From the NCBI RefSeq assembly GCF_006965485.1, contig NZ_CP041360.1:372001-436000 (forward strand): a stretch of 64,000 nt of DNA. Reading direction: 5' to 3'. Positions 1-64,000 of this stretch are shown piece by piece; positions within the stretch are counted from its first letter, which is position 1, and every line of letters begins with the position of its first letter. This DNA comes from Spirosoma sp. KCTC 42546 (GTDB taxonomy: Bacteria > Bacteroidota > Bacteroidia > Cytophagales > Spirosomataceae). A program made the translations under genes and the position numbers. Below the pieces are notes generated by a model. That model searched no databases. It saw only the letters and a program-made list of their open reading frames with translations, and was not told the DNA's origin.

Positions 1-1
1 T

Positions 2-1666
2 AACAATTTCATTAAAGTCGATAAGAAAATAAAGCCTAATCCGGATGGTTCGCTGGCCGAAATCCGCGCTTATCTGAATAAAGATGTTGAGGATAAAAAG
101 GCGAAAGTGATCAACCGACTCAATTTTCAGGGCGAAGCTACCACCGAGCCAGATATAACCTTCACGCATGTATATGTGATTGATGTGGCCGAGGGCGCAA
201 CGCCTAAACCCTTGACGCGCGGTTATTCATCGTATACCGCTGCTAACTGGCTACCCAGTGGACAAGGCCTTTTGGCTGTTGCCGATCTGGATTCGATGAA
301 GCACCCCGACCGTGAGCAGGACAATGCTATCTTCTTTGTTTCGGCAGATGGCTCTGGCAAGAAAACGCTGGTACTAGGCGAAGCCGGTAAAAGCTACGGT
401 GCGCCGGAGGTATCGCCAGATGGGAAACAACTGGCATTTCTGGTCAGCCCATCGGAAGGTGTCAATTTTTCTCAGATTGGACTGGCAGCCCTGAATGGCT
501 CAACAGCATCGGGTATTCAACTCGTCACCTTCGACCGAGCGGCTGGGAATCTGGTCTGGGCAACACTCCCCAGTTCAGGAAAAGGTAAAAAAGCCGCTCC
601 AAGCGATGTGATCTACTTTACTGCTTCCTCGAATGGCGGGGCTCCTCTGTATCGGCTCGATCCGGCTACGCGTCAGGTTACGCAATTAACAGACGTTGAG
701 GCCGGTGTTACAGGTTTTGATGTTGTAGGCAATCGGGTGGTTCTTGCAAAAACCGAAGTGGCTAACCCATCGGAACTGTACGTAACAGATGAAACAGCTA
801 AAGCACAAACGAAGCTGAGTAATCACAACGATTGGGTGGCTCAACGTCAGCTTAGTTTCCCGCAAAAACGCACCTATAAAAACTCAATTGGCCAGACCGT
901 GGATTACTGGATTATGAAGCCGACGGTTTTTGAGGCCAATAAGAAATACCCACTTTTACTCAATATGCACGGCGGCCCAACCGCTATGTGGGGCCCAGGT
1001 GAGCAGTCGATGTGGCATGAGTTTCAATATATGTGCGCGCAGGGTTACGGGATCGTTTACGCAAACCCACGCGGATCGGGCGGGTACGGCATCAATTTTC
1101 AGCGGGCCAATATCAAGGATTGGGGCACGGGTCCAGCTGAGGACGTTTTAGCCGCTGAAAGCGATGCCGCTAAAGAAGCTTGGGTTGATACGAGTCGGCG
1201 GGTGATTACGGGTGGCTCCTATGCCGGGTACCTTACGGCCTGGATTGTTGGACATGACAATCGGTTTAAAGCCGCCTTCGCACAACGGGGTGTGTATGAC
1301 CTGACCACATTCCTGGGTGAAGGGAATGCCTGGCGACTCATTCCAAATTACTTCGCTTATCCCTGGTCGGCCGAAGCGAAGGTATTGGATGCCAATTCTC
1401 CTTACACCTTTGTTCAGAATATCAGAACTCCTCTGCTGATTAAACATGGGGAGAATGACCTTCGAACAGGGCCCATCCAGAGCGAGATGATGTACAAAAG
1501 CCTGAAAATATTAGGACGCCCGGTTGAGTATGTACGGATGCCCGGTGCTACGCATGAGCTAAGTCGGACGGGTAATGTTCGTCAGCGGATTGACCGGCTG
1601 CTCCGGATTTATGAATTCTTCGAGCGGTATATCGGACCAGATTCGCAAGTGCTCACACAGAAATAG
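2..1666 (+). CDS. S9 family (prolyl oligopeptidase-like) serine peptidase, 5' end outside window
   Basis: The reading frame is open from the first bases of the window, so the N-terminus lies outside; about 554 residues are visible. The first two thirds read as a beta-propeller-like region (repeated blocks such as SADGSGKK and SPDGKQLAFL), followed by an alpha/beta-hydrolase domain. The nucleophile motif is GGSYAGY (Ser codon near 1217), with Ala where most S9 enzymes have Gly; the acid lies in HGENDLRTG and the histidine in GATHELSR, so the triad is complete. The oxyanion region HGGPTAMWG is also typical. Such enzymes cleave short peptides or release acylated amino acids, usually in the periplasm or cytoplasm. 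A GTG at 107 is only an internal codon. The gene ends just before a long inverted repeat. Confidence 0.88.
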   Translation, partial: NNFIKVDKKIKPNPDGSLAEIRAYLNKDVEDKKAKVINRLNFQGEATTEPDITFTHVYVIDVAEGATPKPLTRGYSSYTAANWLPSGQGLLAVADLDSMKHPDREQDNAIFFVSADGSGKKTLVLGEAGKSYGAPEVSPDGKQLAFLVSPSEGVNFSQIGLAALNGSTASGIQLVTFDRAAGNLVWATLPSSGKGKKAAPSDVIYFTASSNGGAPLYRLDPATRQVTQLTDVEAGVTGFDVVGNRVVLAKTEVANPSELYVTDETAKAQTKLSNHNDWVAQRQLSFPQKRTYKNSIGQTVDYWIMKPTVFEANKKYPLLLNMHGGPTAMWGPGEQSMWHEFQYMCAQGYGIVYANPRGSGGYGINFQRANIKDWGTGPAEDVLAAESDAAKEAWVDTSRRVITGGSYAGYLTAWIVGHDNRFKAAFAQRGVYDLTTFLGEGNAWRLIPNYFAYPWSAEAKVLDANSPYTFVQNIRTPLLIKHGENDLRTGPIQSEMMYKSLKILGRPVEYVRMPGATHELSRTGNVRQRIDRLLRIYEFFERYIGPDSQVLTQK

Positions 1667-1670
1667 CCAG

Positions 1671-1745
1671 GTAACGTGGGAGGAAACCAGCGATTTTTTA
1701 ATGATAAATACTATCTGAAAATCGCGGATTTCCTCCCACGTTACG
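1671..1745. repeat. Long inverted repeat behind the S9 peptidase gene
   Basis: The segment 1671-1698 (gtaacgtgggaggaaa...) is repeated in inverted orientation at 1718-1745, about 27 nt per arm with three central mismatches and a short A/T-rich loop. It starts 5 bp after the stop codon, so the transcript would form a long hairpin and could serve as terminator or 3' stabiliser. One arm of a related sequence (gtaacgtgggtggaaaccc) occurs at 17841, so this is probably a dispersed element. It has no obvious 7- or 9-nt period, unlike the other palindromes in the window. Confidence 0.7.
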
Positions 1746-1838
1746 TTTGTAACAGAAATGGACCGGATACTAAAACGGTCATGGTACTCAATGGTTTATT
1801 TCCATAAGTTTACCGGAATCATTAACTGTTAAACGACC

Positions 1839-2498
1839 ATGGCTACTCGCTATCTGTTTCTTGGTTTGCTTTTTTTGACTACGACCAGCTTCGCACAAAT
1901 CGCAAATGATAATACGCTGAAGGCGCAGATTGATGGAAAAGAGTTTATAACGCAACCGCGCCGAATCAAGATTGCTAATTTCTGGTGGGTAACTGCCAAC
2001 ACGATCAAGCCGGATAAATCACTCCGAATCTGGCTGGGTCGATTCGACAAAAGTGATGTGCTTGAATCGGGTACGTATTTGGTGGTGGATGCCGACAAGC
2101 CGGATACGAAGGAAAACAAGAAGAAATATGAGGATATGGGCAAGTATAAAGGTATTGCCGTTATCAAATACGTTGAAGAGACCAAAGAGCCTCGTATGGA
2201 ATACCACGTTGGCAAATCGACGAATGCCGACGAGACAATCCAGGTCAAACTAGGTACAGATGGGTTTCTGGAAGCTACCTTCGGCGGTACACTGGCCGGT
2301 AGTTACTGGAAAGAGAAAGCATCGGCTACCGTTTTTGGTGGTATGGGGCGGTTAATGAACAAGATGCAGGATAAAGCCATTACCAAAGCATCGGGTTACG
2401 ATCAGGATATTGACCCCGAAGGAAACGGCTATAAAAAGCAGGAGAAAGAGGATCAGATTGTTATCTCAAACGGAACTTTCAGGCTAAAAATGAATTAA
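1839..2498 (+). CDS. Secreted protein of unknown function
   Basis: A 219-residue protein with a clear Sec signal peptide (positive MATRYL, hydrophobic core, cleavage after TTTSFAQ near residue 20). The mature part is rich in Lys, Asp and Gly and has features of a beta-rich periplasmic or outer-membrane-associated protein: DNTLKAQIDGKEF, a WLGRFDKSD strand pair, then VKLGTDGFLEATFGGTLAGSY. I recognise no family and no catalytic motif. It stands alone on this strand, with 170 bp upstream and 120 bp before the Nudix gene, so it is probably monocistronic. The ATG start fits the signal peptide exactly. Confidence 0.72.
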   Translation: MATRYLFLGLLFLTTTSFAQIANDNTLKAQIDGKEFITQPRRIKIANFWWVTANTIKPDKSLRIWLGRFDKSDVLESGTYLVVDADKPDTKENKKKYEDMGKYKGIAVIKYVEETKEPRMEYHVGKSTNADETIQVKLGTDGFLEATFGGTLAGSYWKEKASATVFGGMGRLMNKMQDKAITKASGYDQDIDPEGNGYKKQEKEDQIVISNGTFRLKMN

Positions 2499-2619
2499 AT
2501 TGGGTTCATGACCTGCCTACTAAAAATAGGCCATAAAGAATCAGAAAACTAGATTAGTTCGTCTTCATAATAGTTGATACGACTGTTATGAAGACATTTT
2601 TTTTACGTGATTTGCAGGT

Positions 2620-3300
2620 ATGAGTAAGCAACAGGAATCGCTCGAAGAAGCACACAAGTTTCGCTACTGGAAAAGCCAGATGGAAGCGAATGGAATGAAG
2701 ATTAACGCCATCAAGGAGGCTTACATTCGTCGCCGGCATAATGGCGAAGTGCTGTTTGCAATGCTTGAAGTGGACGCCGATACGCCCGAAGGCGATAAAA
2801 TTCCACCCGCTCTCTTTCTGAAAGGTCATGCTGCGTCGATGCTGGTTTGCCTGATTGATAGTGCCACCAAAGAGAAGTTTGTCGTGCTAGTAAAGCAACG
2901 ACGGATTGCCGATGGCTCACAGACCTACGAGCACCCTGCCGGAATGGTTGATGCCAGCGATTCGCCCAACGATGTAGCTGCTCGCGAACTAGGGGAGGAA
3001 ATTGGCCTGACTGTTACTGCCGACGAGTTGACGAAGCTAAATCCCCATGTCTGGTTTCCGAGTACGGGTACCAGCGACGAAGGCATGCACTTTTTCTATA
3101 TAGAGAAGGAAATGAGTCGTGATGAAATCATGACGTTTCACCTCAAAAATATGGGGAGTGAAGCAGAACATGAACGCATCACCAGCGTAGTGGCAACGAT
3201 TCCCGAATCTCATAAGCTTATTACCAATGTGAATGGGCTACTGCTTAATTTTCTGTACCTGAAGCATGTGGGGGATTATGAGACAATGAAGTTATTGTAG
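2620..3300 (+). CDS. Nudix hydrolase, ADP-sugar pyrophosphatase-like
   Basis: A 226-residue protein with a Nudix box at residues 108-130, GMVDASDSPNDVAARELGEE and following IGL. It matches GX5EX7REUXEEXGU except that the first Glu is Asp; the REL-EE metal-binding core is intact. The upstream strand EHPAGMVDA and the KQRRIADG segment resemble ADP-ribose and nucleotide-sugar pyrophosphatases, which hydrolyse NDP-X to NMP and P-X. The N-terminal 60 residues are charged and helical. The substrate cannot be read from the sequence. The gene is followed by a heptad palindrome and then by a nucleobase deaminase, which may hint at nucleotide clean-up. Confidence 0.82.
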   Translation: MSKQQESLEEAHKFRYWKSQMEANGMKINAIKEAYIRRRHNGEVLFAMLEVDADTPEGDKIPPALFLKGHAASMLVCLIDSATKEKFVVLVKQRRIADGSQTYEHPAGMVDASDSPNDVAARELGEEIGLTVTADELTKLNPHVWFPSTGTSDEGMHFFYIEKEMSRDEIMTFHLKNMGSEAEHERITSVVATIPESHKLITNVNGLLLNFLYLKHVGDYETMKLL

Positions 3301-3302
3301 AC

Positions 3303-3384
3303 TTGTTTGACGTTTGTAGTTGGATGTTGGTTGACGCATAGTTGCTTTCGCGTCAGCCAACATCCAACTACAAACGTCAAACAA
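3303..3384. repeat. Heptad-periodic palindrome (GTTTGAC type)
   Basis: The arms 3303-3337 and 3350-3384 are 35 nt each with a single mismatch and a 12-nt loop. Each arm reads as successive 7-nt units: GTTTGAC, GTTTGTA, GTTGGAT, GTTGGTT, GACGC. It begins 2 bp after the Nudix stop codon and ends 20 bp before the deaminase start, filling almost the whole intergenic space. It is one of the dispersed elements discussed in the findings. Confidence 0.85.
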
Positions 3385-3403
3385 ACATTTAAACCAAAAC
3401 ACC

Positions 3404-3838
3404 ATGGACGAATTTATGCAGGAGGCCATCAATCAAGCCCGGAAAAGCCTGAGCGAAGGCGGTATTCCCATCGGCTCGACACTCATTAAAAATGGTAAGT
3501 TGGTTGCCTCCGGGCACAACAAACGTGTGCAGGAAGACAATCCGATTCTGCACGGCGAAATGGACTGCCTGAATAATGCAGGCCGTGTTGGCTCGTTTCG
3601 GGATACGGTCATTTACTCGACGCTTATGCCCTGCTACATGTGCGCTGGTACGATTGTGCAGTTCAAAATTCCGAAAGTAATTGTTGGCGAATCGCGGACG
3701 TTTCCAGGAGCGCGGGAGTTTATGGAGCAGCATGGTGTAGAAGTAATCGACCTCGATTTGCCCGAATGCATCGAAATGATGAATCGATTCATCGCTGAGA
3801 AACCAACGCTCTGGAATGAAGACATCGGGGAGTTATGA
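3404..3838 (+). CDS. Nucleobase deaminase, probable yeast-type cytosine deaminase
   Basis: A 144-residue cytidine-deaminase-fold protein. The zinc motif is HGE (His50, Glu52 as proton shuttle) with PCYMC (Cys77, Cys80). The family match is closer to fungal cytosine deaminase Fcy1 than to tRNA or CMP deaminases: the strings EGGIPIG, GHNKR, LHGE, the length and the C-terminal tail W-NEDIGEL all correspond to that small enzyme as I remember it. It would convert cytosine to uracil for salvage. The usual bacterial enzyme CodA belongs to a different (amidohydrolase) fold. A guanine deaminase or other purine deaminase is the main alternative. The ATG is preceded by an A-rich spacer. Confidence 0.78.
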   Translation: MDEFMQEAINQARKSLSEGGIPIGSTLIKNGKLVASGHNKRVQEDNPILHGEMDCLNNAGRVGSFRDTVIYSTLMPCYMCAGTIVQFKIPKVIVGESRTFPGAREFMEQHGVEVIDLDLPECIEMMNRFIAEKPTLWNEDIGEL

Positions 3839-3907
3839 GTTAATGGCATATGTTACCTATCTAATCACGATACGTCACATATGCCACTACCGTAATCAAC
3901 TGACCCT

Positions 3908-4732
3908 GTGCGTTTTCCTGTCTTTTTTATCGCCCTAACGGCGAGCTGTATTCTTGCTGTTGAGCTACAGGCGCAGCGATCGGTAATTTGGAGTGAAAAG
4001 CCTGGAACCTGGCTACTCAACGCGGGTTTGGGTACAACACGGTATACCGGTGATTTGAGTGAATTTGGAAATGTAGCCCATTTGCAATTGGGGGCTGCCG
4101 TTAACCTGGCTGCGGCCTATAGGGTTTCGCAACAGCTTTCCTATCGGGCGGAGGTGCAGCTTTACTACATTTATGCTCAGCAAAAATATACCCGCAATTA
4201 CTACAATAATCTCTCATTCAAAAGCTTGAATCCCGACGTTTGGGCGGGTGTTCAAGTTGATTTATGGCCTGTAAATGACCCTTACAGGGCCACTATTCCC
4301 TACGTACTGGCAGGTGTGGGTATTACTTATATGAGGCCGAAGGCCGTATATCAGGGTCAATCATACGGTCTTTCTATACTCCAGACCGAAGGTGTGAACT
4401 ATAACCAATTGACGGGCAGCATTCGCTACGGATTTGGCCTGCCTCTATTGGCTAATGAGCGATTTCGGTTTAACCTGGAGGGCGCCTACACGCACGTCTT
4501 GAGCGACTATCTGGACGATGTTAGTTCGGTTTATGCTGACCGAAGCGTCATGAGTCCATTAGCCGCTGCTTTATCTGATCGGCGGGCCGAACTGGGCACT
4601 CCACTTAACCTACCCGGCGAACAGCGGGGTAATACGGGTAAAAATGACGGGTATTTTACACTAACGGGGCGTCTGGTATTCGTAATTATCACGCCAGGCC
4701 AACGTAGTTACCGCCGACAGATTGGTCGTTAG
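3908..4732 (+). CDS. Outer-membrane beta-barrel protein
   Basis: A 274-residue protein beginning with GTG and a signal peptide (FPVFFIALTASCILAVELQAQ, cleavage near residue 22). The rest alternates amphipathic strands with aromatic girdle residues: TWLLNAGLGTTRYTGDL, YRAEVQLYYIYAQQKYTRN, PYVLAGVGITYMRPK, IRYGFGLPLL, FNLEGAYTHVL and a final TLTGRLVFVII strand, typical of the eight-stranded OmpA/DUF6089-like barrels of Bacteroidota. No enzymatic motif is seen. It probably lies in the outer membrane, possibly as a structural or gliding/secretion-related component, but that is not shown here. It is monocistronic or precedes the polyprenyl synthase by 63 bp. Confidence 0.75.
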   Translation: MRFPVFFIALTASCILAVELQAQRSVIWSEKPGTWLLNAGLGTTRYTGDLSEFGNVAHLQLGAAVNLAAAYRVSQQLSYRAEVQLYYIYAQQKYTRNYYNNLSFKSLNPDVWAGVQVDLWPVNDPYRATIPYVLAGVGITYMRPKAVYQGQSYGLSILQTEGVNYNQLTGSIRYGFGLPLLANERFRFNLEGAYTHVLSDYLDDVSSVYADRSVMSPLAAALSDRRAELGTPLNLPGEQRGNTGKNDGYFTLTGRLVFVIITPGQRSYRRQIGR

Positions 4733-4752
4733 GCTTTTGGGGGCTTTTGCTG

Positions 4753-4760
4753 TAATTTTG
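4753..4760 (+). promoter_or_regulatory. Candidate -7 box for polyprenyl synthase
   Basis: TAATTTTG fits the Bacteroidota -7 consensus TAnnTTTG and lies 36 bp before the ATG of the polyprenyl synthase gene. A TTTG at 4736 is too close for a canonical -33 element and a TTG at 4724 is slightly far, so only the -7 box is convincing. Confidence 0.4.
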
Positions 4761-4795
4761 GCCTAAAACCCGGCAGTGATGCCTCCCTCAACCGA

Positions 4796-5767
4796 ATGAG
4801 TCCAGCTATTTTTGTTGATGCCCTTCAAAACGAACTCCAGTATATTCAATACGGGCAATATCCGCCCGAACTCTATGACCCCATTCGATACATTATGAGT
4901 CTAGGCGGTAAGCGCATGCGTCCGTTATTGACGCTCATGTCGACTTACTTATTCACTGATGATTGGCAAAAGGCTATTCGGCCAGCCTTGGGAGTAGAGG
5001 TTTTTCACAACTTCACGCTCATGCACGACGATATTATGGATCAGGCCCCATTACGTCGGGGGAACCCGACTGTGCATGAAAAATGGAATGGGAACACGGC
5101 TATTTTGTCGGGCGATGTGATGCTGGTGAATGCCTATCAACTGTTGCTGACCGTTGAAGCGGATAAACTAAAGCCTGCTTTGGAACGCTTTAGTCGGACT
5201 GCTGCCGAGGTGTGCGAAGGCCAGCAAATGGATATGAATTTTGAAACTCGCTGGGATGTTACCGAAGCTGAATACATTGATATGATTCGCTTGAAAACAT
5301 CGGTCTTGCTGGGTTACGCGCTTGAGCTTGGTGGTTTAATTGGCGGTGCTGATGTTGAAACCACTCGTCACCTGTACGAAGGTGGGATGAACATTGGTGT
5401 TGGTTTTCAGTTAAAAGATGATTTGCTGGATGTATACGGCGACCCCGCCAAGTTTGGTAAACAAGTTGGGGGCGACATTATCGCGAATAAGAAAACCTTT
5501 CTACTGATCGAAGCACTTCAGCAAGCGAAAGGGGCCGTTCGGGACGAGTTAACGAACTGGCTAACCCAAACAAGTTTCGACAAAAGCGAAAAAGTGCAGG
5601 CCGTGACTGCCATCTACGATCAACTAGGTATTCGTCAACAAACCGAAGCGCGAATTAACGAGTACTTTGCTCGTGGATTTGCCAACTTCGATCAGGTTAA
5701 TGCCAGATCTGACCGGAAGAATTTATTGATTCAGTTTACCCATCAATTAGTTGAACGAGAAAGCTAA
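4796..5767 (+). CDS. Polyprenyl diphosphate synthase (trans-isoprenyl synthase)
   Basis: A 323-residue all-helical prenyl transferase. The first aspartate-rich motif is DDIMD (residues 78-82) followed by the RR pair (87-88), and the second is DDLLD (208-212); GGKRMRP near residue 38 is the isopentenyl diphosphate-binding block. It condenses isopentenyl diphosphate onto an allylic primer. Phe73, five residues ahead of the first motif, is a bulky residue that in this family tends to limit chain length, so a C15-C20 product (FPP or GGPP) is more likely than the menaquinone side chain; this is inference. A -7 box precedes it, and a palindrome separates it from the rhomboid gene. Confidence 0.88.
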   Translation: MSPAIFVDALQNELQYIQYGQYPPELYDPIRYIMSLGGKRMRPLLTLMSTYLFTDDWQKAIRPALGVEVFHNFTLMHDDIMDQAPLRRGNPTVHEKWNGNTAILSGDVMLVNAYQLLLTVEADKLKPALERFSRTAAEVCEGQQMDMNFETRWDVTEAEYIDMIRLKTSVLLGYALELGGLIGGADVETTRHLYEGGMNIGVGFQLKDDLLDVYGDPAKFGKQVGGDIIANKKTFLLIEALQQAKGAVRDELTNWLTQTSFDKSEKVQAVTAIYDQLGIRQQTEARINEYFARGFANFDQVNARSDRKNLLIQFTHQLVERES

Positions 5768-5768
5768 C

Positions 5769-5827
5769 TGATTTACGATGTGCGAATTACGATAGCTGAT
5801 TTATCGTAATTCGCACATCGTAAATCG
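5769..5827. repeat. Heptad-periodic palindrome (GATTTAC type)
   Basis: Arms 5769-5794 and 5802-5827 are about 26 nt and nearly perfect with a 7-nt loop. The strand reads GATTTAC, GATGTGC, GAATTAC, GATAGCT, GATTTAT and then the reverse units, so both arms keep a 7-nt register with G at unit starts. It begins right after the stop of the polyprenyl synthase gene and ends 13 bp before the rhomboid ATG, so the second gene would be translated just behind a strong hairpin. Confidence 0.8.
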
Positions 5828-5840
5828 TAAATCAATCTAC

Positions 5841-6464
5841 ATGAGCATAACCCTTATTATCATAGTCATTACGGTCCTGATCAGTATTGCGGCCTGGAAT
5901 AATTACAACCTGATGGATCGGTTGATTATGAATCCTTACCGGGTGGCAAGCCGCGGAGAATACTATCGACTGATTACGTCGGGTTTTTTGCATGCAGATT
6001 GGGGCCATTTGTTTTTTAACATGCTCAGCTTTTACTTCTTTGGTGGATTTATTGAGCAATTATTTAATTACTTATTTGCAAGCAGTGGGCCGATCTATTT
6101 AGTTGGGTTTTATTTAGCTGCCATTTTGGTGTCTGATATTCCTACGCTTCTGAAGCATAAAAACGATCCGGGATACAATTCGCTGGGTGCGTCTGGGGGC
6201 GTATCGGCCATTATTTTTGCCGCAATTCTATTTCGCCCATTAACGCCTATCTACCTGTTTTTTATCCCAATTGGGATTCCCGGATTCATTTTTGGCCCCT
6301 TATATCTGGCCTATTCCTACTATGAATCTCGTCGTGGGGCAGGTAATATTAACCATGATGCCCACTTCTACGGAGCACTATTTGGTATCTTGTTCATGGT
6401 TATCGTATACCCGCAAGTACTGCCTGACTTTTTTGAACAGATAGCTGGCTGGCGATTGTTTTAA
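5841..6464 (+). CDS. Rhomboid family intramembrane serine protease
   Basis: A 207-residue polytopic membrane protein with about six hydrophobic segments. The TM2 motif HLFFN (His56, Asn60), the nucleophile motif GASG (Ser118) and the TM6 motif HFYGALFG with His175 together form the rhomboid Ser-His dyad and oxyanion support seen in GlpG. It cleaves transmembrane substrates within the inner membrane; the substrate is unknown. The ATG lies 13 bp behind the heptad palindrome. The LytTR regulator gene starts 6 bp after the stop, so the two are probably cotranscribed, which may suggest that the protease acts in a signalling pathway with that regulator (inference). Confidence 0.9.
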   Translation: MSITLIIIVITVLISIAAWNNYNLMDRLIMNPYRVASRGEYYRLITSGFLHADWGHLFFNMLSFYFFGGFIEQLFNYLFASSGPIYLVGFYLAAILVSDIPTLLKHKNDPGYNSLGASGGVSAIIFAAILFRPLTPIYLFFIPIGIPGFIFGPLYLAYSYYESRRGAGNINHDAHFYGALFGILFMVIVYPQVLPDFFEQIAGWRLF

Positions 6465-6470
6465 TTTACC

Positions 6471-7367
6471 ATGTTCAGTCTGTTTAACCAGCCATATCCG
6501 TCTACAAACGCGCCTGTGCAGGAATTGCGTAAGGCCGCTGTGATTGGGGTATTTGTTGGCTTGTTTCTGCTCGTTTTTCAGCCGTTTGGCATCAATTTAT
6601 GGGAGACTCCCTATAAGGTACTCAAGGTACTTGGGTTTGGCGCAGTTGCGTTTGTTATCACAGCGGTAAACTTCATAGGCTGGCCGCGGCTTTTTCCTGG
6701 GTTTTTCGGCGATCAGAACTGGACTGTTAGGCGAGAAATCGTGTTCGTAACCATTAATGTTCTGCTAATTGCTATTGCAAACCGATTGTATCTGATAGGA
6801 TTATTAGGCCATGAAGAACAAAGTGGTTTAAGCTGGATAAAGATGATTTTAGTGACCTTTTTGATTGGAATCTTTCCAATAACGGGTCTGGTATTACTTA
6901 ACTATATAAGGCAACTCAAGAAATACAGCCAGGCCGCGGCCGATTTGCCAATTCATATACCTCCTTCAGAGGGACTCACGAACGCCAGTCCATCGACTAT
7001 TGTCCCCACAGAAATAGCTGATACTATAGTAACACTCGTTGCGGATAATGAAAAAGACAAACTGGTAATATCGGCCGAATCGCTGATTTTTATCGAATCC
7101 AGCGATAACTACTGCACTGTAGTTCACCTTAAAAATGGCCAGCCTGTTAAACCGCTTCTACGAAGTAGCCTGGGACGGCTGGAAAAGCAGATAGCGAAAC
7201 CGCACATTGTTCGGTGTCATCGCTCGTATGTTGTTAACCTGAACCGGGTTGAGCGCGTAACGGGCAATGCGCAAGGGTACAAGCTTCACTTACTGGATGG
7301 ACAGTTTCAGATACCGGTGGCGCGACAGTATAACGAGACGCTGGTGGCTGAACTAAAAACCTTGTAA
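6471..7367 (+). CDS. Membrane-anchored LytTR transcriptional regulator
   Basis: A 298-residue protein with four N-terminal transmembrane helices (about residues 20-150), a linker and a C-terminal LytTR DNA-binding domain from about residue 190. The hallmarks are LIFIESSDNYCTV, the LRSSLGRLEKQ block, IVRCHRSYVVNLNRV and the final IPVARQYNETL. There is no receiver domain and no kinase, so this is a one-component membrane regulator. Its proximity (6 bp) to the rhomboid protease suggests a common operon. The signal is unknown; it could sense a membrane ligand or be released by proteolysis, but the sequence does not show a cleavage site. Confidence 0.87.
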   Translation: MFSLFNQPYPSTNAPVQELRKAAVIGVFVGLFLLVFQPFGINLWETPYKVLKVLGFGAVAFVITAVNFIGWPRLFPGFFGDQNWTVRREIVFVTINVLLIAIANRLYLIGLLGHEEQSGLSWIKMILVTFLIGIFPITGLVLLNYIRQLKKYSQAAADLPIHIPPSEGLTNASPSTIVPTEIADTIVTLVADNEKDKLVISAESLIFIESSDNYCTVVHLKNGQPVKPLLRSSLGRLEKQIAKPHIVRCHRSYVVNLNRVERVTGNAQGYKLHLLDGQFQIPVARQYNETLVAELKTL

Positions 7368-7441
7368 AACACCCCACCATTCACCCCAGATGCCGGGTTT
7401 AGGTACCAAACATCCCTAAAGGTGCTGTTCATCCCTTTTAG

Positions 7442-7473
7442 TTGCAGCGAGCTAACGGGTTGATGTAGGTTTG
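7442..7473 (+). promoter_or_regulatory. Promoter: TTG (-33) and TAGGTTTG (-7)
   Basis: TTG at 7442-7444 is followed after 21 bp by TAGGTTTG at 7466-7473, a full match to the TTG-N(17-23)-TAnnTTTG promoter of Bacteroidota. It lies 30 bp before the ATG at 7504 and thereby argues that the membrane protein starts there, not at a TTG inside the -7 box. Confidence 0.6.
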
Positions 7474-7503
7474 TCCCAACAAACGACAACCCCACAAACG
7501 GCC

Positions 7504-8202
7504 ATGAAAACGCTGATTATTGCTCTGCTCATTATTCATATAGCCACTGGTGTTACGGCCCTATTGGTTGGCCTGATTCCCATGTTCTCTAAAAAAGGGA
7601 GTCAGTTGCACAACCGTGCCGGACTCATCTATGTGTATTGCATGATTACGGTTGCCCTTACGGCTCTGCTATTATGCGCCTTGCAACCCTTCAAAATGAT
7701 GCGGCTATTCCTGACTGGTATTGCCATCTTTAGTTTCTACCTGAGCATGACGGGCTGGCGGGCAACAAAGCAGAAAAAAACAGGTCCAACGCCAGTTGAT
7801 AAAGGACTTACCTTCATCACCTTGTTGGTTAGTGTAGGAATGATCGGATTTGGAGTCTATTTGCTGGTGTTGAATGGGGCATCTTTTTTCCCGATTTTAT
7901 TCTCCTTTTTCGGACTCTTGACGTTAACATTTGCCGGACGAGATATTCAATTTATGAATCGTCCTACCGAGAAAATGCATTGGTTCTTTCAGCATTTCAC
8001 ACGCATGGGCGGCTCATACGTTGCCACATTTACAGCGGCTTTAGTCACGAATATGGCTCGTATACTGCCCGCCAACGCGCCTGAATGGGCAGCTACACTC
8101 AGCTGGATTGCACCCAGTATCCTCGGCGCTATGTTAATTAGCCGCACAGTACGCTATTATAAGAAGAAATTTAGTGTAGCGAAGACACCCGTAGTGGCCT
8201 GA
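7504..8202 (+). CDS. Multi-helix membrane protein, DUF2306-like
   Basis: A 232-residue protein with about seven hydrophobic helices. Conserved-looking histidines sit at helix ends: HIATGVTAL, KKGSQLHNRAG, and HWFFQHFTRMGGSY; this layout resembles the DUF2306 group of predicted membrane proteins, some of which have been suggested to bind haem. No enzymatic activity can be assigned. I take ATG 7504 because a full promoter ends 30 bp upstream and the first helix begins directly after the start. It ends exactly next to the opposing GDSL gene, with no bases between the two stop codons. Confidence 0.72.
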   Translation: MKTLIIALLIIHIATGVTALLVGLIPMFSKKGSQLHNRAGLIYVYCMITVALTALLLCALQPFKMMRLFLTGIAIFSFYLSMTGWRATKQKKTGPTPVDKGLTFITLLVSVGMIGFGVYLLVLNGASFFPILFSFFGLLTLTFAGRDIQFMNRPTEKMHWFFQHFTRMGGSYVATFTAALVTNMARILPANAPEWAATLSWIAPSILGAMLISRTVRYYKKKFSVAKTPVVA

Positions 8203-8901
8203 TCATTTTTGCAAGGACTCTTTAGCTGTTGCCAATGCTTTCTCAGCCCATTGCTTCATTTGCTTACCTGAATAGTGCAGGCCATCGGAGGCAAACTGAG
8301 TCTCGTCGCCGGAAGCGGATCGACTTAGGGGTGTAATGTCGATATAAGCAATGCCCAATTTTCCGCATTCTTCGTTAGCAATCGCGTTGAATTGATCAAT
8401 TGCCTGGGCAATACTGGCTTTATTTTGTCCCGCAGCAAATGGTGACACGCCCCAATCGGGAATTGAGAGCACCAATACGTGGGCTGTTTTTCCCCCCGCG
8501 AATTTTGTAGCCGTTTGTAGTAGTTCCCGAAACTCAGTACGGTAACGTTCCTGACTCTGACCCCGGTATTGATTGTTAACGCCGATCAAGAGCGAGACTA
8601 GATCATAGGTTTTCTGGTTTCCACTGGCTTTGATGGCGTCCTGTAATTCGGCTGTTGTCCAGCCTGTTCGGGCTATTATATCAGGATTTGCTATATCCAG
8701 ACCATATTTGCGGAGCAGGCCTGCGAGTTGGACACTCCAACGATCGGCTTCCGAAACACGCTCCCCAATGGTATATGAATCCCCAAGTGATAGGAAACTG
8801 TATTTCGACGCGTCGGCCTTCGGGTTCTCGATCATATTGGGTTGGGTGCATGCCAAAAAAAAGTTCAGAACCAGGATTTGTATGATTTTATTGATTGCCA
8901 T
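8203..8901 (-). CDS. SGNH/GDSL hydrolase lipoprotein
   Basis: A 232-residue protein with a lipoprotein signal (FFLAC, Cys18). Block I is LGDSYT (Ser42), the GVNN segment carries the block III Asn, and SDGLHYSG holds the catalytic Asp-His pair, so all SGNH landmarks are present. Such enzymes are esterases, lipases or acyl hydrolases; this one would be attached to the periplasmic or outer face of a membrane. The substrate is unknown. The gene is convergent with the DUF2306-like gene and shares its end point, leaving no room for a conventional intergenic terminator. Confidence 0.88.
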   Translation of the reverse strand: MAINKIIQILVLNFFLACTQPNMIENPKADASKYSFLSLGDSYTIGERVSEADRWSVQLAGLLRKYGLDIANPDIIARTGWTTAELQDAIKASGNQKTYDLVSLLIGVNNQYRGQSQERYRTEFRELLQTATKFAGGKTAHVLVLSIPDWGVSPFAAGQNKASIAQAIDQFNAIANEECGKLGIAYIDITPLSRSASGDETQFASDGLHYSGKQMKQWAEKALATAKESLQK

Positions 8902-8962
8902 GATTTCGAGCTAATATTTAGAATGAAATAAACGTGATTAGTTTATTTTCAGATTTAGCTAC

Positions 8963-9000
8963 AAAATCATAATAATCATTTAAATCATAAAAATCCTGGC
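8963..9000. repeat. Nonamer-periodic AT-rich repeat (AATCATAAn type)
   Basis: Four successive 9-nt units are seen: AATCATAAT, AATCATTTA, AATCATAAA, AATCCTGGC. It is a single arm without an inverted partner and relates to the GATTnnCAGG-type repeat at 13751. It lies between the GDSL gene and prfB, two genes on the same strand. Confidence 0.5.
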
Positions 9001-9012
9001 GGGGCCGCCCGC
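8999..9012 (-). terminator. Rho-independent terminator of prfB
   Basis: On the minus strand GCGGG-CGGC-CCCGC forms a five-pair GC hairpin 10 bp after the prfB stop codon, followed by CAGGATTTTT with a run of T. It is short but well placed. Confidence 0.5.
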
Positions 9013-9022
9013 GCGGTCAGAC

Positions 9023-10100
9023 TTACTCCTGTTCCAGTAAAAACGCCTTGATAAATGGGTCAATATCCCCATCCAGAACGGCTTCAGTATTAGAGGTTTG
9101 GTAACCGGTTCGGTGATCTTTCACACGCCGATCATCCAGCACGTACGAACGTATCTGCGAGCCCCACTCAATTTTCTGCTTACTGGCTTCTACTTCGGCG
9201 CGGGCTGCGTTCCGTTTCTGGACTTCAATTTCGTAGAGCTTTGATTTCAGCAAGCGCATCGCTACTTCCTTGTTCTGCAACTGGCTCCGTTCCTGCTGAC
9301 ACTCGATGATTAATCCCGATGGCTTGTGCTTCAGCCGGACAGCTGTTTCTACCTTGTTCACATTCTGTCCACCAGCACCACCCGATCGGAAGGTATCCCA
9401 GTCAATATCAGCTGGATTCACCTCAATGTTAATCGTGTCGTCAATTAATGGGTACGCATAAACCGACGCAAAGGAGGTATGGCGCCGTGCATTGGAATCG
9501 AAGGGTGAGATTCGCACTAGTCGGTGAACACCATTCTCCGACTTCAGGAAACCGTAAGCCAGTGGACCATCTACCTCTATCGTGGCGGATTTGATTCCGG
9601 CCGTATCACCATCCTGATAATCTACCTGCTTCAGGCCGTAGCCGTGCTTTTCGGCCCAGCGCATATACATTCGGTACAGCATTTCGGCCCAGTCCTGACT
9701 CTCTGTTCCGCCCGCTCCGGCGTTTATTTCGAGTACGGCGCTGAGTTGGTCTTCCTCGTTCCCAAGCATTTTTTTGAGTTCGAGGTCGTCGAGTGTAACC
9801 GATAACTTACGGCCTTCTTCGTCCACTTCTTCTTCACTCACATCACCTGCTTCGTAAAATTCAAACAGTGTTTCGAGATCACCGAACTGACTGTTTAGTT
9901 TTTCATAACCGGTGGTCCAGCCCTTAAGGGCGCGAACCTGCTTCATAACGCCTTCGGCTCGGGCAGCATCAGTCCAGAATTCAGGCTGGAAGGTCTGCTG
10001 CTCGAGTTCTGCTAAATGTTCTTTCTTTGCATCGTAGTCAAAGATACCCCCTTAGAGCCTCTACTCTGGCTCTCAAGTCGGTCAACTGGTCGGTTGTCAT
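9023..10100 (-). CDS. prfB: Peptide chain release factor 2 with programmed +1 frameshift
   Basis: RF2 recognises UGA and UAA stop codons and triggers peptide release. The start is the ATG at 10098-10100; after 20 codons ([20 protein letters not shown]) the frame meets TGA at 10038-10040. The site reads AGGGGGTATCTTTGAC, the same Shine-Dalgarno-like AGGGGG, CTT slippery codon, TGA and following C known from E. coli prfB. Translation resumes in +1 with GAC (10037-10039), giving 358 residues as join(9023..10039,10041..10100) on the complement. The GGQ motif ([14 protein letters not shown]) and the SPF motif ([10 protein letters not shown]) of RF2 are intact. Production is autoregulated by RF2 level. 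Confidence 0.96.
10031..10056 (-). promoter_or_regulatory. Recoding signal of prfB (SD-like AGGGGG, CTT-TGA-C)
   Basis: Read on the minus strand: CTAAGGGGGTATCTTTGACT. The internal Shine-Dalgarno-like AGGGGG lies three bases before CTT, the UGA codon is followed by C (a poor termination context), and the downstream frame is RF2. The exact layout is the textbook autoregulatory frameshift site. Confidence 0.95.
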
Positions 10101-10195
10101 GAACTTGTCGTATTCGTTTAATTAATACAATAATGGTAAAAGTCGTTTTCCTGACCTTTCTCACAAAGATAGAACAAAAGGAGGTGGACAATGGG

Positions 10196-10230
10196 TTTGC
10201 CTTCGGTATCAACTTTTCGCCCTACCTTTG
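10196..10230 (+). promoter_or_regulatory. Promoter of lpd: TTTG (-33) and TACCTTTG (-7)
   Basis: TTTG at 10196-10199 and TACCTTTG at 10223-10230 are separated by 23 bp, the upper edge of the usual spacing for the Bacteroidota vegetative promoter. The predicted start of transcription would leave a leader of about 50 nt before the lpd ATG at 10287. Confidence 0.55.
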
Positions 10231-10286
10231 CGTTCTGTAGTCAAGGACATTATACATTTTTTCATTATACATTCTCTTAAAAACTA

Positions 10287-11687
10287 ATGGCTTCACAGTA
10301 CGATGTAATCGTTGTGGGTAGCGGGCCGGGCGGCTATGTAGCTGCTATCCGGGCGTCGCAGTTGGGTTTAAAAACCGCCGTTGTCGAACGCGAAAGCCTT
10401 GGCGGCATATGTCTGAACTGGGGCTGTATCCCAACCAAAGCCCTGCTTAAATCAGCGCAGGTTTTTGACTATATCAAGCATTCTGCCGATTACGGAATCA
10501 CCGTTTCGGGCGAATCGAAAGCTGATTTTGGAGCGGTTATCAAGCGGAGTCGGGGCGTAGCCGAGAGCATGAGCAAGGGCGTTCAGTTCCTGATGAAAAA
10601 AAATAAAATTGATGTGATCAATGGTTTTGGTAAGGTAAAGCCCGGTAAGAAGATCGACGTAACGGCTGCTGATGGGAAAGTTACTGAGTACGAAGCCAAA
10701 CACATCATTATTGCTACCGGAGGCCGTGCCCGCCAATTACCGAGTGTGCCCATCGACGGCAATAAAGTGATTGAGTATCGTAAAGCCATGACACTCGACA
10801 AGAAACCCGACAGTTTACTGGTGATCGGTTCTGGGGCAATTGGGGTTGAATTCGCCTACGTATACGCCAGTATGGGTACTAAAGTGACGATTATCGAGTT
10901 TCTGCCAAACGTGGTACCCGTTGAAGACGAAGACATCTCGAAAGAGCTGGCTAAGCAATACAAAAAGATTGGCATCGATATTTACACCAAATCAGAAGTA
11001 ACGAAAGTAGATACCAGCGGCAACGGCTGTAAAGTATTTGTGAAGACACCAGACGGGGAGAAAACCTTTGATGTCGACATCGTGTTGTCGGCAGCTGGCG
11101 TTGTTGCCAACATTGAAAACCTGGGACTGGAGGAAACCGGAATTTCCGTTGATCGGGGCAAAATCGTAACCGACGATTATTACCGGACTAACGTTGAAGG
11201 TTATTATGCTATTGGCGATGTAACAAAAGGTCAGGCGCTGGCGCATGTGGCCTCAGCAGAAGCTATTATTTGCGTTGAAAAAATTGCGGGCTTACCCCAC
11301 GTAGAGCCACTGAATTACAACAATATTCCAGGCTGTACGTACTGCACCCCCGAAATTGCATCAGTTGGTTACACCGAAAAAGCAGCTCGCGAGGCTGGCT
11401 ATGAGTTGAAGGTGGGTAAGTTTCCCTTCTCGGCGTCGGGTAAAGCAAAAGCTGCTGGCGCGCCGGAAGGTTTCGTGAAAGTTATTTTTGATGCTAAATA
11501 TGGTGAATTCTTAGGCGCTCACTTTATTGGTGCCAACGTAACCGAAATGATTGCTGAGGTAGTAGCCGCCCGTAAACTGGAAACAACGGGCGAAGAAATC
11601 CTGAAGACGGTTCACCCGCACCCAACCATGTCGGAAGCCATTAAAGATGCGACCGAAGCTGCTTACGGCGAAGCGATTCACTTGTAA
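10287..11687 (+). CDS. lpdA: Dihydrolipoyl dehydrogenase (E3)
   Basis: A 466-residue flavoprotein disulfide reductase. The FAD dinucleotide motif is GSGPGGYVAA (residues 11-20), the redox-active disulfide is CLNWGC (Cys42, Cys47), the NAD motif is GSGAIGVEFAYVYASMG and the catalytic His-Glu pair is in HPHPTMSEA near the C-terminus. It reoxidises dihydrolipoamide of 2-oxoacid dehydrogenase complexes and the glycine cleavage system with NAD+. It stands alone with its own promoter, so it can serve several complexes. LipB in this same window (55477) supplies the lipoyl groups. The stop codon lies inside the left arm of a long palindrome. Confidence 0.95.
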   Translation: MASQYDVIVVGSGPGGYVAAIRASQLGLKTAVVERESLGGICLNWGCIPTKALLKSAQVFDYIKHSADYGITVSGESKADFGAVIKRSRGVAESMSKGVQFLMKKNKIDVINGFGKVKPGKKIDVTAADGKVTEYEAKHIIIATGGRARQLPSVPIDGNKVIEYRKAMTLDKKPDSLLVIGSGAIGVEFAYVYASMGTKVTIIEFLPNVVPVEDEDISKELAKQYKKIGIDIYTKSEVTKVDTSGNGCKVFVKTPDGEKTFDVDIVLSAAGVVANIENLGLEETGISVDRGKIVTDDYYRTNVEGYYAIGDVTKGQALAHVASAEAIICVEKIAGLPHVEPLNYNNIPGCTYCTPEIASVGYTEKAAREAGYELKVGKFPFSASGKAKAAGAPEGFVKVIFDAKYGEFLGAHFIGANVTEMIAEVVAARKLETTGEEILKTVHPHPTMSEAIKDATEAAYGEAIHL

Positions 11688-11784
11688 TAAATGGATAATG
11701 TAAAATGCACAATGAATAATGATGAGGTACTGGTAACCTATAGCCACTCATTATTCATTGTGCATTTTACATTATCCATTTATT
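11686..11784. repeat. Heptad-periodic palindrome (AATGnnn type) spanning two stop codons
   Basis: Arms 11686-11722 and 11748-11784 are perfectly complementary over 37 nt, with a 25-nt loop. The units are AATGGAT, AATGTAA, AATGCAC, AATGAAT, AATGA. The lpd stop codon (11685-11687) touches the left arm and the stop codon of the opposing glycosyltransferase (11780-11782) lies inside the right arm. It can act as a bidirectional terminator, although the stem is AT-rich. Confidence 0.88.
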
Positions 11785-12520
11785 TTAAAATCTTCCAGTG
11801 CATCAACCCAAGCTTTGTAAAGAAATAAAACAGGGAAGTGCGCAGAACTCCCAGACCGTAGATGGAACTACGCCGAAAATTGATGGATGAGGCTTCGTCA
11901 AAATATTTTGTAGGACAGGTTACTTCGCCAATTTCGTAGCCCTTGTAGAAAATCTGGGCAATCATTTCATTGTCGAAAATGAAATCGTCGGAGTTATGTG
12001 TAAAGTCCAGATTACGAAGCACTTCTCCCGAAAATGCCCGGTAACCCGTATGGTACTCCGATAGCTTCTGGTTCATGAGTATGTTCTGGGTGAGGGTCAG
12101 GAATCGGTTAGCAATGTATTTATACATCGGCATACCGCCTTTTAAAGCGCCCTTACCCAAAATGCGTGAGGCAAATACAACCGGATACAGCCCATTCCCA
12201 ATAATGGTAATCATAGCAGGGAGCAACAAAGGCGTATATTGATAATCGGGGTGAAGCATCACTACAATATCAGCACCGAGTTCAATGGCTTTAGCGTAGC
12301 AGGTTTTCTGATTGCCCCCGTAGCCTTTATTTCGATCGTGACGAATAACATGGCGAATGCCCAGATTTCTAGCCACCTCAACCGTATTGTCGGGGCTGGC
12401 GTCATCCACTAAAATAACATCATCAACTAAGTCAAGTGGAATTTCACGGTAGGTACGTTCCAGCGTTAGGGCTGCCCGATAGGCGGGCATAACCACAATC
12501 ACTTTTTTATTATTAAACAT
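11780..12520 (-). CDS. Family 2 glycosyltransferase, polyprenol-phosphate sugar transferase type
   Basis: A 246-residue GT-A fold protein. The nucleotide-sugar block is VILVDDASPDNTVEVA (Asp39, Asp40) and the second acidic block is VVMLHPDYQY. Further family landmarks are KTCYAKAIELGADI, KGALKGGMPMYKY and YHTGYRAFSGEVL. The overall length and the FTHNSDDFIFDNEM segment resemble dolichol/undecaprenyl-phosphate mannosyl- or glucosyltransferases (DPM1-like), but there is no C-terminal membrane pair; only a short FYFFTKLGL segment. It probably feeds envelope polysaccharide or glycoprotein synthesis. It is convergent with lpd. Confidence 0.85.
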   Translation of the reverse strand: MFNNKKVIVVMPAYRAALTLERTYREIPLDLVDDVILVDDASPDNTVEVARNLGIRHVIRHDRNKGYGGNQKTCYAKAIELGADIVVMLHPDYQYTPLLLPAMITIIGNGLYPVVFASRILGKGALKGGMPMYKYIANRFLTLTQNILMNQKLSEYHTGYRAFSGEVLRNLDFTHNSDDFIFDNEMIAQIFYKGYEIGEVTCPTKYFDEASSINFRRSSIYGLGVLRTSLFYFFTKLGLMHWKILK

Positions 12521-12663
12521 GAAGCAAAATTAAGAGGTGGGTATTGTTGTGGCAATATTTTTAGCAATTGCAGCCATTTCCTTCACCATATTGGGTGTAG
12601 ATTTGTTGTTTAACCTACAGCATCACCAGATCCGGGCCTTAATTGGCTGTATATTTAGCAATT

Positions 12664-13725
12664 ATGTTTTCCAGCGAAACCGTATTTTTTCTTGCCTTTG
12701 CCGTTTTTGTCCTTCTCATTATGATAGTTGACCTTGGCGTTTTCTCCAAGAAGCAAAGCCATGTTGTTCAATTCAAAGAAGCCGCCATTTGGAGTGCAAT
12801 CTGGGTTGCCTTGTCCATTGGCTTTTATTTTTTTCTGCAATATTACGGTTATCTGGTTCATGGTATCGACTCATTTGCCCGCCTTCAGGAAGTACGTGAT
12901 CTCTATGCCGATCATGTTAAATTTGTTCCCGGCAATTTTGCGGCCAGTTTAGAGCGCTTTCAGGCCAATATGGCTTTAGAGTACATTACGGGTTACCTGG
13001 TTGAGTATTCTCTTTCTGCCGACAATATTTTTGTATTTATACTGATATTCAGTTCGTTTGGCGTTCACGAACGGTATTACAAAAAGATTCTGGTTTGGGG
13101 TATTCTGGGTGCAATTATACTACGTTTTATTTTCATTTTTCTGGGTTCTGCCTTGATTCAGCGGTTTGAATGGATCATGTATCTATTTGGCGCTTTTCTG
13201 GTGTATACAGGAGTCCAGTTGTTTTTTCAGAAAGACGAGGATGAAAAAATCGAGCCTTCGAAACATCCCGTAATTCGGTTTGCCAGCAAGTACCTGAACG
13301 TCTATCATCGTAACGTAACAGATAATTTCTTTGTCCGCCGGAAGTCAGATAAGAAACTGTTTGTAACTCCCTTATTCCTGATCGTGATCGTTGTCGCATT
13401 TACCGATCTGGTTTTCGCCGTTGATTCCATTCCGGCCATTTTCTCGATTACCAAGGACCCCTACATTGTCTTCTTCTCGAATGTGTTTGCCATCATGGGA
13501 CTGCGGTCTATGTTTTTCTTCCTGTCGAGTATTATGAGCCAATTCCGTTTCCTGAAAGTGGGTTTGGCGGTTTTACTGACGTTTATTGGTGCTAAAATGT
13601 TGGCTGAGCACTGGTTAGCAGAATTGGGCTTTAAGCCTGCTTATTCGCTCTATATCATTATCGGTATCCTGAGCGTCAGTATTCTGGCTTCGTGGCTTAT
13701 CCCCGAAAAGAAAGAGAATAGCTAG
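12664..13725 (+). CDS. TerC/Alx family membrane transporter (probable Mn2+ homeostasis)
   Basis: A 353-residue protein with about nine transmembrane helices. TerC-family landmarks are the acidic residues within the membrane: VLLIMIVDLGVFSKK, EYITGYLVEYSLSADNIFVF and FTDLVFAVDSIPAIFSIT. The family includes E. coli Alx and MntP-like/YkoY exporters, which export or balance manganese, and TerC of tellurite resistance. A role in Mn2+ export is inference. The ATG 12664 is preferred over an upstream TTG (12643). A TAGATTTG box at 12598-12605 is a candidate -7 element. The gene is monocistronic, divergent from the glycosyltransferase. Confidence 0.85.
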   Translation: MFSSETVFFLAFAVFVLLIMIVDLGVFSKKQSHVVQFKEAAIWSAIWVALSIGFYFFLQYYGYLVHGIDSFARLQEVRDLYADHVKFVPGNFAASLERFQANMALEYITGYLVEYSLSADNIFVFILIFSSFGVHERYYKKILVWGILGAIILRFIFIFLGSALIQRFEWIMYLFGAFLVYTGVQLFFQKDEDEKIEPSKHPVIRFASKYLNVYHRNVTDNFFVRRKSDKKLFVTPLFLIVIVVAFTDLVFAVDSIPAIFSITKDPYIVFFSNVFAIMGLRSMFFFLSSIMSQFRFLKVGLAVLLTFIGAKMLAEHWLAELGFKPAYSLYIIIGILSVSILASWLIPEKKENS

Positions 13726-13750
13726 CCCTCATGAACACAATCTGAGATCA

Positions 13751-13840
13751 GATTCGTATGATTTAAAAGATTCACAGGATTTTTTACCTTGCCAAACGTT
13801 ATAATCCTGTGCATCTGTCAAATCCTGTGAAAATTCCTGT
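13751..13840. repeat. Nonamer-periodic inverted repeat (GATTnnCAGG type) containing the helicase start
   Basis: The left arm (13751-13785) reads GATTCGTAT, GATTTAAAA, GATTCACAG, GATT in steps of nine; the right arm (13801-13840) contains inverted units of the same kind (aatcctgtg, catctgtca, aatcctgtg). The arms are imperfectly complementary. The GTG codons at 13809 and 13827 that can start the following helicase gene lie inside the right arm. Confidence 0.65.
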
Positions 13841-16800
13841 TCAGACTGTTCTAAAAACCTTTCGCCGACGCTTAACTAACCTGAGTAGTCGTAACCGTTC
13901 ACTACTACTGACAAGCTTGCCTGCCGGACAGTTTCTGGATTTGCAGGAAACGGATTTTCTGCTCAACAAACCGGCCTTTAACATCATCACTGATCTGATT
14001 AGCCGTAAACCGTCGGTTGCTTTATGTGAGGTGCTCGATCCACGCCAGGAACGTAGTAATGAAGTAAGCCGGAAACTTCGTCGGATTGACCGTACGGCGC
14101 GATTTATTGAAGAGGAGCGGGGAACCGAAGATTTATACGTTGGGTGGCCATTTGTAAAAGGCAAGTTTCTGGACGAAACAGTCGTTCATGGGCCGCTACT
14201 TTTCTTCCCCGCACAGATTGAACAGCAAGGGAAATTCTGGAAACTCACGCGCCGGGGCGATGAGTTAGCGTTTCTGAATCCAACGCTGGCTTTGGCATAT
14301 GGCCAGTTTAACCAGGTGAAATTGCCTGATGAACTCATTGAAAAAACAATGGATGAGTTTGATCGAGACCCCATTGCGTTTCGAACTCAATTGTACGAAT
14401 GGCTTAAAACCACCCCACTTGAAGTCAATTTCAACCCCGATTTATTTGCTGATAAGCTCCAGTTTTTTAACAAGCAAACCACCAAAGATCTCGCTCAACT
14501 CGAACGTACTGGCGAATTAAAGTTATATCCCGAAGCGGTTCTAGGTATTTTTCCACAAGCGGGTTCATTTCTGGTGCCTGATTACGATGCGCTTATCGCA
14601 CGGAGCGAGGTGCATGGAGCAGAGGAGAAGATTCTGGTCGAGGAGGCTAAAGCTGACGCTAGAGAGTTGTTTCCTTCATTCCTTTTCCCTACTCCTGGCT
14701 CCCTGCTCCCTGCGTCCTTCCTTCCAGAAAGAAATATTCACACTCCCTTGCCGATGGATGCCTCACAGGAGGCCGCAGTACGAGCGGTGAAAGCTGGTCA
14801 GTCGTTGGTAGTTCAGGGGCCACCGGGTACGGGTAAGTCGCAACTGATTGCGAATTTGATGGCTGATGCGGCTGCGTCGGGTAAGCGTGTATTATTGGTA
14901 TGTCAGAAACGCGCTGCACTCGATGTAGTGCAGGAGCGCCTTCGGCAGGTGGGTATGGCACCGTTTCTGGCCTTGATTCACGATTTTCAGGATGACCGCC
15001 GTGCATTATATGCGCAAATTGCCAATCAGATCAACCAGATTGAAGCCTATCGCCAACAAAACAACAGTTTAAATGCAGTTCTATTCGAGCGTGATTTCGA
15101 TGTGGAAAGCCGCCGGATTGATGAGACAGTTGCTGAATTACAGGTGTTCAAACAGTCCCTTTTTGATACAACAGAGAGTGGTGTATCTGCTAAAGAGCTC
15201 TATTTAACCTGCAATCCAATGGCCCCCGTAATCCCACTGGATGATATTTATCCAGAATTCCACTTGTCGAATGTGGATAACTTTGTTCGGAGGTTGATAG
15301 ATTATGCCGCTTATCAGCAACGGCTGGGGCTAGAACATGCGTGGACAGAACGGGTTAGCTTTGCTTCATTCACAAACGCAGATTTAGGCAAAGTGGATCA
15401 AACTATTGCTCGTTGGGCTCAACTGCGCGAGCATACTAACCTGCAAACAGCGCAGTTGGTAGGCCAGGCACTTTCAGTAGCTGAATTGGCCGATTGGCAA
15501 GCTCATGATTGGGAACTGACGGCTTTGCTGAATTTGCTGGATTCGCCAGACGCTGCTGAGCTTTGGGGCGTGATCAATCAGTTACGAAACTCAACCAATC
15601 ACCCTGCACTTGCGACTGACGAAGCGAAGTTTGAGCAAATTGCCCGCGCCTGGGAGGAGTCTTTGGAATCGCCCGGTCCGGAGATTTTATTACCTACAGC
15701 TGAGTTAAGATCGTTTCGATTCTTATTGGAGAACGCGCTTACGGCTCGCTCCTCATGGGTTAGCTGGAACTGGTGGCAATTAACTAATGCTGGAAAAACA
15801 CAACTACAAGCGGTAGCTTCTGCAAATTCGCTGACAGTATCAGAAGTAGATTTACAGATACTCGCCACAAAAATTGATAAACGTATCCGGCTGGAAGCTA
15901 CCCGCTATGAAGCAACTACGCTATTAGCTGAATTGTCGCTTCCCGAAATGCCAGACAGTATGCGGCTCTTACGTCGGGCGCGGCATATAACCGAACGCGT
16001 TCAGGCTATTGTGCCATTACATAAGTTAGCAGAGCCCTCCTGGCAAACTCGGGAGCAATTTATAGGTGACGTGAAGGCGCTACTGAGTTTGGCTATCGCT
16101 GTAGAGCAAGAACGAACGGCTGGACAACCCTACCTAACCACTAATCAGCTCAATAGAATTTGGGAAGACAACCCGTTTGCTATAACTCTACGGCAGATTC
16201 TCCGTAGTGATTTTGATCTGCTGGTCGAAGCCGACCGGTTACAGGAGGGTTTTTCGGAGAGTGAGCAAACGGTTATTGATCGCCTGAGAAACCAGGAAGC
16301 AACCCAGTGGGTCGAGATCTTCCAAACGAGCTTGGCGCAGGTCTGGCTTGACCACCTTGAACGAATATACCCGGAACTTCGGAGTGTATCGTCGCTTAAA
16401 ATGAGCCAGTGGGAGCAATCGCTTCAGGAAAGTGTCCTTCGCAAACAAACGCTAAGCCGGGACATTCTTCTCGTCAAACTCCGCGAACAAACCTATCGAA
16501 ATCTGACGCTTAACCGCCTGAATAATGTGGTCACCTATCGTGATTTATTGCATCAGACAACCAAAAAACGGAACGTGTGGCCAGTTCGGAAACTGATGGA
16601 GTCGTTTGCTGATGAAGTGTTCAAGTTAGTACCCTGCTGGTTGGCTTCTCCTGAATCTGTTTCAGCCATGTTTCCCTTAACAGAGGGCTTATTCGACCTG
16701 GTTATATTTGATGAGGCTTCACAGTGTTTTGCTGAGAATGGTGTTCCGGCTGTAATGCGCGGTAAACAGGTGGTGGTGACGGGCGACAATCAACAGCTTC

Positions 16801-17825
16801 GCCCCAGCGACCTGTACCGCACACGCTTGGATGAATCTGAATTGGACGAAGAAATACCCGTAGCGCTGGAAGTTGAATCGTTACTCGAATTGGCTGCCCA
16901 GCAATTGCCGCAAGTTTCACTGACAGAACACTACCGTAGTCATTCACTGGATCTTATTACCTTTTCGAATGAGCATTTTTATCAAAATAGACTGTCGCTG
17001 TTGCCCCATTTCGATGAGATTAACCGACAGGAACCCGCCATCCGTTATTTAAACGTAAAAGGAACTTGGCAACAGAATACAAATCCAACAGAGGCAGAAG
17101 CCGTTTTGCAACTTGTTGATCAATTGGTGACTGAGTTGCCCGGTCGTTCAGTCGGTATCGTGACATTTAACTTTCCACAACAGCAGTTGATTCAGGATAT
17201 GCTGGAAAGCAGGTTGGAAGAATCAGTCGCAGGAGAAAATACGTTTAAACTACCGCCAGATTTATTCGTAAAAAACATTGAAAATGTGCAGGGAGATGAG
17301 CGGGATATCATTATTTTCTCCATTGGTTACGCACCCGATGAGCGTGGGCGTTTGTCGATGCAGTTTGGTAGCCTGAATGCACGTGGGGGAGAGAATCGGC
17401 TTAATGTAGCTGTTACACGCGCGCGCGAGCGTGTATATGTGGTCACCAGTCTATGGCCTGAACAATTAACTATTGCTAACACGGCCAATGATGGTCCAAA
17501 ACTGCTGAAAGCCTATCTTGAGTATGCGCTGAATGTAGCTCAGGAACGTTTTCAACCCATACCGAAAACTCAACAACTAGTGCCTTCCAGTGCTTTATTG
17601 AAAGATAAACTAGCCGATAAGCACCCGAATTGGCAACCTGAACTCCCCTTCGCCGATCTGACCGTTAAATGTGGGGAAGCCTATGAATCGCTCGTGCTAA
17701 CAGACGATGATGCGTATTTCCAGCAGACATCCAAGCAAGCACATGCGTATTTACCCATTGCACTACTGGCTCGTAAATGGCCTTTTCAACGGGTTTGGAG
17801 TCGGGAGTTTTGGCGGAGTCAGTAA
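13809..17825 (+). CDS. Superfamily 1 DNA/RNA helicase with DUF4011-like N-terminus
   Basis: A 1338-residue protein. The N-terminal block RRLTNLSSRNRSLLL (about 20-34) resembles the DUF4011 opening of large helicases. The ATPase core carries Walker A GPPGTGKS (337-344), a DNA2/NAM7-type Walker B IFDEASQ (966-972), motif III GDNQQLRPS, motif IV-V segments VSLTEHYRSHS and NVQGDERDIIIFSIGY, and motif VI LNVAVTRARERVYV. About 600 residues lie between motifs Ia and II, a long helical insertion. The function may be nucleic-acid unwinding or remodelling, perhaps in defence or repair; no nuclease is apparent. The start is uncertain (GTG 13809 or 13827), and residues around 295-305 are encoded by a heptad repeat. 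Confidence 0.85.
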   Translation: MHLSNPVKIPVQTVLKTFRRRLTNLSSRNRSLLLTSLPAGQFLDLQETDFLLNKPAFNIITDLISRKPSVALCEVLDPRQERSNEVSRKLRRIDRTARFIEEERGTEDLYVGWPFVKGKFLDETVVHGPLLFFPAQIEQQGKFWKLTRRGDELAFLNPTLALAYGQFNQVKLPDELIEKTMDEFDRDPIAFRTQLYEWLKTTPLEVNFNPDLFADKLQFFNKQTTKDLAQLERTGELKLYPEAVLGIFPQAGSFLVPDYDALIARSEVHGAEEKILVEEAKADARELFPSFLFPTPGSLLPASFLPERNIHTPLPMDASQEAAVRAVKAGQSLVVQGPPGTGKSQLIANLMADAAASGKRVLLVCQKRAALDVVQERLRQVGMAPFLALIHDFQDDRRALYAQIANQINQIEAYRQQNNSLNAVLFERDFDVESRRIDETVAELQVFKQSLFDTTESGVSAKELYLTCNPMAPVIPLDDIYPEFHLSNVDNFVRRLIDYAAYQQRLGLEHAWTERVSFASFTNADLGKVDQTIARWAQLREHTNLQTAQLVGQALSVAELADWQAHDWELTALLNLLDSPDAAELWGVINQLRNSTNHPALATDEAKFEQIARAWEESLESPGPEILLPTAELRSFRFLLENALTARSSWVSWNWWQLTNAGKTQLQAVASANSLTVSEVDLQILATKIDKRIRLEATRYEATTLLAELSLPEMPDSMRLLRRARHITERVQAIVPLHKLAEPSWQTREQFIGDVKALLSLAIAVEQERTAGQPYLTTNQLNRIWEDNPFAITLRQILRSDFDLLVEADRLQEGFSESEQTVIDRLRNQEATQWVEIFQTSLAQVWLDHLERIYPELRSVSSLKMSQWEQSLQESVLRKQTLSRDILLVKLREQTYRNLTLNRLNNVVTYRDLLHQTTKKRNVWPVRKLMESFADEVFKLVPCWLASPESVSAMFPLTEGLFDLVIFDEASQCFAENGVPAVMRGKQVVVTGDNQQLRPSDLYRTRLDESELDEEIPVALEVESLLELAAQQLPQVSLTEHYRSHSLDLITFSNEHFYQNRLSLLPHFDEINRQEPAIRYLNVKGTWQQNTNPTEAEAVLQLVDQLVTELPGRSVGIVTFNFPQQQLIQDMLESRLEESVAGENTFKLPPDLFVKNIENVQGDERDIIIFSIGYAPDERGRLSMQFGSLNARGGENRLNVAVTRARERVYVVTSLWPEQLTIANTANDGPKLLKAYLEYALNVAQERFQPIPKTQQLVPSSALLKDKLADKHPNWQPELPFADLTVKCGEAYESLVLTDDDAYFQQTSKQAHAYLPIALLARKWPFQRVWSREFWRSQ
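14692..14717. repeat. Heptad repeat inside the helicase coding sequence
   Basis: The segment reads CTCCTGG, CTCCCTG, CTCCCTG, CGTCC in 7-nt steps and encodes a Pro/Leu/Ser-rich stretch (PTPGSLLPASFLP) just before the ATPase core. It resembles the GCTC-type repeat between rplV and rpsS. No inverted partner is nearby. Confidence 0.5.
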
Positions 17826-17840
17826 CGCAGGTGATGTTAA

Positions 17841-17864
17841 GTAACGTGGGTGGAAACCCGCGCC
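17841..17864. repeat. Copy of one arm of the 1671 inverted repeat
   Basis: The stretch gtaacgtgggtggaaacccg matches the left arm at 1671 (gtaacgtgggaggaaaccag) with few changes. Here it has no second arm and lies 15 bp behind the helicase stop, just before the terminator. Confidence 0.5.
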
Positions 17865-17866
17865 AC

Positions 17867-17904
17867 AAATGCAAAAGCCTGAGTTTCCTCAGGCTTTTGC
17901 ATTT
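17867..17904. terminator. Bidirectional terminator between helicase and carA
   Basis: aaatgcaaaagcctgag at 17867-17883 pairs perfectly over 17 bp with 17888-17904 across a four-base loop (tttc). A-rich and T-rich flanks give a U-tract in both directions. The distal part overlaps the carA stop codon at 17903. Confidence 0.85.
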
Positions 17905-19006
17905 ATTCGTTCATCATGCCGATAAACTGATCAAACAGATAATGCGAATCGTGCGGTCCGGGTGACGATTCCGGGTGGTATTGTACCGAAAACGCAGGCT
18001 TATCTTTCCGACGAATCCCTTCGATAGTTTTATCGTTGAGGTTGATGTGCGTCAATTCAACGTTTGCCGTGTCCATTACTTCATCTGCCTTTACCGCAAA
18101 GCCGTGGTTTTGCGAAGTGACTTCACAATGGCCGGTAATCAGATTTTTTACCGGATGGTTCAACCCACGGTGGCCGTTATGCATTTTATAGGTTGAAATA
18201 CCACTGGCTAACGAGAGAATTTGGTGGCCTAAGCAAATACCAAATAAGGGTGTTTCGGTAGCTAATGCCTGCTTAACCGTTTCAACAGCGTAGGGCATAG
18301 CTGCCGGATCGCCGGGGCCGTTGGCGATGAAGTAGCCGTTGGGTTTCCAGGCCGCTAGTTCAGTATAAGGCGTTTTCGCAGGGAATACCTTACAGAATAC
18401 CCCCCGCTGATTAAAGTTGCTCAGGATACTTTTCTTGACTCCCAGATCCAGTACGGCTACCCGGAGTTTTGATTCAGGATCACCCTGCTCATAAGCTTCT
18501 TGTGTACAAACTTCCGACGACAGCTCAAGTCCGGCCATGTCTGGTACTTTCTGAAGTTCAGCCAATAGCACGGCTGGATCAAGAATTTCGGATGAGATGA
18601 TACAGTTCATCACACCTTTTGAGCGGATATAACGTACCAATTGCCGCGTATCTACTCCATGAATCCCAACAATACCAGCCTTTTCGAAATAATCCTGCAA
18701 TGAGCCGTCAGCCGTGTAACGAGAGTGAATGTTGGAGAAAAAATTGCAGACCATTGCCCGAATTTTGACACTACCTGACTCTTGTTCCGCGTTATTCAGC
18801 ACACCGTAATTTCCAATGTGCGACGTTGTGTTAATAATTACCTGTCCATAATAGGAGGGATCCGTATAAATTTCCTGGTAGCCGGTCATTCCGGTGTTAA
18901 AACAGATTTCACCGCCGGCGGTTCCGATCTTGCCGAGAGCCAGCCCCCGGTATACGGTTCCATCCTGTAAAACCAACAGTGCTTCAGGTTGCTGCGTATG
19001 TTTCAT
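17903..19006 (-). CDS. carA: Carbamoyl-phosphate synthase small (glutaminase) subunit
   Basis: A 367-residue class I glutamine amidotransferase. The N-terminal half has the CarA-specific domain (GGEICFNTGMTGYQEI, residues 31-46, and THIGNYG-like SHIGNYGV). The glutaminase nucleophile is Cys258 in LFGICLGHQ, and the His344-Glu346 pair lies in QYHPESSPGP. It releases ammonia from glutamine for carbamoyl phosphate used in pyrimidine and arginine synthesis. carB is not in the window, so the subunits are encoded apart. carA lies behind the terminator of the ribosomal protein operon and is separated from it by about 90 bp. Confidence 0.95.
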   Translation of the reverse strand: MKHTQQPEALLVLQDGTVYRGLALGKIGTAGGEICFNTGMTGYQEIYTDPSYYGQVIINTTSHIGNYGVLNNAEQESGSVKIRAMVCNFFSNIHSRYTADGSLQDYFEKAGIVGIHGVDTRQLVRYIRSKGVMNCIISSEILDPAVLLAELQKVPDMAGLELSSEVCTQEAYEQGDPESKLRVAVLDLGVKKSILSNFNQRGVFCKVFPAKTPYTELAAWKPNGYFIANGPGDPAAMPYAVETVKQALATETPLFGICLGHQILSLASGISTYKMHNGHRGLNHPVKNLITGHCEVTSQNHGFAVKADEVMDTANVELTHINLNDKTIEGIRRKDKPAFSVQYHPESSPGPHDSHYLFDQFIGMMNE

Positions 19007-19030
19007 CTATGCGTTTTGGCTTTAAAGACT

Positions 19031-19061
19031 AAAAAAAAGGGCTAACCGTTGCGGTTAACCC
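19031..19061 (-). terminator. Terminator of the ribosomal protein operon
   Basis: On the minus strand GGGTTAACC-GCAAC-GGTTAGCCC is followed by eight T residues (A-run 19031-19038 on the plus strand). It lies about 30 bp after the rplQ stop and before carA, closing the long operon. Confidence 0.85.
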
Positions 19062-19093
19062 ATTTCTATATGATGTGTTTGTAAGTCACTCCG

Positions 19094-19885
19094 CTATGCT
19101 TCTTCTTTACCACCTTTTAAACGATCCTGTAACTCGGTCAGTTCATCCCATTTGCCATCACGGGCCAGGGCTGCCTGTTCGTTCCAGGTTGTTGCATCGT
19201 GTACATTGAACCGAGGGCCTGCATCGACTAAAACCTGTTGTACAGTTTCGTCTTGTGCATCGGCCAACTGTGCAAAGGTAGTAATACCAGCGTTGTTGAG
19301 CAACTTAGCGATTTTTGGACCGACACCCTCAATTTTGGTTAGGTCATCACCACTGGTAGCAGCAACTGGAGTTTCTTCAACAGCGGCAGCAGGTGTTGCT
19401 TCTGTTTCAACGGCTGTTGCAGCAGGGGCTTCAGTCGTTTCAGCAGCACGTGATCCACTTCCCCGACGGCTACGACGTGTTTTGGTCGTTGCCGTTGCTT
19501 TTTCAGCAGCAGCAGCTAACAGGGTTTCGTTGAAGTCAACCAATTCAATTAGGCAGGTTTCTGCGTTATCACCCAGGCGATTGCCCAATTTGATGATACG
19601 TGTGTAACCGCCTGGACGGCTGGCGATTTTGTCAGCCACCGTGCCAAACAATTCTTTCATCGTTTCCTTGTCATTCAATGACTGGAATACGACGCGACGA
19701 TTCTGGTAGGTGTCATCTTTAGCCCGGGTCAGAATAGGCTCCACGAATTTGCGGAGTTCTTTTGCCTTCGCTACCGTCGTCTCAATGCGCTTGTGCAGGA
19801 TGAGCGACGAGGCCATGTTCTGCAACATCGCTTCGCGGTGCGAGTGCGTCCGGCTTAGGTGATTATGTTTTTTACCGTGTCTCAT
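19094..19885 (-). CDS. rplQ: 50S ribosomal protein L17 with C-terminal helix-hairpin-helix extension
   Basis: Residues 1-120 are a normal L17 ([40 protein letters not shown]), which stabilises 23S rRNA domains at the subunit surface. The protein then continues to 263 residues through an Ala/Thr/Glu-rich linker (about 121-180, with an [10 protein letters not shown] patch) into a helix-hairpin-helix-like domain: [20 protein letters not shown] at 181-200, followed by [15 protein letters not shown]. Typical L17 has 115-130 residues, so the length is doubled. The extra domain resembles nucleic-acid-binding HhH modules also fused to other Bacteroidota proteins; its job on the ribosome is unknown. 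Last gene of the operon. Confidence 0.93.
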
Positions 19886-19895
19886 TATTTTGTGA

Positions 19896-19981
19896 GGTTT
19901 ACGGTTTTCGGTTTACAGTTTACGGTCGGCTGACGCGAGTATCGACTGCTTTGCGCCACCGTAAACCAAATACCGTAAACC
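19896..19981. repeat. Heptad palindrome whose arms differ by one unit (GTTTACG type)
   Basis: The left arm (19896-19926, 31 nt) reads GGTTTAC, GGTTTTC, GGTTTAC, AGTTTAC, GGT. The right arm (19958-19981, 24 nt), reversed, reads GGTTTAC, GGTATTT, GGTTTAC, GGT. The length difference is exactly 7 nt. It fills the gap between rpoA and rplQ. Confidence 0.85.
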
Positions 19982-19984
19982 GGC

Positions 19985-20974
19985 TTAATCTTCGTCTAAT
20001 CTGTACTTAGCGACGTCCATACCGAACGTCAGGTTTTTCTCAGCAACTAATTGCTCAAGCTCCGTCAGAGACTTCTTACCGAAGTTGCGAAACTTCATCA
20101 TGTCCGAAATCTCTAAGCGAACGAGGTCTCCCAACGTCCGTACATCAGCCGACTTAAGACAGTTGTAGGCACGTACCGACAGATCGAGGTCAGCCAGTGA
20201 CGTTTTCAGAAGTTTCCGCATATGCAGTACTTCTTCGTCTACTACATTTTCCTCTTCTGGTTTGGCCGTTTCAAACGTCATTGTCTGGTCTGAGAACAGC
20301 ATAAAGTGCTGAATCAGGATATAAGCTGCGCCTTTCAGAGCTTCTTCAGGGTGGATAGATCCATCCGTTTCGATATCTAACAGGAGCCGCTCATAGTCCG
20401 TTTTCTGCTCAACCCGCGTGTTTTCAACGCTATATTTCACGTTTTTAATGGGCGTGTAAATAGCATCGATCGGGATATGACCAAACGGAAGTTCGTTTGC
20501 CCGTGGTTCATCAGCCGGAACATAGCCACGACCTTTTTCCACGAAAATTTCCATTTCCAAATCCCGCGTATCGTCTATATGACAGATTTCCAGTTCGGGG
20601 TTTAACACCTCGAATGATGGCGAGAATTTAGATATATCACCGGCTTTAAGAACCGATTGTTTCTTTATGTTGACGGTGATCTTGTTGTCGACCATGTCAT
20701 TGATCTTCTTGAAACGAACCATTTTCAGGTTCAGAATGATCTCTGTCACGTCTTCAACAACGCCCTCGATAGAAGAAAACTCGTGCAACACACCAGGAAA
20801 TTTTACGCTTGTGATGGCGTATCCTTCCAGCGATGACAGTAAGATGCGACGTAGCGCATTACCGATTGTTACACCGTATCCTTTTTCAAGGGGTTTGAAT
20901 TCAAACACCCCGTGAAAGTCGTCAGCTTTCTCCACTACGACTTTGTCGGGCATTTGGAACGCTAATATTGACAT
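19985..20974 (-). CDS. rpoA: RNA polymerase alpha subunit
   Basis: A 329-residue full-length alpha subunit. The N-terminal dimerisation domain (about 1-230) has [20 protein letters not shown] and [17 protein letters not shown]; the C-terminal DNA- and activator-binding domain (about 250-320) has [20 protein letters not shown] and [13 protein letters not shown]. It nucleates assembly of the beta subunits and contacts promoter DNA. It occupies the standard alpha-operon position rpsM-rpsK-rpsD-rpoA-rplQ. Heptad repeats lie on both sides, upstream towards rpsD and downstream towards rplQ. Confidence 0.97.
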
Positions 20975-21019
20975 ACGTTTCGTATTTTACAGCAGTTCTC
21001 TGCCTTGGCGTGAAGACTC

Positions 21020-21118
21020 AAAAGGAGTTTTCAGTTTTCTGTTTTAAGTTCTCAGGTCAATCGACTACGTATCGGATCAATCAACTGAAAACCGAAAACT
21101 GATTAACTGTAAACTTTT
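21020..21118. repeat. Heptad-periodic repeat pair (AGTTTTC type)
   Basis: The left array reads AGTTTTC, AGTTTTC, TGTTTTA, AGTTCTC, AGGTCAA. The right array, reversed, reads AGTTTAC, AGTTAATC, AGTTTTC, GGTTTTC, AGTTGAT. They are in inverted orientation but only roughly complementary, as if the units had been reshuffled. It lies between rpsD and rpoA. Confidence 0.65.
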
Positions 21119-21163
21119 TATATAAATCCAGCAGAACCCAGGCTATGAGTTCTGCCAGTAAGC

Positions 21164-21769
21164 TTACTTCGAATACAATTCGACGATGGCCTGCTCGTTG
21201 AAGTTTTCAGGAATTTGATCACGCTCAGGGTAGCTAATAAACTTACCCGTTAGTTGCTGAGCATCCCATTCAACCCAGTTATAACGCTTTGTATTGCGCG
21301 CAGCAACACTTGCTGAAACAGCTTCCAGTGATTTCGACTTCTCACGAACACCGATCAGTTGACCTGGTTTCAGCGAGTAAGAAGGAATGTTAACCACTTC
21401 GCCATCAACAATAATGTGTTTGTGCGATACCAACTGGCGGGCAGCCCGGCGTGAAGTGGCGATACCCAGACGATAAACGGTGTTATCTAAGCGGGCTTCG
21501 CATAATTTGAGCAGGTTTTCACCCGTGATACCTTCGCGAACCTGTGCTCGGTGGAACAGCGCACGGAACTGACGTTCCAGGATACCATAGGTATATTTTA
21601 CTTTCTGTTTTTCCAGAAGTTGAAGCGCATATTCGGATTGTTTCCGTTTGCGACCGCGACCGTGCATACCCGGTCCGTAATTCTTCTTTTGGAGCGCTTT
21701 GCTCGGACCCATAACGGGTTCACCGAACTTGCGCGAAATTTTGGCTTTTGGCCCAATGTAACGTGCCAT
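21164..21769 (-). CDS. rpsD: 30S ribosomal protein S4
   Basis: 201 residues from the ATG at 21769 ([18 protein letters not shown]); an in-frame upstream extension to 21811 is not conserved in S4 and is rejected. The N-terminal S4 domain and the S4 RNA-binding fold ([36 protein letters not shown]) are complete. S4 binds 16S rRNA early in assembly of the small subunit, at the five-way junction, and in many bacteria represses its own operon. The zinc cysteines found in some S4 proteins are absent. Confidence 0.96.
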
Positions 21770-21847
21770 TCTACAATGAATGAATAATTGTGAAACATTG
21801 GACAGACACAACCAAATGTCGCCTGTCCCTATTCATGCCATCCGTAA

Positions 21848-22243
21848 TTATACGCGACGACGTTTTGGCGGCCGACACCCATTGTGCGGCAGCGGGGTAA
21901 TATCACGAATCGTTGTTACTTCGATACCTGAGTTCTGAATGGTACGGATAGCCGACTCGCGACCTGATCCTGGACCTTTCACGAAAACTTCTGCTTTACG
22001 CATACCCAGATCGTGGGCAACGGTAGCACAGTTTTGAGCGGCAGTCTGTGCTGCATAGGGGGTATTTTTCTTTGAGCCACGGAAGCCCATTTTACCAGCC
22101 GATGCCCAGGAGATAACCTGGCCGTTCATGTTGGTAATCGAAATGATGATGTTGTTAAACGTAGCCCGGATGTGTACTTGGCCAACGGGTTCAACAACTA
22201 CCACCCGCTTTTTCGCTTTGTCTTTGCGTTTTGCTTGAGCCAT
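21848..22243 (-). CDS. rpsK: 30S ribosomal protein S11
   Basis: 131 residues with a basic N-terminal tail ([15 protein letters not shown]) and the S11 core: [38 protein letters not shown], and the C-terminal [17 protein letters not shown]. It lies on the platform of the small subunit near the E site and contacts S7 and mRNA. It is in normal order between rpsM and rpsD. Confidence 0.97.
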
Positions 22244-22342
22244 TGTTTGTAGGTAATCGTCAATGTGTCACCGGTAATCATTACTTGCCATTCAACAAAG
22301 GATGACCTCAAATGCTCCGTATAACGATGAGCGACCGATTAA

Positions 22343-22720
22343 TTATTTCGTTACTTTCTTCTTGTTAGCAACAGTCTTCCGCTTCCCTTTCCGGGTACGC
22401 GAGTTGTTTTTCGTGTGCTGGCCACGAACCGGCAACCCTTTCCGGTGACGCAAGCCCCGGTAGCAGCCGATGTCCATCAATCGCTTGATGCTCAACTGAA
22501 CTTCCGAACGTAACTGACCTTCTACTTTGTACTCGTTCGAAATCGCGTTACGAACTGCACTCGCTTCTTCGTCCGACCACTCGTTGGCTTTCTTATCAAC
22601 GCTGATACCAGCGTCGGTCAGGATTTTCTTAGCCCGGCTACGACCAATGCCGTAGATGTAAGTCAGCGCGATTTCGCCACGCTTCTTGTCTGGAATATCA
22701 ACACCTGCAATACGTGCCAT
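22343..22720 (-). CDS. rpsM: 30S ribosomal protein S13
   Basis: 125 residues: [20 protein letters not shown] at the N-terminus, the helix-two-turn-helix segment [13 protein letters not shown], and the basic C-terminal tail [20 protein letters not shown]13 sits in the head of the 30S subunit and forms bridges to the 50S subunit and P-site tRNA. It follows rpmJ by two bases, so translation is probably coupled. Confidence 0.97.
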
Positions 22721-22722
22721 GC

Positions 22723-22839
22723 TTAGCCTTGTCTTTGTTTGTAACGGGGATTCTTTTTGTTGATCACGTACAGCTTCCCTTTCCGCCGGATCACTTTGCA
22801 GTCTTCACTGCGCTTTTTGATGGACGCTTTAACTTTCAT
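22723..22839 (-). CDS. rpmJ: 50S ribosomal protein L36, zinc-free form
   Basis: A 38-residue ORF starting at the ATG 22837-22839 and reading [20 protein letters not shown], then [18 protein letters not shown]. The ends are unmistakable L36. Only Cys14 remains of the CxxC...C...H zinc ligands of classical L36, so this is the zinc-independent (C-minus) type. L36 is a small late-assembly protein close to the peptidyl-transferase region. Its place between infA and rpsM is the usual one. Confidence 0.93.
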
Positions 22840-22846
22840 AATTGAA

Positions 22847-22922
22847 AAGTTTGTAGTTCGTAGTTTGAAGTTTGTAGTTATTAGAGGGTAAACCTCAAAC
22901 TACGAACCACAAACTTCAAACG
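22847..22922. repeat. Heptad palindrome (TTTGTAG type) between rpmJ and infA
   Basis: The left arm reads TTTGTAG, TTCGTAG, TTTGAAG, TTTGTAG, TTATTAG (22850-22884). The right arm (22894-22922) is the inverse of about 23 nt of the left arm with one or two mismatches. Its end touches the infA stop codon, so the infA mRNA carries a strong hairpin at its 3' end. Confidence 0.82.
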
Positions 22923-22923
22923 A

Positions 22924-23142
22924 TTATTTATACCGGTACACAATCCTTGCCTTACTCAAATCATAAGGCGACATTTCCAATTTTACGCGATCTCCAGGCA
23001 AAATCTTGATGTAGTTCATCCGCATTTTGCCAGAGATGTGAGCAATTACCTCATGCTTGTTGGCCAATTCGACCCGAAACATTGCATTCGATAATGCCTC
23101 CAAAATCACACCGTCTTGTTCTATTGAATTCTGCTTTGCCAT
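22924..23142 (-). CDS. infA: Translation initiation factor IF-1
   Basis: 72 residues with the OB-fold signature: [40 protein letters not shown] and [22 protein letters not shown]-1 occupies the A site during initiation and works with IF-2 and IF-3. The length is exactly standard. It follows map by six bases. Confidence 0.97.
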
Positions 23143-23148
23143 GTTGCT

Positions 23149-23988
23149 TTAAGCCGCCATCAGTTCCTGTGTATCGACCATCAGGCTAGTATTCGCGGTG
23201 ACTGCTTCGATATATTCAAAGGTGGTTAGAATCTCAGGTTTCCCTTTTCGTACGGCCACTGTGTGTTCAAAGTGAGCCGATGGCTTACGGTCAACTGTCC
23301 GAATCGTCCAACCATCACGTTCCTGTACTACACCCTTCTTACCAAAGTTGATCATTGGCTCAATCGCCAGAATCATACCTTCCCGTAACTTAGGGCCTTG
23401 ACCTCGTTTTCCGTAATTCGGCACTTCAGGGGCTTCGTGCAGGTTCTGACCAACGCCATGACCAACTAACTCCCGAACTACCGAATAACCGAACTTCTCG
23501 GTGTAAGTCTGAATAGCATAGCCTATATCACCAACTCGATTTCCTTCTACCGCTTGTCCTAATCCAAGATAAAGCGACTCTTTTGTACGAACCAGCAGCC
23601 GACGAACGGCTGGACTAACTTCGCCAACAGGATATGTGTAGGCGCTATCGCTATGATAGCCATTCAATTTTACACCGCAGTCAATCGAGATAATATCACC
23701 ATCGCGGAGTTCGTAGCGGCTTGGAAATCCATGAACCACTACATCATTGACAGAGATACAGAGTGAAGCTGGAAACTTGTTATAACCTAAGAATGATGGA
23801 ATGCCACCATTATCCTTTATAAACGTTTCTGCAACGGTGTCCAGTTCCTTTGTGGTAACACCAGGCCGGATAAGCTTTGCCACTTCGGCATGGGCTTTTC
23901 CGAGAACCTGAGCACTGATTTTTATCAAAGCAATTTCGTCATCGCTTCTATAAAAAATCATTTTATCCTTTTTGTCAGAACCAGCCAT
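23149..23988 (-). CDS. map: Methionine aminopeptidase, type I
   Basis: 279 residues of the pita-bread fold. The metal ligands are the Asp residues in IDCGVKLNGYHSDSA, His in VGHGVGQNLHEAPEVPNY, Glu in ILAIEPMIN and the final Glu in AHFEHTVAV; all are present. It removes the initiator methionine from nascent proteins. There is a short N-terminal extension (MAGSDKKDKM). Map is commonly placed between secY and infA; adk, which is at this place in many bacteria, is absent. Confidence 0.95.
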   Translation of the reverse strand: MAGSDKKDKMIFYRSDDEIALIKISAQVLGKAHAEVAKLIRPGVTTKELDTVAETFIKDNGGIPSFLGYNKFPASLCISVNDVVVHGFPSRYELRDGDIISIDCGVKLNGYHSDSAYTYPVGEVSPAVRRLLVRTKESLYLGLGQAVEGNRVGDIGYAIQTYTEKFGYSVVRELVGHGVGQNLHEAPEVPNYGKRGQGPKLREGMILAIEPMINFGKKGVVQERDGWTIRTVDRKPSAHFEHTVAVRKGKPEILTTFEYIEAVTANTSLMVDTQELMAA

Positions 23989-23993
23989 TTCAA

Positions 23994-25313
23994 TTAAGCA
24001 GCTACAGTCTCGCTGTTCGTCCGTCCCTGTACCCGGCCTGATTTCATCAGACCTTCGTACCGACGCATGAGCAGATAACTTTCTACTTGCTGAAGCGTAT
24101 CCAATACCACACCAACCATGATTAGCAGCGATGTACCACCAAAGAATTGCGCGAATCCACTCGTCATTCCTAATAGATTAGCAATAGCTGGTAAAATAGC
24201 GACAATTGCCAGCATTATAGCACCAGGCAATGTAATACGGTCAAGCACTGTACCAATGTATTCAGATGTCTGAAGACCTGGTTTTACACCTGGAATAAAG
24301 CCACCACTACGTTTCATGTCATCGGCAATCTGTACCGGGTTAACGGAAATAGCGGTGTAGAAGAACGTAAAGATGATAATCAGTAATGCAAAGAGAACAT
24401 TATACTGCCAGGTTGTATAACTCTGGAACGCATTCTGCACACCTGCTGCAAAATCACTTTTCTCAGCGAATAGCCCTGCTACGTACGTTGGAATGAACAT
24501 TAACGCCTGAGCGAAAATGATAGGCATTACGCCTGCTGCATTCAACTTTAGGGGCAGGTACTGTCTTTGCCCACCTACAACTTTATTGCCGATAACCTGT
24601 TTAGCATATTGAATCGGAATCCGACGAACGGCCTGAGTCAGTACAACAGCACCCATGACAACAAAATACAAGGCAACTATTTCCAGAACGAAAATCAGAA
24701 TGCCACCCGATCCACGAGATTGTTGTTCACCGATAATGGCACCTGGAAGCCGGGATACAATCCCAATCATGATAATCATGGAAATCCCGTTGCCAATCCC
24801 TTTATCCGTAATCCGTTCGCCCAGCCACATACAGAAAATCGTACCAGCTGTAAGAACGAATAACGATGAAATCGTGAATAGTCCTCGGTCAATCAGTAAT
24901 GCTTCCTGAGGAATCGTAGTCCGAACGTAAGTAATAGCCTGAACAGCCGTTACACCAATCGTTAATACGCGTGTAATTTGGTTCAATCGCTTACGACCTG
25001 ATTCCCCTTCCTTCTGCATTTTCTGGAAGTAGGGAAGAGCCAGCGTAAGCAATTGAATAGCAATCGATGCCGAGATGTACGGCATGATGCCCAATGCAAA
25101 AATCGAAGCCTTACTGAACGCACCACCTAAAAAGGTGTCCAATAAACCGAGCAATCCCTGAGGATTAAGGTTCAGTTTTTGCGGGTCAACGCCTGGTAGC
25201 ACAATAGCTGAACCGAGACGAAACGCCGTAATGAACAACAGCGTGTTGAGGATTCGACTCCGCAACTCGTCAATTGCAAAAATATTCTTAAACGTGGTGA
25301 TGAGTCGGTTCAT
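23994..25313 (-). CDS. secY: Preprotein translocase subunit SecY
   Basis: 439 residues with ten predicted transmembrane helices; it forms the protein-conducting channel with SecE and SecG. Landmarks include ILNTLLFITAFRLGSAIVLP, the TM2 region LGGAFSKASIFALGIMPYIS, ERITDKGIGNGISMIIMIGI and the C-terminal LMRRYEGLMKSGRVQGR. It ends the spc cluster behind rplO, and the map start follows the secY stop after a few bases. Confidence 0.97.
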   Translation of the reverse strand: MNRLITTFKNIFAIDELRSRILNTLLFITAFRLGSAIVLPGVDPQKLNLNPQGLLGLLDTFLGGAFSKASIFALGIMPYISASIAIQLLTLALPYFQKMQKEGESGRKRLNQITRVLTIGVTAVQAITYVRTTIPQEALLIDRGLFTISSLFVLTAGTIFCMWLGERITDKGIGNGISMIIMIGIVSRLPGAIIGEQQSRGSGGILIFVLEIVALYFVVMGAVVLTQAVRRIPIQYAKQVIGNKVVGGQRQYLPLKLNAAGVMPIIFAQALMFIPTYVAGLFAEKSDFAAGVQNAFQSYTTWQYNVLFALLIIIFTFFYTAISVNPVQIADDMKRSGGFIPGVKPGLQTSEYIGTVLDRITLPGAIMLAIVAILPAIANLLGMTSGFAQFFGGTSLLIMVGVVLDTLQQVESYLLMRRYEGLMKSGRVQGRTNSETVAA

Positions 25314-25345
25314 AAAAGTAGTTCGGTCGTTGCCGTGCTCACAAC

Positions 25346-25822
25346 TTATTTAGCTGCTTCTTCTTTCGCTTCTCTTGTAGGCACAATTGCCTTACCGCCT
25401 GCTTTTTCAATCGCGTCTTTCGCGCTGGCCGAAAAAGCGTGGGCGTGAATTTCAACAGCGGTTGTCAATTCACCACGGCTTAAAACCTTCACAAGATCTT
25501 TCTTGCTTACCAGACCATGCTGTAGCAGGAAATCCATGTCAACAATCGTTGCCTTGGTTTCATCAACCAGTGCCTGAATGGCATCCAGATTGAGGGGTTT
25601 GTACTCGACGCGGTTAATATTTTTAAAGCCAAACTTCGGTACACGACGTTGAAGAGGCATCTGACCACCTTCAAAGTGTACTTTGCGACTGTAACCTGAA
25701 CGCGATTGCGCTCCTTTGTGGCCACGCGTGGACGTTCCGCCCATGCCTGATCCCTGCCCGCGTCCGACTCGCTTGCGCTCTCTGACGGAACCTTTTGCCG
25801 GTCTAAGGTTGCTTAAATTCAT
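25346..25822 (-). CDS. rplO: 50S ribosomal protein L15
   Basis: 158 residues: MNLSNLRPAKGSVRERKRVG, the Gly-rich GRGQGSGMGGTSTRGHKGAQ segment and the globular C-terminal half (AFSASAKDAIEKAGGKAIVP). The length is about 10 residues above E. coli L15 owing to a REAKEEAAK tail. L15 is essential for late 50S assembly. Confidence 0.96.
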   Translation of the reverse strand: MNLSNLRPAKGSVRERKRVGRGQGSGMGGTSTRGHKGAQSRSGYSRKVHFEGGQMPLQRRVPKFGFKNINRVEYKPLNLDAIQALVDETKATIVDMDFLLQHGLVSKKDLVKVLSRGELTTAVEIHAHAFSASAKDAIEKAGGKAIVPTREAKEEAAK

Positions 25823-25841
25823 TGCTATAGTAGTAAAAAAT

Positions 25842-25906
25842 GATTCTTTTGGCTCTTCGACACGGCTCTAACACCCGGTTACAGCGGCCTGAAAACCAAA
25901 AGAATC
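25842..25906. repeat. Small inverted repeat between rpmD and rplO
   Basis: gattcttttgg (25842-25852) pairs with ccaaaagaatc (25896-25906) around a 43-nt loop. It is not heptad-periodic. It lies in the 94-bp gap of the operon and might form a hairpin in the polycistronic RNA. Confidence 0.45.
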
Positions 25907-25916
25907 GCAAAGATAC

Positions 25917-26096
25917 TTAAATTTCTTCAACTTTCACCAGGTGCTGCACCTTATTGATTGCACCCTTCAGCGCGTCGTTGTATTCCAGTTCGACGCTGCG
26001 GTTGATTTTGCCCAAGCCCAACGACTTGATAGCGTTCTTTTGAGATAGCGGTCGTTTAATGGTGCTGCTGACCTGCGTAATGCGTACTCGTGCCAT
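25917..26096 (-). CDS. rpmD: 50S ribosomal protein L30
   Basis: A 59-residue ORF starting at ATG 26094-26096: MARVRITQVSSTIKRPLSQK, then NAIKSLGLGKINRSVE and a helical tail DALKGAINKVQHLVKVEEI. It matches L30 in length and in the K-x-x-LGLGK-x-N signature. The position between rpsE and rplO is canonical. Confidence 0.95.
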   Translation of the reverse strand: MARVRITQVSSTIKRPLSQKNAIKSLGLGKINRSVELEYNDALKGAINKVQHLVKVEEI

Positions 26097-26115
26097 GTCT
26101 GTTGCTCCTTTTAAA

Positions 26116-26634
26116 TTAACCGTTAAATACTTTTGCTAAACTTACCTGACGTTGGAAAGCAACCTGATGGGGTAACCGCATTTTCAGCAGGGCATCAAGC
26201 GTAGCTTTTACCACGTTGTGTGGGTTCGATGAACCTTTCGATTTCGCCAGGATGTCGTGGATACCAGCCGATTCAAGAACGGCACGCATAGCACCACCGG
26301 CAATTACGCCAGTACCCGGAGAAGCTGGCTTCAGGAGGACAAAGCCACCGCTGAATTTGCCTTCCATTTCGTGAGGAATCGTACGCTTCAGAAGTGGAAC
26401 CTGTACCAGGTTTTTCTTGGCGTCTTCTACTCCTTTGGCAATCGCGTCCGTTACTTCATTGGCTTTCCCCAATCCGTAACCAACGACACCATTACCATCG
26501 CCGACGACGACAATCGCCGAGAAACTGAATCGGCGACCACCTTTTACCACCTTCGCTACGCGGTTGATGGCTACAACCTTTTCTTTGAGGTCGGCTTCGT
26601 TAAATTTTGTCGGTCTTGCTGAATTGATGTTCAT
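26116..26634 (-). CDS. rpsE: 30S ribosomal protein S5
   Basis: 172 residues. The double-stranded RNA-binding-like N-terminal domain carries [20 protein letters not shown] and the decoding-related loop [17 protein letters not shown]; the C-terminal half has [21 protein letters not shown]5 acts in translational fidelity at the mRNA entry channel. It overlaps closely with rplR (3-bp gap). Confidence 0.97.
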
Positions 26635-26637
26635 TGC

Positions 26638-26991
26638 TTAGAACTTAAGGCCACCCTCGCGGGCTGCGTCGGCCAGTGCTTTTACTTTACCGTGATATAA
26701 GTAGCCATTGCGATCAAACACAGCTGCGCTGATGTTCTGGGCAACTGCTTTTTCAGCCAATCGCTGACCTACTTTCTTCGCTGTTTCGAGGGTGTTACCT
26801 TCGATTTCGCTTTTCAACTCAACAGAGGATGCAGCTGCCAGTGTACGGCCTGCCACGTCATCGATAAGTTGTGCGTAAATACCCGTGTTAGAGCGGAAAA
26901 CTGATAGACGGGGACGCTCGGCTGTGCCGGAAACCTTCGCCCGGATACCAAACTTAATCCGCTGCCTTCTTTCTTGTTTTGTAGTTGCCAT
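26638..26991 (-). CDS. rplR: 50S ribosomal protein L18
   Basis: 117 residues: [37 protein letters not shown] and the C-terminal [21 protein letters not shown]18 binds 5S rRNA with L5. A heptad palindrome separates it from rplF upstream. Confidence 0.97.
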
Positions 26992-27023
26992 GTTATTTGA
27001 TTCCGACCAAATAGGCGTTTTAA

Positions 27024-27100
27024 AAGTTTGAAGTTTGGAGTCTGAAGTTTAATGTTACCTGTTAAAAAACGTCGAACATCAAACTTCAAACGGCAAACCT
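27024..27100. repeat. Heptad palindrome (GTTTGAA type) between rplF and rplR
   Basis: The left arm reads GTTTGAA, GTTTGGA, GTCTGAA, GTTTAAT, GTT; the right arm, reversed, reads GTTTGCC, GTTTGAA, GTTTGAT, GTT. Units stay in register, with one more unit on the left. The right arm reaches the rplF stop codon at 27100-27102. Confidence 0.8.
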
Positions 27101-27657
27101 TATTTTTTAGACGAAGATTTACCAGCTTTCCGGCGAACTTGCTCACCAATAAAGCGGATACCTTTGCCTTTGTAAGGCTCAACTTTGCGGAGCGAACGGA
27201 TTTTAGCCGCTACATCACCTAGAAGTTGTTTGTCTGAACCTTCCAGATATACTTTCGGGTTCTGACCTTTTTCTGTAACAGCCGTTACCTTAATTTCTTC
27301 TGGAACTGCCAGGTACACATTGTGTGAGTAGCCAAGTTGCAATTCAAGAACATTATTGGCGACCGATGCTTTGTAACCTACCCCAATAACTTCGAGGTTA
27401 AGTTTAAAGCCTTCACTTACGCCTTGTACCATGTTGCTAACCAGCGAACGATACAGACCGTGCAGTGCTTTATGGCGTTTCTGCTCCGTTGGACGGGATA
27501 CTTGGATATGACCGTCTTCGATTGCCACCGAAATGTCCGGGTCAACCGTTTGGTACAGGGTGCCTTTAGGCCCTTTTACCGTTACGACGTTTTGGTCGTC
27601 GACAGACAACGTTACGTTGCTGGGTAGGGCGATGGGTTTCTTACCTATGCGTGACAT
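27100..27657 (-). CDS. rplF: 50S ribosomal protein L6
   Basis: 185 residues with two similar alpha/beta halves: SRIGKKPIALPSNVTLSVDD, KGPKGTLYQTVDPDI and in the second half LLGDVAAKIRSLRKVEPYKG, KGIRFIGEQVRRKAGK. L6 lies near the factor-binding stalk base. Slightly longer than E. coli (177) because of the basic tail. Confidence 0.97.
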   Translation of the reverse strand: MSRIGKKPIALPSNVTLSVDDQNVVTVKGPKGTLYQTVDPDISVAIEDGHIQVSRPTEQKRHKALHGLYRSLVSNMVQGVSEGFKLNLEVIGVGYKASVANNVLELQLGYSHNVYLAVPEEIKVTAVTEKGQNPKVYLEGSDKQLLGDVAAKIRSLRKVEPYKGKGIRFIGEQVRRKAGKSSSKK

Positions 27658-27670
27658 CGTTCAGTTCGGA

Positions 27671-28069
27671 TTAATATACGTAACACAATACCTCTCCACC
27701 AACGTTCAGCGTCTTGGCTTCTTTATCGGTCATCACGCCCTTAGAGGTCGAGATGATAGCAACACCCAGGCCATTTAAAATACGTGGCAGGTTATCGGCT
27801 CCCCGATACTGACGTAAGCCTGGCCGGCTGATCCGTTGCAGGTCAACGATCGCATTTTGCTTCGTTGTTGGATTGTACTTCAGGGCTATTTTGATGATGC
27901 CCTGAGGAGTGCTATCGTCGAACTTATAGTTCTGGATGAACCCTTTGTCGTACAAAACTTTGGTAATTTCTTTTTTTATGTTGGAAGCAGGTATTTCCAC
28001 AACCCGGTGCTTGGCCCGGATGGCATTTCTAACGCGGGTTAGAAAGTCTGCTATTGGATCTGTATTCAT
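27671..28069 (-). CDS. rpsH: 30S ribosomal protein S8
   Basis: 132 residues: [40 protein letters not shown] and the C-terminal [20 protein letters not shown] with EVLCYVY. S8 binds the central domain of 16S rRNA and represses the spc operon in E. coli; whether a regulatory site exists here was not found. Confidence 0.97.
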
Positions 28070-28159
28070 TCTTAGCGTTGCGTTACTTGCAAACCTCTGT
28101 TTTTGAGAAAGTTCGCAAAATTACGGAAACTGAATTACAAAGAGAAATGGAATCTGGAA

Positions 28160-28429
28160 TTACCAGCTTGCTTTTGTTACACCTGGAATTTTACCCGCCG
28201 ATGCCATTTCCCGGAAGGTTACCCGCGAAATACCAAATTTGCGCATATAGCCCCGTGGACGACCGGTTAGTTTGCAACGATTGTGCAGACGAACGGGCGA
28301 TGCGTTTTTAGGGAGCTTATCCAGACCGATGTAATCACCGGCAGCTTTCAGAGCGGCCCGTTTCGTAGCATATTTGGCAACTAACGCTTCGCGTTTCCGT
28401 TCCCGTGCTTTGATTGATTCTTTTGCCAT
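28160..28429 (-). CDS. rpsN: 30S ribosomal protein S14, zinc-free form
   Basis: 89 residues: [40 protein letters not shown] and [19 protein letters not shown]. The length and the lack of a CxxC...CxxC set identify the zinc-independent type. It sits in the 30S head close to S3 and S10. Confidence 0.96.
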
Positions 28430-28452
28430 TGTTTTAGCCTTTGTGTCGGTTA

Positions 28453-29007
28453 TTATTTACCACTCTTAGCAAACGGCATACCCATTGCTTTCAGCAGCTC
28501 GTAGCTTTCAGTATCCGTGTTGGCAGATGTCACAAACGTGATATCCATCCCCGAAATACGGGCTACTTTGTCGATGCTGATCTCTGGGAAGATAATCTGC
28601 TCCTGCACGCCGAACGTGTAGTTACCACGACCGTCGAACCCTTTGTCGCTAATGCCTTTGAAGTCACGAACGCGGGGCAACGAAACCGTTGTCAGGCGAT
28701 CCATAAATTCATACATTTTCTCACCACGTAGTGTCACTTTCGCACCGATGGGCATTTTCTCCCGCAGTTTGAAGTTAGATACAGCCTTTTTCGACATAGT
28801 CGCAACGGCTTTCTGACCCGTGATGGTCGTTAGTTCTTCGACGCCTACATCAACCAACTTCTTGTCGGCGACAGCGGCTCCGATACCTTTATTGATGACA
28901 ATTTTGCTCAGACGCGGCACTTGCATGATCGACTTATACTGGAACTTGTCTTTCAATTGAGGTACGACCTCATTTAAATATTTTTCTTTCAGTCTTGGCG
29001 TTGCCAT
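28453..29007 (-). CDS. rplE: 50S ribosomal protein L5
   Basis: 184 residues: [59 protein letters not shown] and the C-terminal [21 protein letters not shown]5 delivers 5S rRNA together with L18 and contacts the P-site tRNA. Confidence 0.97.
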
Positions 29008-29027
29008 TTTCTTAGACCTGCTTAAGG

Positions 29028-29384
29028 TTATTTACGAACATCTGGGATGAAGTTGCCCGTCTTCTTAGAGAAGCGTTGCAGCTTGCCCTTGTCGTTCAAC
29101 TTACGACCCGTGCGGGTAGGTTCGCCGGTGGCGGGATCAACTAATTTCAGGTTACTGATGTGGATTGATCCTTCCGTTTTTTCCAGGCTTCCCTGCGGGT
29201 TAGAAGCCGTTGGCTTCAAGTGCTTGGTAATCATAGCCACACCCTCAACACGGGCACGATCTTTCTCTACAATTACTTCTTTCACTACTCCGCGCTGCCC
29301 TTTCGAGTTTCCACCAATCACAACGACCGTATCGCCCGTCTTGATGTGGAATTTGTGTGTCGGTAGCGTTATTTTCTTCTCCAT
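29028..29384 (-). CDS. rplX: 50S ribosomal protein L24
   Basis: 118 residues with the KOW motif ([20 protein letters not shown]) and [16 protein letters not shown]24 is an assembly initiator that binds the 5' end of 23S rRNA. It is a little longer than E. coli L24 (104), owing to the C-terminal [11 protein letters not shown] segment. Confidence 0.96.
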
Positions 29385-29387
29385 TGC

Positions 29388-29756
29388 TTACAATACCTCT
29401 GGGGCTAACGATACGATTTTCATAAACTGCTTCTCGCGCAATTCGCGGGCTACAGGACCGAAAATCCGAGTGCCACGCGGCTCATCGTTGTTGTTGAGCA
29501 ACACAGCTGCGTTGTCTTCGAAACGGATGTACGAACCATCTTTCCGGCGTACTTCCTTTTTTGTCCGAACAACCACGGCTTTCGAAACCGTACCTTTTTT
29601 CATACTGCTGGACGACAGGGCTTGCTTCACTGTCACGACAATCTTGTCACCGACCGATGCATACCGTTTGCCCGTACCGCCCAGGACTCGGATAACCAGC
29701 ACTTCTTTTGCGCCACTGTTATCGGCTACTCCTAATCTTGATTCTTGCTGTACCAT
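29388..29756 (-). CDS. rplN: 50S ribosomal protein L14
   Basis: 122 residues of standard length: [37 protein letters not shown] and [21 protein letters not shown]14 forms intersubunit bridges and is the docking site of silencing factor RsfS. Only three bases separate it from rpsQ. Confidence 0.97.
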
Positions 29757-29759
29757 GGC

Positions 29760-30125
29760 TTACTTCGCTTTTTCGATGATTTCGACTAACCGCCAACGTT
29801 TATTTTTGCTCAATGGGCGGGTTTCCATAACACGAACTGTGTCGCCGATACCACACTCATTTTTCTCGTCATGAACCGTCAATTTTTTGGTCTTGTTCAT
29901 GAACTTGCCATACATCGGGTGTTTCACTTTGCGATCAATCGCAACTGTAATGGTTTTCTGCATTTTATTGCTGGTCACCCGCCCGATACGCTCTTTACGT
30001 GCGTTACGCTCCGATGCCGATTTCGCTTCGCTCGTTGCTGGAGCGGCTGCTTTCGGCTGTTCTGTTGCTGCTGCCGCTGGGGTTGATACTTCCTCCTGCG
30101 GTGCTGGTGCTTGTTGCTCTTCCAT
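29760..30125 (-). CDS. rpsQ: 30S ribosomal protein S17 with N-terminal Ala/Pro-rich extension
   Basis: 121 residues. From about residue 43 the protein is a normal S17 ([58 protein letters not shown]). The preceding 42 residues ([20 protein letters not shown], then [17 protein letters not shown]) are low-complexity and acidic to neutral. There is no alternative ATG directly before the core, so the extension seems real. S17 binds the 5' domain of 16S rRNA. Confidence 0.93.
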
Positions 30126-30137
30126 CGTCGTGTCTTA

Positions 30138-30332
30138 TTAGGCTTGCCGCGATTTAACTGTCAGTTCTGTATGCAGGCGAGCAATCCGTTTGCGGCTCTC
30201 GCGGATGCGCATGGGGTTCTCGATTGGAGATACGGCATGTGCAAACTTCAGTTTCAGCAGGCGATCCTGTTCCGCACCGATTTCAGTACGCAAGGCATCC
30301 GCCGACAATCCTTTCAAATCTTCTTTTTTCAT
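30138..30332 (-). CDS. rpmC: 50S ribosomal protein L29
   Basis: 64 residues: MKKEDLKGLSADALRTEIGA, KLKFAHAVSPIENPMRIRES, RKRIARLHTEL. It is the two-helix L29 next to the peptide exit, where trigger factor and SRP bind nearby. The order rplP-rpmC-rpsQ is canonical. Confidence 0.96.
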   Translation of the reverse strand: MKKEDLKGLSADALRTEIGAEQDRLLKLKFAHAVSPIENPMRIRESRKRIARLHTELTVKSRQA

Positions 30333-30352
30333 CTTGTTCGTCGCTTAGGGAT

Positions 30353-30784
30353 CTACTCTGCGCCTTGCTCCTGATAATCGCGCCGGACTACAAACTTCGT
30401 CCGAACGGGCAACTTCTGAGCCGCTAAGCGAAGGGCTTCCATACCCGTTGCTAAATCAACACCTGTTGTTTCGAACATAATCGTGCCGGGTTTCACTACG
30501 GCTACCCAATATTCGGGAGCACCTTTACCTTTACCCATCCGTACTTCAGCCGGCTTTTTAGTGATCGGCTTGTCTGGGAAAATACGAATCCAAACCTGGC
30601 CTTCACGTTTCATGGCCCGGGTTACGGAAATACGAGCGGCTTCAATCTGGCGGGCAGTGATCCGACCCGGCTCCAATGATTTAATCGCGAACGTACCGAA
30701 AGAAATCTCATGACCGCGCGATGCGATACCTGGAATCCTTCCTTTATGCTGTTTACGGAATTTAGTTCTTTTTGGCTGTAACAT
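30353..30784 (-). CDS. rplP: 50S ribosomal protein L16
   Basis: 143 residues: [20 protein letters not shown], the arginine-hydroxylation loop region [20 protein letters not shown] and [21 protein letters not shown]16 organises the A-site tRNA elbow region. A heptad palindrome separates it from rpsC. Confidence 0.97.
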
Positions 30785-30795
30785 AGCTCTTTAAT

Positions 30796-30880
30796 CAGTT
30801 TGCCGTTTGCAGTTTGACGTTTGTAGTTAATGTCAGGAAATCTTGTTGAACACCGAACTTCAAACCTCAAACGTCAAACT
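30796..30880. repeat. Heptad palindrome (GTTTGnn type) between rpsC and rplP
   Basis: The left array reads GTTTGCC, GTTTGCA, GTTTGAC, GTTTGTA, GTTAATG. The right array (30849-30880), reversed, reads GTTTGAC, GTTTGAG, GTTTGAA, GTTCGGT, GTT. The arms pair in the middle and share the 7-nt register. Confidence 0.78.
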
Positions 30881-30892
30881 AACTTTTCAAGT

Positions 30893-31798
30893 TTATCGTC
30901 TTGGTCCACCTGGTCCACCACCACGGTTGCCACCTTGGCCACCGCCCCGGTTACCGCCCTGGCCGCCACCACGATTGGCACCTGGAGCGCCACCGCGATT
31001 GCCACCCTGACCTCCCCGATCGTTACCACCGCGGTCTCCACGACCACGACCACCACGGTCGTTGCCATCACGGTCGCCACGAGGGCCCCGACGATCGCCA
31101 CGGTCGTTAGCAGATGCTGTACGTTCTCCGGCTTGTGCCTGGCTCATCATAGCTGATGGCGATAGATCGCGCTTGCCATAAACTTCACCTTTGAAAATCC
31201 ACACTTTGATGCCGATTTTGCCGTAAACGGTTTGGGCTTCAGAGATAGCATAGTCGATGTCGGCACGGAGTGTATGAAGAGGCACGCGACCTTCTTTGTA
31301 CTGCTCTGAGCGGGCAATTTCAGCACCACCTAAACGACCCGATACTTTTACTTTGATACCTTGTGCACCAACCCGGAGAGCGGACTGGATAGCCTGCTTC
31401 ATAGCACGACGGAACGAAATACGAGCCTGTAACTGCTGAGCGATAGCTTCGCCAACCAATTTAGCATCGATTTCTGGCCGTTTGATTTCGAAGATATTGA
31501 TCTGAACATCTTTGCCCGTGATCTTTTTCAGCTCTTCTTTGATCTTGTCGACCTCGCCACCGCCTTTACCGATTACAATACCCGGACGGGCTGTGTGAAT
31601 CGTAAGGGTTACCCGCTTCAGGGTACGCTCGATAACTACCCGAGCAATGGCTCCTTTCGGAATACGGGCTGCTACGTATTTGCGGATTTTCTCGTCTTCA
31701 ACAAGTTTATCTGCAAACTCTTTGCCGCCGTACCAGCTCGATTCCCAGCCCCGAACAATACCAAGTCGCAGGCCAATTGGATTTATTTTTTGTCCCAT
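30893..31798 (-). CDS. rpsC: 30S ribosomal protein S3 with Gly/Arg/Asn-rich tail
   Basis: 301 residues. The first ~230 are typical S3: [22 protein letters not shown] domain [20 protein letters not shown], and [20 protein letters not shown]. The tail of about 65-70 residues is built from [12 protein letters not shown] and GGNRGGGQ repeats, an RGG-like, probably disordered, nucleic-acid-binding sequence that E. coli S3 (233 residues) lacks. S3 forms the mRNA entry channel and has helicase activity with S4 and S5, so an RGG-rich tail there could touch incoming mRNA (inference). Confidence 0.95.
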
Positions 31799-31805
31799 TT
31801 CCTAA

Positions 31806-32192
31806 TTATTGTTCGTTTTCAGGGGTTTCTGCTGATTCCAGTACAGATTGCGCTGCGCTGTCAACTACAATAGTAATGTGGTTGGACCGTTTCCGAATCC
31901 GGTGACCACGACCTTGTGGAGCTGGACGCAGACGCTTCAGCATCGGACCTCCGTCAACAAAAATCGTTTTTACATACAGATCAGCGTCTTCTATGCGCTC
32001 ATCTACATTTTTCTGTTGCCAGTTGGCAACGGCCGATAAAAGCACTTTCTGCAATACATCGGCACCAGCCTGTGGCTGATATTTTAATAGACCCAACGCC
32101 CGGCTAACGCGCTGACCACGAATCAGGTCGGCGATTAACCGCATCTTACGGGGCGACGTGGGCACATCTTTAAGTCTCGCTACTGCTTCCAT
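31806..32192 (-). CDS. rplV: 50S ribosomal protein L22
   Basis: 128 residues: [40 protein letters not shown] and the long beta-hairpin [19 protein letters not shown] that lines the peptide exit tunnel. The C-terminal tail [16 protein letters not shown] is acidic and not part of the core. Confidence 0.96.
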
Positions 32193-32201
32193 TTTTTTTA
32201 T

Positions 32202-32271
32202 GGCTCGGTGCTCGGTGCTCAGCGCTCGGTTTTTTACAATACCATGCTCCTTGCTCTCTGCCCCATGCTGG
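32202..32271. repeat. Heptad-periodic repeat (GCTCGGT type) between rpsS and rplV
   Basis: Two arrays: GCTCGGT, GCTCGGT, GCTCAGC, GCTCGGT (32203-32230) and ATGCTCC, TTGCTCT, CTGCCCC, ATGCTGG (32244-32271). Both keep a 7-nt period, but they are in direct rather than inverted orientation. It fills the whole gap between the two genes. Confidence 0.7.
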
Positions 32272-32273
32272 AT

Positions 32274-32552
32274 TTATCGTTTGCCCTTGTCTTTCTTTGC
32301 GGTGTGTCCCCGGAAGTTACGCGTTGGTGAAAATTCACCGAGCTTGTGACCTACCATGTTCTCCGTTACATAAACCGGGATAAACTTGTTGCCGTTGTGA
32401 ACAGCGAAGGTATGGCCTACGAAATCCGGCGAAATCATCGAACGACGCGACCAGGTTTTGATGACCGATTTCTTGCCCGAATCATTCTGGGTCTGAACCT
32501 TATTGTCCAGACGGAAATCAATATATGGGCCTTTTTTGAGTGAACGTGCCAT
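32274..32552 (-). CDS. rpsS: 30S ribosomal protein S19
   Basis: 92 residues: [40 protein letters not shown] and [21 protein letters not shown]19 lies in the 30S head and contacts the A-site finger. Length is standard. Confidence 0.97.
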
Positions 32553-32561
32553 TGTTATCTG

Positions 32562-33386
32562 TTACTTTTTGCGTCGGCTAATAATCATGCTTTCAGATGC
32601 CTTGTTCTTGTTGCGGGTCTTCTGACCTTTGGCGAACTGGCCATTGCGTGAACGTGGGTGACCACCGGATGCCCGGCCTTCACCACCACCCATTGGGTGA
32701 TCGACAGGGTTCATGACAACGGCACGAACACGTGGGCGACGGCCTAACCAACGGCTACGGCCTGCTTTCCCTACGACAACGTTCATATGGTCGGGGTTTG
32801 ATACCGAACCAACCGTTGCCATACCAGCACTTAATACCCGGCGGGTTTCGCCCGAAGGAAGACGCAGGATAGCGTACTTATCTTCACGACCAACCAATTG
32901 TGCGTAGGTACCAGCTGAGCGAGCCATTGCGCCACCTTTACCAGGTGTCAACTCGATATTGTGAACGATTGTACCGATTGGCATCAGAGCCAGTGGTAAT
33001 GCGTTACCAACATCTGGTGTCGACCCTTCGCCTGACTGAATCGTCTGACCGACAACAATGCCTTGAGGGGCGATGATGTAGCGTTTCTCACCGTCAACGT
33101 ATTGCACCAGAGCGATGCGTGCCGTGCGGTTTGGATCGTATTCTACAGTCAAAACTTCGGCAGGTTGGCCGACTTTGTCGCGCTTGAAATCAATAATACG
33201 GTATTTCCGCTTATGACCTCCTCCAATGTAGCGCATAGTGCGGTGACCTTCGTTATTGCGGCCGCCGGTTCTCTTGATGGGCTCCAGCAGACTTTTCTCT
33301 GGCTTGGAGGCTGTTATTTCCGCAAAGTCGGGTGCCACGCGAAAACGTGTACTCGGCGTTATTGGTCTTAGTTTTTTAACTCCCAT
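32562..33386 (-). CDS. rplB: 50S ribosomal protein L2
   Basis: 274 residues: [40 protein letters not shown], and the C-terminal [20 protein letters not shown] with the conserved histidine region. L2 is a primary 23S rRNA binder needed for subunit association and peptidyl transfer. Confidence 0.97.
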
Positions 33387-33416
33387 GACTGATTAATTGG
33401 TAGAGCAAGGCTCGGT

Positions 33417-33704
33417 TTACAGGTCAGCGTAGATATCAATTACTTCGCCTTCTGCCACCGTAACAATTGCTTTCTTAGTGGTTGGGGTCTTGCCCGATAC
33501 AACACGTCCGTTGATGTTCTTGCTGCGTTTTTTTCCGTAAACCCGGAAAGTATTGACAGCCTCAACGTTTACGCCGTACATTTTCTCGATGGCTTTGCCG
33601 ATCTCGAGTTTGTTGGCTTTTAGTTCAACCTCAAAAGCATACTTCCCTTGCTTGTTAAGGCCCGTCATTTTTTCAGTGACGATTGGTCGTTTCAGTACGC
33701 TCAT
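33417..33704 (-). CDS. rplW: 50S ribosomal protein L23
   Basis: 95 residues: LKRPIVTEKMTGLNKQGKYA, VELKANKLEIGKAIEKMYGV and VNTFRVYGKKRSKNING. L23 lies at the tunnel exit and docks trigger factor and SRP. Two bases separate it from rplD. Confidence 0.96.
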   Translation of the reverse strand: MSVLKRPIVTEKMTGLNKQGKYAFEVELKANKLEIGKAIEKMYGVNVEAVNTFRVYGKKRSKNINGRVVSGKTPTTKKAIVTVAEGEVIDIYADL

Positions 33705-33706
33705 GA

Positions 33707-34336
33707 TTATTTTTCGAACAACGTTTGGATGGTTGACAGCGCTTCTTCGCTGATGAGCAGTTGATCGGCATTCATCAGATCGTAGGTATTCACCTGCGAA
33801 GCTGTGGTCACCTTCGCTTTCTGCACGTTCCGGCTCGACAATACAACATTTGTATTTACGTCGGGCAGAATGAGCAGCGTTTTACGACCCGTTAGGTTCA
33901 GATCATTCAGGAATTGAATGTAATCTTTGGTGCGGGGAGCTTCCAGCGTGATGCTGTCGATAACTGAAATCTTCTCAGCTTTTGCTTTTACAGCGTAAGC
34001 CGACTGGCGAGCCAGTGATTTCACTTTTTTGTTCAGTTTGAAGCTATAATCCCGGGGGCGAGGTCCGAAAATTGTACCACCACCCACGAATACGGGTGAT
34101 TTGGCACTACCAGCGCGAGCACCGCCCGTACCTTTTTGCTTCTTCAGTTTGCGAGTCGAGTGTGCATTTTCAGCGCGCTCTTTCACTTTGTGCGTTCCCT
34201 GACGTTGATTAGCCAGGTATTGTTTCACGTCGAGGTAAATCGCGTGTTGGTTCGGTTCAATTCCGAAAACCTCCTCCGGAAGGGTGACCTTTTTGCCTGT
34301 GTCTACGCCCTTGCTGTTATATACGATTACTTCCAT
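33707..34336 (-). CDS. rplD: 50S ribosomal protein L4
   Basis: 209 residues with the tunnel-lining loop GTHKVKERAENAHSTRKLKK, QKGTGGARAGSAKSPVFVGG, and the C-terminal globular part. In E. coli L4 also represses the S10 operon; no leader signal of that kind was recognised here. Confidence 0.96.
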   Translation of the reverse strand: MEVIVYNSKGVDTGKKVTLPEEVFGIEPNQHAIYLDVKQYLANQRQGTHKVKERAENAHSTRKLKKQKGTGGARAGSAKSPVFVGGGTIFGPRPRDYSFKLNKKVKSLARQSAYAVKAKAEKISVIDSITLEAPRTKDYIQFLNDLNLTGRKTLLILPDVNTNVVLSSRNVQKAKVTTASQVNTYDLMNADQLLISEEALSTIQTLFEK

Positions 34337-34339
34337 GGC

Positions 34340-34960
34340 CTATTTCTCAATAATAACGTATGAATTTTTGGCTCCGGGAATCGAACCGCTAACAACGAGC
34401 AGGTTTTGCTCAGGCAGAACACGCAATACGCGCAGGTTTTGCACCTTTACGCGGTTACCGCCCATCCGGCCAGCCATACGAAGACCTTTGAACACGCGCG
34501 ATGGGAACGAACAGGCACCGATCGAACCTGGGTGACGACCCCGGTTATGCTGACCGTGCGTTTGACCGCCAACCCCAGCGAATCCATGACGTTTCACAAC
34601 GCCCTGGAAACCACGACCTTTTGCTGTTCCAACTACGTCAACGAAGTCAGCTTCTGCAAATACGTCGGCTACCGTGAGGGTTTCACCTAAATTCAGCTCT
34701 TTCTCGAATTCTTTGAATTCAACCAGTTTGCGCTTAGGTGTGGTGCCAGCTTTTTTGAAGTGGCCCAACTCAGGCTTGTTACTGTGCTTTTCTTTTTTGT
34801 CGCCATAACCCAGCTGCACAGCTGTGTAGCCATCTTTCTCGACGCTACGAACTTGGGTTACAACACAGGGACCCGTCTCAATCACTGTACATGCCAGAGC
34901 CTGCCCGTCCGCATTGTACACGCTGGTCATCCCGATTTTCTTGCCAATTAAACCAGACAT
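34340..34960 (-). CDS. rplC: 50S ribosomal protein L3
   Basis: 206 residues from ATG 34958-34960 ([20 protein letters not shown]). A longer in-frame start (35077) would add 39 non-conserved residues and is rejected. The core motifs are [20 protein letters not shown] and [20 protein letters not shown], with the W-loop region near the peptidyl-transferase centre. It is the first gene of the cluster here: rpsJ, normally directly upstream, is not present. Confidence 0.96.
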
Positions 34961-35032
34961 TTGTGTTTGTTTAAAGTAAGCAGGTAAAAAATAGGTACTC
35001 ATTTTCCGTATCGGACCTTCCGAATCGGGCCG

Positions 35033-35040
35033 CAAAATTA
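35033..35040 (-). promoter_or_regulatory. Candidate -7 box for the ribosomal protein operon
   Basis: On the minus strand TAATTTTG (TAnnTTTG) lies 73 bp upstream of the rplC ATG, between the gene and the terminator-like hairpin at 35101. No good -33 TTG stands at the usual distance. It would give the operon its own start behind the upstream transcript. Confidence 0.4.
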
Positions 35041-35093
35041 GACAAATATTTGAATGAATCCTATATCTGCTTAACAATCAGCCAAAAAACAAC

Positions 35094-35127
35094 ATAAAAA
35101 AAGGTCGGGTGCGCTGCACCTGACCTT
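35094..35127 (-). terminator. Terminator of the candidate small RNA
   Basis: On the minus strand AAGGTCAGGTGC-AGC-GCACCCGACCTT is followed by a run of T. The stem is 12 bp with one or two mismatches and GC-rich, a strong intrinsic terminator although no protein gene precedes it. Confidence 0.8.
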
Positions 35128-35243
35128 CAGAGGCATACAAAGCCATGCAATGCAAGGATTGTTTGCCAAAAAGTCAGATGTGGTTTCCTTGCGGACCTTC
35201 ACCCTCGTATGTCGTTAGACTCGATGTTCCGAGTTTGGGACTG
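35095..35243 (-). ncRNA. Candidate structured small RNA upstream of rplC
   Basis: On the minus strand a TACTTTTG -7 box (35244-35251) is followed by about 150 nt without a credible ORF and then by a strong terminator hairpin with a T-run (35127-35094). The RNA can form ACTCG-GAACAT-CGAGT near its 5' end and a 7-bp GCAAGGA/TCCTTGC stem in the middle. The segment AGGTCCGCAAGGAA resembles the apical loop of bacterial SRP RNA (AGGTCCGGAAGGAA), but the conserved AGCA side and the outer stem do not fit well. It could be an SRP-like RNA, another housekeeping RNA or an attenuated leader of the r-protein operon. Confidence 0.4.
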
Positions 35244-35400
35244 CAAAAGTAGAGAATAATTAGCAGAAATGGAAAATTTATTTTAAAGAAAGTTTTGTGG
35301 AGATGTTGATGTGTGTTTCGGAAAGCCTTGGGCAATAAATTGTTTGGTCGCTTTGGGACTAAACAATTATGATATGTTTATGATTTTCCACAAACATGCC

Positions 35401-35527
35401 GTCGCTAACGCGACTAAGCTAGCTCATTTCTATAGCCTGAATAATGAGCGACGTTGCTCGTTCGGTCGCGTAGCGACCTAATGTTTGTAGCAAAATCATC
35501 ACCGCGCACTTCTAGTCGCGTAGCGAC
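35401..35527. repeat. REP-like palindromes downstream of the RAYT gene
   Basis: Three small palindromes share the core GTCGC-n-GCGAC: 35401-35414 (gtcgctaacgcgac), 35464-35478 (ggtcgcgtagcgacc) and 35515-35527 (gtcgcgtagcgac). An imperfect fourth copy begins at 35348 (ggtcgctttgggact). The adjacent text taatgtttgtagc recurs inverted on the other side of the transposase gene. This is the arrangement expected for REP/BIME elements mobilised by a RAYT. Confidence 0.8.
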
Positions 35528-35538
35528 GGAATGATGAC

Positions 35539-36000
35539 TTATTCTATCTGATTGAATATGTATCGCTCGTCATAAGGCACATTGAATTTGTTTAAAAACG
35601 CCGTATATCCTTCTAGGAACGTTCGCTTTCTATGATGTTCTTTCTGGTTGCTAATGTATTGGACGACTTCATCAATTTGAGAGTGGCTATAAGAGAAAGC
35701 TCCATAGCCCGTTTGCCATTCGAAATGCCCTTTTACTAATCGCTTGTCATTAATCCATTTCGATGAATCACCTTTTAAATCCTGCATCAAGTCAGAAATG
35801 GATTGTTTGGGATTAATGCCAATAAAAGCGTGGATATGATCGGGCATTCCGTTAATGGAAAGGAGCTTATGCCCTTGATTCTGAATAATGCCAGTCATGT
35901 AGCGGTATAAATCTTCTTTCCAGGCTGATTGAATAAGTCCGTAGCGGTGTTTGACCGCAAAAACGGTGTGTAAGTAGATTTGGGTGTAGGTGTTTGGCAT
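35539..36000 (-). CDS. REP-associated tyrosine transposase (RAYT, IS200/IS605-like)
   Basis: A 153-residue Y1 HUH transposase. The HUH motif is HIH (His55, His57) in NGMPDHIHAFIGI, and the catalytic tyrosine is Tyr115 in VVQYISNQKEHH. The start MPNTYTQIYLHTVFAVKHR at 36000 is typical of IS200-like proteins; a longer frame to 36078 runs into a REP element and is rejected. There is no accessory TnpB and no IS200 end hairpin other than the REP-like palindromes on both sides (35401-35527; 36028-36094), so this is a domesticated-type RAYT that acts on REPs rather than an autonomous IS. Confidence 0.88.
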   Translation of the reverse strand: MPNTYTQIYLHTVFAVKHRYGLIQSAWKEDLYRYMTGIIQNQGHKLLSINGMPDHIHAFIGINPKQSISDLMQDLKGDSSKWINDKRLVKGHFEWQTGYGAFSYSHSQIDEVVQYISNQKEHHRKRTFLEGYTAFLNKFNVPYDERYIFNQIE

Positions 36001-36027
36001 ACGGATTAGACGGTGATTTATTGGTTT

Positions 36028-36094
36028 GGTCGCTATGCGACCAGAAAAAAGGGTAGCCGATTCATGTGCTACAAACATTTAGTCGCTATGCGAC
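36028..36094. repeat. REP-like palindromes upstream of the RAYT gene
   Basis: Two palindromes, ggtcgctatgcgacc (36028-36042) and gtcgctatgcgac (36082-36094), with gctacaaacattta between them, mirror the group on the other side of the gene. The loop bases differ (tat here, gta or taa there). Confidence 0.8.
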
Positions 36095-36211
36095 TTTGGG
36101 ACGAATTAACGCTTGAAATGAAGGATTTTTAAAATTGCCCTATACAGTAGGTTTACCCATTTTCTTCATTTAACTAGTATTATCGCAAAACGCTCGAATT
36201 CTTTACCGTTC

Positions 36212-37156
36212 ATGTCTCAATCTGTAACTCGTCGTCAAACGCTGGCAGCCCTGACTGCCTCTGTAGGCGCAACCCTCTCGACTAATTCGCTGCAAGCCAT
36301 GCCTGCGCCAACCGCTCAGTCTCCTTTTACGATTTGCCTGAACATGAGTACGATTCGAGGGCATAAGCTTGGATTTGTTAAGGAACTGGAAGCTGCTTCC
36401 AAGGCGGGATTTCGGTCCGTCGAAATATGGATTGAGACACTACAGACCTATCTTAAAAACGGTGGAACGACGGCTGAAGCCCGAAAGGTCCTGGCAGATA
36501 ACGGTATAAAAGTTGAAAATGCGATTGGTTTTGCGCCCTGGATCATTGACGATGAAGCGGCTCGCGCCAAAGGGCTCGCTCAATTGAAGAGTGAGATGGA
36601 AATGCTGGCCGAAGTAGGATGCAAACGAGTGGCAACTCCGCCAATTGGGGCGCAGTCGCCAGGTAGTCCTAAAGTTGATTTATATAAAGCGGCCGAACGA
36701 TATCGTGCGATTCTGGAAATAGGCGATAAAACGGGTGTTGTTCCTCAATTGGAGCTATGGGGTTTTTCGCCTAATCTAAGCCGGTTGAGTGAGGTTATGT
36801 TCGTGGCAATTGAGAGTGGTCACCCCTCTGCCAGGGTGTTGCTGGATATTTATCACCTCTACAAAGGTGGTTCAGGTAATACGATGCTTCCGCTGGTGGG
36901 AAAATCGGCTATTGAAGTATTCCACGTGAATGACTATACGGCCAATTTCACCCGTGAAAAAATAGTTGATGCGGATCGTGTATTTCCGGGTGATGGTGTT
37001 GCGCCTATTCGGGAGACATTGAAACTCATTAAACGAACTGATCAACCTATCGTTGTCTCGCTGGAGGTTTTCAATAAAGACTATTATGCACAGGATGCGC
37101 TGACTGTCACAAAAACGGCAATGGCGAAGATGAAAGCTATGGTGGCTGGGCTTTAA
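36212..37156 (+). CDS. Tat-exported sugar phosphate isomerase/epimerase family protein
   Basis: A 314-residue protein with a twin-arginine signal ([16 protein letters not shown] at about 7-8) and cleavage after SLQA near residue 29. The rest is an AP-endonuclease-2/xylose-isomerase-like TIM barrel: [50 protein letters not shown] and [11 protein letters not shown] hold the metal-binding Glu, Asp, His and Glu positions. Such secreted members act on sugars or inositols in the periplasm; the substrate is not known. Its stop codon overlaps the stop of the opposing SDR gene by four bases. Confidence 0.83.
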
Positions 37157-37926
37157 TAAGCCCAGGCCATTAGGCCACCATCTGCCGCAATAGTTTGTCC
37201 ACTGACATAGCCAGAGGCAGGCATACATAAAAACGACACTACAGAAGCTACTTCTTCCGGCTCGCCGACGCGGTTCATGGGTGTGCGTTTCAGAATGCCA
37301 GCTAGTTTTTCTGGATTAGTGAGTACAGGTGTTGCCAGGGGTGTTTTTATGTACCAGGGTGCAACCGCATTTACCCGAATGCCATCAGGGGCCCACTCAA
37401 CAGCCAGATTGCGGGTTAGCTGGAGCATGGCCGCTTTAGTCATACCATATAATGATCCGCTACTGGTATGGGCTAAACCCGATACGGATGAGACCATCAC
37501 AAGTTTGCCGCCCTTGCTGGATGCCTTAAGCAATAGATAGGCCGCCTGACTCATTTCGTAGGCCGACCGCAAGTTGGTATTCAGTATGTAGTCGTACTCG
37601 GCAGGGCTATACTCAGCTGTAGGCTTACGGATATTCGTTCCGGCGTTGTTGATCAGAATATCCAAATGCCCCCACTTTTTCTGGACAATCTCCATAATTT
37701 GAACTGCGGTGCCCGGCTGGCTCACATCGGCGGCTAGGCCATCAACTGTGTGGCCTTGTTGCTGGTAATCAGTCAACTGTTGTTGAAGCAACTCATTATC
37801 TCGTGCGATAATAAAAACAGATGCGCCGAGGTCCAGAAATTGCCGAACAATGGCTTCGCCAATTCCTTTGGTTCCGCCCGTTACAAGAGCACGTTGGCCA
37901 CTGAGCGACCAGAGTGATGGGGTCAT
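37153..37926 (-). CDS. Short-chain dehydrogenase/reductase
   Basis: A 257-residue classical [11 protein letters not shown] (16-23) binds the dinucleotide, NNAG (93-96) is the structural motif, Ser147 with Tyr160 and Lys164 (YGMTK) form the catalytic set. The tail [16 protein letters not shown] is typical of the tropinone-reductase/3-oxoacyl-reductase-like group. The Ala-Arg-Asp after the second strand (IIARDN) suggests NADP(H), by family rule. The substrate is not identifiable; the neighbouring Tat-exported isomerase-like protein might point to sugar or polyol chemistry but the genes are on opposite strands. Confidence 0.9.
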
Positions 37927-37972
37927 ATAGATTTGTAGTTCTAGGTTGGGCTATAAAACTACAAATCATGCG

Positions 37973-38521
37973 TTATAAACCATAACGTTCACTCGCCTTG
38001 CGGTTGGGCACGGGCTCCCATCGTTCCTGTTGTAGGAAATACATGACTACGGCTATTGTGACGGCTCCAACACCAACTATCCAGACCATTCCCCACGGAC
38101 TCCAATAGGACCAGGTTCGCTGGCTGATCAAATGCAGTAAGGCCACCATCATAAGGCCAAGCCCTAAGGCTCCGAAAAGTGCATATACTAACGTTTTCTG
38201 ATAGGATTGTCGCAATGAATAGGCTCCGTATGATTTATTGCGAAACTGAAATAGAATATCATCTAAACTGGCTTCTGCAAGCTGGGCATCTGAAAAGGCT
38301 AACTCTCGCTGATAGAGTTTACGAAGTTTTTGAACCGAGTCGGCATTGGCATCCATCAGGGTTTTTTCGAGGGCTGACTCAAACGGGAGGCCGATCCACA
38401 GATAGTGTTCAATTTCGCACACAAGATGGTCGAGAAGTTCAGTAAGCAGTTCGTCAGAGAGACCACTTTGGAGCAGGTACTTGTGGATATGGTCTATTTG
38501 TTGGGGAGTTAGCTTTTCCAT
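37973..38521 (-). CDS. PadR-linked membrane protein with TonB-like N-terminal motif
   Basis: A 182-residue protein. The first ~95 residues are helical and charged (TPQQIDHIHKYLLQSGLSDE, LTELLDHLVCEIEHYL), similar in style to the DUF1700/permease-prefix regions found next to PadR regulators. Then comes DDILFQFRNKSYGAYSLRQ, very like the cytoplasmic segment that precedes the anchor helix of Bacteroidota TonB proteins, followed by two transmembrane helices (about 112-132 and 140-162). It ends 17 bp behind the PadR gene, so it is the second gene of the operon and probably its regulatory target. Confidence 0.72.
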   Translation of the reverse strand: MEKLTPQQIDHIHKYLLQSGLSDELLTELLDHLVCEIEHYLWIGLPFESALEKTLMDANADSVQKLRKLYQRELAFSDAQLAEASLDDILFQFRNKSYGAYSLRQSYQKTLVYALFGALGLGLMMVALLHLISQRTWSYWSPWGMVWIVGVGAVTIAVVMYFLQQERWEPVPNRKASERYGL

Positions 38522-38538
38522 AAACGTACAGGATTAAG

Positions 38539-38892
38539 TTAATTGCCAAAAGCCAGATTCGGAGGTGTTTGAAATAACTGCTGCATGTAGTCGACAAATC
38601 GCTCAAATTCAGAGATCTTCTGAATGGCCATTTGTGTGCCGCTGTCTGTTAAGGAGTAATATTTACGTAGGCGGCCGTCCACCTCAATGGACTCGTTTAT
38701 CAATAAGCCTTCCTGCTCCAGCTTATGAAGAACTGGATAGAGCGCCCCGAAGGTCAGCGTCAGCTCACCATGAGTACGCTCTTTAACGGCCTGTGTAATC
38801 TGGTAACCGTACATTTTATCTTGTTCGGAGAGCAGTTTTAATACAATTGTCTTCAACGTTCCCCGTAAAAACTCACTACTGACTGGTTCCAT
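38539..38892 (-). CDS. PadR family transcriptional regulator
   Basis: 117 residues from ATG 38890-38892 (MEPVSSEFLRGTLKTIVLKL). The winged helix shows YGYQITQAVKERTHGELTLT, FGALYPVLHKLEQEGLLIN and RLRKYYSLTDSG, the classical PadR pattern. PadR proteins are dimeric repressors that react to small ligands or cell stress and often control a neighbouring membrane protein gene, here the downstream partner. A TTG start eight codons upstream is possible but less likely. Confidence 0.88.
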   Translation of the reverse strand: MEPVSSEFLRGTLKTIVLKLLSEQDKMYGYQITQAVKERTHGELTLTFGALYPVLHKLEQEGLLINESIEVDGRLRKYYSLTDSGTQMAIQKISEFERFVDYMQQLFQTPPNLAFGN

Positions 38893-39108
38893 AAATGCCA
38901 AAGGCTTATCGCCCAATTTTGTAGTACGAATATATGTAAGAAAATTAAATATGCAAGCAACTCGAATTTTATTTTTTTAATCCGTTTCATCGAGTAGAAA
39001 GCAACACAGAGAGTTTATGACGTGTCTGTTAACCAACTACCATTGCATCATTTTTGGCAATACCCTATTTCGCCAGTAATTTTAGATTTCCCATTTAAAA
39101 CTCTACTC

Positions 39109-40452
39109 ATGAACAAACGAATCGGGCTGCTGGTCGGGTTAACGTTTGCGGCTGGCATTGGGCTGGCGCAGAATAAACCCAAGCCGGAAGACGTGCAGAC
39201 GTTTACGCTCAAAAATGGCATGAAATTCATGGTCCTCGAAGACCATTCGATCCCTAATGCCAATTTCTACTCATTCTGGAAAGTCGGTTCGCGTAATGAA
39301 GTCCACGGTATCACGGGACTCTCTCATTTCTTTGAGCACATGATGTTCAATGGCGCAAAAAAATACGGGCCTAAGCAGTTTGACCGTGTTATGGAAGCCA
39401 ACGGGGGGTCGAACAATGCCTACACCACCGAAAATACAACAGTGTACACAGACTGGTTTCAGAGCGGAGCCCTCGAAACAATTTTTGACCTCGAAGGCGA
39501 TCGTATCCGGGATTTGGCCATTGATCCCAAAATGGTTGAAAGCGAACGAGGGGTTGTCTTATCGGAGCGGAGTACTGGTCTGGAAAACAGTAATTATCGG
39601 GTTATTAACGAATTGGTGCAATCCGTAGCTTTTGTGGAGCATCCATACATGTTCCCGGTGATTGGCTTTGAATCGGATATCAAAAAATGGACGCAGGCAG
39701 ATCTGGAAAAATATTTCAAGACCTATTATTCGCCCAATAATGCGGTAGCCGTTGTGGTTGGCGACGTAACAGCAGCTCAGGTGAAGAAACTAGCCGAACA
39801 GTACCTCGAATCGATTCCAGCCCAGAAACTACCGGATAGCTTACGCACAGTCGAGCCTCCCCAAAACGGAGAACGGCGTGCAACGACCTATAAAGATGTG
39901 GCGACACCCAATATTCTGCTGGCTTATCATACCCCCGCCACGCGCCACCCCGATTACTATGCCCTCGATCTGCTTAGTGGCGTATTGAGTTCGGGAAATT
40001 CGTCGCGTTTAGTGAAGTCATTGGTGCTGGACTCGACTGTTGCATCGCGGGTGTTCACTAATATGGATCAGTCGTTCGATCCAAGTTTGTTTTCGATCTA
40101 TGCCATTGCCGCCAGTAGTATTTCGGCGGAGCAGTTAGAACGGTCGGTACTTCATCAGATTGATAAGGTAATTAATGAGGGAATTACGGATGTAGAACTG
40201 CAAAAGCTGAAGAATCAGAAATTGATGGAGTTTTATCGTACCATGGAAACCATCAATGGGAAGGCAAATTCGCTGGGCACATATGAACTGTTTTTCGGCG
40301 ACTATAAAAAACTATACGAAGCGCCCGCCCTGTATGAAAAAGTAACTAAAGAAGACGTACAGCGGGTAGCTAAAACGTATCTGACAGCCCGCAATCGAAC
40401 TGTTGGGTATCTACTGCCAGAGCCTAAGAACAACCCTGCTAAAAACAATTAA
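39109..40452 (+). CDS. M16 family zinc metallopeptidase, catalytic subunit
   Basis: 447 residues from ATG 39109, which begins a proper signal peptide (MNKRIGLLVGLTFAAGIGLA, cleavage before QNKP); a longer frame to 39022 would put a non-signal sequence ahead of it. The inverted zinc motif HFFEH (His73, Glu76, His77) with a downstream Glu in the SERGVVLSER segment makes it catalytically competent. M16 peptidases of this periplasmic pitrilysin-like type degrade peptides in a two-subunit chamber. The next gene is the matching inactive subunit, 72 bp downstream. Confidence 0.9.
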   Translation: MNKRIGLLVGLTFAAGIGLAQNKPKPEDVQTFTLKNGMKFMVLEDHSIPNANFYSFWKVGSRNEVHGITGLSHFFEHMMFNGAKKYGPKQFDRVMEANGGSNNAYTTENTTVYTDWFQSGALETIFDLEGDRIRDLAIDPKMVESERGVVLSERSTGLENSNYRVINELVQSVAFVEHPYMFPVIGFESDIKKWTQADLEKYFKTYYSPNNAVAVVVGDVTAAQVKKLAEQYLESIPAQKLPDSLRTVEPPQNGERRATTYKDVATPNILLAYHTPATRHPDYYALDLLSGVLSSGNSSRLVKSLVLDSTVASRVFTNMDQSFDPSLFSIYAIAASSISAEQLERSVLHQIDKVINEGITDVELQKLKNQKLMEFYRTMETINGKANSLGTYELFFGDYKKLYEAPALYEKVTKEDVQRVAKTYLTARNRTVGYLLPEPKNNPAKNN

Positions 40453-40524
40453 TTATAAACAGCTAACCCAAACCTATAAGCTGGGCCGCCGTTGCGGTTG
40501 TTTAAGCCTTATAGGTTTCGCTAT

Positions 40525-41901
40525 ATGAAATCTATACTTACCCTTATCACCGCTCTACTTATCGTGAGCGCGTCGTTGGCACAAACCTTCAAGGTGCCGC
40601 CCTATCAGAAATTTAAGCTTAAGAATGGCCTGACGGTTTATTTGATGGAGCAGCATGAAGTGCCGCTGATCAATATTTCGGCGGTATTCGATGCAGGTGC
40701 TGTGCAGGATGGAACCCGCTATGGCGTAGCCAATATGACGGCTGAAGCTCTCTTATTTGGGAGCTCGAAATACACGAAAGCCCAATTGGAAGAAAAGACT
40801 GAATATGTTGGGGCCAGCGTCGATACTTATGCAGGAAAAGAAGTTGCTAAACTAACGGCCTCTTTTGCCGTAAAAGATCAGGATTTACTGTTCGATATTA
40901 TCCAGGATGTTATTACCAAGCCAACCTTCGATCAGGCTGAATTCGATAAATATAAACAACGGCAACTGCTTCAGTTAACGCAACAGAAAGAAAGCCCGCG
41001 TGGAGTGATTAACTCCTATTTCAATCGGTTTGTGTACGAGGGGCACCCCTATGCCAATCCACTCACAGGTACACCAAGCTCAGTGTCGGCCGTATCGGCA
41101 TCCGATGCCCGGCAGTTCTACCAGAAAAACTACACCACCGACCGGGCTGCGATCGCTATCGTGGGCGATTTTACGACGGCGGAAATGAAAAAACGGATCA
41201 CCGACTTGTTTGGAAACTGGAAAACGGCAGCCGCAACATCACCTGCCCTGACAGAGCCAACGTTCTCATTCGATAAGAATCGGGTTTTATTAGTGAACAA
41301 GGATGATGCCCGTGAAACAACCTTTTTGATTGGGGGTAAAGGCATCACGCAGAGTAATCCAGATTTTATTCCAGTAACCGTTGTTAATACAATTTTGGGT
41401 GGACGATTTACCTCCTGGCTGAACGATGCTTTGCGCGTAAATTCAGGTCTGACCTATGGTGCAGGCAGCCGTTTCGGTACGTATCGTAAGAGCGGTACTT
41501 TTGCCATTTCGACATTTACTAAAGTCAGTACCACCACGCAGGCCATTGATATGGCGTTGCAGGTGCTTGATAGCCTGCATAAAACGGGCATCGACGAAAA
41601 GACGCTCGCATCGGCTAAAAACTACGTTAAAGCAGACTTTCCACCGAAATACGAATCCGCTAGTGAGCTATCAAATCTGCTGACGGATATGTTCAGCCTG
41701 GGCTTTGATGAATCGTTTATCAATAACTTTCAGAAGAATGTTGATGGGTTAACCGTGGCTAAAACGCGCCAGATCATTGATCAATATTTCCCGAAAAATA
41801 ACCTCCAATTCGTGTTGGTCGGTAAGGCTGAAACTATTCGGGATAAAGTGAAAAAATACGGAACCGTTACCGAGAAAGAAATAAAAGCCGACGGGTTTTA
41901 A
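40525..41901 (+). CDS. M16 family peptidase-like protein, non-catalytic subunit
   Basis: 458 residues from ATG 40525 with a signal peptide (MKSILTLITALLIVSASLAQ). The fold is M16: FKLKNGLTVYLMEQHEVPLI, GGRFTSWLNDALR and the LTYGAGSRF segment, but the place of HxxEH is GVANMTAEALLFG, so the zinc ligands are missing. It should pair with the active subunit encoded just upstream and help to bind substrate, as in mitochondrial processing peptidase-like heterodimers. A nonamer inverted repeat follows the stop. Confidence 0.88.
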   Translation: MKSILTLITALLIVSASLAQTFKVPPYQKFKLKNGLTVYLMEQHEVPLINISAVFDAGAVQDGTRYGVANMTAEALLFGSSKYTKAQLEEKTEYVGASVDTYAGKEVAKLTASFAVKDQDLLFDIIQDVITKPTFDQAEFDKYKQRQLLQLTQQKESPRGVINSYFNRFVYEGHPYANPLTGTPSSVSAVSASDARQFYQKNYTTDRAAIAIVGDFTTAEMKKRITDLFGNWKTAAATSPALTEPTFSFDKNRVLLVNKDDARETTFLIGGKGITQSNPDFIPVTVVNTILGGRFTSWLNDALRVNSGLTYGAGSRFGTYRKSGTFAISTFTKVSTTTQAIDMALQVLDSLHKTGIDEKTLASAKNYVKADFPPKYESASELSNLLTDMFSLGFDESFINNFQKNVDGLTVAKTRQIIDQYFPKNNLQFVLVGKAETIRDKVKKYGTVTEKEIKADGF

Positions 41902-41910
41902 ACGTACTTG

Positions 41911-41983
41911 AACACAGAGGAGCGGAGTACACTGAGAGGGTTTGCCTGACAGATTTCTTTTTGTACTCTGTGTCTCTGTGTTT
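41911..41983. repeat. Nonamer-periodic inverted repeat (ACACAGAGG type)
   Basis: The left arm reads ACACAGAGG, AGCGGAGTA, CACTGAGAG in 9-nt steps (from 41912). The right arm 41963-41983 (gtactctgtgtctctgtgttt) is the inverse of the first 21 nt with four mismatches. It lies between the M16 stop and the -7 box of the riboswitch transcript. ACACAGAG-type repeats are also seen at 48728. Confidence 0.72.
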
Positions 41984-41992
41984 AAATTCCCC

Positions 41993-42000
41993 TACCTTTG
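41993..42000 (+). promoter_or_regulatory. Candidate -7 box of the B12 uptake operon
   Basis: TACCTTTG fits TAnnTTTG and lies 11 bp ahead of the first conserved bases of the cobalamin riboswitch. A -33 TTG at standard distance is not evident. Confidence 0.5.
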
Positions 42001-42010
42001 CCCTGAGTTT

Positions 42011-42262
42011 TTGGTGCCTTATGTCGCTTCATAGCGACTTTCAAGGCTTAAAAGGGAAGTTGGTGCAACGCCAACACTGTCCCCGCAACTGTAAGTCTTA
42101 TTGAATGTATAATTTATAATGTAGAGTGAATAATGGTGTTACAGCCATTTTACATTGATCATTATTCATTGTCCATTAAAAATCGGTTCATTCTTCGTAG
42201 CCACTGTGCTGATTATCAGTATGGGAAGGCCAGAGCCGACGAGACGAGTCAGGAGACCTGCC
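42011..42262 (+). promoter_or_regulatory. Cobalamin riboswitch with an inserted heptad hairpin
   Basis: Aptamer landmarks appear in the right order: ttggtgcc and ggcttaaaagggaag around a P2-like hairpin (gtcgcttcatagcgac), ggtgcaacgcc, ctgtccccgcaactgtaag, then the B12 box gccactg (42200-42206), tatgggaaggccagagccga and the 3' segment gagtcaggagacctgcc. Between ctgtaag and the B12 box, where natural riboswitches tolerate variable arms, lies an 80-nt heptad palindrome (42103-42179). Downstream, hairpins at 42281-42297 and 42307-42323 may form the expression platform. Adenosyl- or methylcobalamin binding would switch off the following receptor operon. Confidence 0.92.
42103..42179. repeat. Heptad palindrome (AATGnnn type) inside the riboswitch
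   Basis: The left arm reads AATGTAT, AATTTAT, AATGTAG, AGTGAAT, AATGG; the right arm, reversed, reads AATGGAC, AATGAAT, AATGATC, AATGTAA, AATGG. The two arms are in register, and a short loop tgttacag remains. It belongs to the same AATG family as the elements at 11686, 46830 and 57450. Confidence 0.82.
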
Positions 42263-42342
42263 AAAGACCATCCGTTGTTCTGGTGTTCGGAGGAAACGCC
42301 CCAACCGCGTGCTGTTGACGCACAATTTGTTCAGAAGTTATA

Positions 42343-44298
42343 GTGGTAAAACAAGCCCTTCATTGGTGGGTACTGATTCTGGTTACTGGCCTGTTAATAG
42401 GTCATACCGGTTTCGCACAAACGGATTCCTCTAGGGTCACGTCTAGGAATCAGTTGGGAACAGTTGTGTCGCTATCGGCAGTAACTGTGCGTGCTATTGC
42501 ACCCGAACGGTTCCTGGCGGGCCAGAAACTTCAGCGTATTGATTCAATAACGCTAGTTCAATTTCGATTTGGCTCCTTAACCGATCTATTAGCGCTTAAT
42601 ACACCTTTGGCCTTTAAAAACTATGGGCCCGGACAATTGGCTACGGTTGCCTTTCGCGGTACATCGGCCAATCATACCGCCGTACTTTGGAATGGTATCA
42701 ATATCAACCAGCCTAATCTTGGCCAGACGGATTTCTCTACCCTACCCGTTGCCGGTTTCGATCGGTTAGCCGTTCAATATGGTTCCTCGGCCAGCACAGT
42801 TGGTTCCGATGCGGTAGGAGGGAGTATTCTCCTCGGCAGTACTCCCGGCTGGCAATCAGGCGTACGAGCAACGACTGGTCAACAGTTTGCTAGTTTTCGG
42901 AATAATAAGATGCAGCTAGGTATTCGCTATGCATCGGCATTGGGGCAGAGTTGGAAACTGTCGGGTAAGACGTTTGCGTATCTAAACCAGTTCAGTAACG
43001 ACTATCCGTACACCGAACGGCAGCATTATTTTCTGGAACCCTCGACAACGGCGCAACGTGGATTCATACAGGATCTTTATTTTCTCCATAAAAGTGGTCG
43101 GCAAATTTCAGTCAATGCCTGGTTGACCGACAATGACCTGATTATTACTCCCCAGGATACCATAGCCCGGGAACGTACCCGAACGAAATCGGCGCGACTG
43201 CTGGCTACTTATGAAGCGAATCGTATGACTTTCCGGGTAGGCTGGATTCGCGATGTGCTGGACTATGCGAAAGGCAACTTCGATACGCCAAGCCATACCG
43301 AAACGGAGCGGCTTATTAGTCGGGCCGAGCGTGAGTTTTCGCTCGTATCAACGAATACCAAACAACTGAACCTACGGATTGGGGGCGAGTGGTCGCATTA
43401 CCGTACCCGAACGGATGGCTATGGTGGACAACTAATTCAGGAAGATCGGGGGGATATATATGCGCTACTACGTTTTCAAACAACACGTTGGTTAGTGTCA
43501 GCTAATATTCGGCAAGCGTTTGTAATGCGGTTTAATCCACCGCTTACGCCTTCGCTTGGGGCTGAATACCAACTTGTTCAGCATAGTCGATTTAAGCTCA
43601 CTGCCAAGGGTTCGATAAGTCGAAATTACCGCGTACCAACTTTGAATGAACGCTACTGGATTGAGTTAGGCAACCCAAATCTGTTGCCTGAAAGTGGGCT
43701 GAATTTCGAAGCTGGCTTGGCCGCAAATGCATCCTTGTCTGATCGGGTTAACCTAACTGCAGAGTTAACAGGCTACCATAACCGGGTTGATAACTGGACA
43801 TATTGGAATCCGACTACCAATTACCATGTCGAAAATCTGCAATTAGTCGTTGCGCGAGGGTTCGAATTTAACACCAGTTTGACCTATGCACAGAATATCT
43901 GGCGAATGGGACTGCGGCTCGGTTACGCCCTAACGCGTTCCTCACAGGAGCGAGCCTATAACGCCTATTCTCAGGATGTTATCGGGAAGCAGTTGGTCTA
44001 TGTGCCCATTCACACTGGTACGCTCAATACATATTTACAATATGGACAAACACGCCTTAGTGTACAAATGCAGGCCAATTCGCGCCGGTACATAACCTTT
44101 GACAATAGCCAGTTTTTTAAAGGGGTAATGCTAACCAATGTGCTTTTAGAGCATACCGCTAAACTAGGGCCAGCGCCGATTCGCATTCAGGGACAAGTCA
44201 ATAATGTATTCGATGCACTGATACTGGGAGTGAGTCGAAACGCGTTTCCGGGCCGAAACTGGGCAATAAATCTCATTATCAATTTTCCTTCTTTATAA
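42343..44298 (+). CDS. btuB: TonB-dependent outer-membrane receptor, BtuB-like (vitamin B12)
   Basis: 651 residues starting at GTG 42343 with a signal peptide ending at GHTGFAQ (about residue 28). The plug domain shows SLSAVTVRAIAPERF, FRGTSANHTAVLWNGININQ and YGSSASTVGSDAVGGSILLG; the barrel follows with periodic aromatic strands and a terminal NWAINLIINF. The function as B12 importer is assigned from the preceding cobalamin riboswitch and from the BtuG-like gene three bases downstream. Cobinamide or other corrinoids are possible alternatives. Energy comes from TonB-ExbBD, encoded elsewhere. Confidence 0.87.
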   Translation: MVKQALHWWVLILVTGLLIGHTGFAQTDSSRVTSRNQLGTVVSLSAVTVRAIAPERFLAGQKLQRIDSITLVQFRFGSLTDLLALNTPLAFKNYGPGQLATVAFRGTSANHTAVLWNGININQPNLGQTDFSTLPVAGFDRLAVQYGSSASTVGSDAVGGSILLGSTPGWQSGVRATTGQQFASFRNNKMQLGIRYASALGQSWKLSGKTFAYLNQFSNDYPYTERQHYFLEPSTTAQRGFIQDLYFLHKSGRQISVNAWLTDNDLIITPQDTIARERTRTKSARLLATYEANRMTFRVGWIRDVLDYAKGNFDTPSHTETERLISRAEREFSLVSTNTKQLNLRIGGEWSHYRTRTDGYGGQLIQEDRGDIYALLRFQTTRWLVSANIRQAFVMRFNPPLTPSLGAEYQLVQHSRFKLTAKGSISRNYRVPTLNERYWIELGNPNLLPESGLNFEAGLAANASLSDRVNLTAELTGYHNRVDNWTYWNPTTNYHVENLQLVVARGFEFNTSLTYAQNIWRMGLRLGYALTRSSQERAYNAYSQDVIGKQLVYVPIHTGTLNTYLQYGQTRLSVQMQANSRRYITFDNSQFFKGVMLTNVLLEHTAKLGPAPIRIQGQVNNVFDALILGVSRNAFPGRNWAINLIINFPSL

Positions 44299-44301
44299 TT
44301 C

Positions 44302-45357
44302 ATGAAAAATCAATTGACGAAATCAATTGCAATTGGGCTGGTGGCCTTAAGTGTCTGGAACTGTAAAACCTCCGATCCAGAACTAATGCCCTATGAATCA
44401 GGTGTATTTATTTTGAATTCAGGTAATTTCTCCAGTAATAATGGAACGGTTTCGTTTTTGTCGCGTAACAGTAACACGGTTGCTACTAATATTTTTCAAA
44501 CGGCCAATCCTTCCTTAGCCTTAAGCGGAGGAGTACAGGGTTATACAGAAGTAAACGGTAAAGGGCTGATTCTGGTGGACAACAGCACAACCGGGCAGGA
44601 TAAAGTTGAGATTGTTGAGGCTGGCACATTTGTATCTCGCGCAACGCTAAAAACACCAGATATCGAAAACCCCCGTCAGGTAATTCAGGCCGGTCCGAAC
44701 AAAGCCTACATCAGTTGCTGGGATGTCTCGGGCGATTTCTCTAATGGAACCTTCTATAAAGACCCAGGCTATATCGCTGTAGTCGATTTGAACACCGGCA
44801 CCGTTTCCAAAAAGATACCAGCAGTAAAAGGTGTCGAGCGGATGGTTTTGGTTGGAACCGAAGTATTTGTGGGTAGTACGGGGTATAGTGGCGACAAAAC
44901 CCTGATGATTATCGATGCCAATACGGATGCAGTAAAAGAGAAAATAGATTTCGGTACTACACCCGAGCCGATTGCTCTTGATGGAGATAGCAGACTGTGG
45001 ATTCTTGCCGGTAAGGATATGGTTCGGATTAATCCACAAAGTCGTTTGGTCGAGAAACGCCTGACCTTCTCAGCTGTGCCTGGCTCGGTAACGCTTGGTG
45101 CAGATAAGCGGACGTTTTATTACATATTGAGTGGCAAAACATACCGGTTCACTGTGGATGCAAATACATCGGCGGGCAGCGTGTTTGTTAATCGTTCGTT
45201 TAGCGCACTGGGGGTCGATCCACAAACCAAGCGAGTCTATGGCAGCGTAATTCCGTCCTATGCCCAGGCTGGCTATGTGTTGCGTTACGAAGATGGTGGT
45301 TCACTGGTTGATTCCGTTAAGGCTGAAATTGCTCCTTCTGGATTTTATTTCCGATGA
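44302..45357 (+). CDS. BtuG-like beta-propeller surface lipoprotein
   Basis: A 351-residue protein with a lipoprotein-like signal (Cys21 in ALSVWNC). The mature part consists of YncE/DUF5074-type propeller blades: GVFILNSGNFSSNNGTVSFL, GYIAVVDLNTGTVSKKIP-like and LMIIDANTDAVKEKIDFG repeats. In gut Bacteroides the BtuG propeller lipoproteins bind B12 with extreme affinity and cap BtuB; the gene order btuB-btuG behind a cobalamin riboswitch supports the same role here. It follows btuB by three bases and overlaps the next gene by four (ATGA), so the three are one operon. Confidence 0.8.
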   Translation: MKNQLTKSIAIGLVALSVWNCKTSDPELMPYESGVFILNSGNFSSNNGTVSFLSRNSNTVATNIFQTANPSLALSGGVQGYTEVNGKGLILVDNSTTGQDKVEIVEAGTFVSRATLKTPDIENPRQVIQAGPNKAYISCWDVSGDFSNGTFYKDPGYIAVVDLNTGTVSKKIPAVKGVERMVLVGTEVFVGSTGYSGDKTLMIIDANTDAVKEKIDFGTTPEPIALDGDSRLWILAGKDMVRINPQSRLVEKRLTFSAVPGSVTLGADKRTFYYILSGKTYRFTVDANTSAGSVFVNRSFSALGVDPQTKRVYGSVIPSYAQAGYVLRYEDGGSLVDSVKAEIAPSGFYFR

Positions 45358-46085
45358 GCCATCAACGGGCAATCATGAACTGGAGCGGAGGAAAGGACTC
45401 CGCGCTGGCGTTGTATCATAGCCTTCGGTCGGAGCGGTGGGCTATACAAAGCCTACTGACATCGGTGAATGATCAACATGAACGGGTGAGTATGCATGGC
45501 GTTCGTGTCGATCTACTGGAAGCTCAGGCTAATCGTTTAGGATTGCCCTTGCAGCTCTTACGGTTACCCGGCAATGTTTCGATGGAAGCCTACGATACTC
45601 GCATGCATCAGGCGTTACAACTAGTTCGGCAGCAGGAAGTGACTCACTCTATTTTTGGCGATATTTTCCTGGAAGATCTGCGGCAGTATCGCGAAACCCA
45701 GTTGAGTCGGGTAAATCTAATCGGCGAATTCCCGCTCTGGCAGCGAAACACGACTGAGTTGATTCATGAATTTGTTGACCTGGGTTTCCGGGCGGTACTT
45801 GTCTGCGTGAATGAAAAGCAACTGAATGCCGAATTTGTAGGCCGTGAGCTGGATCTGGATTTATTGAAAGACCTGCCTAAATCTGTTGATCCTTGTGGCG
45901 AAAATGGGGAGTACCATTCGTTTGTGTACGATGGACCTATCTTTTCGAATCCTGTTGGGTTTTCCAGGGGCGAAATTGTCCGGCGAACCTACACCCTGTC
46001 GGGCGGAACAGATTGCCATACCGATGATGCTGACCGTAGTTGGGACACGGGCTTCTGGTATCAGGATCTGATCTTTCAGGAATGA
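45354..46085 (+). CDS. Dph6-like PP-loop ATP pyrophosphatase in the B12 operon
   Basis: 243 residues with the PP-loop SGGKDSA (11-17) in a MNWSGGKDS context, MHGVRVDLLEAQANRLGLPL, FGDIFLEDLRQYRE and the signature GENGEYHSFVYDGP. This is the COG2102/diphthine-ammonia ligase (Dph6) family, which activates a carboxylate with ATP and transfers ammonia. Bacteria make no diphthamide, so the real substrate differs. Its translational coupling with btuG and control by the cobalamin riboswitch suggest amidation of a corrinoid side chain or another step of cobamide salvage (inference). It is the last gene of the operon. Confidence 0.82.
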   Translation: MSHQRAIMNWSGGKDSALALYHSLRSERWAIQSLLTSVNDQHERVSMHGVRVDLLEAQANRLGLPLQLLRLPGNVSMEAYDTRMHQALQLVRQQEVTHSIFGDIFLEDLRQYRETQLSRVNLIGEFPLWQRNTTELIHEFVDLGFRAVLVCVNEKQLNAEFVGRELDLDLLKDLPKSVDPCGENGEYHSFVYDGPIFSNPVGFSRGEIVRRTYTLSGGTDCHTDDADRSWDTGFWYQDLIFQE

Positions 46086-46110
46086 GATAAGTTGTTTAGA
46101 TTTTAGCGGG

Positions 46111-46190
46111 AATATGTGTGGCAAAAAGGCGTAAAGCAGGGCCGAAATTTAAATTTCGGCCCTGCTTTACGCCTTTTTGCCACACATATT
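46111..46190. repeat. Perfect 80-bp palindrome without a loop
   Basis: The 40 bases 46111-46150 (beginning aatatgtgtggcaaaaaggc) are the exact reverse complement of 46151-46190; symmetry stops at both outer edges (g/a). The centre is gaaatttaaatttc. It lies 26 bp after the stop of the Dph6-like gene and 111 bp before the next start on the same strand. As RNA it gives a 38-bp hairpin and probably terminates the B12 operon. As DNA it could extrude a cruciform; such palindromes are usually destroyed by SbcCD-type nucleases. Confidence 0.92.
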
Positions 46191-46301
46191 ATTTATCTGA
46201 AAAGTAACTCGTATTTTAGCCTTCTGACGTTTAATGTCCATCGCATAAGGATATTTTATTCCTCTACCCCTTTTACATTTAAACATAATACTCACATACC
46301 T

Positions 46302-46832
46302 ATGAAACGTAGAGAAGCCTTGCAACAAGCGGCTCTGATGATGGGCGGCATCTTGTCGGCGCCCACACTGGCAGGCGCTATGGGGCGTATTACCAACACC
46401 GGGCCAAGCATGGCTGTTTCGGCTGAACAGGAGACCCTACTTGCTGAAGTGGCTGATGTGATTATCCCAACCACCAGCACTCCGGGAGCAAAGTCCGCTG
46501 GTGCCGAGAAGTTCATTGTGCGTGTCATGCGCGATTGCTACCCGAAAGCCGATCAGGAGAAATTTTATGCCGGATTGGCCAAACTGGATGCTGATAGTAA
46601 AACCAAATTCGGCAAAGGGTTTGTGGAATTAGATACGGCGCAGAAAAACGAAATGGTAAAGCAGACCATGACCGATGATAAGCCTTTCTTCCTCCGTATG
46701 AAAGAGCTGACTACAACGGGCTATTTTACATCGGAAATTGGAGCCACAAAAGCGCTTGAATACTTACCTGTACCGGGCCAGTTCAATGGCTGCATGACCC
46801 TTAAACCCGGCCAGAAAACGTGGGCGCTCTAA
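46302..46832 (+). CDS. Gluconate 2-dehydrogenase subunit 3 family protein
   Basis: 176 residues starting at ATG 46302; a longer frame would read through the palindrome. The N-terminus MKRREALQQAALMMGGILSA resembles a twin-arginine signal. The body carries the family segments EVADVIIPTTSTPGAKSAGA, VRVMRDCYPK and QFNGCMTLKPGQKTWAL. In known systems this small subunit accompanies an FAD (GMC) large subunit and helps its export through the Tat pathway. The large subunit gene follows after a heptad palindrome (98 bp). Confidence 0.87.
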   Translation: MKRREALQQAALMMGGILSAPTLAGAMGRITNTGPSMAVSAEQETLLAEVADVIIPTTSTPGAKSAGAEKFIVRVMRDCYPKADQEKFYAGLAKLDADSKTKFGKGFVELDTAQKNEMVKQTMTDDKPFFLRMKELTTTGYFTSEIGATKALEYLPVPGQFNGCMTLKPGQKTWAL

Positions 46833-46922
46833 TGTATAATGAATAATGCACAATGAATAATTGAATTGAGATGTGTGCTATTGCATAGCCATTATCAATT
46901 TTCCATTATTCATTATCCATTC
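46830..46922. repeat. Heptad palindrome (AATGnnn type) between the two dehydrogenase subunit genes
   Basis: The left arm starts in the stop codon (TAATG) and reads AATGTAT, AATGAAT, AATGCAC, AATGAAT, AATTG. The right arm, reversed, reads AATGGAT, AATGAAT, AATGGAA, AATTGAT, AATGG. It ends 9 bp before the GMC start codon, so it would hide or shape the ribosome-binding region. Confidence 0.8.
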
Positions 46923-46930
46923 AAAAGATC

Positions 46931-48643
46931 ATGAACCTTAACATAGATTCCATAAAAGAACAAACCTACGATGCCATTGTCATCGGATCGGGTATATCGG
47001 GTGGCTGGGCTTCCAAAGAGCTGACCGAAAAAGGATTACGGGTACTGATGCTGGAAAAAGGCCATCAGCTCGAACACGTAACGGGCTACGAAAACGCCAT
47101 GAAAGATCCCTGGCAGACCAAATACAATGGTCGGCTGACGATGGCGCAAAAGGAATCGCACCCGAAGCTGGCCCGCGATTACCCGTACAATGAAATGACC
47201 GAAACCTATTGGATGAAAGACGCCGACTCGCTGTATAAAGAAGACAAGCGATTCGACTGGTATCGTCCTAATATTGTTGGCGGTAAATCTATTATGTGGG
47301 GGCGACAGTCGTACCGACTGAGCGACATCGACTTTGAGGCCAATTTGAAAGATGGCATCGCAATTGACTGGCCAATTCGATATAAAGACGTTGCGCCCTG
47401 GTACTCGTATGTGGAGAAATTTGTCGGGATTTCAGGCGAGAAACTGAACCTGCCCCAATTGCCAGACAGTGAATTTTTGCCACCAATGGAAATGTATTGT
47501 GTGGAAAAAGAAGTTCGGAAGCGAATTGAAAAGAATTTTCCGGGCCGGGTTATGACAATAGGTCGCGTTGCCAACCTCTCGAAAGCGGGGGAGGCTCAAC
47601 TAGGCGTTGGCCGTGCTCCTTGCCAATACCGTAATAAATGCTCACTCGGATGTCCCTATGGCGCCTACTTCAGTACCCAATCGTGTACATTACCTCCGGC
47701 TGCTAAAACAGGTCGGTTAACGCTTCGGCCCGATTCGGTTGTAACGGAGATCCTATACGACGAGAATAAAAAACGGGCAACGGGCGTCCGTATTGTTGAT
47801 GCAGTTACACTCCAGAGTAAGGAGTATTATGCTAAAGTAGTTTTCGTATGTGGCAGTACGCTGGGCTCAACATCCGTTCTGCTCAATTCAAAATCGAACC
47901 GTTTTCCAAATGGTTTTGGTAATGACTCAGGCGAACTAGGTCATAACTTAATGGATCACCACTTCCGTACTGGTGCATCGGGACTTTGGGAGGGCGATCT
48001 GGATAAATATTACATCGGCCGACGGGCTAATGGGATTTATGTGCCGCGCTACCGGAATATAGGAACCGACAAACGTGATTATATACGTGGGTTTGGATAT
48101 CAGGGCGGAGGCAGCCGAACTGGCTGGCAGCGTAATATTGCCGAAATGAGTTTTGGTGCCGACTATAAAGAAGAGCTGACTAAACCCGGTCCCTGGACGA
48201 TGGGCCTGGGTGGGTTTGGCGAAACGTTGCCTTACCACGAAAACCGCATGTATCTCGACAAAAACGAAAAAGATAAGTGGGGCATGCCGCTTGTGGTGTT
48301 CGATGCTGAACTGAAAGAGAACGAGAAGAAAATGCGCGTGGATATGATGAACGACGCCAAAGAAATGCTAGAGGCATCGGGCTTGAAAAATGTTAAGTCT
48401 TATGATAATGGCTCCTACTTAGGAATGGCGATTCATGAGATGGGAACTGCCCGGATGGGCCGTGACCCTAAAACATCAATCCTGAATGCAAATAATCAGG
48501 TTCATGGCGTTAAAAACGTGTTTGTAACAGACGGTGCCTGCATGGTTTCAGCTTCGTGCGTAAACCCCTCGCTGACCTACATGGCCCTGACCGCCAGAGC
48601 TGCGGACTTTGCTGTAAAAGAAATGAAGAGACAGAATATATAA
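46931..48643 (+). CDS. GMC family FAD-dependent oxidoreductase (sugar/alcohol dehydrogenase large subunit)
   Basis: 570 residues. The FAD-binding motif is AIVIGSGISGGWASKEL near residues 16-32; GGKSIMWGRQSYR is the second GMC-like signature, and the C-terminal half has AIHEMGTARMGRDPKTSILN and VFVTDGACMVSASCVNPSLT with the active-site His and Asn. It lacks its own signal peptide and should be co-exported with the Tat-signal-bearing small subunit. The substrate is probably a sugar or polyol such as gluconate, but that is not shown. A strong hairpin follows (48663-48706). Confidence 0.9.
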   Translation: MNLNIDSIKEQTYDAIVIGSGISGGWASKELTEKGLRVLMLEKGHQLEHVTGYENAMKDPWQTKYNGRLTMAQKESHPKLARDYPYNEMTETYWMKDADSLYKEDKRFDWYRPNIVGGKSIMWGRQSYRLSDIDFEANLKDGIAIDWPIRYKDVAPWYSYVEKFVGISGEKLNLPQLPDSEFLPPMEMYCVEKEVRKRIEKNFPGRVMTIGRVANLSKAGEAQLGVGRAPCQYRNKCSLGCPYGAYFSTQSCTLPPAAKTGRLTLRPDSVVTEILYDENKKRATGVRIVDAVTLQSKEYYAKVVFVCGSTLGSTSVLLNSKSNRFPNGFGNDSGELGHNLMDHHFRTGASGLWEGDLDKYYIGRRANGIYVPRYRNIGTDKRDYIRGFGYQGGGSRTGWQRNIAEMSFGADYKEELTKPGPWTMGLGGFGETLPYHENRMYLDKNEKDKWGMPLVVFDAELKENEKKMRVDMMNDAKEMLEASGLKNVKSYDNGSYLGMAIHEMGTARMGRDPKTSILNANNQVHGVKNVFVTDGACMVSASCVNPSLTYMALTARAADFAVKEMKRQNI

Positions 48644-48662
48644 AGTCGATTGACTGATAAGT

Positions 48663-48706
48663 AGAAGCCCCGATGTGCCGAGAGAATCGAGCACATCGGG
48701 GCTTCT
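48663..48706 (+). terminator. Hairpin terminator after the GMC oxidoreductase gene
   Basis: agaagccccgatgtgc (48663-48678) pairs perfectly with gcacatcggggcttct (48691-48706) around a 12-nt loop. The 16-bp stem begins 20 bp after the stop. No long T-run follows, but the GC-rich stem is strong. Confidence 0.7.
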
Positions 48707-48727
48707 GTCAGAAAAGCTAACAAGTAA

Positions 48728-48802
48728 CCACAGAGGTACTGAGAAACGAAAAAGAATTGGTTAGCTAAGTTAAAACCTACAACTCTTTCTCAGTCTCTGT
48801 GC
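48728..48802. repeat. Nonamer-periodic inverted repeat (CCACAGAGG type)
   Basis: The left arm reads CCACAGAGG, TACTGAGAA, ACGAAAAAG in 9-nt steps (48728-48754). The right arm 48784-48802 (tctttctcagtctctgtgc) is its inverse with gaps. It separates the convergent GMC and sigma factor genes. Confidence 0.7.
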
Positions 48803-48812
48803 TAATAATATA

Positions 48813-49364
48813 TTAGATCGAATATTGTTGTAAGCAAAAATGGTGTACTTTTTCTCGCCCACGCTTAAGACGCATTTTTACTGCACTAGTCTTTAGGCTG
48901 TACAATTGAGCAATTTCGTCAATACTTTTCCCTTCTTCATATTTGAGCTTCAGTATTGTTCGCTCATTGGCAGACAGAATACTGAGCGCTTGTTTGACTA
49001 ATTGAAGCGTCTCTTCATGTAAATAGGCTTCTTTCGACTCTGATATAGATTGCTCAAGGGTTGAGTTAATAGCAATCGTGTTGAATCGTTTAGATAACCG
49101 AAGTTGATCTGAACAGTAGTTGAAAGCAATTGAATACAGCCAGGTAGAGAAGCTGGATCGCTCCTGAAAGGCATTCAACTTATCGAACATTTTTAGGAAA
49201 ATATCATGCGTAAAGTCTTCTGCTTTGTCAGAATCTTTCGTCATTGACAAACATTGACGATAAATCTTGTTTACGTATCGATTATAAAGAGTCTCGAAAC
49301 ATTGATTTGGTTCACTAAATAGATACTGTCGGATTGTTTCTTCGTCGGTTAAGGTAGTGTTCAT
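48813..49364 (-). CDS. ECF-type RNA polymerase sigma factor (paralogue A)
   Basis: 183 residues with the two sigma-70 domains: region 2 (CFETLYNRYVNKIYRQCLSM, KAEDFTHDIFLKMFDKL, STWLYSIAFNYCSDQL) and region 4 (ERTILKLKYEEGKSIDEIAQ, SAVKMRLKRGREKVHHF). It is a small group IV sigma factor that should direct RNA polymerase to a specific regulon. No anti-sigma (FecR-like) gene adjoins it. It is highly similar to the second sigma gene at 51307, facing it across about 2 kb. Confidence 0.9.
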   Translation of the reverse strand: MNTTLTDEETIRQYLFSEPNQCFETLYNRYVNKIYRQCLSMTKDSDKAEDFTHDIFLKMFDKLNAFQERSSFSTWLYSIAFNYCSDQLRLSKRFNTIAINSTLEQSISESKEAYLHEETLQLVKQALSILSANERTILKLKYEEGKSIDEIAQLYSLKTSAVKMRLKRGREKVHHFCLQQYSI

Positions 49365-49552
49365 GGTGAAGGTAGTGAATTAAAGTACTGAATTGTGTAC
49401 TAAAATAAGGGTATTGTTGTTTTTTGTTGTCGATACATGCAATGTAGTAAATTATCACATCAAAAATATATTTAACGGTATTTTATGTTGGTAAATAGAG
49501 GTTTACGCTATTAAGGATTGTTTCTTCTACGCATTGTTAGTAAAAAAGTTAC

Positions 49553-49825
49553 CTATTTTGTTGAGTCGAGGTTCATGTATTTGGCAATCATCTGCAATGA
49601 CCGAGCCTGTTTATCAGGAGTTCTGGCATCAAAGGCTAACTTTTCAATGGCTGGAAGTGGAAATATCCAGCTTTGCTTTTGAATGTCCCACTCAGTGGAG
49701 CAATGGATAATTTCTTCAAATTCAGGTTCGGTCCACTTATCAAGTGCATTCAATTCGCTGAGCCGCTTTCTTTGCCGATGCAAAATCAGGGAAACCTCTT
49801 TTGGTATTGACTGTTTCGTTCTCAT
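49553..49825 (-). CDS. Small protein of unknown function
   Basis: A 90-residue, soluble, mixed-charge protein (MRTKQSIPKEVSLILHRQRK start, WTEPEFEEIIHCSTEWDIQK and LPAIEKLAFDARTPDKQARS later). It is predicted helical with no membrane segment, signal or known motif. It lies upstream of sigma paralogue A on the same strand, with a 188-bp gap that is A/T-rich and probably contains the sigma promoter. The codon usage looks genuine, but its role is not recognisable. Confidence 0.5.
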   Translation of the reverse strand: MRTKQSIPKEVSLILHRQRKRLSELNALDKWTEPEFEEIIHCSTEWDIQKQSWIFPLPAIEKLAFDARTPDKQARSLQMIAKYMNLDSTK

Positions 49826-50494
49826 GAGGTTTGCCTAGCTTGTTTCAAGTAAATGCTAGCAAAACCAGAGCCAAACTGTTTCTGATTAATTCGCCTAATT
49901 ATCAACTGCTTAGTCCTTCGTTTTAGCGTATATCGTAGACAGCAAAAGCCCGAGCAGTGAGCCTTAATGAATGGGTTAGACTGGAGATCTGGAAAAAGTA
50001 ACAGGTATATTTTTGGCTGGGAGCAGCTTATTCAACCTTACCAGTTTTATTAGTATTACCTCCGTTTTTAAAGTCAGACCTGCCTGCTATATAGTCTCTA
50101 TTATTAGCGCTTGGGGACTCTATTAATTTTGAATTGCTATTGAAGCACAAGGCCTTGTGTAGTAGTAGCCCTTCTGTACCTCATAAGTTTGCACTTATTT
50201 ATTTAAAACAATTTCTAGTTTAATCGTATGATCGCTTCTAAGGAGAGATACGGAATAGGAGTGCCTCTATTAGCTGATTGCTTGCCTACGAAAACAGCTA
50301 CTGGCTGATTGTGGATAGGTAAAGTCTATGAACAACAACTGGCAATTTTTGAACAAAGAGAGCTAATTAGTTATGGTAAATAAAATCTATATACGCTTGT
50401 TATACCCTCAATCCTGCTAAGTATTCATTTAGGATGGCTTTTTGAGGACTGAAAAGGCAATTTAGTAGCGTAAACACATGATTAATTTTGAACA
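49826..50494. other. Sparse AT-rich intergenic DNA
   Basis: About 670 bp with no ORF of conviction, no tRNA, no periodic repeat and no strong hairpin on either strand. A TAATTTTG box lies at 50483-50490 but is too close to the following ATG to serve it in the usual way. Its base composition is more AT-rich than that of the neighbouring operons, which fits decayed or acquired DNA, but I see no mobile element remnant. Confidence 0.5.
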
Positions 50495-50719
50495 ATGGTA
50501 TTGGAACGACTACATCGACTCTGTATTTCTTTACTCGTTATAGCCGGTTTCTTACTTGGCTTTACATGTTATTGCGCAGCTCTTGTTCACTGGGTGAAAA
50601 CGATTTCGAGCAGTACGTTACGCAATCACCCTATGCAAATCATTTTAGAGACTGTTATACTTTTACTTTATACATACCTGGGCATTCGCTTTTGTCGTAA
50701 AAAGATTAATTTCTTTTAG
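50495..50719 (+). CDS. Possible small membrane protein
   Basis: A 74-residue frame with two hydrophobic stretches (LCISLLVIAGFLLGFTCYCA, then MQIILETVILLLYTYLGIRF) and a basic end RKKINFF. Two short membrane helices are plausible. Support for being a real gene is limited: no homology is recognised, and the ATG has no clear ribosome-binding site. Confidence 0.3.
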   Translation: MVLERLHRLCISLLVIAGFLLGFTCYCAALVHWVKTISSSTLRNHPMQIILETVILLLYTYLGIRFCRKKINFF

Positions 50720-50781
50720 GCATTGCCTGTCAAGTCAAGATGTTGCCAATTGCTTGCTTCTAGTAATGGCTTGATGGCTTC

Positions 50782-51015
50782 CTATACGCCGTTAGTAGAG
50801 CTGCCAAACTGCTCTTCAATATCTTGTACCGTCTTTATTGCATCCACCACGGAAACTCCCTGATTCTGAGCAACCCATAACACGGTGTCAACAATTGAGT
50901 AAGCATCTGGATACGCGCGGTATATTTCCCAAATAGTATAAGCATCCGCATAGGGATGTCCCGTTTGGCTGGCGATCTGAACTAGTAATTCAATATTGGC
51001 AACTGGTTGATTCAT
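50782..51015 (-). CDS. Small soluble protein of unknown function
   Basis: A 77-residue acidic, helical protein: MNQPVANIELLVQIASQTGH, YADAYTIWEIYRAYPDAYSI and VVDAIKTVQDIEEQFGSS. No known motif is evident; the repeated Tyr/Ala/Asp pattern may suggest an interaction helix pair. It stands alone in the space between the two sigma factor genes. Confidence 0.45.
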   Translation of the reverse strand: MNQPVANIELLVQIASQTGHPYADAYTIWEIYRAYPDAYSIVDTVLWVAQNQGVSVVDAIKTVQDIEEQFGSSTNGV

Positions 51016-51306
51016 ATCTGCTAGGCAATGAGTATAAGCCTGCTTTTTAGATATAACTGCTTATTTATACTAGTCAGTGAGTTACAGGCGCAACATAAGA
51101 TACCAGTTTAAGTTGCTACCAGTTCCAGTCAATTGTTTTTTCGAATCAGTACAGATAGATACTATTAGTGGTTAACCACCAATCTGAAATACCACTTAAT
51201 ATATTTTTAGTATCTTATTGGGGGGGTGTCCGTCCTAGGCTCATTACTAACCTGAATTACGTTCAGCTTGACCGGATTTGCAGGCAAGACAAGCTGATTT
51301 TTACTT

Positions 51307-51867
51307 ATGGATGCTTCATTAACTGACGAAGAAATGATTCGGCAATACCTGACCAGCCGACCCAACCAATGCTTTGAGACACTTTATAACCGATATGTAA
51401 ATAAGGTCTATCGGCGCTGCTTATCCATGACGAAAGACAGCGATAAAGCAGAGGACTTTACGCATGATATCTTCCTGAAAGTGTTTGATAAGTTAGACGG
51501 TTTTCAGGAGCGGTCCAGCTTTTCGACCTGGCTATATTCGATTGCTTTTAACTACTGTTCGGACCAGCTTCGGAAGGTGAAGCGATTTCATTTCGCTCCT
51601 ATTGAAGAAGGCCTCAGGCAGGATATTCCCGATACTGAAGATTCCCAATATCATGAAGAAACGCTCTTGTTGGTCAAACAGGCCATGGCTTCTCTATCCG
51701 AAAGTGAACAGACGTTACTTCAGCTAAAGTATGAACAGGAACTAAGTATCGATGAAATCGCTAAGGTGTATAAAATTAATCCTGGCACCGTTAAAATGCG
51801 CCTAAAACGAAGCCGTGACAAAATCCATCGATTATACCTAAAACAGTATACTGCCGGACACCAATAA
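51307..51867 (+). CDS. ECF-type RNA polymerase sigma factor (paralogue B)
   Basis: 186 residues, nearly identical to paralogue A in region 2 (CFETLYNRYVNKVYRRCLSM, AEDFTHDIFLKVFDKLDGFQ) and similar in region 4 (ELSIDEIAKVYKINPGTVKM), while the linker between the domains (FHFAPIEEGLRQDIPDTEDS) has diverged. It starts at ATG 51307 with a G-rich tract about 80 bp upstream. No anti-sigma gene adjoins it. The pair probably arose by duplication, and the differing linker and region 4 suggest divergent promoter choice or partner control (inference). Confidence 0.9.
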   Translation: MDASLTDEEMIRQYLTSRPNQCFETLYNRYVNKVYRRCLSMTKDSDKAEDFTHDIFLKVFDKLDGFQERSSFSTWLYSIAFNYCSDQLRKVKRFHFAPIEEGLRQDIPDTEDSQYHEETLLLVKQAMASLSESEQTLLQLKYEQELSIDEIAKVYKINPGTVKMRLKRSRDKIHRLYLKQYTAGHQ

Positions 51868-51909
51868 TGAACCTAATACACTATAAATGATTAGGATACT
51901 GACTGTGAT

Positions 51910-53388
51910 TTAGCGTGAAGTGGTTTGCTCTTCTACCTGCTCCTGTTGTTGACGGACTTGCTGACCAATAGGAACATACTCAACTTCGCAGGGGTAACCA
52001 AACAGACAATTTGCTTTGATCTGTTCGGCCACACGAGCTGGTACCATATTCTCCCAGCCATCTTCACCCAGTTGAATCATCTCCAGCACGTGGTCGGTTG
52101 ATATGTGCAGATTCTGTTCGTTGTAATCGGTAATATCCTCAATTTTGTCGTTTCGCACCAGATACTGGAACAGGGGCTCCAGGGTGGCGGGTAATTTGAA
52201 TTCATTACAGGTATAAATAGCCCCTTCTTTCAGCGTTGGGTACACAAATAGCTTAACCTTCCGGCTGAATAAGGTGGCGAACGATTCCAGAATCCCACCC
52301 GGTAAAAACTCGTAGTGACCTTCTTCAAAGATGTATTCCAGGTTCGGAATGCCCACAATCAGGCCAATCTTGAGTCGCGTTAGACGAGCCAGATAAGCTA
52401 CCAGTTTATAGTATTCCAGGTAGTTGGAGATCATCACCGTCTGACCCATAGAGCACAGAATATCTACCCGATCCAGAAAATCTTTCTCGTCAATACCCTG
52501 CTCATTGGCTTTCAGATTATGGAGTGTTAGCTCCGCCATCGAAATTACCCGACTCGAATCTACATCGGGTTCGTCCTTAAACTGCTTCAGGCCATTTTCA
52601 ATCATATCCATCTGGACATTCGTAACGGGTCGTAATCGCCCGCGCATGACCAGAATATGTTTTTTGTAGAGGGCTTCGGAAGGTTGTAGCACCTGCCCAT
52701 CAGCACCGAAAAGGGCGGCATCTGTAAAGCCATTCTTAACCAGATGCAGGCTCATGAGCCGGTTATCTACATCCGAGAAGTCAGGTCCGTTAAACCGGAT
52801 CATGTCAATCTGGATACGCTCGGGAGCCAGATCGTCCATGAGCGACAATACTAGTGTTTCGGGCGATTTAGCGTAATAGTAACAACCATAAATCAGGTTA
52901 ACGCCAATAATGCCAAGTGCCTGTTGCTGAAGGATATTCTCGTTATCGATCATTCGGACGTGGATAATCACGTCATTGTAGCCAGATTGTGGGTTTAGCT
53001 GAAACCGGCAACCCAACCAGCCATGCGCTTCGTTGGTTTTCTGGTAATTGAGAGCAACCACTGTATTGGCAAACGCAAAAAACGTGGTGTCTGGGCCACG
53101 TTTTTCAGCTAATCGTTTCTCTAACAGGCTATATTCCTTACTCAGCATTTTTACGAGACGAGACTCGACCACATATCGGCCGCTTTCTTCAACGCCGTAA
53201 ATAGAATCACTGAATGTCATGTCATACGCAGACATTGTTTTGGCAATTGTACCAGATGAGCCACCTGCTTTAAAAAACATGGCAGCTGTTTCCTGACCTG
53301 CACCAATTTCTGCAAAGGAGCCATAAATACGTCGGTCCAGATTAATACGTAATGCTTTTTGCTTCGTACCAATATTCTTTTCGTACAT
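51910..53388 (-). CDS. Conserved protein of unknown function (492 residues)
   Basis: A soluble protein without signal peptide or membrane helix. The opening LRINLDRRIYGSFAEIGAGQ, then ETAAMFFKAGGSSGTIAKTM and SAYDMTFSDSIYGVEESGRY, and later LGIIGVNLIYGCYYYAKSPE, looks like a long conserved family in Bacteroidota and cyanobacteria that I recall only as uncharacterised, often misnamed. Glycine-rich loops (GAGQ, GGSSGT) might bind a nucleotide, but there is no classical Walker motif. The last 40 residues are Gln/Glu-rich (QQVRQQQEQVEEQTTSR). It lies between sigma paralogue B (convergent) and the S41 peptidase on the same strand. Confidence 0.75.
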   Translation of the reverse strand: MYEKNIGTKQKALRINLDRRIYGSFAEIGAGQETAAMFFKAGGSSGTIAKTMSAYDMTFSDSIYGVEESGRYVVESRLVKMLSKEYSLLEKRLAEKRGPDTTFFAFANTVVALNYQKTNEAHGWLGCRFQLNPQSGYNDVIIHVRMIDNENILQQQALGIIGVNLIYGCYYYAKSPETLVLSLMDDLAPERIQIDMIRFNGPDFSDVDNRLMSLHLVKNGFTDAALFGADGQVLQPSEALYKKHILVMRGRLRPVTNVQMDMIENGLKQFKDEPDVDSSRVISMAELTLHNLKANEQGIDEKDFLDRVDILCSMGQTVMISNYLEYYKLVAYLARLTRLKIGLIVGIPNLEYIFEEGHYEFLPGGILESFATLFSRKVKLFVYPTLKEGAIYTCNEFKLPATLEPLFQYLVRNDKIEDITDYNEQNLHISTDHVLEMIQLGEDGWENMVPARVAEQIKANCLFGYPCEVEYVPIGQQVRQQQEQVEEQTTSR

Positions 53389-53475
53389 AGTGATGGGAGC
53401 TTGTTACTGCTAAGTTACAATATAAAACACCAAAAGCAGCCTTTAGAGCCGCCTTTGTGTCAAAATAATGCAATC

Positions 53476-54921
53476 TTAATGTTGTACATTAGAAAGTTTA
53501 TCCGTGAAGAACATGTTGCCTCCACCGGCCTTGCCGTCGAGAGATGAGCCAAGGATCGGCTGCGTAACATCTGTAGATGCCGCACGGCGTACCGTTCGTG
53601 TCCCTGAAATCTGGAAAATAGCCTCGCTTAACATGGGTTCGGTTACGTCGCCAAACGCTTTCATGGCATAGCTGGGCTCTTTCACTTCTACGGACGGCGT
53701 AAATCCACCTGCATAATCGGTAAAACCCTGCGCATTTGCCGATTTGAACGTGATGGGTTGTATACCCCATTTAATACGACCTGTTTCATCCGAAATCGTA
53801 ATTGAGCCAACATTCTTGCCAACGGTGGTTGTGCCGATGGTAGTCACAGTCATGAAAGGGCGTAAGCCATTAATAACCAGCTCACTGGCCGAAGCCGTAC
53901 TGCCTGTTGTCAGGACAAATACACGACTTAAATTAGCCCCAATATTCGCGGCTTTCACCAGAAAATTCTGAGTATTCCAGCCCACACCGCGCTGCTTGTC
54001 ATTTTGCGCCGTTACAATACTATTCCACTTCTGCGTATAGTACACCTTGGAGGCATCGATATTTTTACCAATTAAACTGGCAAGGTTAGTGGACGAACTC
54101 ACATAGCCACCCCGGTTATACCGTAAATCAAGAACCAGTTCGTTAACACCCTTCTGTTTGAACTTGACAAAAATATTATCCAGCTTCAAATCATAGGTAT
54201 TATCTAACGATGAGCTCCCTGCTTTATACAGGCCGGGAATGAACTGATTGTAGATCACGTAGCCTATTGTTTTTCCGCCGATGGTATAGGTTGTATCCAA
54301 CAGAACAGGGTCTTCCTGAAAAACGACTGCCGTAACCTGTTTGGTTTGAGCATTGTCTGTTAGTGCGCCATTGCTGACTGTAGCAAACCCATATGTATAT
54401 GTATCGCTACTACCAGCCAGCATAGTCTGATAATTAGTGCCCGTTAATGCCTCTCCGTTGACTTTTGAGATGATATCTCCCCGCTTAATGCCCGCTTTAG
54501 CCGCTGGGGATCCAGGTAGTACGTAAATAATTGACGCAACGACATTCGTCCTTGTCTGATCTCGATAGTATAGATTATACTCGATACCCGTTGTCTTCGA
54601 TTGGCCACTTAGCGAAGCCTTAAGCTCGTCGGCACTGGCCTGAATCCAGGAGAAACGATCACGGTCTGCATTTGCCGTGTTAGCACGGTCGTAAAGCAAT
54701 GACAGAAAGAATTGATCGGGCGTTAGGGAAGTATCTGGCTTAGCTGGTAGTTTGTCGTTCCAGAAGTAATAGTTCTTCATATTCTCCAGAACCCAATTAT
54801 TCACTTCTCCATTACTGGTAGGCCCCGAGGGTGCCACGTCTTCCTTTTTGCAGGAAGTCATTAGGAAAGAGCTGGAAATTACCAGAGAAAGTGCCGTTCG
54901 CCAGGCAAAAGATGTGTTCAT
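53476..54921 (-). CDS. S41 family C-terminal processing peptidase, lipoprotein
   Basis: 481 residues from ATG 54919-54921; the lipobox is FLMTSC (Cys24). After an N-terminal helical domain (VNNWVLENMKNYYFWNDKLP) comes a PDZ domain (YVLPGSPAAKAGIKRGDIIS, KVNGEALTGTNY) and the S41 catalytic core: LDLRYNRGGYVSSSTNLASL and the nucleophile region VLTTGSTASASELVINGLRP. The basic partner would be Lys in the following TIGTTTVGKNVG. It should cleave C-termini of envelope proteins in the periplasm or at the surface. A longer start (54972) lacks a signal and is rejected. Confidence 0.9.
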   Translation of the reverse strand: MNTSFAWRTALSLVISSSFLMTSCKKEDVAPSGPTSNGEVNNWVLENMKNYYFWNDKLPAKPDTSLTPDQFFLSLLYDRANTANADRDRFSWIQASADELKASLSGQSKTTGIEYNLYYRDQTRTNVVASIIYVLPGSPAAKAGIKRGDIISKVNGEALTGTNYQTMLAGSSDTYTYGFATVSNGALTDNAQTKQVTAVVFQEDPVLLDTTYTIGGKTIGYVIYNQFIPGLYKAGSSSLDNTYDLKLDNIFVKFKQKGVNELVLDLRYNRGGYVSSSTNLASLIGKNIDASKVYYTQKWNSIVTAQNDKQRGVGWNTQNFLVKAANIGANLSRVFVLTTGSTASASELVINGLRPFMTVTTIGTTTVGKNVGSITISDETGRIKWGIQPITFKSANAQGFTDYAGGFTPSVEVKEPSYAMKAFGDVTEPMLSEAIFQISGTRTVRRAASTDVTQPILGSSLDGKAGGGNMFFTDKLSNVQH

Positions 54922-55027
54922 TCGTGTTTGTTGATGTGAAGTTTTTATCCGTATTAACAACGTACTAATCACCTAAATAATTTACTGAAAGCCGAAAATG
55001 CAGGCTGTTTTAGCGAGCCCAATCAGT

Positions 55028-55381
55028 TTAGCAAAAGGCATCCTCAATGTGTTTCACCCGGAGTTCGTTGCCTGCAATAGTTACGGCAATAATGTCAAAC
55101 CGGATGTCGTGCAGCCAGTCGTTAGCGAAAATATACTGTTCGGCAGCCTTCATGACCAATTTCGCTTTCGTATAGGAGACAAACTCCTCGGGGTTACCGT
55201 AACTGAGGTTCGTTCGCGTTTTCACCTCCACAAATACTAGTAGTTTTCCTTTTTTGGCGATGAGGTCAATCTCAGCGTGTTGGTATCGAAAGTTTCGGAA
55301 CATGATTTCGTATCCTTGCTCGCGGAGATAGCGGGATGCTTCGGCTTCGCCCTGCTTACCTGTTTCGTTATGTTGTGCCAT
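55028..55381 (-). CDS. YraN family (UPF0102) endonuclease-like protein
   Basis: 117 residues: MAQHNETGKQGEAEASRYLR, the restriction-endonuclease-like core FRYQHAEIDLIAKKGKLLVF with Asp and Glu-Val-Lys (VFVEVKTRTNLSYG), and a final IRFDIIAVT strand. The E-x-D...ExK arrangement is that of Holliday junction resolvase-like nucleases, but YraN's biological role is not established. It is divergent from lipB, 95 bp away. Confidence 0.88.
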   Translation of the reverse strand: MAQHNETGKQGEAEASRYLREQGYEIMFRNFRYQHAEIDLIAKKGKLLVFVEVKTRTNLSYGNPEEFVSYTKAKLVMKAAEQYIFANDWLHDIRFDIIAVTIAGNELRVKHIEDAFC

Positions 55382-55476
55382 TTGTTTGCAATAAAGTCAC
55401 AAATAACGACAATCGAACGAAACTTACCGACCTCATTGTTAGTAAACTAGCGGAAGACTTTTCCGTCCAGGATGAA

Positions 55477-56238
55477 ATGAATAGTCGCATTAATAAACAA
55501 GTTGAAGTTCGGGCATTAGGGCTAATGGATTATCAGGCTGCCTGGGATGAGCAGGAACGCCTGTTTTCCACGATTGTTAGTCAGAAACTACTAAATCGAA
55601 CCTGCCCTGCCGACGAGCAACAACTGACCCCAAATTATTTGCTGTTCTGCGAACATCCGCCTGTATATACGCTTGGTACCAGTGGGCATGCCGAAAACTT
55701 GCTGGTTGATGAAACCCGGTTAGCCACTGAGCTTGGTGCGACGTTCTTTAAAATCCGCCGGGGTGGCGATATTACGTTCCATGGTCCTGGTCAGCTGGTG
55801 GGTTATCCAATTCTGGATCTGGATAACTTCTTCACCGATATACATCGGTACATGCGTCTGCTCGAAGAGAGTATCATTCTGACGCTTGCCGAGTATGGGC
55901 TGGATGCCGGACGAATTGACGGGTTAACAGGTGTTTGGCTTGATTATGGTATGGGTGCTAATCCGCGGCCCCGAAAAATTTGTGCAATGGGCGTAAAAGC
56001 CAGCCGTTGGGTAACGATGCACGGATTTGCGCTGAATGTGAATACAGATTTAGGTTATTTTAACCATATTGTCCCCTGCGGCATTACTGATAAGGCAGTT
56101 ACGTCACTGGCGGCTGAGTTAGGGCATGATGTATCACTGGATGAAGTGGCCAATCATGTTCAACGCCACCTGGCCGCTTTGTTTGAGATGGAATTAATAG
56201 AGGGCCGGGCTGGCGTACCCGTAGATGCCCGTAGTTGA
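55477..56238 (+). CDS. lipB: Octanoyl-[acyl carrier protein]-protein N-octanoyltransferase
   Basis: 253 residues from ATG 55477 (MNSRINKQVEVRALGLMDYQ); a longer frame from 55336 would overlap the divergent YraN gene and is rejected. LipB landmarks: EHPPVYTLGTSG (59-70), RRGGDITFHGPGQLVGYPI (95-112), the catalytic Lys174 in AMGVKASRWVTMHGFALN and Cys201 in IVPCGITDKAVTS. It transfers octanoate from ACP to lipoyl domains, which LipA then converts to lipoyl groups. These groups are used by complexes that need the Lpd encoded at 10287. Confidence 0.94.
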   Translation: MNSRINKQVEVRALGLMDYQAAWDEQERLFSTIVSQKLLNRTCPADEQQLTPNYLLFCEHPPVYTLGTSGHAENLLVDETRLATELGATFFKIRRGGDITFHGPGQLVGYPILDLDNFFTDIHRYMRLLEESIILTLAEYGLDAGRIDGLTGVWLDYGMGANPRPRKICAMGVKASRWVTMHGFALNVNTDLGYFNHIVPCGITDKAVTSLAAELGHDVSLDEVANHVQRHLAALFEMELIEGRAGVPVDARS

Positions 56239-56266
56239 ATGGCGGTGGAAATCCGTGCTATATTGA

Positions 56267-56671
56267 ATGAAAAAAGACATTAATTTTTTGCCGGTTGAGG
56301 GCGTACAGATCGTTATCGCCCGGAAAGAGAATATCGTTAGTGGTTACGATTGGCAGGTATTTTTGATCAACCAGAACGATGTGCCCATCAAAACTGTGTT
56401 TGTTACGTCGAAAGGGTACGGATTGAAAAATGACGAAGAGCAGAAAACATCCGTATTGCGGCATTTCTTTGTCGAGGTTCAGCCGGGTGCCTACGAGGTT
56501 GTTGAAAGTATCATGCCCGATGTATTTCACCTGAACAATGAGTATTGGGTAAGTTACTTCATCGGCGACCAGATTTTCGATAAGAAGTTTATCTTCGTGC
56601 CAGACAGCATCGTAGAAGAAAATCTGGTACCTGTACCTGCATTAGGGCTAGAGGGAATTTTACACGCATGA
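56267..56671 (+). CDS. Protein of unknown function between lipB and an exonuclease-like gene
   Basis: A 134-residue soluble protein: MKKDINFLPVEGVQIVIARK, WQVFLINQNDVPIKTVFVTS, KTSVLRHFFVEVQPGAYEVV and VSYFIGDQIFDKKFIFVPDS. The pattern of alternating beta-strands suggests an Ig-like or jelly-roll fold, with no signal peptide. I recognise no family with a known role. It follows lipB by 28 bp and precedes the exonuclease-like gene by 20 bp, so the three probably share a transcript. Confidence 0.68.
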   Translation: MKKDINFLPVEGVQIVIARKENIVSGYDWQVFLINQNDVPIKTVFVTSKGYGLKNDEEQKTSVLRHFFVEVQPGAYEVVESIMPDVFHLNNEYWVSYFIGDQIFDKKFIFVPDSIVEENLVPVPALGLEGILHA

Positions 56672-56691
56672 TTTCTTGACCCCTAAATCGT

Positions 56692-57429
56692 ATGGCCCAG
56701 CCCACTTCCTGGAAACGTCGGCTTAAAAACCTTCTGTTTATTGACCTTAAAACGGTGGCGGGCGAGCCGTCGCTGCTGTCCGTTGAGCCGAGGTTGCAGC
56801 GGCAATGGGAAGAGAAAAGTCGGTATTTCAAAAACGATGATGAGATGTCGGCGGCTGGCTGGTATGACCGACGAGCCTCGTATTTCGCTGAATTTGGTAA
56901 GATTATCTGTATCGGCGTGGGCGGTTTGTTTTTCGATGACGACGACAAGCCGCATCTGAAGGTCAAGCTAATCAGCAATGATGATGAGTTAGCTCTCTTG
57001 CAGGAGTTTCTGGTTATTGTGAACCGCTATCCGCCCGGAGAGCTAACCTTATGCGCACACAACGGCAAGGAGTTTGACTTCCCCTATCTGTGTCGCCGAT
57101 TAATGGTAAATGGCCTGCCACTTCCGCCTGCTTTACAGATTTCAGGCAAGAAACCCTGGGAAATTCCGCATCGGGATACGCTCGAACACTGGCAGTTTGG
57201 CGACAAACGGCATTTTGTGCCGCTCGATCTGCTGGCCGCTGTCTTAAATATTCCAACCCGCCCACTCGAATGGACCGGCGACCGTACCAGTGAAGTGTAT
57301 TACCGCGAACACGACTGGCCCCGAATTGAGCAGTACGCCCGCGATTCGATGGTGATGCTTGTACAGGTCTATTTGAAAATGGTGGGTGCCCCGCTCGTGG
57401 CCGACGAGCATATTGTATTAAGTGATTGA
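56692..57429 (+). CDS. DEDD-type 3'-5' exonuclease-like protein with altered catalytic residues
   Basis: A 245-residue RNase H-like protein of the predicted PolB-exonuclease-like group. The segments LKNLLFIDLKTVAGEP, CAHNGKEFDFPYLCRRL (Asp129), RDTLEHWQFGDKRHFVPLDL and IEQYARDSMVMLVQVYLK match the usual ExoI, II and III regions. However, ExoI reads D18-L-K20 instead of D-x-E, the AAA codon being one change from GAA, and the Y-x3-D of ExoIII shows Ser219 at the Asp place with an Asp one position earlier. Two of four metal ligands thus seem lost, so the protein may be inactive or bind nucleic acid only. Confidence 0.8.
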   Translation: MAQPTSWKRRLKNLLFIDLKTVAGEPSLLSVEPRLQRQWEEKSRYFKNDDEMSAAGWYDRRASYFAEFGKIICIGVGGLFFDDDDKPHLKVKLISNDDELALLQEFLVIVNRYPPGELTLCAHNGKEFDFPYLCRRLMVNGLPLPPALQISGKKPWEIPHRDTLEHWQFGDKRHFVPLDLLAAVLNIPTRPLEWTGDRTSEVYYREHDWPRIEQYARDSMVMLVQVYLKMVGAPLVADEHIVLSD

Positions 57430-57449
57430 GGTTTTAGAAATGAATAATA

Positions 57450-57537
57450 TTTAATGAGTAATGTAAAATGAATAATGGACAATGCGTTAAGCTACCTATG
57501 CACATTATCCATTATTCATTTTACATTACTCATTAAA
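57450..57537. repeat. Heptad palindrome (AATGnnn type) upstream of rnr
   Basis: Arms 57450-57486 and 57501-57537 are 37 nt with two to three mismatches and a 14-nt loop. Units: AATGAGT, AATGTAA, AATGAAT, AATGGAC, AATGCG. Additional units (AATGAAT, AATATTT) extend the left arm to about 57439. Confidence 0.86.
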
Positions 57538-57597
57538 CAACCTCTATCCACACTGTATTTAAACATTTTAGCCTGACGAATGAGTTAGGCAAACAAC

Positions 57598-60078
57598 ATG
57601 AGAGGAAAACCAAAACAAGATAAATATTCTAAGCCCTCATCTGGTAAACCCAGTACGGGGCAGTCGCCAACGACTCGCCCGCGTGAGAAAGGCTTTGAGA
57701 AATCAACGAAGGTAAGGCCTATTCAACAGGCCGACTCCTTTTTAGATGAAATGAAAAACGACCTGCTGGCGTTTTTTCAGATTAACGATGAACAATCCTT
57801 TACGCAGGAGCAGGTACTCGACCATTTCGGTACGGGCGACCGACGCATGAAACTCATCATGCACGGTCTGATCGGTGAATTGACCGAAGAAGGCGCTTTA
57901 GTGCGACAATCCGACGGTAGCTACCGGGCAGATGCCAATTCAAACCTGATTGACGGGGTTGTTGATCACGTAAATTCACGCTTTGCATTCGTTATCCCCA
58001 CTACGGCCAGTGGTATTCGGGGAGATCGGGATAATGATATCTGGGTTTCGACCGATGACCTTGCCGGAGCGGTTGATGGCGACCGGGTTCAGGTAGTTCG
58101 CTTTTCGGATTCCCGTAATCGCGCCCGCCGGGTTGAAGGGAAAGTGGCCCGTGTCGTTGAGCGGGGGCGTGCTGAGTTAGTCGGCCGTATTGAAGTCTGG
58201 CCAACTTATGGCTTTGTTGTTCCTGACAGCAAGAAGATTTACGACGACATTTTCATTCCTAAAGAGAAACTTGGCGGGGCTGCCGATGGCGAAAAGGTTA
58301 TTGTTCGGCTTACGAAATTCCCTGATCCCGACAGCCACAAACAACGTTTTGAGGGCGAAGTGATTACGGTGTTGGGAATGGCCGGGCAGAACAATACCGA
58401 GATGCACGCCATTCTGGCGGAATTCGGGCTGCCTATTGTATTCCCGCAGGATGTGGAACAGGAGGCCGAGACGATCCCAACCCAAATTCTGGATAAGGAT
58501 ATTGCCAATCGCCGTGACATGCGTGAGGTAACCACCTTTACCATTGACCCCGTTGACGCCAAGGATTTCGATGATGCCTTGTCTGTACAAGTGCTTGAGA
58601 ACGGCAACTATGAAATTGGCGTACACATCGCCGATGTAACGCATTACGTGTTGCCTGGTTCGAAGCTGGAAGCAGAAGCCTACAAACGGGCCACCTCCGT
58701 TTATTTGGTAGATCGGGTTGTACCGATGCTTCCCGAAAAACTGTCGAACGGTCTTTGCTCGCTCCGGCCTAACGAAGATAAACTGACGTTCTCGTCTGTA
58801 TTTGAGCTGACACCGAATGCCCAGATCGTGAAGGAGTGGTTTGGGCGCACTATTATTCATTCAAATCGGCGGTTTGCCTACGAGGAGGCCCAGGACATTC
58901 TGAATAATAGTAGTGGCGATTACCTGGAAGAACTCCGATTACTGAATGAACTAGCCTACAAACTCCGCGACGAACGGTTTAAAAACGGAGCTATTAACTT
59001 CGAAACGGTTGAAGTGCGGTTCCGATTAGATGAAAACGGAGTTCCGTTGGCTGTATACCCTAAAATCCGGCAGGACACGAACAAGCTGATCGAAGAGTTT
59101 ATGCTGCTGGCCAACAAGCGAGTAGCTGAATTTGTGCATTCGCTGTCAAAGCGCAACAAGAATGGCGAAGAGAATACGATGGTGTATCGCGTTCATGAAG
59201 GCCCAGCCGAAGACAAGCTCCGCAGCTTTTCAGATTTCGCTCGTAAACTAGGGTACAAACTTAATGTAGACGACGAGCATTTATCCAGTTCGATGAACCG
59301 CTTTATGGCGAGTATTGAGGGCAAACCGGAAGCGGGTATGCTCCAGCAACTGGCCGTTAGAACGATGTCGAAAGCTCGGTATAGTACGGAAGATTTAGGC
59401 CACTTTGGTCTGGCATTTAAGCGCTACTCGCACTTTACCTCGCCCATTCGTCGATACCCCGATATGATGGCGCACCGGTTGCTTCAACATTACCTGGATA
59501 AGGGCAAACCGGTTGATCGCGAAGAGTATGAAGACAAGTGTCGCCATTCATCGGAGCGGGAACGCATGGCTGCCGAAGCCGAGCGGGCCAGCATCAAATA
59601 CAAACAGGTTGAGTTCATGAGCCGAATGGCTCCCGATCAGGTATTTGAGGGCGTTATTTCGGGCGTTACGGAGTTCGGTATTTTTGTTGAGATCACGGAG
59701 AATAGTTGCGAGGGTCTGGTTCGAATGCAGGACCTTAGTGACGATTACTACGAGTTCGATAAAGACAATTATCGGATAATTGGTCAGCGCCATAAGAAAA
59801 TGTACACCTTTGGCGACCCCGTTGTTGTCAAAGTAAAAGATACCAATCTGGCGCGCCGGAGCATGGACTTTGCCCTAGTGAGCGACAAAGCAGGTCGTGC
59901 AACGGATGCAGACACGCGGGGGTTGGGCTCAGACAAAGGCAAGGACAGTCGCAGCTCACGTTCCGGTAGTTCCAAAGGAACATCTGCGTCGTCTTCCCGT
60001 CGGTCTGGCAGTGCAAGCTCCAAACAAGGTGTTGCGGCAAAAGGTGAAAACCGGCGTGGTGGACGCGGGAGACGGTAA
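57598..60078 (+). CDS. rnr: Ribonuclease R
   Basis: 826 residues. An N-terminal basic, disordered tail (MRGKPKQDKYSKPSSGKPST) is followed by a winged-helix/cold-shock region (about 50-250), the RNB domain with the catalytic aspartates in FTIDPVDAKDFDDALSV, and GLAFKRYSHFTSPIRRYPDM, and then an S1 domain (FEGVISGVTEFGIFVEITEN). The C-terminal 55 residues are Ser/Lys/Arg-rich (SRSSRSGSSKGTSASSSRRS). RNase R is a 3'-5' exoribonuclease that degrades structured RNA without a helicase and acts in rRNA quality control and trans-translation. The many hairpins in local mRNAs would be its natural substrates. Confidence 0.95.
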   Translation: MRGKPKQDKYSKPSSGKPSTGQSPTTRPREKGFEKSTKVRPIQQADSFLDEMKNDLLAFFQINDEQSFTQEQVLDHFGTGDRRMKLIMHGLIGELTEEGALVRQSDGSYRADANSNLIDGVVDHVNSRFAFVIPTTASGIRGDRDNDIWVSTDDLAGAVDGDRVQVVRFSDSRNRARRVEGKVARVVERGRAELVGRIEVWPTYGFVVPDSKKIYDDIFIPKEKLGGAADGEKVIVRLTKFPDPDSHKQRFEGEVITVLGMAGQNNTEMHAILAEFGLPIVFPQDVEQEAETIPTQILDKDIANRRDMREVTTFTIDPVDAKDFDDALSVQVLENGNYEIGVHIADVTHYVLPGSKLEAEAYKRATSVYLVDRVVPMLPEKLSNGLCSLRPNEDKLTFSSVFELTPNAQIVKEWFGRTIIHSNRRFAYEEAQDILNNSSGDYLEELRLLNELAYKLRDERFKNGAINFETVEVRFRLDENGVPLAVYPKIRQDTNKLIEEFMLLANKRVAEFVHSLSKRNKNGEENTMVYRVHEGPAEDKLRSFSDFARKLGYKLNVDDEHLSSSMNRFMASIEGKPEAGMLQQLAVRTMSKARYSTEDLGHFGLAFKRYSHFTSPIRRYPDMMAHRLLQHYLDKGKPVDREEYEDKCRHSSERERMAAEAERASIKYKQVEFMSRMAPDQVFEGVISGVTEFGIFVEITENSCEGLVRMQDLSDDYYEFDKDNYRIIGQRHKKMYTFGDPVVVKVKDTNLARRSMDFALVSDKAGRATDADTRGLGSDKGKDSRSSRSGSSKGTSASSSRRSGSASSKQGVAAKGENRRGGRGRR

Positions 60079-60105
60079 AAAGTAAAGACTTGTTTAGTAA
60101 CGGGC

Positions 60106-60137
60106 TTGCGTTTTAGTGTAGCAATCTGCTATATTTG
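60106..60137 (+). promoter_or_regulatory. Promoter of tRNA-Arg: TTG (-33) and TATATTTG (-7)
   Basis: TTG at 60106-60108 and TATATTTG at 60130-60137 stand 21 bp apart, matching the Bacteroidota promoter. The tRNA begins at 60160, so the precursor has a short 5' leader. Confidence 0.65.
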
Positions 60138-60159
60138 CACTCCCAAACGGGAAACGTCT

Positions 60160-60231
60160 GCTTCCGTAGTTCAATGGATAGAATTTCGGTTTCCGGTACC
60201 GACGATAGGGGTTCGAATCCCTTCGGGAGCA
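60160..60231 (+). tRNA. tRNA-Arg (anticodon CCG)
   Basis: The cloverleaf is complete: acceptor GCTTCCG/CGGGAGC with one T-G pair, D-arm GTTC/GAAT, anticodon stem TCGGT/ACCGA with loop TTCCGGT and anticodon CCG (reads CGG, Arg), variable CGAT, T-arm AGGGG/CCCTT with loop TTCGAAT, discriminator A. The 3' CCA is not encoded (ACAGA follows), so it is added after transcription. A terminator follows at 60245. Confidence 0.95.
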
Positions 60232-60244
60232 CAGATAATTCAAT

Positions 60245-60284
60245 AAAAATCCCTGCAATTCTCAGATTTGCAGGGATTTTTTTG
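60245..60284 (+). terminator. Terminator after tRNA-Arg
   Basis: aaaaatccctgcaa and ttgcagggattttt form a 14-bp inverted repeat around an 9-nt loop, with a T-run of seven at the 3' side. Typical intrinsic terminator 13 bp after the tRNA. Confidence 0.88.
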
Positions 60285-60455
60285 TTTATAGTCAATTAGT
60301 TAGGTGTGACAGCGTTAGTATGTTAAAGCCCGTGTTAATCCTAGCTTATTCGACTTTACACCTTTTGATAAAGAAGATTATGTGATTCCACAAATGTTTG
60401 TTTGTGTCGTATTTAGAATCATAGTGCTGTAAAAGCAACCAAAGTAAACTATGAA

Positions 60456-60618
60456 GCTGTTTAAACTTTTCAAATTAACCGCAAAGAACGCTAAGGCAAA
60501 GCGCAAAGACCGCAAAGAAATTCAGTCAGCAAACTCAGCGTTCTTTGCTACTTTGTCTCAGCGCTCTCTGCGGTTAAACTAAAGCGCATTGGAGATATAA
60601 AAAATAAAGTTTAAACAG
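60456..60618. repeat. Nested inverted repeat with CGCAAAGAn nonamers
   Basis: The outer arms ctgtttaaacttt (60457-60469) and aaagtttaaacag (60606-60618) enclose inner arms of about 45 nt: ttaaccgcaaagaacgctaa (from 60475) against gcgctctctgcggttaa (to 60578), which pair with several mismatches. The inner left arm shows 9-nt steps CGCAAAGAA, CGCTAAGGC, then CGCAAAGAC, CGCAAAGAA. It lies between the tRNA terminator and the giant gene; the surrounding 60290-60450 contains no gene that I can support. Confidence 0.75.
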
Positions 60619-60628
60619 GTTCTATAAG

Positions 60629-60688
60629 CCGGAGTATCTAACAAAATAGTGACAATAAAAGTAGCCCCTGTTTTGTTAGATACTCCGG
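60629..60688 (-). terminator. Terminator of the giant Ig-like repeat gene
   Basis: ccggagtatctaacaaaa (60629-60646) is the exact inverse of 60671-60688, an 18-bp stem with a 24-nt loop. It begins 10 bp behind the stop codon of the large minus-strand gene. Confidence 0.75.
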
Positions 60689-60698
60689 CCCTCACTCA

Positions 60699-63600
60699 TT
60701 ACTGCTTTTGTATTCGTTTGACGAGTTTCTCTCTATCTCCTCTGACCTCCAGCAGATAAATGCCTGCCGGTAGGCTACCTAACTCGAGAGTTGTCTCTCC
60801 CTGACCATTCTCAAGTCCAATGACCCAATCCCCCAGCTTATTGGTCAGTACATCATACAACTGGAGCTGTACAGTGGGTTGTTCACCACCACCCCTCACT
60901 CGAACTATTACTTTGTCTGAGGTTGGGTTGGGATAAGTCGATACGGTAAAGGCCAATGGATTGACTGGTTCCCCTGCGCCTAATCGGCTCTGCGGGCTAC
61001 TTATCGTTAGCCGAGCGTTCAATGACATCACACTTCCACACAAACCACTCACTCGGCACGTATACAATCCCGCATTGGCTGGTGTGACTCCAGCTATAGT
61101 TAGTGTAGCTGAAGTTTGGTCATTAAGTGGTGTGTTACCTCCATAATACCATTGGTACCTTAAACTGCTTCCACTAGCCTCCACACTGGTAGTGAATGAT
61201 TGACCAACTGCGACAGTCGCACTAGCAGGTTGCGTGATAAGCTGAGTGGCCGGGTTGATTGTCAGAGTAAATAAGTTGGAACTGACCGAGCCACAATCCG
61301 AAGAGACGACTACATAATATGAACCCTCATTAGCGACAGTAACCGACGGTAATGTCAGCGTACGAGAAGTAGATAAGACAGTAGTACTTCCACTTTTCAT
61401 CCATGCATAGGTCAGGTTGCGACCCACAGCCAACACGCTGGCAACTACATTAGTACCCATACACACAGCTGAACCTGAAACAGGTTGTTGCGTTAGTTTA
61501 GCTGACGGATTGATGGTAAGCACGAAACTAGCTTTGTTAGAGACACAACCATTGGCCCCGATGGCCGTCACTGAGTAAGTACGGGTGGTGGTAGTAGTCA
61601 GGCTCAAACCGCTGGTAGAGATTGGCAACGTGCTTGCCTGGGTACCCGGTACGCTCCAAACATACGTGTAAGGGGCTGTACCACCGGTAGTGGTAGCCAG
61701 TAAATCATAGCTTGCTCCTTCGCAAACGCTGGCACTCGCTATTACCGATGCGATTGGTGCTATCTTCTCCACCTCAATGAGCTGAGTTGTTACAGCGGTA
61801 CACCCGTTGGCTCCTCTAGCCGTCACCGAGTAGGTGGTTGTTGTGGTTGGACGCACCGTGATCGATGAGGTGGTAGCCCCTGTGCTCCATCTGTAGCTAC
61901 TACCTCCACTGACTGTCAAACTGGCGGTTGGGCTAGTACAGTCGACCCGAGTGCGATTAGCTGCAATAACCGGCGTAGGGGGCGTCTGATCCACCGTGAT
62001 GCTACGAGTGGCCACCGTAGTACATCCGGTTGCCCCTGTGACGGTGACCGAGTAGGTGGTGGTCGTGGTGGGGGTAACACTGATGAGATCCGTGGTTTCT
62101 CCCGTGCTCCACAGGTAACTACCTTCTGCAACAACCTTTATTCGCACCACCGGATTAGTACAGTTAGCGACTGTACCCCCTACCAGTGTAACGGATGGGC
62201 TCGTTCGGTTAACGCTAATACTGCGTTTGAGTTGAAGGCTACACCCATTGGCTCCTGTCACCGTCACCGAGTAGGTGGTGGTGTTCAGTGGGCTCACATC
62301 CACCGTTTCCGTCGTGTCCCCCGTGCTCCATCGGTAGCTAACGCCCCCCGAAGCACTCAGGGAGACGGTTGGACTAGCACAGGTAAGAGCGGTTTGACTG
62401 GCTACCAGCGATGCGACGGGAGCTGTTTTATCCACCTCAATGAGCTGAGTTGTTACAGCGGTACACCCGTTGGCTCCCCTAGCCGTCACCGAGTAGGTGG
62501 TGGTCGTGGCTGGACTTACCGTGATCGATGAGGTGGTAGCCCCTGTGCTCCATCTGTAGCTACTACCTCCACTGACTGTCAAACTGGCGGTTGGGCTAGT
62601 ACAGTCGACCCGAGTGCGATTAGCTGCAATAACCGGCGTAGGGGGCGTCTGATCCACCGTGATGCTACGAGTGGCCACCGTAGTACATCCGGTTGCCCCT
62701 GTGACGGTGACCGAGTAGGTGGTGGTCGTGGTGGGGGTAACACTGATGAGATCCGTGGTTTCTCCCGTGCTCCACAGGTAACTACCTTCTGCAACAACCT
62801 TTATTCGCACCACCGGATTAGTACAGTTAGCGACTGTACCCCCTACCAGTGTAACGGATGGGCTCGTTCGGTTAACGCTAATACTGCGTTTGAGTTGAAG
62901 GCTACACCCATTGGCTCCTGTCACCGTCACCGAGTAGGTGGTGGTGTTCAGTGGGCTCACATCCACCGTTTCCGTCGTGTCCCCCGTGCTCCATCGGTAG
63001 CTAACGCCCCCCGAAGCACTCAGGGAGACGGTTGGACTAGCACAGGTAAGAGCGGTTTGACTGGCTACCAGCGATGCGACGGGAGCTGTTTTATCCACCT
63101 CAATGAGCTGAGTTGTTACAGCGGTACACCCGTTGGCTCCCCTAGCCGTCACCGAGTAGGTGGTGGTCGTGGCTGGACTTACCGTGATCGATGAGGTGGT
63201 AGCCCCTGTGCTCCATCTGTAGCTACTACCTCCACTGACTGTCAAACTGGCGGTTGGGCTAGTACAGTCGACCCGAGTGCGATTAGCTGCAATAACCGGC
63301 GTAGGGGGCGTCTGATCCACGGAGATGCTACGAGTGGCAACAGCCAGGCAACCAGTAGCCCCTGTGACGGTGACTGAATAGGTGGTAGCGGTGGTAGGCG
63401 TGACACTAATGGTTGCCGTAGTCTCCCCGGTACTCCAGCGGTAGCTTACTCCGCCGGAAGCAACCAGGGAGGCTGATGCATTAGTACAGTTGAGAACTGT
63501 TTGACTGGCCGTTATGGTTGCTACCGGTGGCGTCTGGTTAACGCTGATGGTGCGAGTTGCCACAGCAGTACAACCGTTAGCCCCTGTGACAGTGACGGAA

Positions 63601-64000
63601 TAAGTAGTTGTAGTAGTGGGACTCACATTCACTGTTTCACTAGTTTCCCCGGTACTCCACCAGTAGCTGACGCCACCCGAAGCGGTCAGCGAGCTTGATG
63701 GGATAGTACAGTTGAGGGTTGACTGGCTCGCTATCAATGAAGCTGGAGGAGGAGTCTTGTCTACAGCAATGAGTTGACTGGCTACGCTCGTACAACCGTT
63801 AGGGCTCGTGACAGTCACGGAGTAGGTAGTGGTTACTGTGGGGCTTACCGTGATCACGGCTGTGGTGGCACCTGTGCTCCACTTGTACGTACCTCCACCG
63901 GAAGCAGTTAAACTAGTGATGGGGCTGGCACAGGTTAACGTGGTTGAGCCCGGCAGGATGCTGGCAATAACCAGGTCACTACCTCCGCCGATTACCGTGC
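60699..64000 (-). CDS. Giant secreted Ig-like repeat protein with type IX sorting domain, 5' end outside window
   Basis: The frame is open to the window edge; over 1100 residues are visible, and the N-terminus is missing. It consists of tandem units of about 74 residues with the pattern PxASLxASQTxLTC, SLxASGGVSYRWSTGxTT, TTTYSVTVTGANGC, ending in a conserved I-V linker with paired Cys. Then follow three further Ig-like domains without the WSTG motif, and a C-terminal sorting domain (STYPNPTSDKVIVRVRGG, SLPAGIYLLEVRGD, KRIQKQ) of the type IX secretion pathway. The protein should be secreted or attached to the cell surface, perhaps as adhesin or gliding-related factor. Part of it is encoded by a near-perfect 663-bp tandem DNA repeat. 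Confidence 0.88.
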   Translation of the reverse strand, partial: TVIGGGSDLVIASILPGSTTLTCASPITSLTASGGGTYKWSTGATTAVITVSPTVTTTYSVTVTSPNGCTSVASQLIAVDKTPPPASLIASQSTLNCTIPSSSLTASGGVSYWWSTGETSETVNVSPTTTTTYSVTVTGANGCTAVATRTISVNQTPPVATITASQTVLNCTNASASLVASGGVSYRWSTGETTATISVTPTTATTYSVTVTGATGCLAVATRSISVDQTPPTPVIAANRTRVDCTSPTASLTVSGGSSYRWSTGATTSSITVSPATTTTYSVTARGANGCTAVTTQLIEVDKTAPVASLVASQTALTCASPTVSLSASGGVSYRWSTGDTTETVDVSPLNTTTYSVTVTGANGCSLQLKRSISVNRTSPSVTLVGGTVANCTNPVVRIKVVAEGSYLWSTGETTDLISVTPTTTTTYSVTVTGATGCTTVATRSITVDQTPPTPVIAANRTRVDCTSPTASLTVSGGSSYRWSTGATTSSITVSPATTTTYSVTARGANGCTAVTTQLIEVDKTAPVASLVASQTALTCASPTVSLSASGGVSYRWSTGDTTETVDVSPLNTTTYSVTVTGANGCSLQLKRSISVNRTSPSVTLVGGTVANCTNPVVRIKVVAEGSYLWSTGETTDLISVTPTTTTTYSVTVTGATGCTTVATRSITVDQTPPTPVIAANRTRVDCTSPTASLTVSGGSSYRWSTGATTSSITVRPTTTTTYSVTARGANGCTAVTTQLIEVEKIAPIASVIASASVCEGASYDLLATTTGGTAPYTYVWSVPGTQASTLPISTSGLSLTTTTTRTYSVTAIGANGCVSNKASFVLTINPSAKLTQQPVSGSAVCMGTNVVASVLAVGRNLTYAWMKSGSTTVLSTSRTLTLPSVTVANEGSYYVVVSSDCGSVSSNLFTLTINPATQLITQPASATVAVGQSFTTSVEASGSSLRYQWYYGGNTPLNDQTSATLTIAGVTPANAGLYTCRVSGLCGSVMSLNARLTISSPQSRLGAGEPVNPLAFTVSTYPNPTSDKVIVRVRGGGEQPTVQLQLYDVLTNKLGDWVIGLENGQGETTLELGSLPAGIYLLEVRGDREKLVKRIQKQ
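61776..63319. repeat. 663-bp tandem repeat within the Ig-like protein gene
   Basis: Sequence blocks such as 61916-62134 and 62579-62797, or 62232-62531 and 62895-63194, recur at a constant offset of 663 bp. The identity between copies is close to complete from about 62440 to 63318; the first copy differs by a few bases before 61867. The period equals 221 codons, that is three Ig-like units, so about 2.3 copies are present and the reading frame is kept. Confidence 0.9.

What the first reader, a model, noticed from the sequence alone, without database searches (positions are those of the whole stretch)
3303..60618. A dispersed family of intergenic palindromes built from degenerate 7-nt or 9-nt units
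At about 17 loci in 64 kb the spaces between genes contain long inverted repeats, or single arms, whose sequence has an internal period. Period 7: 3303, 5769, 11686, 19896, 21020, 22847, 27024, 30796, 32202, 42103, 46830, 57450, and one in coding DNA at 14692. Period 9: 8963, 13751, 41911, 48728, 60456. The unit sequence differs between loci (GTTTGAA, AATGAAT, GTTTACG, GATTTAC, AGTTTTC, GCTCGGT; ACACAGAGG, GATTnnCAG, CGCAAAGAn), while the layout (two mirrored arms, 25-45 nt each, short unique loop) stays the same. A common architecture with different sequences argues for a process that generates mirrored arrays, not for copies of one mobile element. The closest known parallel is the heptanucleotide STRR repeats of cyanobacteria, which are direct tandem repeats.
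Basis: partly seen in the sequence, partly recalled or inferred. Interest (0 to 1): 0.9.

Follow-up and report, generated by a model that had tools for sequence, protein, structure and literature searches.

The report
Mirrored repeats are tiny hairpin elements
The odd mirrored repeats between this bacterium's genes look like the gene-less forms of two families of tiny hairpin-shaped genetic elements, one carrying a four-helix-bundle protein and usually built on 7-letter steps, the other carrying a nuclease; this could explain heptamer repeats long known in cyanobacteria and other bacteria.

Summary
In the 45 window gaps, 17 inverted repeats, 11 with periodic arms, stand against 0.04 and 0.00 per shuffle. 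They are neither one mobile element nor a gene-free process. In this genome, and across Bacteroidia, S23 / four-helix-bundle genes (PF05635) sit in the loop of mirrored arrays of period 7, and GxxExxY nuclease genes (PF13366) in the loop of CRCAGAK- or GATT-type arrays spaced 9-11: 79-80% of the fetched loci, against 7 of 426 control ORFs. The unit arm-gene-arm is present or cleanly absent at orthologous junctions. Solos are shared, absent, or of another unit type at one junction. On cyanobacterial plasmids S23 sits inside mirrored heptamers of many sequences. Best reading: hairpin elements like the 23S rRNA intervening sequences, free in operons, with gene-less derivatives. Not shown: that the proteins move the hairpins. 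Solo number follows gene presence only loosely.

The parts
3303..3384 (.). solo palindrome, S23-type period-7 arms (GTTTGNN), 35-nt arms 97% complementary
   Evidence: S23 arm match z 5.8; fold z -13.8
5769..5834 (.). solo palindrome, period 7 (GATTTAC / GATGTGC); relatives carry GTATGAT-type arms at the same junction
   Evidence: no S23 arm match above chance (z 0.7)
8871..8999 (.). solo palindrome, GxxExxY-type (AACCAGGATTT...), GATT units about 9 apart
   Evidence: GxxExxY arm match z 5.8
11686..11784 (.). solo palindrome, S23-type AATGNAT units, 37-nt arms 100% complementary, between convergent genes; same type in 4 relatives, unrelated hairpins in others
   Evidence: z 7.2
13753..13831 (.). 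solo palindrome, GxxExxY-type GATT units
   Evidence: z 6.5
19896..19982 (.). solo palindrome, GGTTTAC units with GGCTGACGC inner core; same type in G156; AGTCG-, GGGGCTA- or GTTTGTA-type units in other relatives
   Evidence: z 12.0
21026..21115 (.). solo palindrome, AGTTTTC units
   Evidence: S23 arm match not significant (z 1.8)
22847..22921 (.). solo palindrome, AGTTTGT units, conserved in G180 and G156
   Evidence: z 6.6
27024..27098 (.). solo palindrome, AGTTTGA units, same type in G180; other units in G156 and G149
   Evidence: z 3.1
30796..30879 (.). solo palindrome, GTTTGNN units (imperfect); AGTC-type units in G180 and G154 (a related one in G178), GTTTC-type in G156, GGTTTTC-type in G149
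   Evidence: (z 8.3)
32203..32275 (.). pair of G-rich heptamer arms (GCTCGGT), barely complementary; similar in G149; GTTTG, AGTTGTA or GGTTTTC units in other relatives
   Evidence: z 2.1
41908..41985 (.). solo palindrome, GxxExxY-type CACAGAG units, just upstream of the riboswitch
   Evidence: z 2.9
42104..42183 (.). solo palindrome, S23-type AATGNAT units, inside a cobalamin riboswitch; shared with G156, absent in G180 (15-nt junction)
   Evidence: z 5.6
46830..46921 (.). solo palindrome, AATGNAT units overlapping the stop codon of the upstream frame; AGTCGAC- or AGTTGTA-type units in relatives
   Evidence: z 14.2
48728..48800 (.). short palindrome, CACAGAG units, between convergent frames; GxxExxY-type only by a small margin
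   Evidence: GxxExxY z 3.7, score 13.0; S23 z 2.7, score 12.5
57438..57539 (.). solo palindrome, AATGNAT units
   Evidence: (z 7.2)
60471..60580 (.). solo palindrome, GxxExxY-type TTAACCGCAAAG units
   Evidence: (z 8.5)
41995..42279 (+). cobalamin riboswitch RF00174 that hosts the 42104 palindrome
   Evidence: 81.1 bits

Best explanation
The periodic palindromes are the arms, or gene-less (solo) forms, of two families of small hairpin elements. Family A carries one gene in the loop, an S23 / four-helix-bundle protein, and its arms are mirrored arrays, mostly of 7-nt steps, whose sequence differs freely between elements. Family B carries a GxxExxY PD-(D/E)XK nuclease, and its arms are CRCAGAK- or GATT-type units 9-11 nt apart. 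Shown: association of gene and arm class, in Bacteroidia and beyond; arm-gene-arm units present or absent as a block; presence, absence and change of unit type of solos at fixed junctions; sense orientation of gene-bearing elements with their neighbours; position just behind stop codons. Inferred: in the transcript the arms fold into a long hairpin that is cut out, as RNase III does to the rRNA intervening sequences with the same gene, so an insertion inside an operon, or in a riboswitch, costs little. The protein, alone or with host replication or repair enzymes, recognises hairpins of its own spacing and spreads both its own element and the solos, which are deletion or trans-copied derivatives.
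For: Read by eye, the flanks of the 6 S23 and 6 GxxExxY genes of this genome are mirrored periodic arrays; by score L004 (12.0) falls below the threshold of 13 used later and L006 (13.5) is just above it. Matched arms score >=13 in 59 of 75 S23 loci (fetched Bacteroidia loci plus own), 54 of 68 further S23 loci of the genus (74 of the genus's 108 matches read in all), 24 of 30 GxxExxY loci, against 7 of 426 control ORFs of 90-170 aa; 56 of 77 named S23 loci; 26 of 29 fetched GxxExxY loci of the genus (of 80 matches). These were the best-scoring family members first, not a random draw. Arm autocorrelation: S23 lag 7 0.61 and lag 14 0.62 against 0.33 expected, no other lag from 2 to 18 more than 0.01 above expectation; GxxExxY lags 2, 9, 11 at 0.41, 0.39, 0.35 against 0.29. 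Own S23 element of 494 nt: only 4 nt stand between the same flanks in G180 and G151; of 24 genus genomes resolved, 14 have 18 nt or less there, 6 (own included) an S23 element, 4 have 54-99 nt of other sequence including one solo palindrome. Own GxxExxY element: junction empty in 9 of 29 resolved loci, and in G180, where it is empty, an 88% identical full-length copy lies elsewhere. S23 sense:antisense to both neighbours 31:4 (8 mixed, 43 site groups); GxxExxY 22:1 and 20:4. Periodic palindromes: median edge 8 nt from a stop codon; 26 tandem, 7 convergent, 2 divergent gaps (crude gene calls). On plasmids of cyanobacteria and Azospirillum 12 of 13 S23 loci read have 7 as best lag, one of them weakly (z 2.0), two being one plasmid backbone; 3 of 3 GxxExxY loci show CGCAGAG-like units. 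RNase III excision of the rRNA element: PMC4990558 (abstract and introduction).
Against: No transposition was observed. Within the genus, S23 loci of one subfamily mostly share one site (105 loci with arms above threshold fall into 43 site groups), so gene-bearing copies move rarely; empty sites may be precise losses. G134 has 9 S23 genes but no solo with period z>=3 in 200 kb. AATG solos are abundant in G156 (122 matches) although no AATG-type S23 was found among the copies read there; genomes with one have 216, 3, 200, 11, 2, 87 matches, 26 of 30 without have 0-9 (Mann-Whitney p 0.003, not corrected for kinship). Protein similarity and unit similarity correlate only weakly once sites are pruned (Mantel r 0.228, 0 of 2000 permutations; signal from pairs above 55% identity). 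Three of 12 period-7 window loci match no S23 arm at z>=3. No target-site duplication was recognised by eye. About 20% of S23 and GxxExxY loci show no arms above threshold.
Confidence: 0.72

Rival explanations
1. The palindromes are made and kept by replication errors of the host: slipped-strand copying lengthens 7- or 9-nt tracts and strand-switching copies one arm into the other. S23 and GxxExxY genes are guests that settle in loops of such palindromes.
For: At junction 11686 the arms are 97-100% identical within each of 5 species but 74-89% between species. The partner arm is as good a match as, or better than, any other fetched locus in 13 of 18 GTTTG and 13 of 20 AATG solos (mean 0.83 within; best other 0.73 and 0.81). 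Unit type differs at fixed junctions.
Against: A host process has no reason to give S23 loci period 7 and GxxExxY loci spacing 9-11 in different phyla. GATT-type arms are dispersed, many at 93-100% identity. Blocks of arm-gene-arm come and go. The genome G058, without S23 or GxxExxY matches, has 20 inverted repeats in 200 kb, none periodic at z>=3; one genome only.
Confidence: 0.15
2. They are transcription terminators or 3'-end stabilisers under host selection; the hairpin matters, the sequence does not.
For: At junction 11686 9 of 12 genus loci hold an inverted repeat by the finder, and the other three a hairpin-like sequence by eye, periodic or not. Stable RNA hairpins (fold z -3.4 to -13.8 for 8 loci). 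Rare in divergent gaps (2 of 35, against 54 of 263 background gaps).
Against: Periodic ones are mostly in tandem gaps (26 of 35) and can fill a whole junction between genes on one strand; non-periodic ones are convergent more often (20 of 44 against 7 of 35, p 0.03). Several orthologous junctions are empty. Period and the genes in the loops stay unexplained. One sits inside a riboswitch.
Confidence: 0.08
3. REP/BIME-like repeats moved by RAYT (Y1) transposases.
For: The genome has 5 Y1_Tnp genes, one in the window; REPs are intergenic palindromes.
Against: Of the 5 RAYT loci two have matched flanks, with non-periodic sequences (GTCGCGTAGCGACC, AGCCCTGAAAGGGC) and lag 7 at 0.18.
Confidence: 0.03

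Closest known systems
23S rRNA intervening sequences (IVS) with S23 ORF (PMC4990558: abstract and introduction read)
   Same: S23 ORF in the loop of a stem formed by complementary ends; placed where interruption of the RNA is tolerated. In CPR rRNA insertions, where S23 genes also occur, shorter ORF-less forms are described (PMC11270868, passages)
   Different: Here in gaps of protein operons and in a riboswitch, hundreds per genome by extrapolation, with periodic arms; RNase III excision not shown here
Heptamer repeats: cyanobacterial STRR (recalled) and TAACTGA repeats (PMC4679880: abstract and section 10 read)
   Same: 7-nt units, mostly intergenic, spread over some Cyanobacteria and Bacteroidetes with no evident mechanism; L249 carries the TAACTGA unit in an arm of an S23 element
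   Different: Described mainly as direct repeats, without a gene; here mirrored, with S23 in the loop
REP/REPIN palindromes with RAYT (PMC3116915, PMC3733652: search listing only; RAYT link recalled)
   Same: Short intergenic palindromes, solos outnumber the gene, gene acting in trans suspected
   Different: Other protein families; arms defined by period rather than by one sequence
Diversity-generating retroelement Avd (PMC10053308: passages)
   Same: Avd and PF05635 are thought homologous (passages); the shared fold is recalled
   Different: No room for a reverse transcriptase in the 494-nt element
MITEs (recalled)
   Same: Inverted repeats, non-autonomous copies; GATT-type arms dispersed, many at 93-100%
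   Different: No target duplication recognised; no transposase identified

Membership tests
23S rRNA IVS (S23) elements | S23 ORF between complementary ends | tested here: met
   59 of 75 and 54 of 68 loci above threshold, control ORFs 7 of 426
23S rRNA IVS (S23) elements | lies in a helix of rRNA | tested here: not met
   the loci read lie between other genes; one solo in a riboswitch; rRNA genes were not searched for such elements
23S rRNA IVS (S23) elements | excised from the transcript by RNase III | not testable with these tools
   hairpins are predicted stable
23S rRNA IVS (S23) elements | ORF-less forms occur | tested here: met
   solos of the same units; solo at the L001 junction in G183
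REP / RAYT | associated RAYT gene with the same palindrome | tested here: not met
   RAYT flanks carry non-periodic palindromes or none (5 loci)
STRR / heptamer repeats | tandem 7-nt units, intergenic | tested here: met
   lag 7 0.61 against 0.33; cyanobacterial plasmids
STRR / heptamer repeats | direct repeats only, no mirrored partner | tested here: not met
   mirrored arms in the window and at plasmid S23 loci
Intrinsic terminators | found behind the last gene of a unit, as in convergent gaps | tested here: inconclusive
   7 of 35 periodic against 20 of 44 non-periodic convergent; U-tracts not scored
MITE | target-site duplication | tested here: inconclusive
   none recognised by eye at the junctions
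Diversity-generating retroelement | reverse transcriptase and template/variable repeat | tested here: not met
   the S23 frame of 456 nt takes up nearly all of the 494-nt unit

The most novel reading that the evidence does not exclude
Each protein family fixes the step of its arms, not their sequence: S23 elements use 7-nt units of very different sequence (GTTTGNA, AATGNAT, AGTATTA, GGGAGTA, AGTCAGA, GGGAAAA, AGCTTTT) in Bacteroidota, Cyanobacteria and one alphaproteobacterium, with subfamilies at 8-10, while GxxExxY elements use 9-11. The S23 pentamer would read, and perhaps build, a hairpin by spacing. The heptamer repeats of cyanobacteria and the TAACTGA repeats would then be parts or relics of S23 elements.
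Probability: 0.35. Interest if true: 0.95.

Novelty: new variant of a known kind. Interest (0 to 1): 0.85.

Why it matters
It gives two widespread uncharacterised small protein families (S23 / four helix bundle in 122 of 149 sampled Bacteroidia genomes, GxxExxY in 104 of 149) a genomic habitat that can be tested, and offers a source for heptamer repeats whose spread had no evident mechanism (PMC4679880). It turns the rRNA intervening sequence into one landing site of a wide class of operon-tolerated hairpins. It warns annotators: S23 genes between cas6 and cas4 or between cmr2 and cmr3 have been discussed as functions associated with cas loci (PMC3936711, one passage). A protein that works by unit spacing rather than by sequence would be new to me.

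Tried and rejected
RAYT/REP origin: rejected, other palindromes or none at RAYT ends. Ordinary terminators as the full account: rejected for tandem gaps and empty sites. A mismatched-pair null for the flank test was distorted by orthologous loci and shared units (99th percentile 64 for S23; only 1 of 72 S23 loci exceed it, 45 exceed the 95th; 22 of 35 GxxExxY loci exceed the 95th); I replaced it with random placements and control ORFs. The same kind of null on the named set puts 13.8% of mismatched pairs above threshold, because related elements share units. In one search four GxxExxY loci at contig ends had wrong coordinates and were still counted. GTTTG pattern search: its control is void, as the pattern equals its own reverse. 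Concerted evolution at gene-bearing sites (within 0.67, between 0.46, own partner arm best in 29 of 71): arms had been chosen by their within-locus match, so I do not lean on it. A shared GGCTGRCGC core in GTTTG/GGTTTAC palindromes: 6 of 20 against 164 of 2000 random windows, 0 of 20 AATG arrays, suggestive only. Literature: searches showed no paper in the held open library that links S23 or GxxExxY to periodic palindromes, judged from listings, abstracts and the passages named; subscription journals, and the cyanobacterial STRR papers I recall, were not searchable. Junction comparisons: 6 of 30 and 1 of 30 loci lacked a flank. Plasmid loci: I read 13 of 31 S23 records and 3 of 8 GxxExxY records.

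Full report
OBSERVATION. The window is bases 372,001-436,000 of an 8.66-Mb single-contig genome, probably a Spirosoma: among the named near hits of one of its proteins are Spirosoma species (inference). The mirrored periodic arrays are real. In the 45 gaps between crude genes of the window there are 17 inverted repeats with arms of 18 nt or more, 11 with a period of 7-11; 100 dinucleotide shuffles gave means of 0.04 and 0.00. In 464 kb (window plus twenty 20-kb samples) 94 such repeats occur, 27 periodic at z>=3, against 1 and 0 in one shuffle. The rest of the sample adds unit types such as GGAGGAAAGGG, GTGGAGTGAGTG, GTCATTNNNN and GAGTGAAT. The site 14692 is a direct repeat in a coding frame and 32202 is barely a palindrome.

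THE GENES IN THE LOOPS. I asked which genes have such arrays at both ends. The 6 PF05635 genes (S23, 'four helix bundle protein') and the 6 PF13366 genes (GxxExxY) of the genome read, by eye, as lying between mirrored periodic arms, although L006 and L011 have interrupted frames and L004 scores below the later threshold. In the wider set, arms were scored by local alignment of the upstream flank with the reverse complement of the downstream flank. A score of 13 or more is reached by 59 of 75 S23 loci (fetched Bacteroidia loci and own genome), 54 of 68 further S23 loci of the genus and 24 of 30 GxxExxY loci, but by 7 of 426 control ORFs of like size in three genomes and 1.8% of 1800 random placements; by 56 of 77 named S23 loci in public genomes and 26 of 29 fetched GxxExxY loci of the genus. 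The loci are the best-scoring family members rather than a random draw, and a stricter null that pairs flanks of different related loci gives 13.8% above threshold in the named set.

THE TWO GRAMMARS. S23 arms have one clear period: matches at lag 7 and 14 are 0.61 and 0.62, expected 0.33; no other lag from 2 to 18 exceeds expectation by more than 0.01. In the named set lags 7 and 14 are both 0.69. In the genus some subfamilies use 8-10 (by eye). GxxExxY arms peak at lags 2, 9 and 11, from units such as CACAGAG, CGCAAAG, ACAGGATT, often starting with AACC (by eye). The window loci fall out the same way: 9 of 12 period-7 loci match S23 arms at z>=3; of the period-9 loci 4 of 5 match GxxExxY arms at z>=3 and the fifth at 2.9, each better than S23 arms, 48728 only narrowly (13.0 against 12.5); 7 non-periodic window palindromes match neither. 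No S23 or GxxExxY match lies in the window itself.

DISCRETE ELEMENTS. The own S23 element L001 (arm, gene, arm; 494 nt) lies between a stop codon and the next ATG. In G180 and G151, with flanks 84-95% identical, only 4 nt stand there. Of 24 genus genomes with both flanks resolved (30 loci fetched), 14 have 18 nt or less, 6 (own included) hold an S23 element, and 4 hold 54-99 nt of something else, including a gene-less GGAGGAAAGGG palindrome in G183. The six S23 proteins there are 43-57% identical in 13 of 15 pairs, although the upstream gene is 78-89% identical to the own one at DNA level; the units differ too (GTTTGNA, GGTTTNC, GGTTTAT, by eye). Own against G156 (52% protein, 88.6% flank DNA) suggests replacement or independent insertion; own with G167 (78%) and G156 with G166 (82%) look inherited. 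The GxxExxY element L012 behaves alike: of 29 resolved junctions (30 fetched) 9 are empty, 17 hold 410-845 nt, 3 are in between; in G180, empty there, an 88% identical full-length copy lies elsewhere, and its 43-nt arms recur, many at 93-100% identity, in several genomes, by their coordinates often as close inverted pairs. By coordinates, 16 of the 17 long ones hold a GxxExxY match, two or more of them interrupted.

TURNOVER OF SOLOS. Seventeen window junctions were compared with up to seven relatives (unit types read by eye). Unit type differs at a fixed junction at 19896, 27024, 30796, 32202 and 46830, and also at 5769; 22847 is shared with G180 and G156; 42104 is shared with G156 and absent in G180. 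Junction 60475 could not be resolved in any relative, and several others in few. At 11686 five species hold AATG-type arms that are 97-100% identical within a locus but 74-89% between species; other species hold unrelated hairpins. Exact matches to AATGNATAATGNATAATG number 216 in this genome and 0-200 in 35 relatives, with none for the reversed control pattern.

PLACE AND ORIENTATION. In the own-genome sample, with crude gene calls, periodic palindromes lie in 26 tandem, 7 convergent and 2 divergent gaps (background 161, 48, 54) and 1 inside an ORF; their edge lies a median of 8 nt from the end of a stop codon, with a few 60-230 nt away. Gene-bearing S23 elements run in the sense of both neighbours in 31 site groups and against both in 4 (of 43; 8 mixed), GxxExxY 22:1 and 20:4. 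The 42104 solo sits inside a cobalamin riboswitch, much as intervening sequences sit in rRNA. Folding of eight solos as RNA gives z from -3.4 to -13.8.

BEYOND BACTEROIDOTA. On plasmids I read 13 of 31 records with an S23 match (Calothrix, Nostoc, Trichormus, Scytonema, Anabaena, Aulosira, Pseudanabaena, Geminocystis, Stanieria, Picosynechococcus, Azospirillum). Twelve have 7 as the best lag of their mirrored arms, with units GGGTGTA, GGGAGTA, AGTCAGA, AGCTTTT, AGGTGAC, GGGAAAA and others; Stanieria is weak (z 2.0), Trichormus and Scytonema share one backbone, and Picosynechococcus, with short arms, is the exception. The three GxxExxY loci read of 8 records (Gemmatirosa, Sphingomonas between fabD and fabG, Bernardetia) have CGCAGAGG-, CGCGAAG- or CACAGAG-like arms. 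Such heptamers are what I recall of the cyanobacterial STRR. The TAACTGA heptamers of PMC4679880 appear in an arm of the S23 element L249.

MECHANISM. Shown: gene-arm association, two grammars, block-wise presence and absence, different unit types at fixed junctions, sense orientation. Known from the rRNA elements: the stem with the S23 ORF is cut out by RNase III (PMC4990558, abstract and introduction); the S23 relative 2gsc is solved with five chains and the same paper calls it a homopentamer. Inferred: excision makes insertions in operons tolerable, hence their number; the loop protein acts on hairpins of its own spacing. The GxxExxY sequences show a D...E-x-K pattern as in PD-(D/E)XK nucleases (seen; motif recalled). 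Open: how copies are made. GTTTG arrays fetched have no near-identical copies, AATG arrays a few (0.92 over 31 and 33 nt), and arms match each other better than any other fetched locus in only part of the cases (mean within 0.83; best other 0.73 and 0.81). That leaves room for fold-back copying of one arm into the other at each move, or for ongoing strand-switch repair, without proving either.

AGAINST. Solo numbers do not simply follow the gene: G134 has 9 S23 genes and hardly a solo in 200 kb, G156 has 122 AATG matches without an AATG-type S23 among the copies read. Unit and protein similarity correlate weakly after pruning to 43 sites (r 0.228). Gene-bearing S23 copies of a subfamily share sites within the genus, so they move seldom. 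Three period-7 window loci match no S23 arm. No transposition, excision or binding was measured.

VERDICT. The finding is sound and leads further than its reader thought: two families of hairpin elements, related in layout to the rRNA intervening sequences, with gene-less derivatives that turn over at operon junctions. New variant of a known kind; the idea that spacing rather than sequence is what the protein knows would be new, and is testable.

Noticed in passing
window 35539-36078 (-): A RAYT / Y1 transposase gene flanked by its own non-periodic REP-like palindrome (GTCGCGTAGCGACC), different from the periodic ones.
   Followed up: partly
window 41995-42279: Cobalamin riboswitch with an 80-nt palindrome inside it; G180 has the junction without the palindrome.
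   Followed up: yes
window 46111-46190, 1671-1744, 60628-60689: Long non-periodic palindromes, one perfect over 80 nt; related GCGGGAGGAAACCCGC hairpins stand at some junctions in relatives.
   Followed up: no
L468, L470, L472: S23 genes inside mirrored repeats between cas6 and cas4 and between cmr2 and cmr3; such genes have been discussed among functions of cas loci (PMC3936711, one passage).
   Followed up: partly
L012 neighbour; L001 right arm: Read by eye, not computed: the frame next to L012 seems to end inside the arm, and the S23 frame of L001 runs through its right arm to a TGA that overlaps the next gene's ATG.
   Followed up: no
window 61768-63267: A 222-bp tandem repeat of about 6.8 copies inside a 1052-aa frame.
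   Followed up: no
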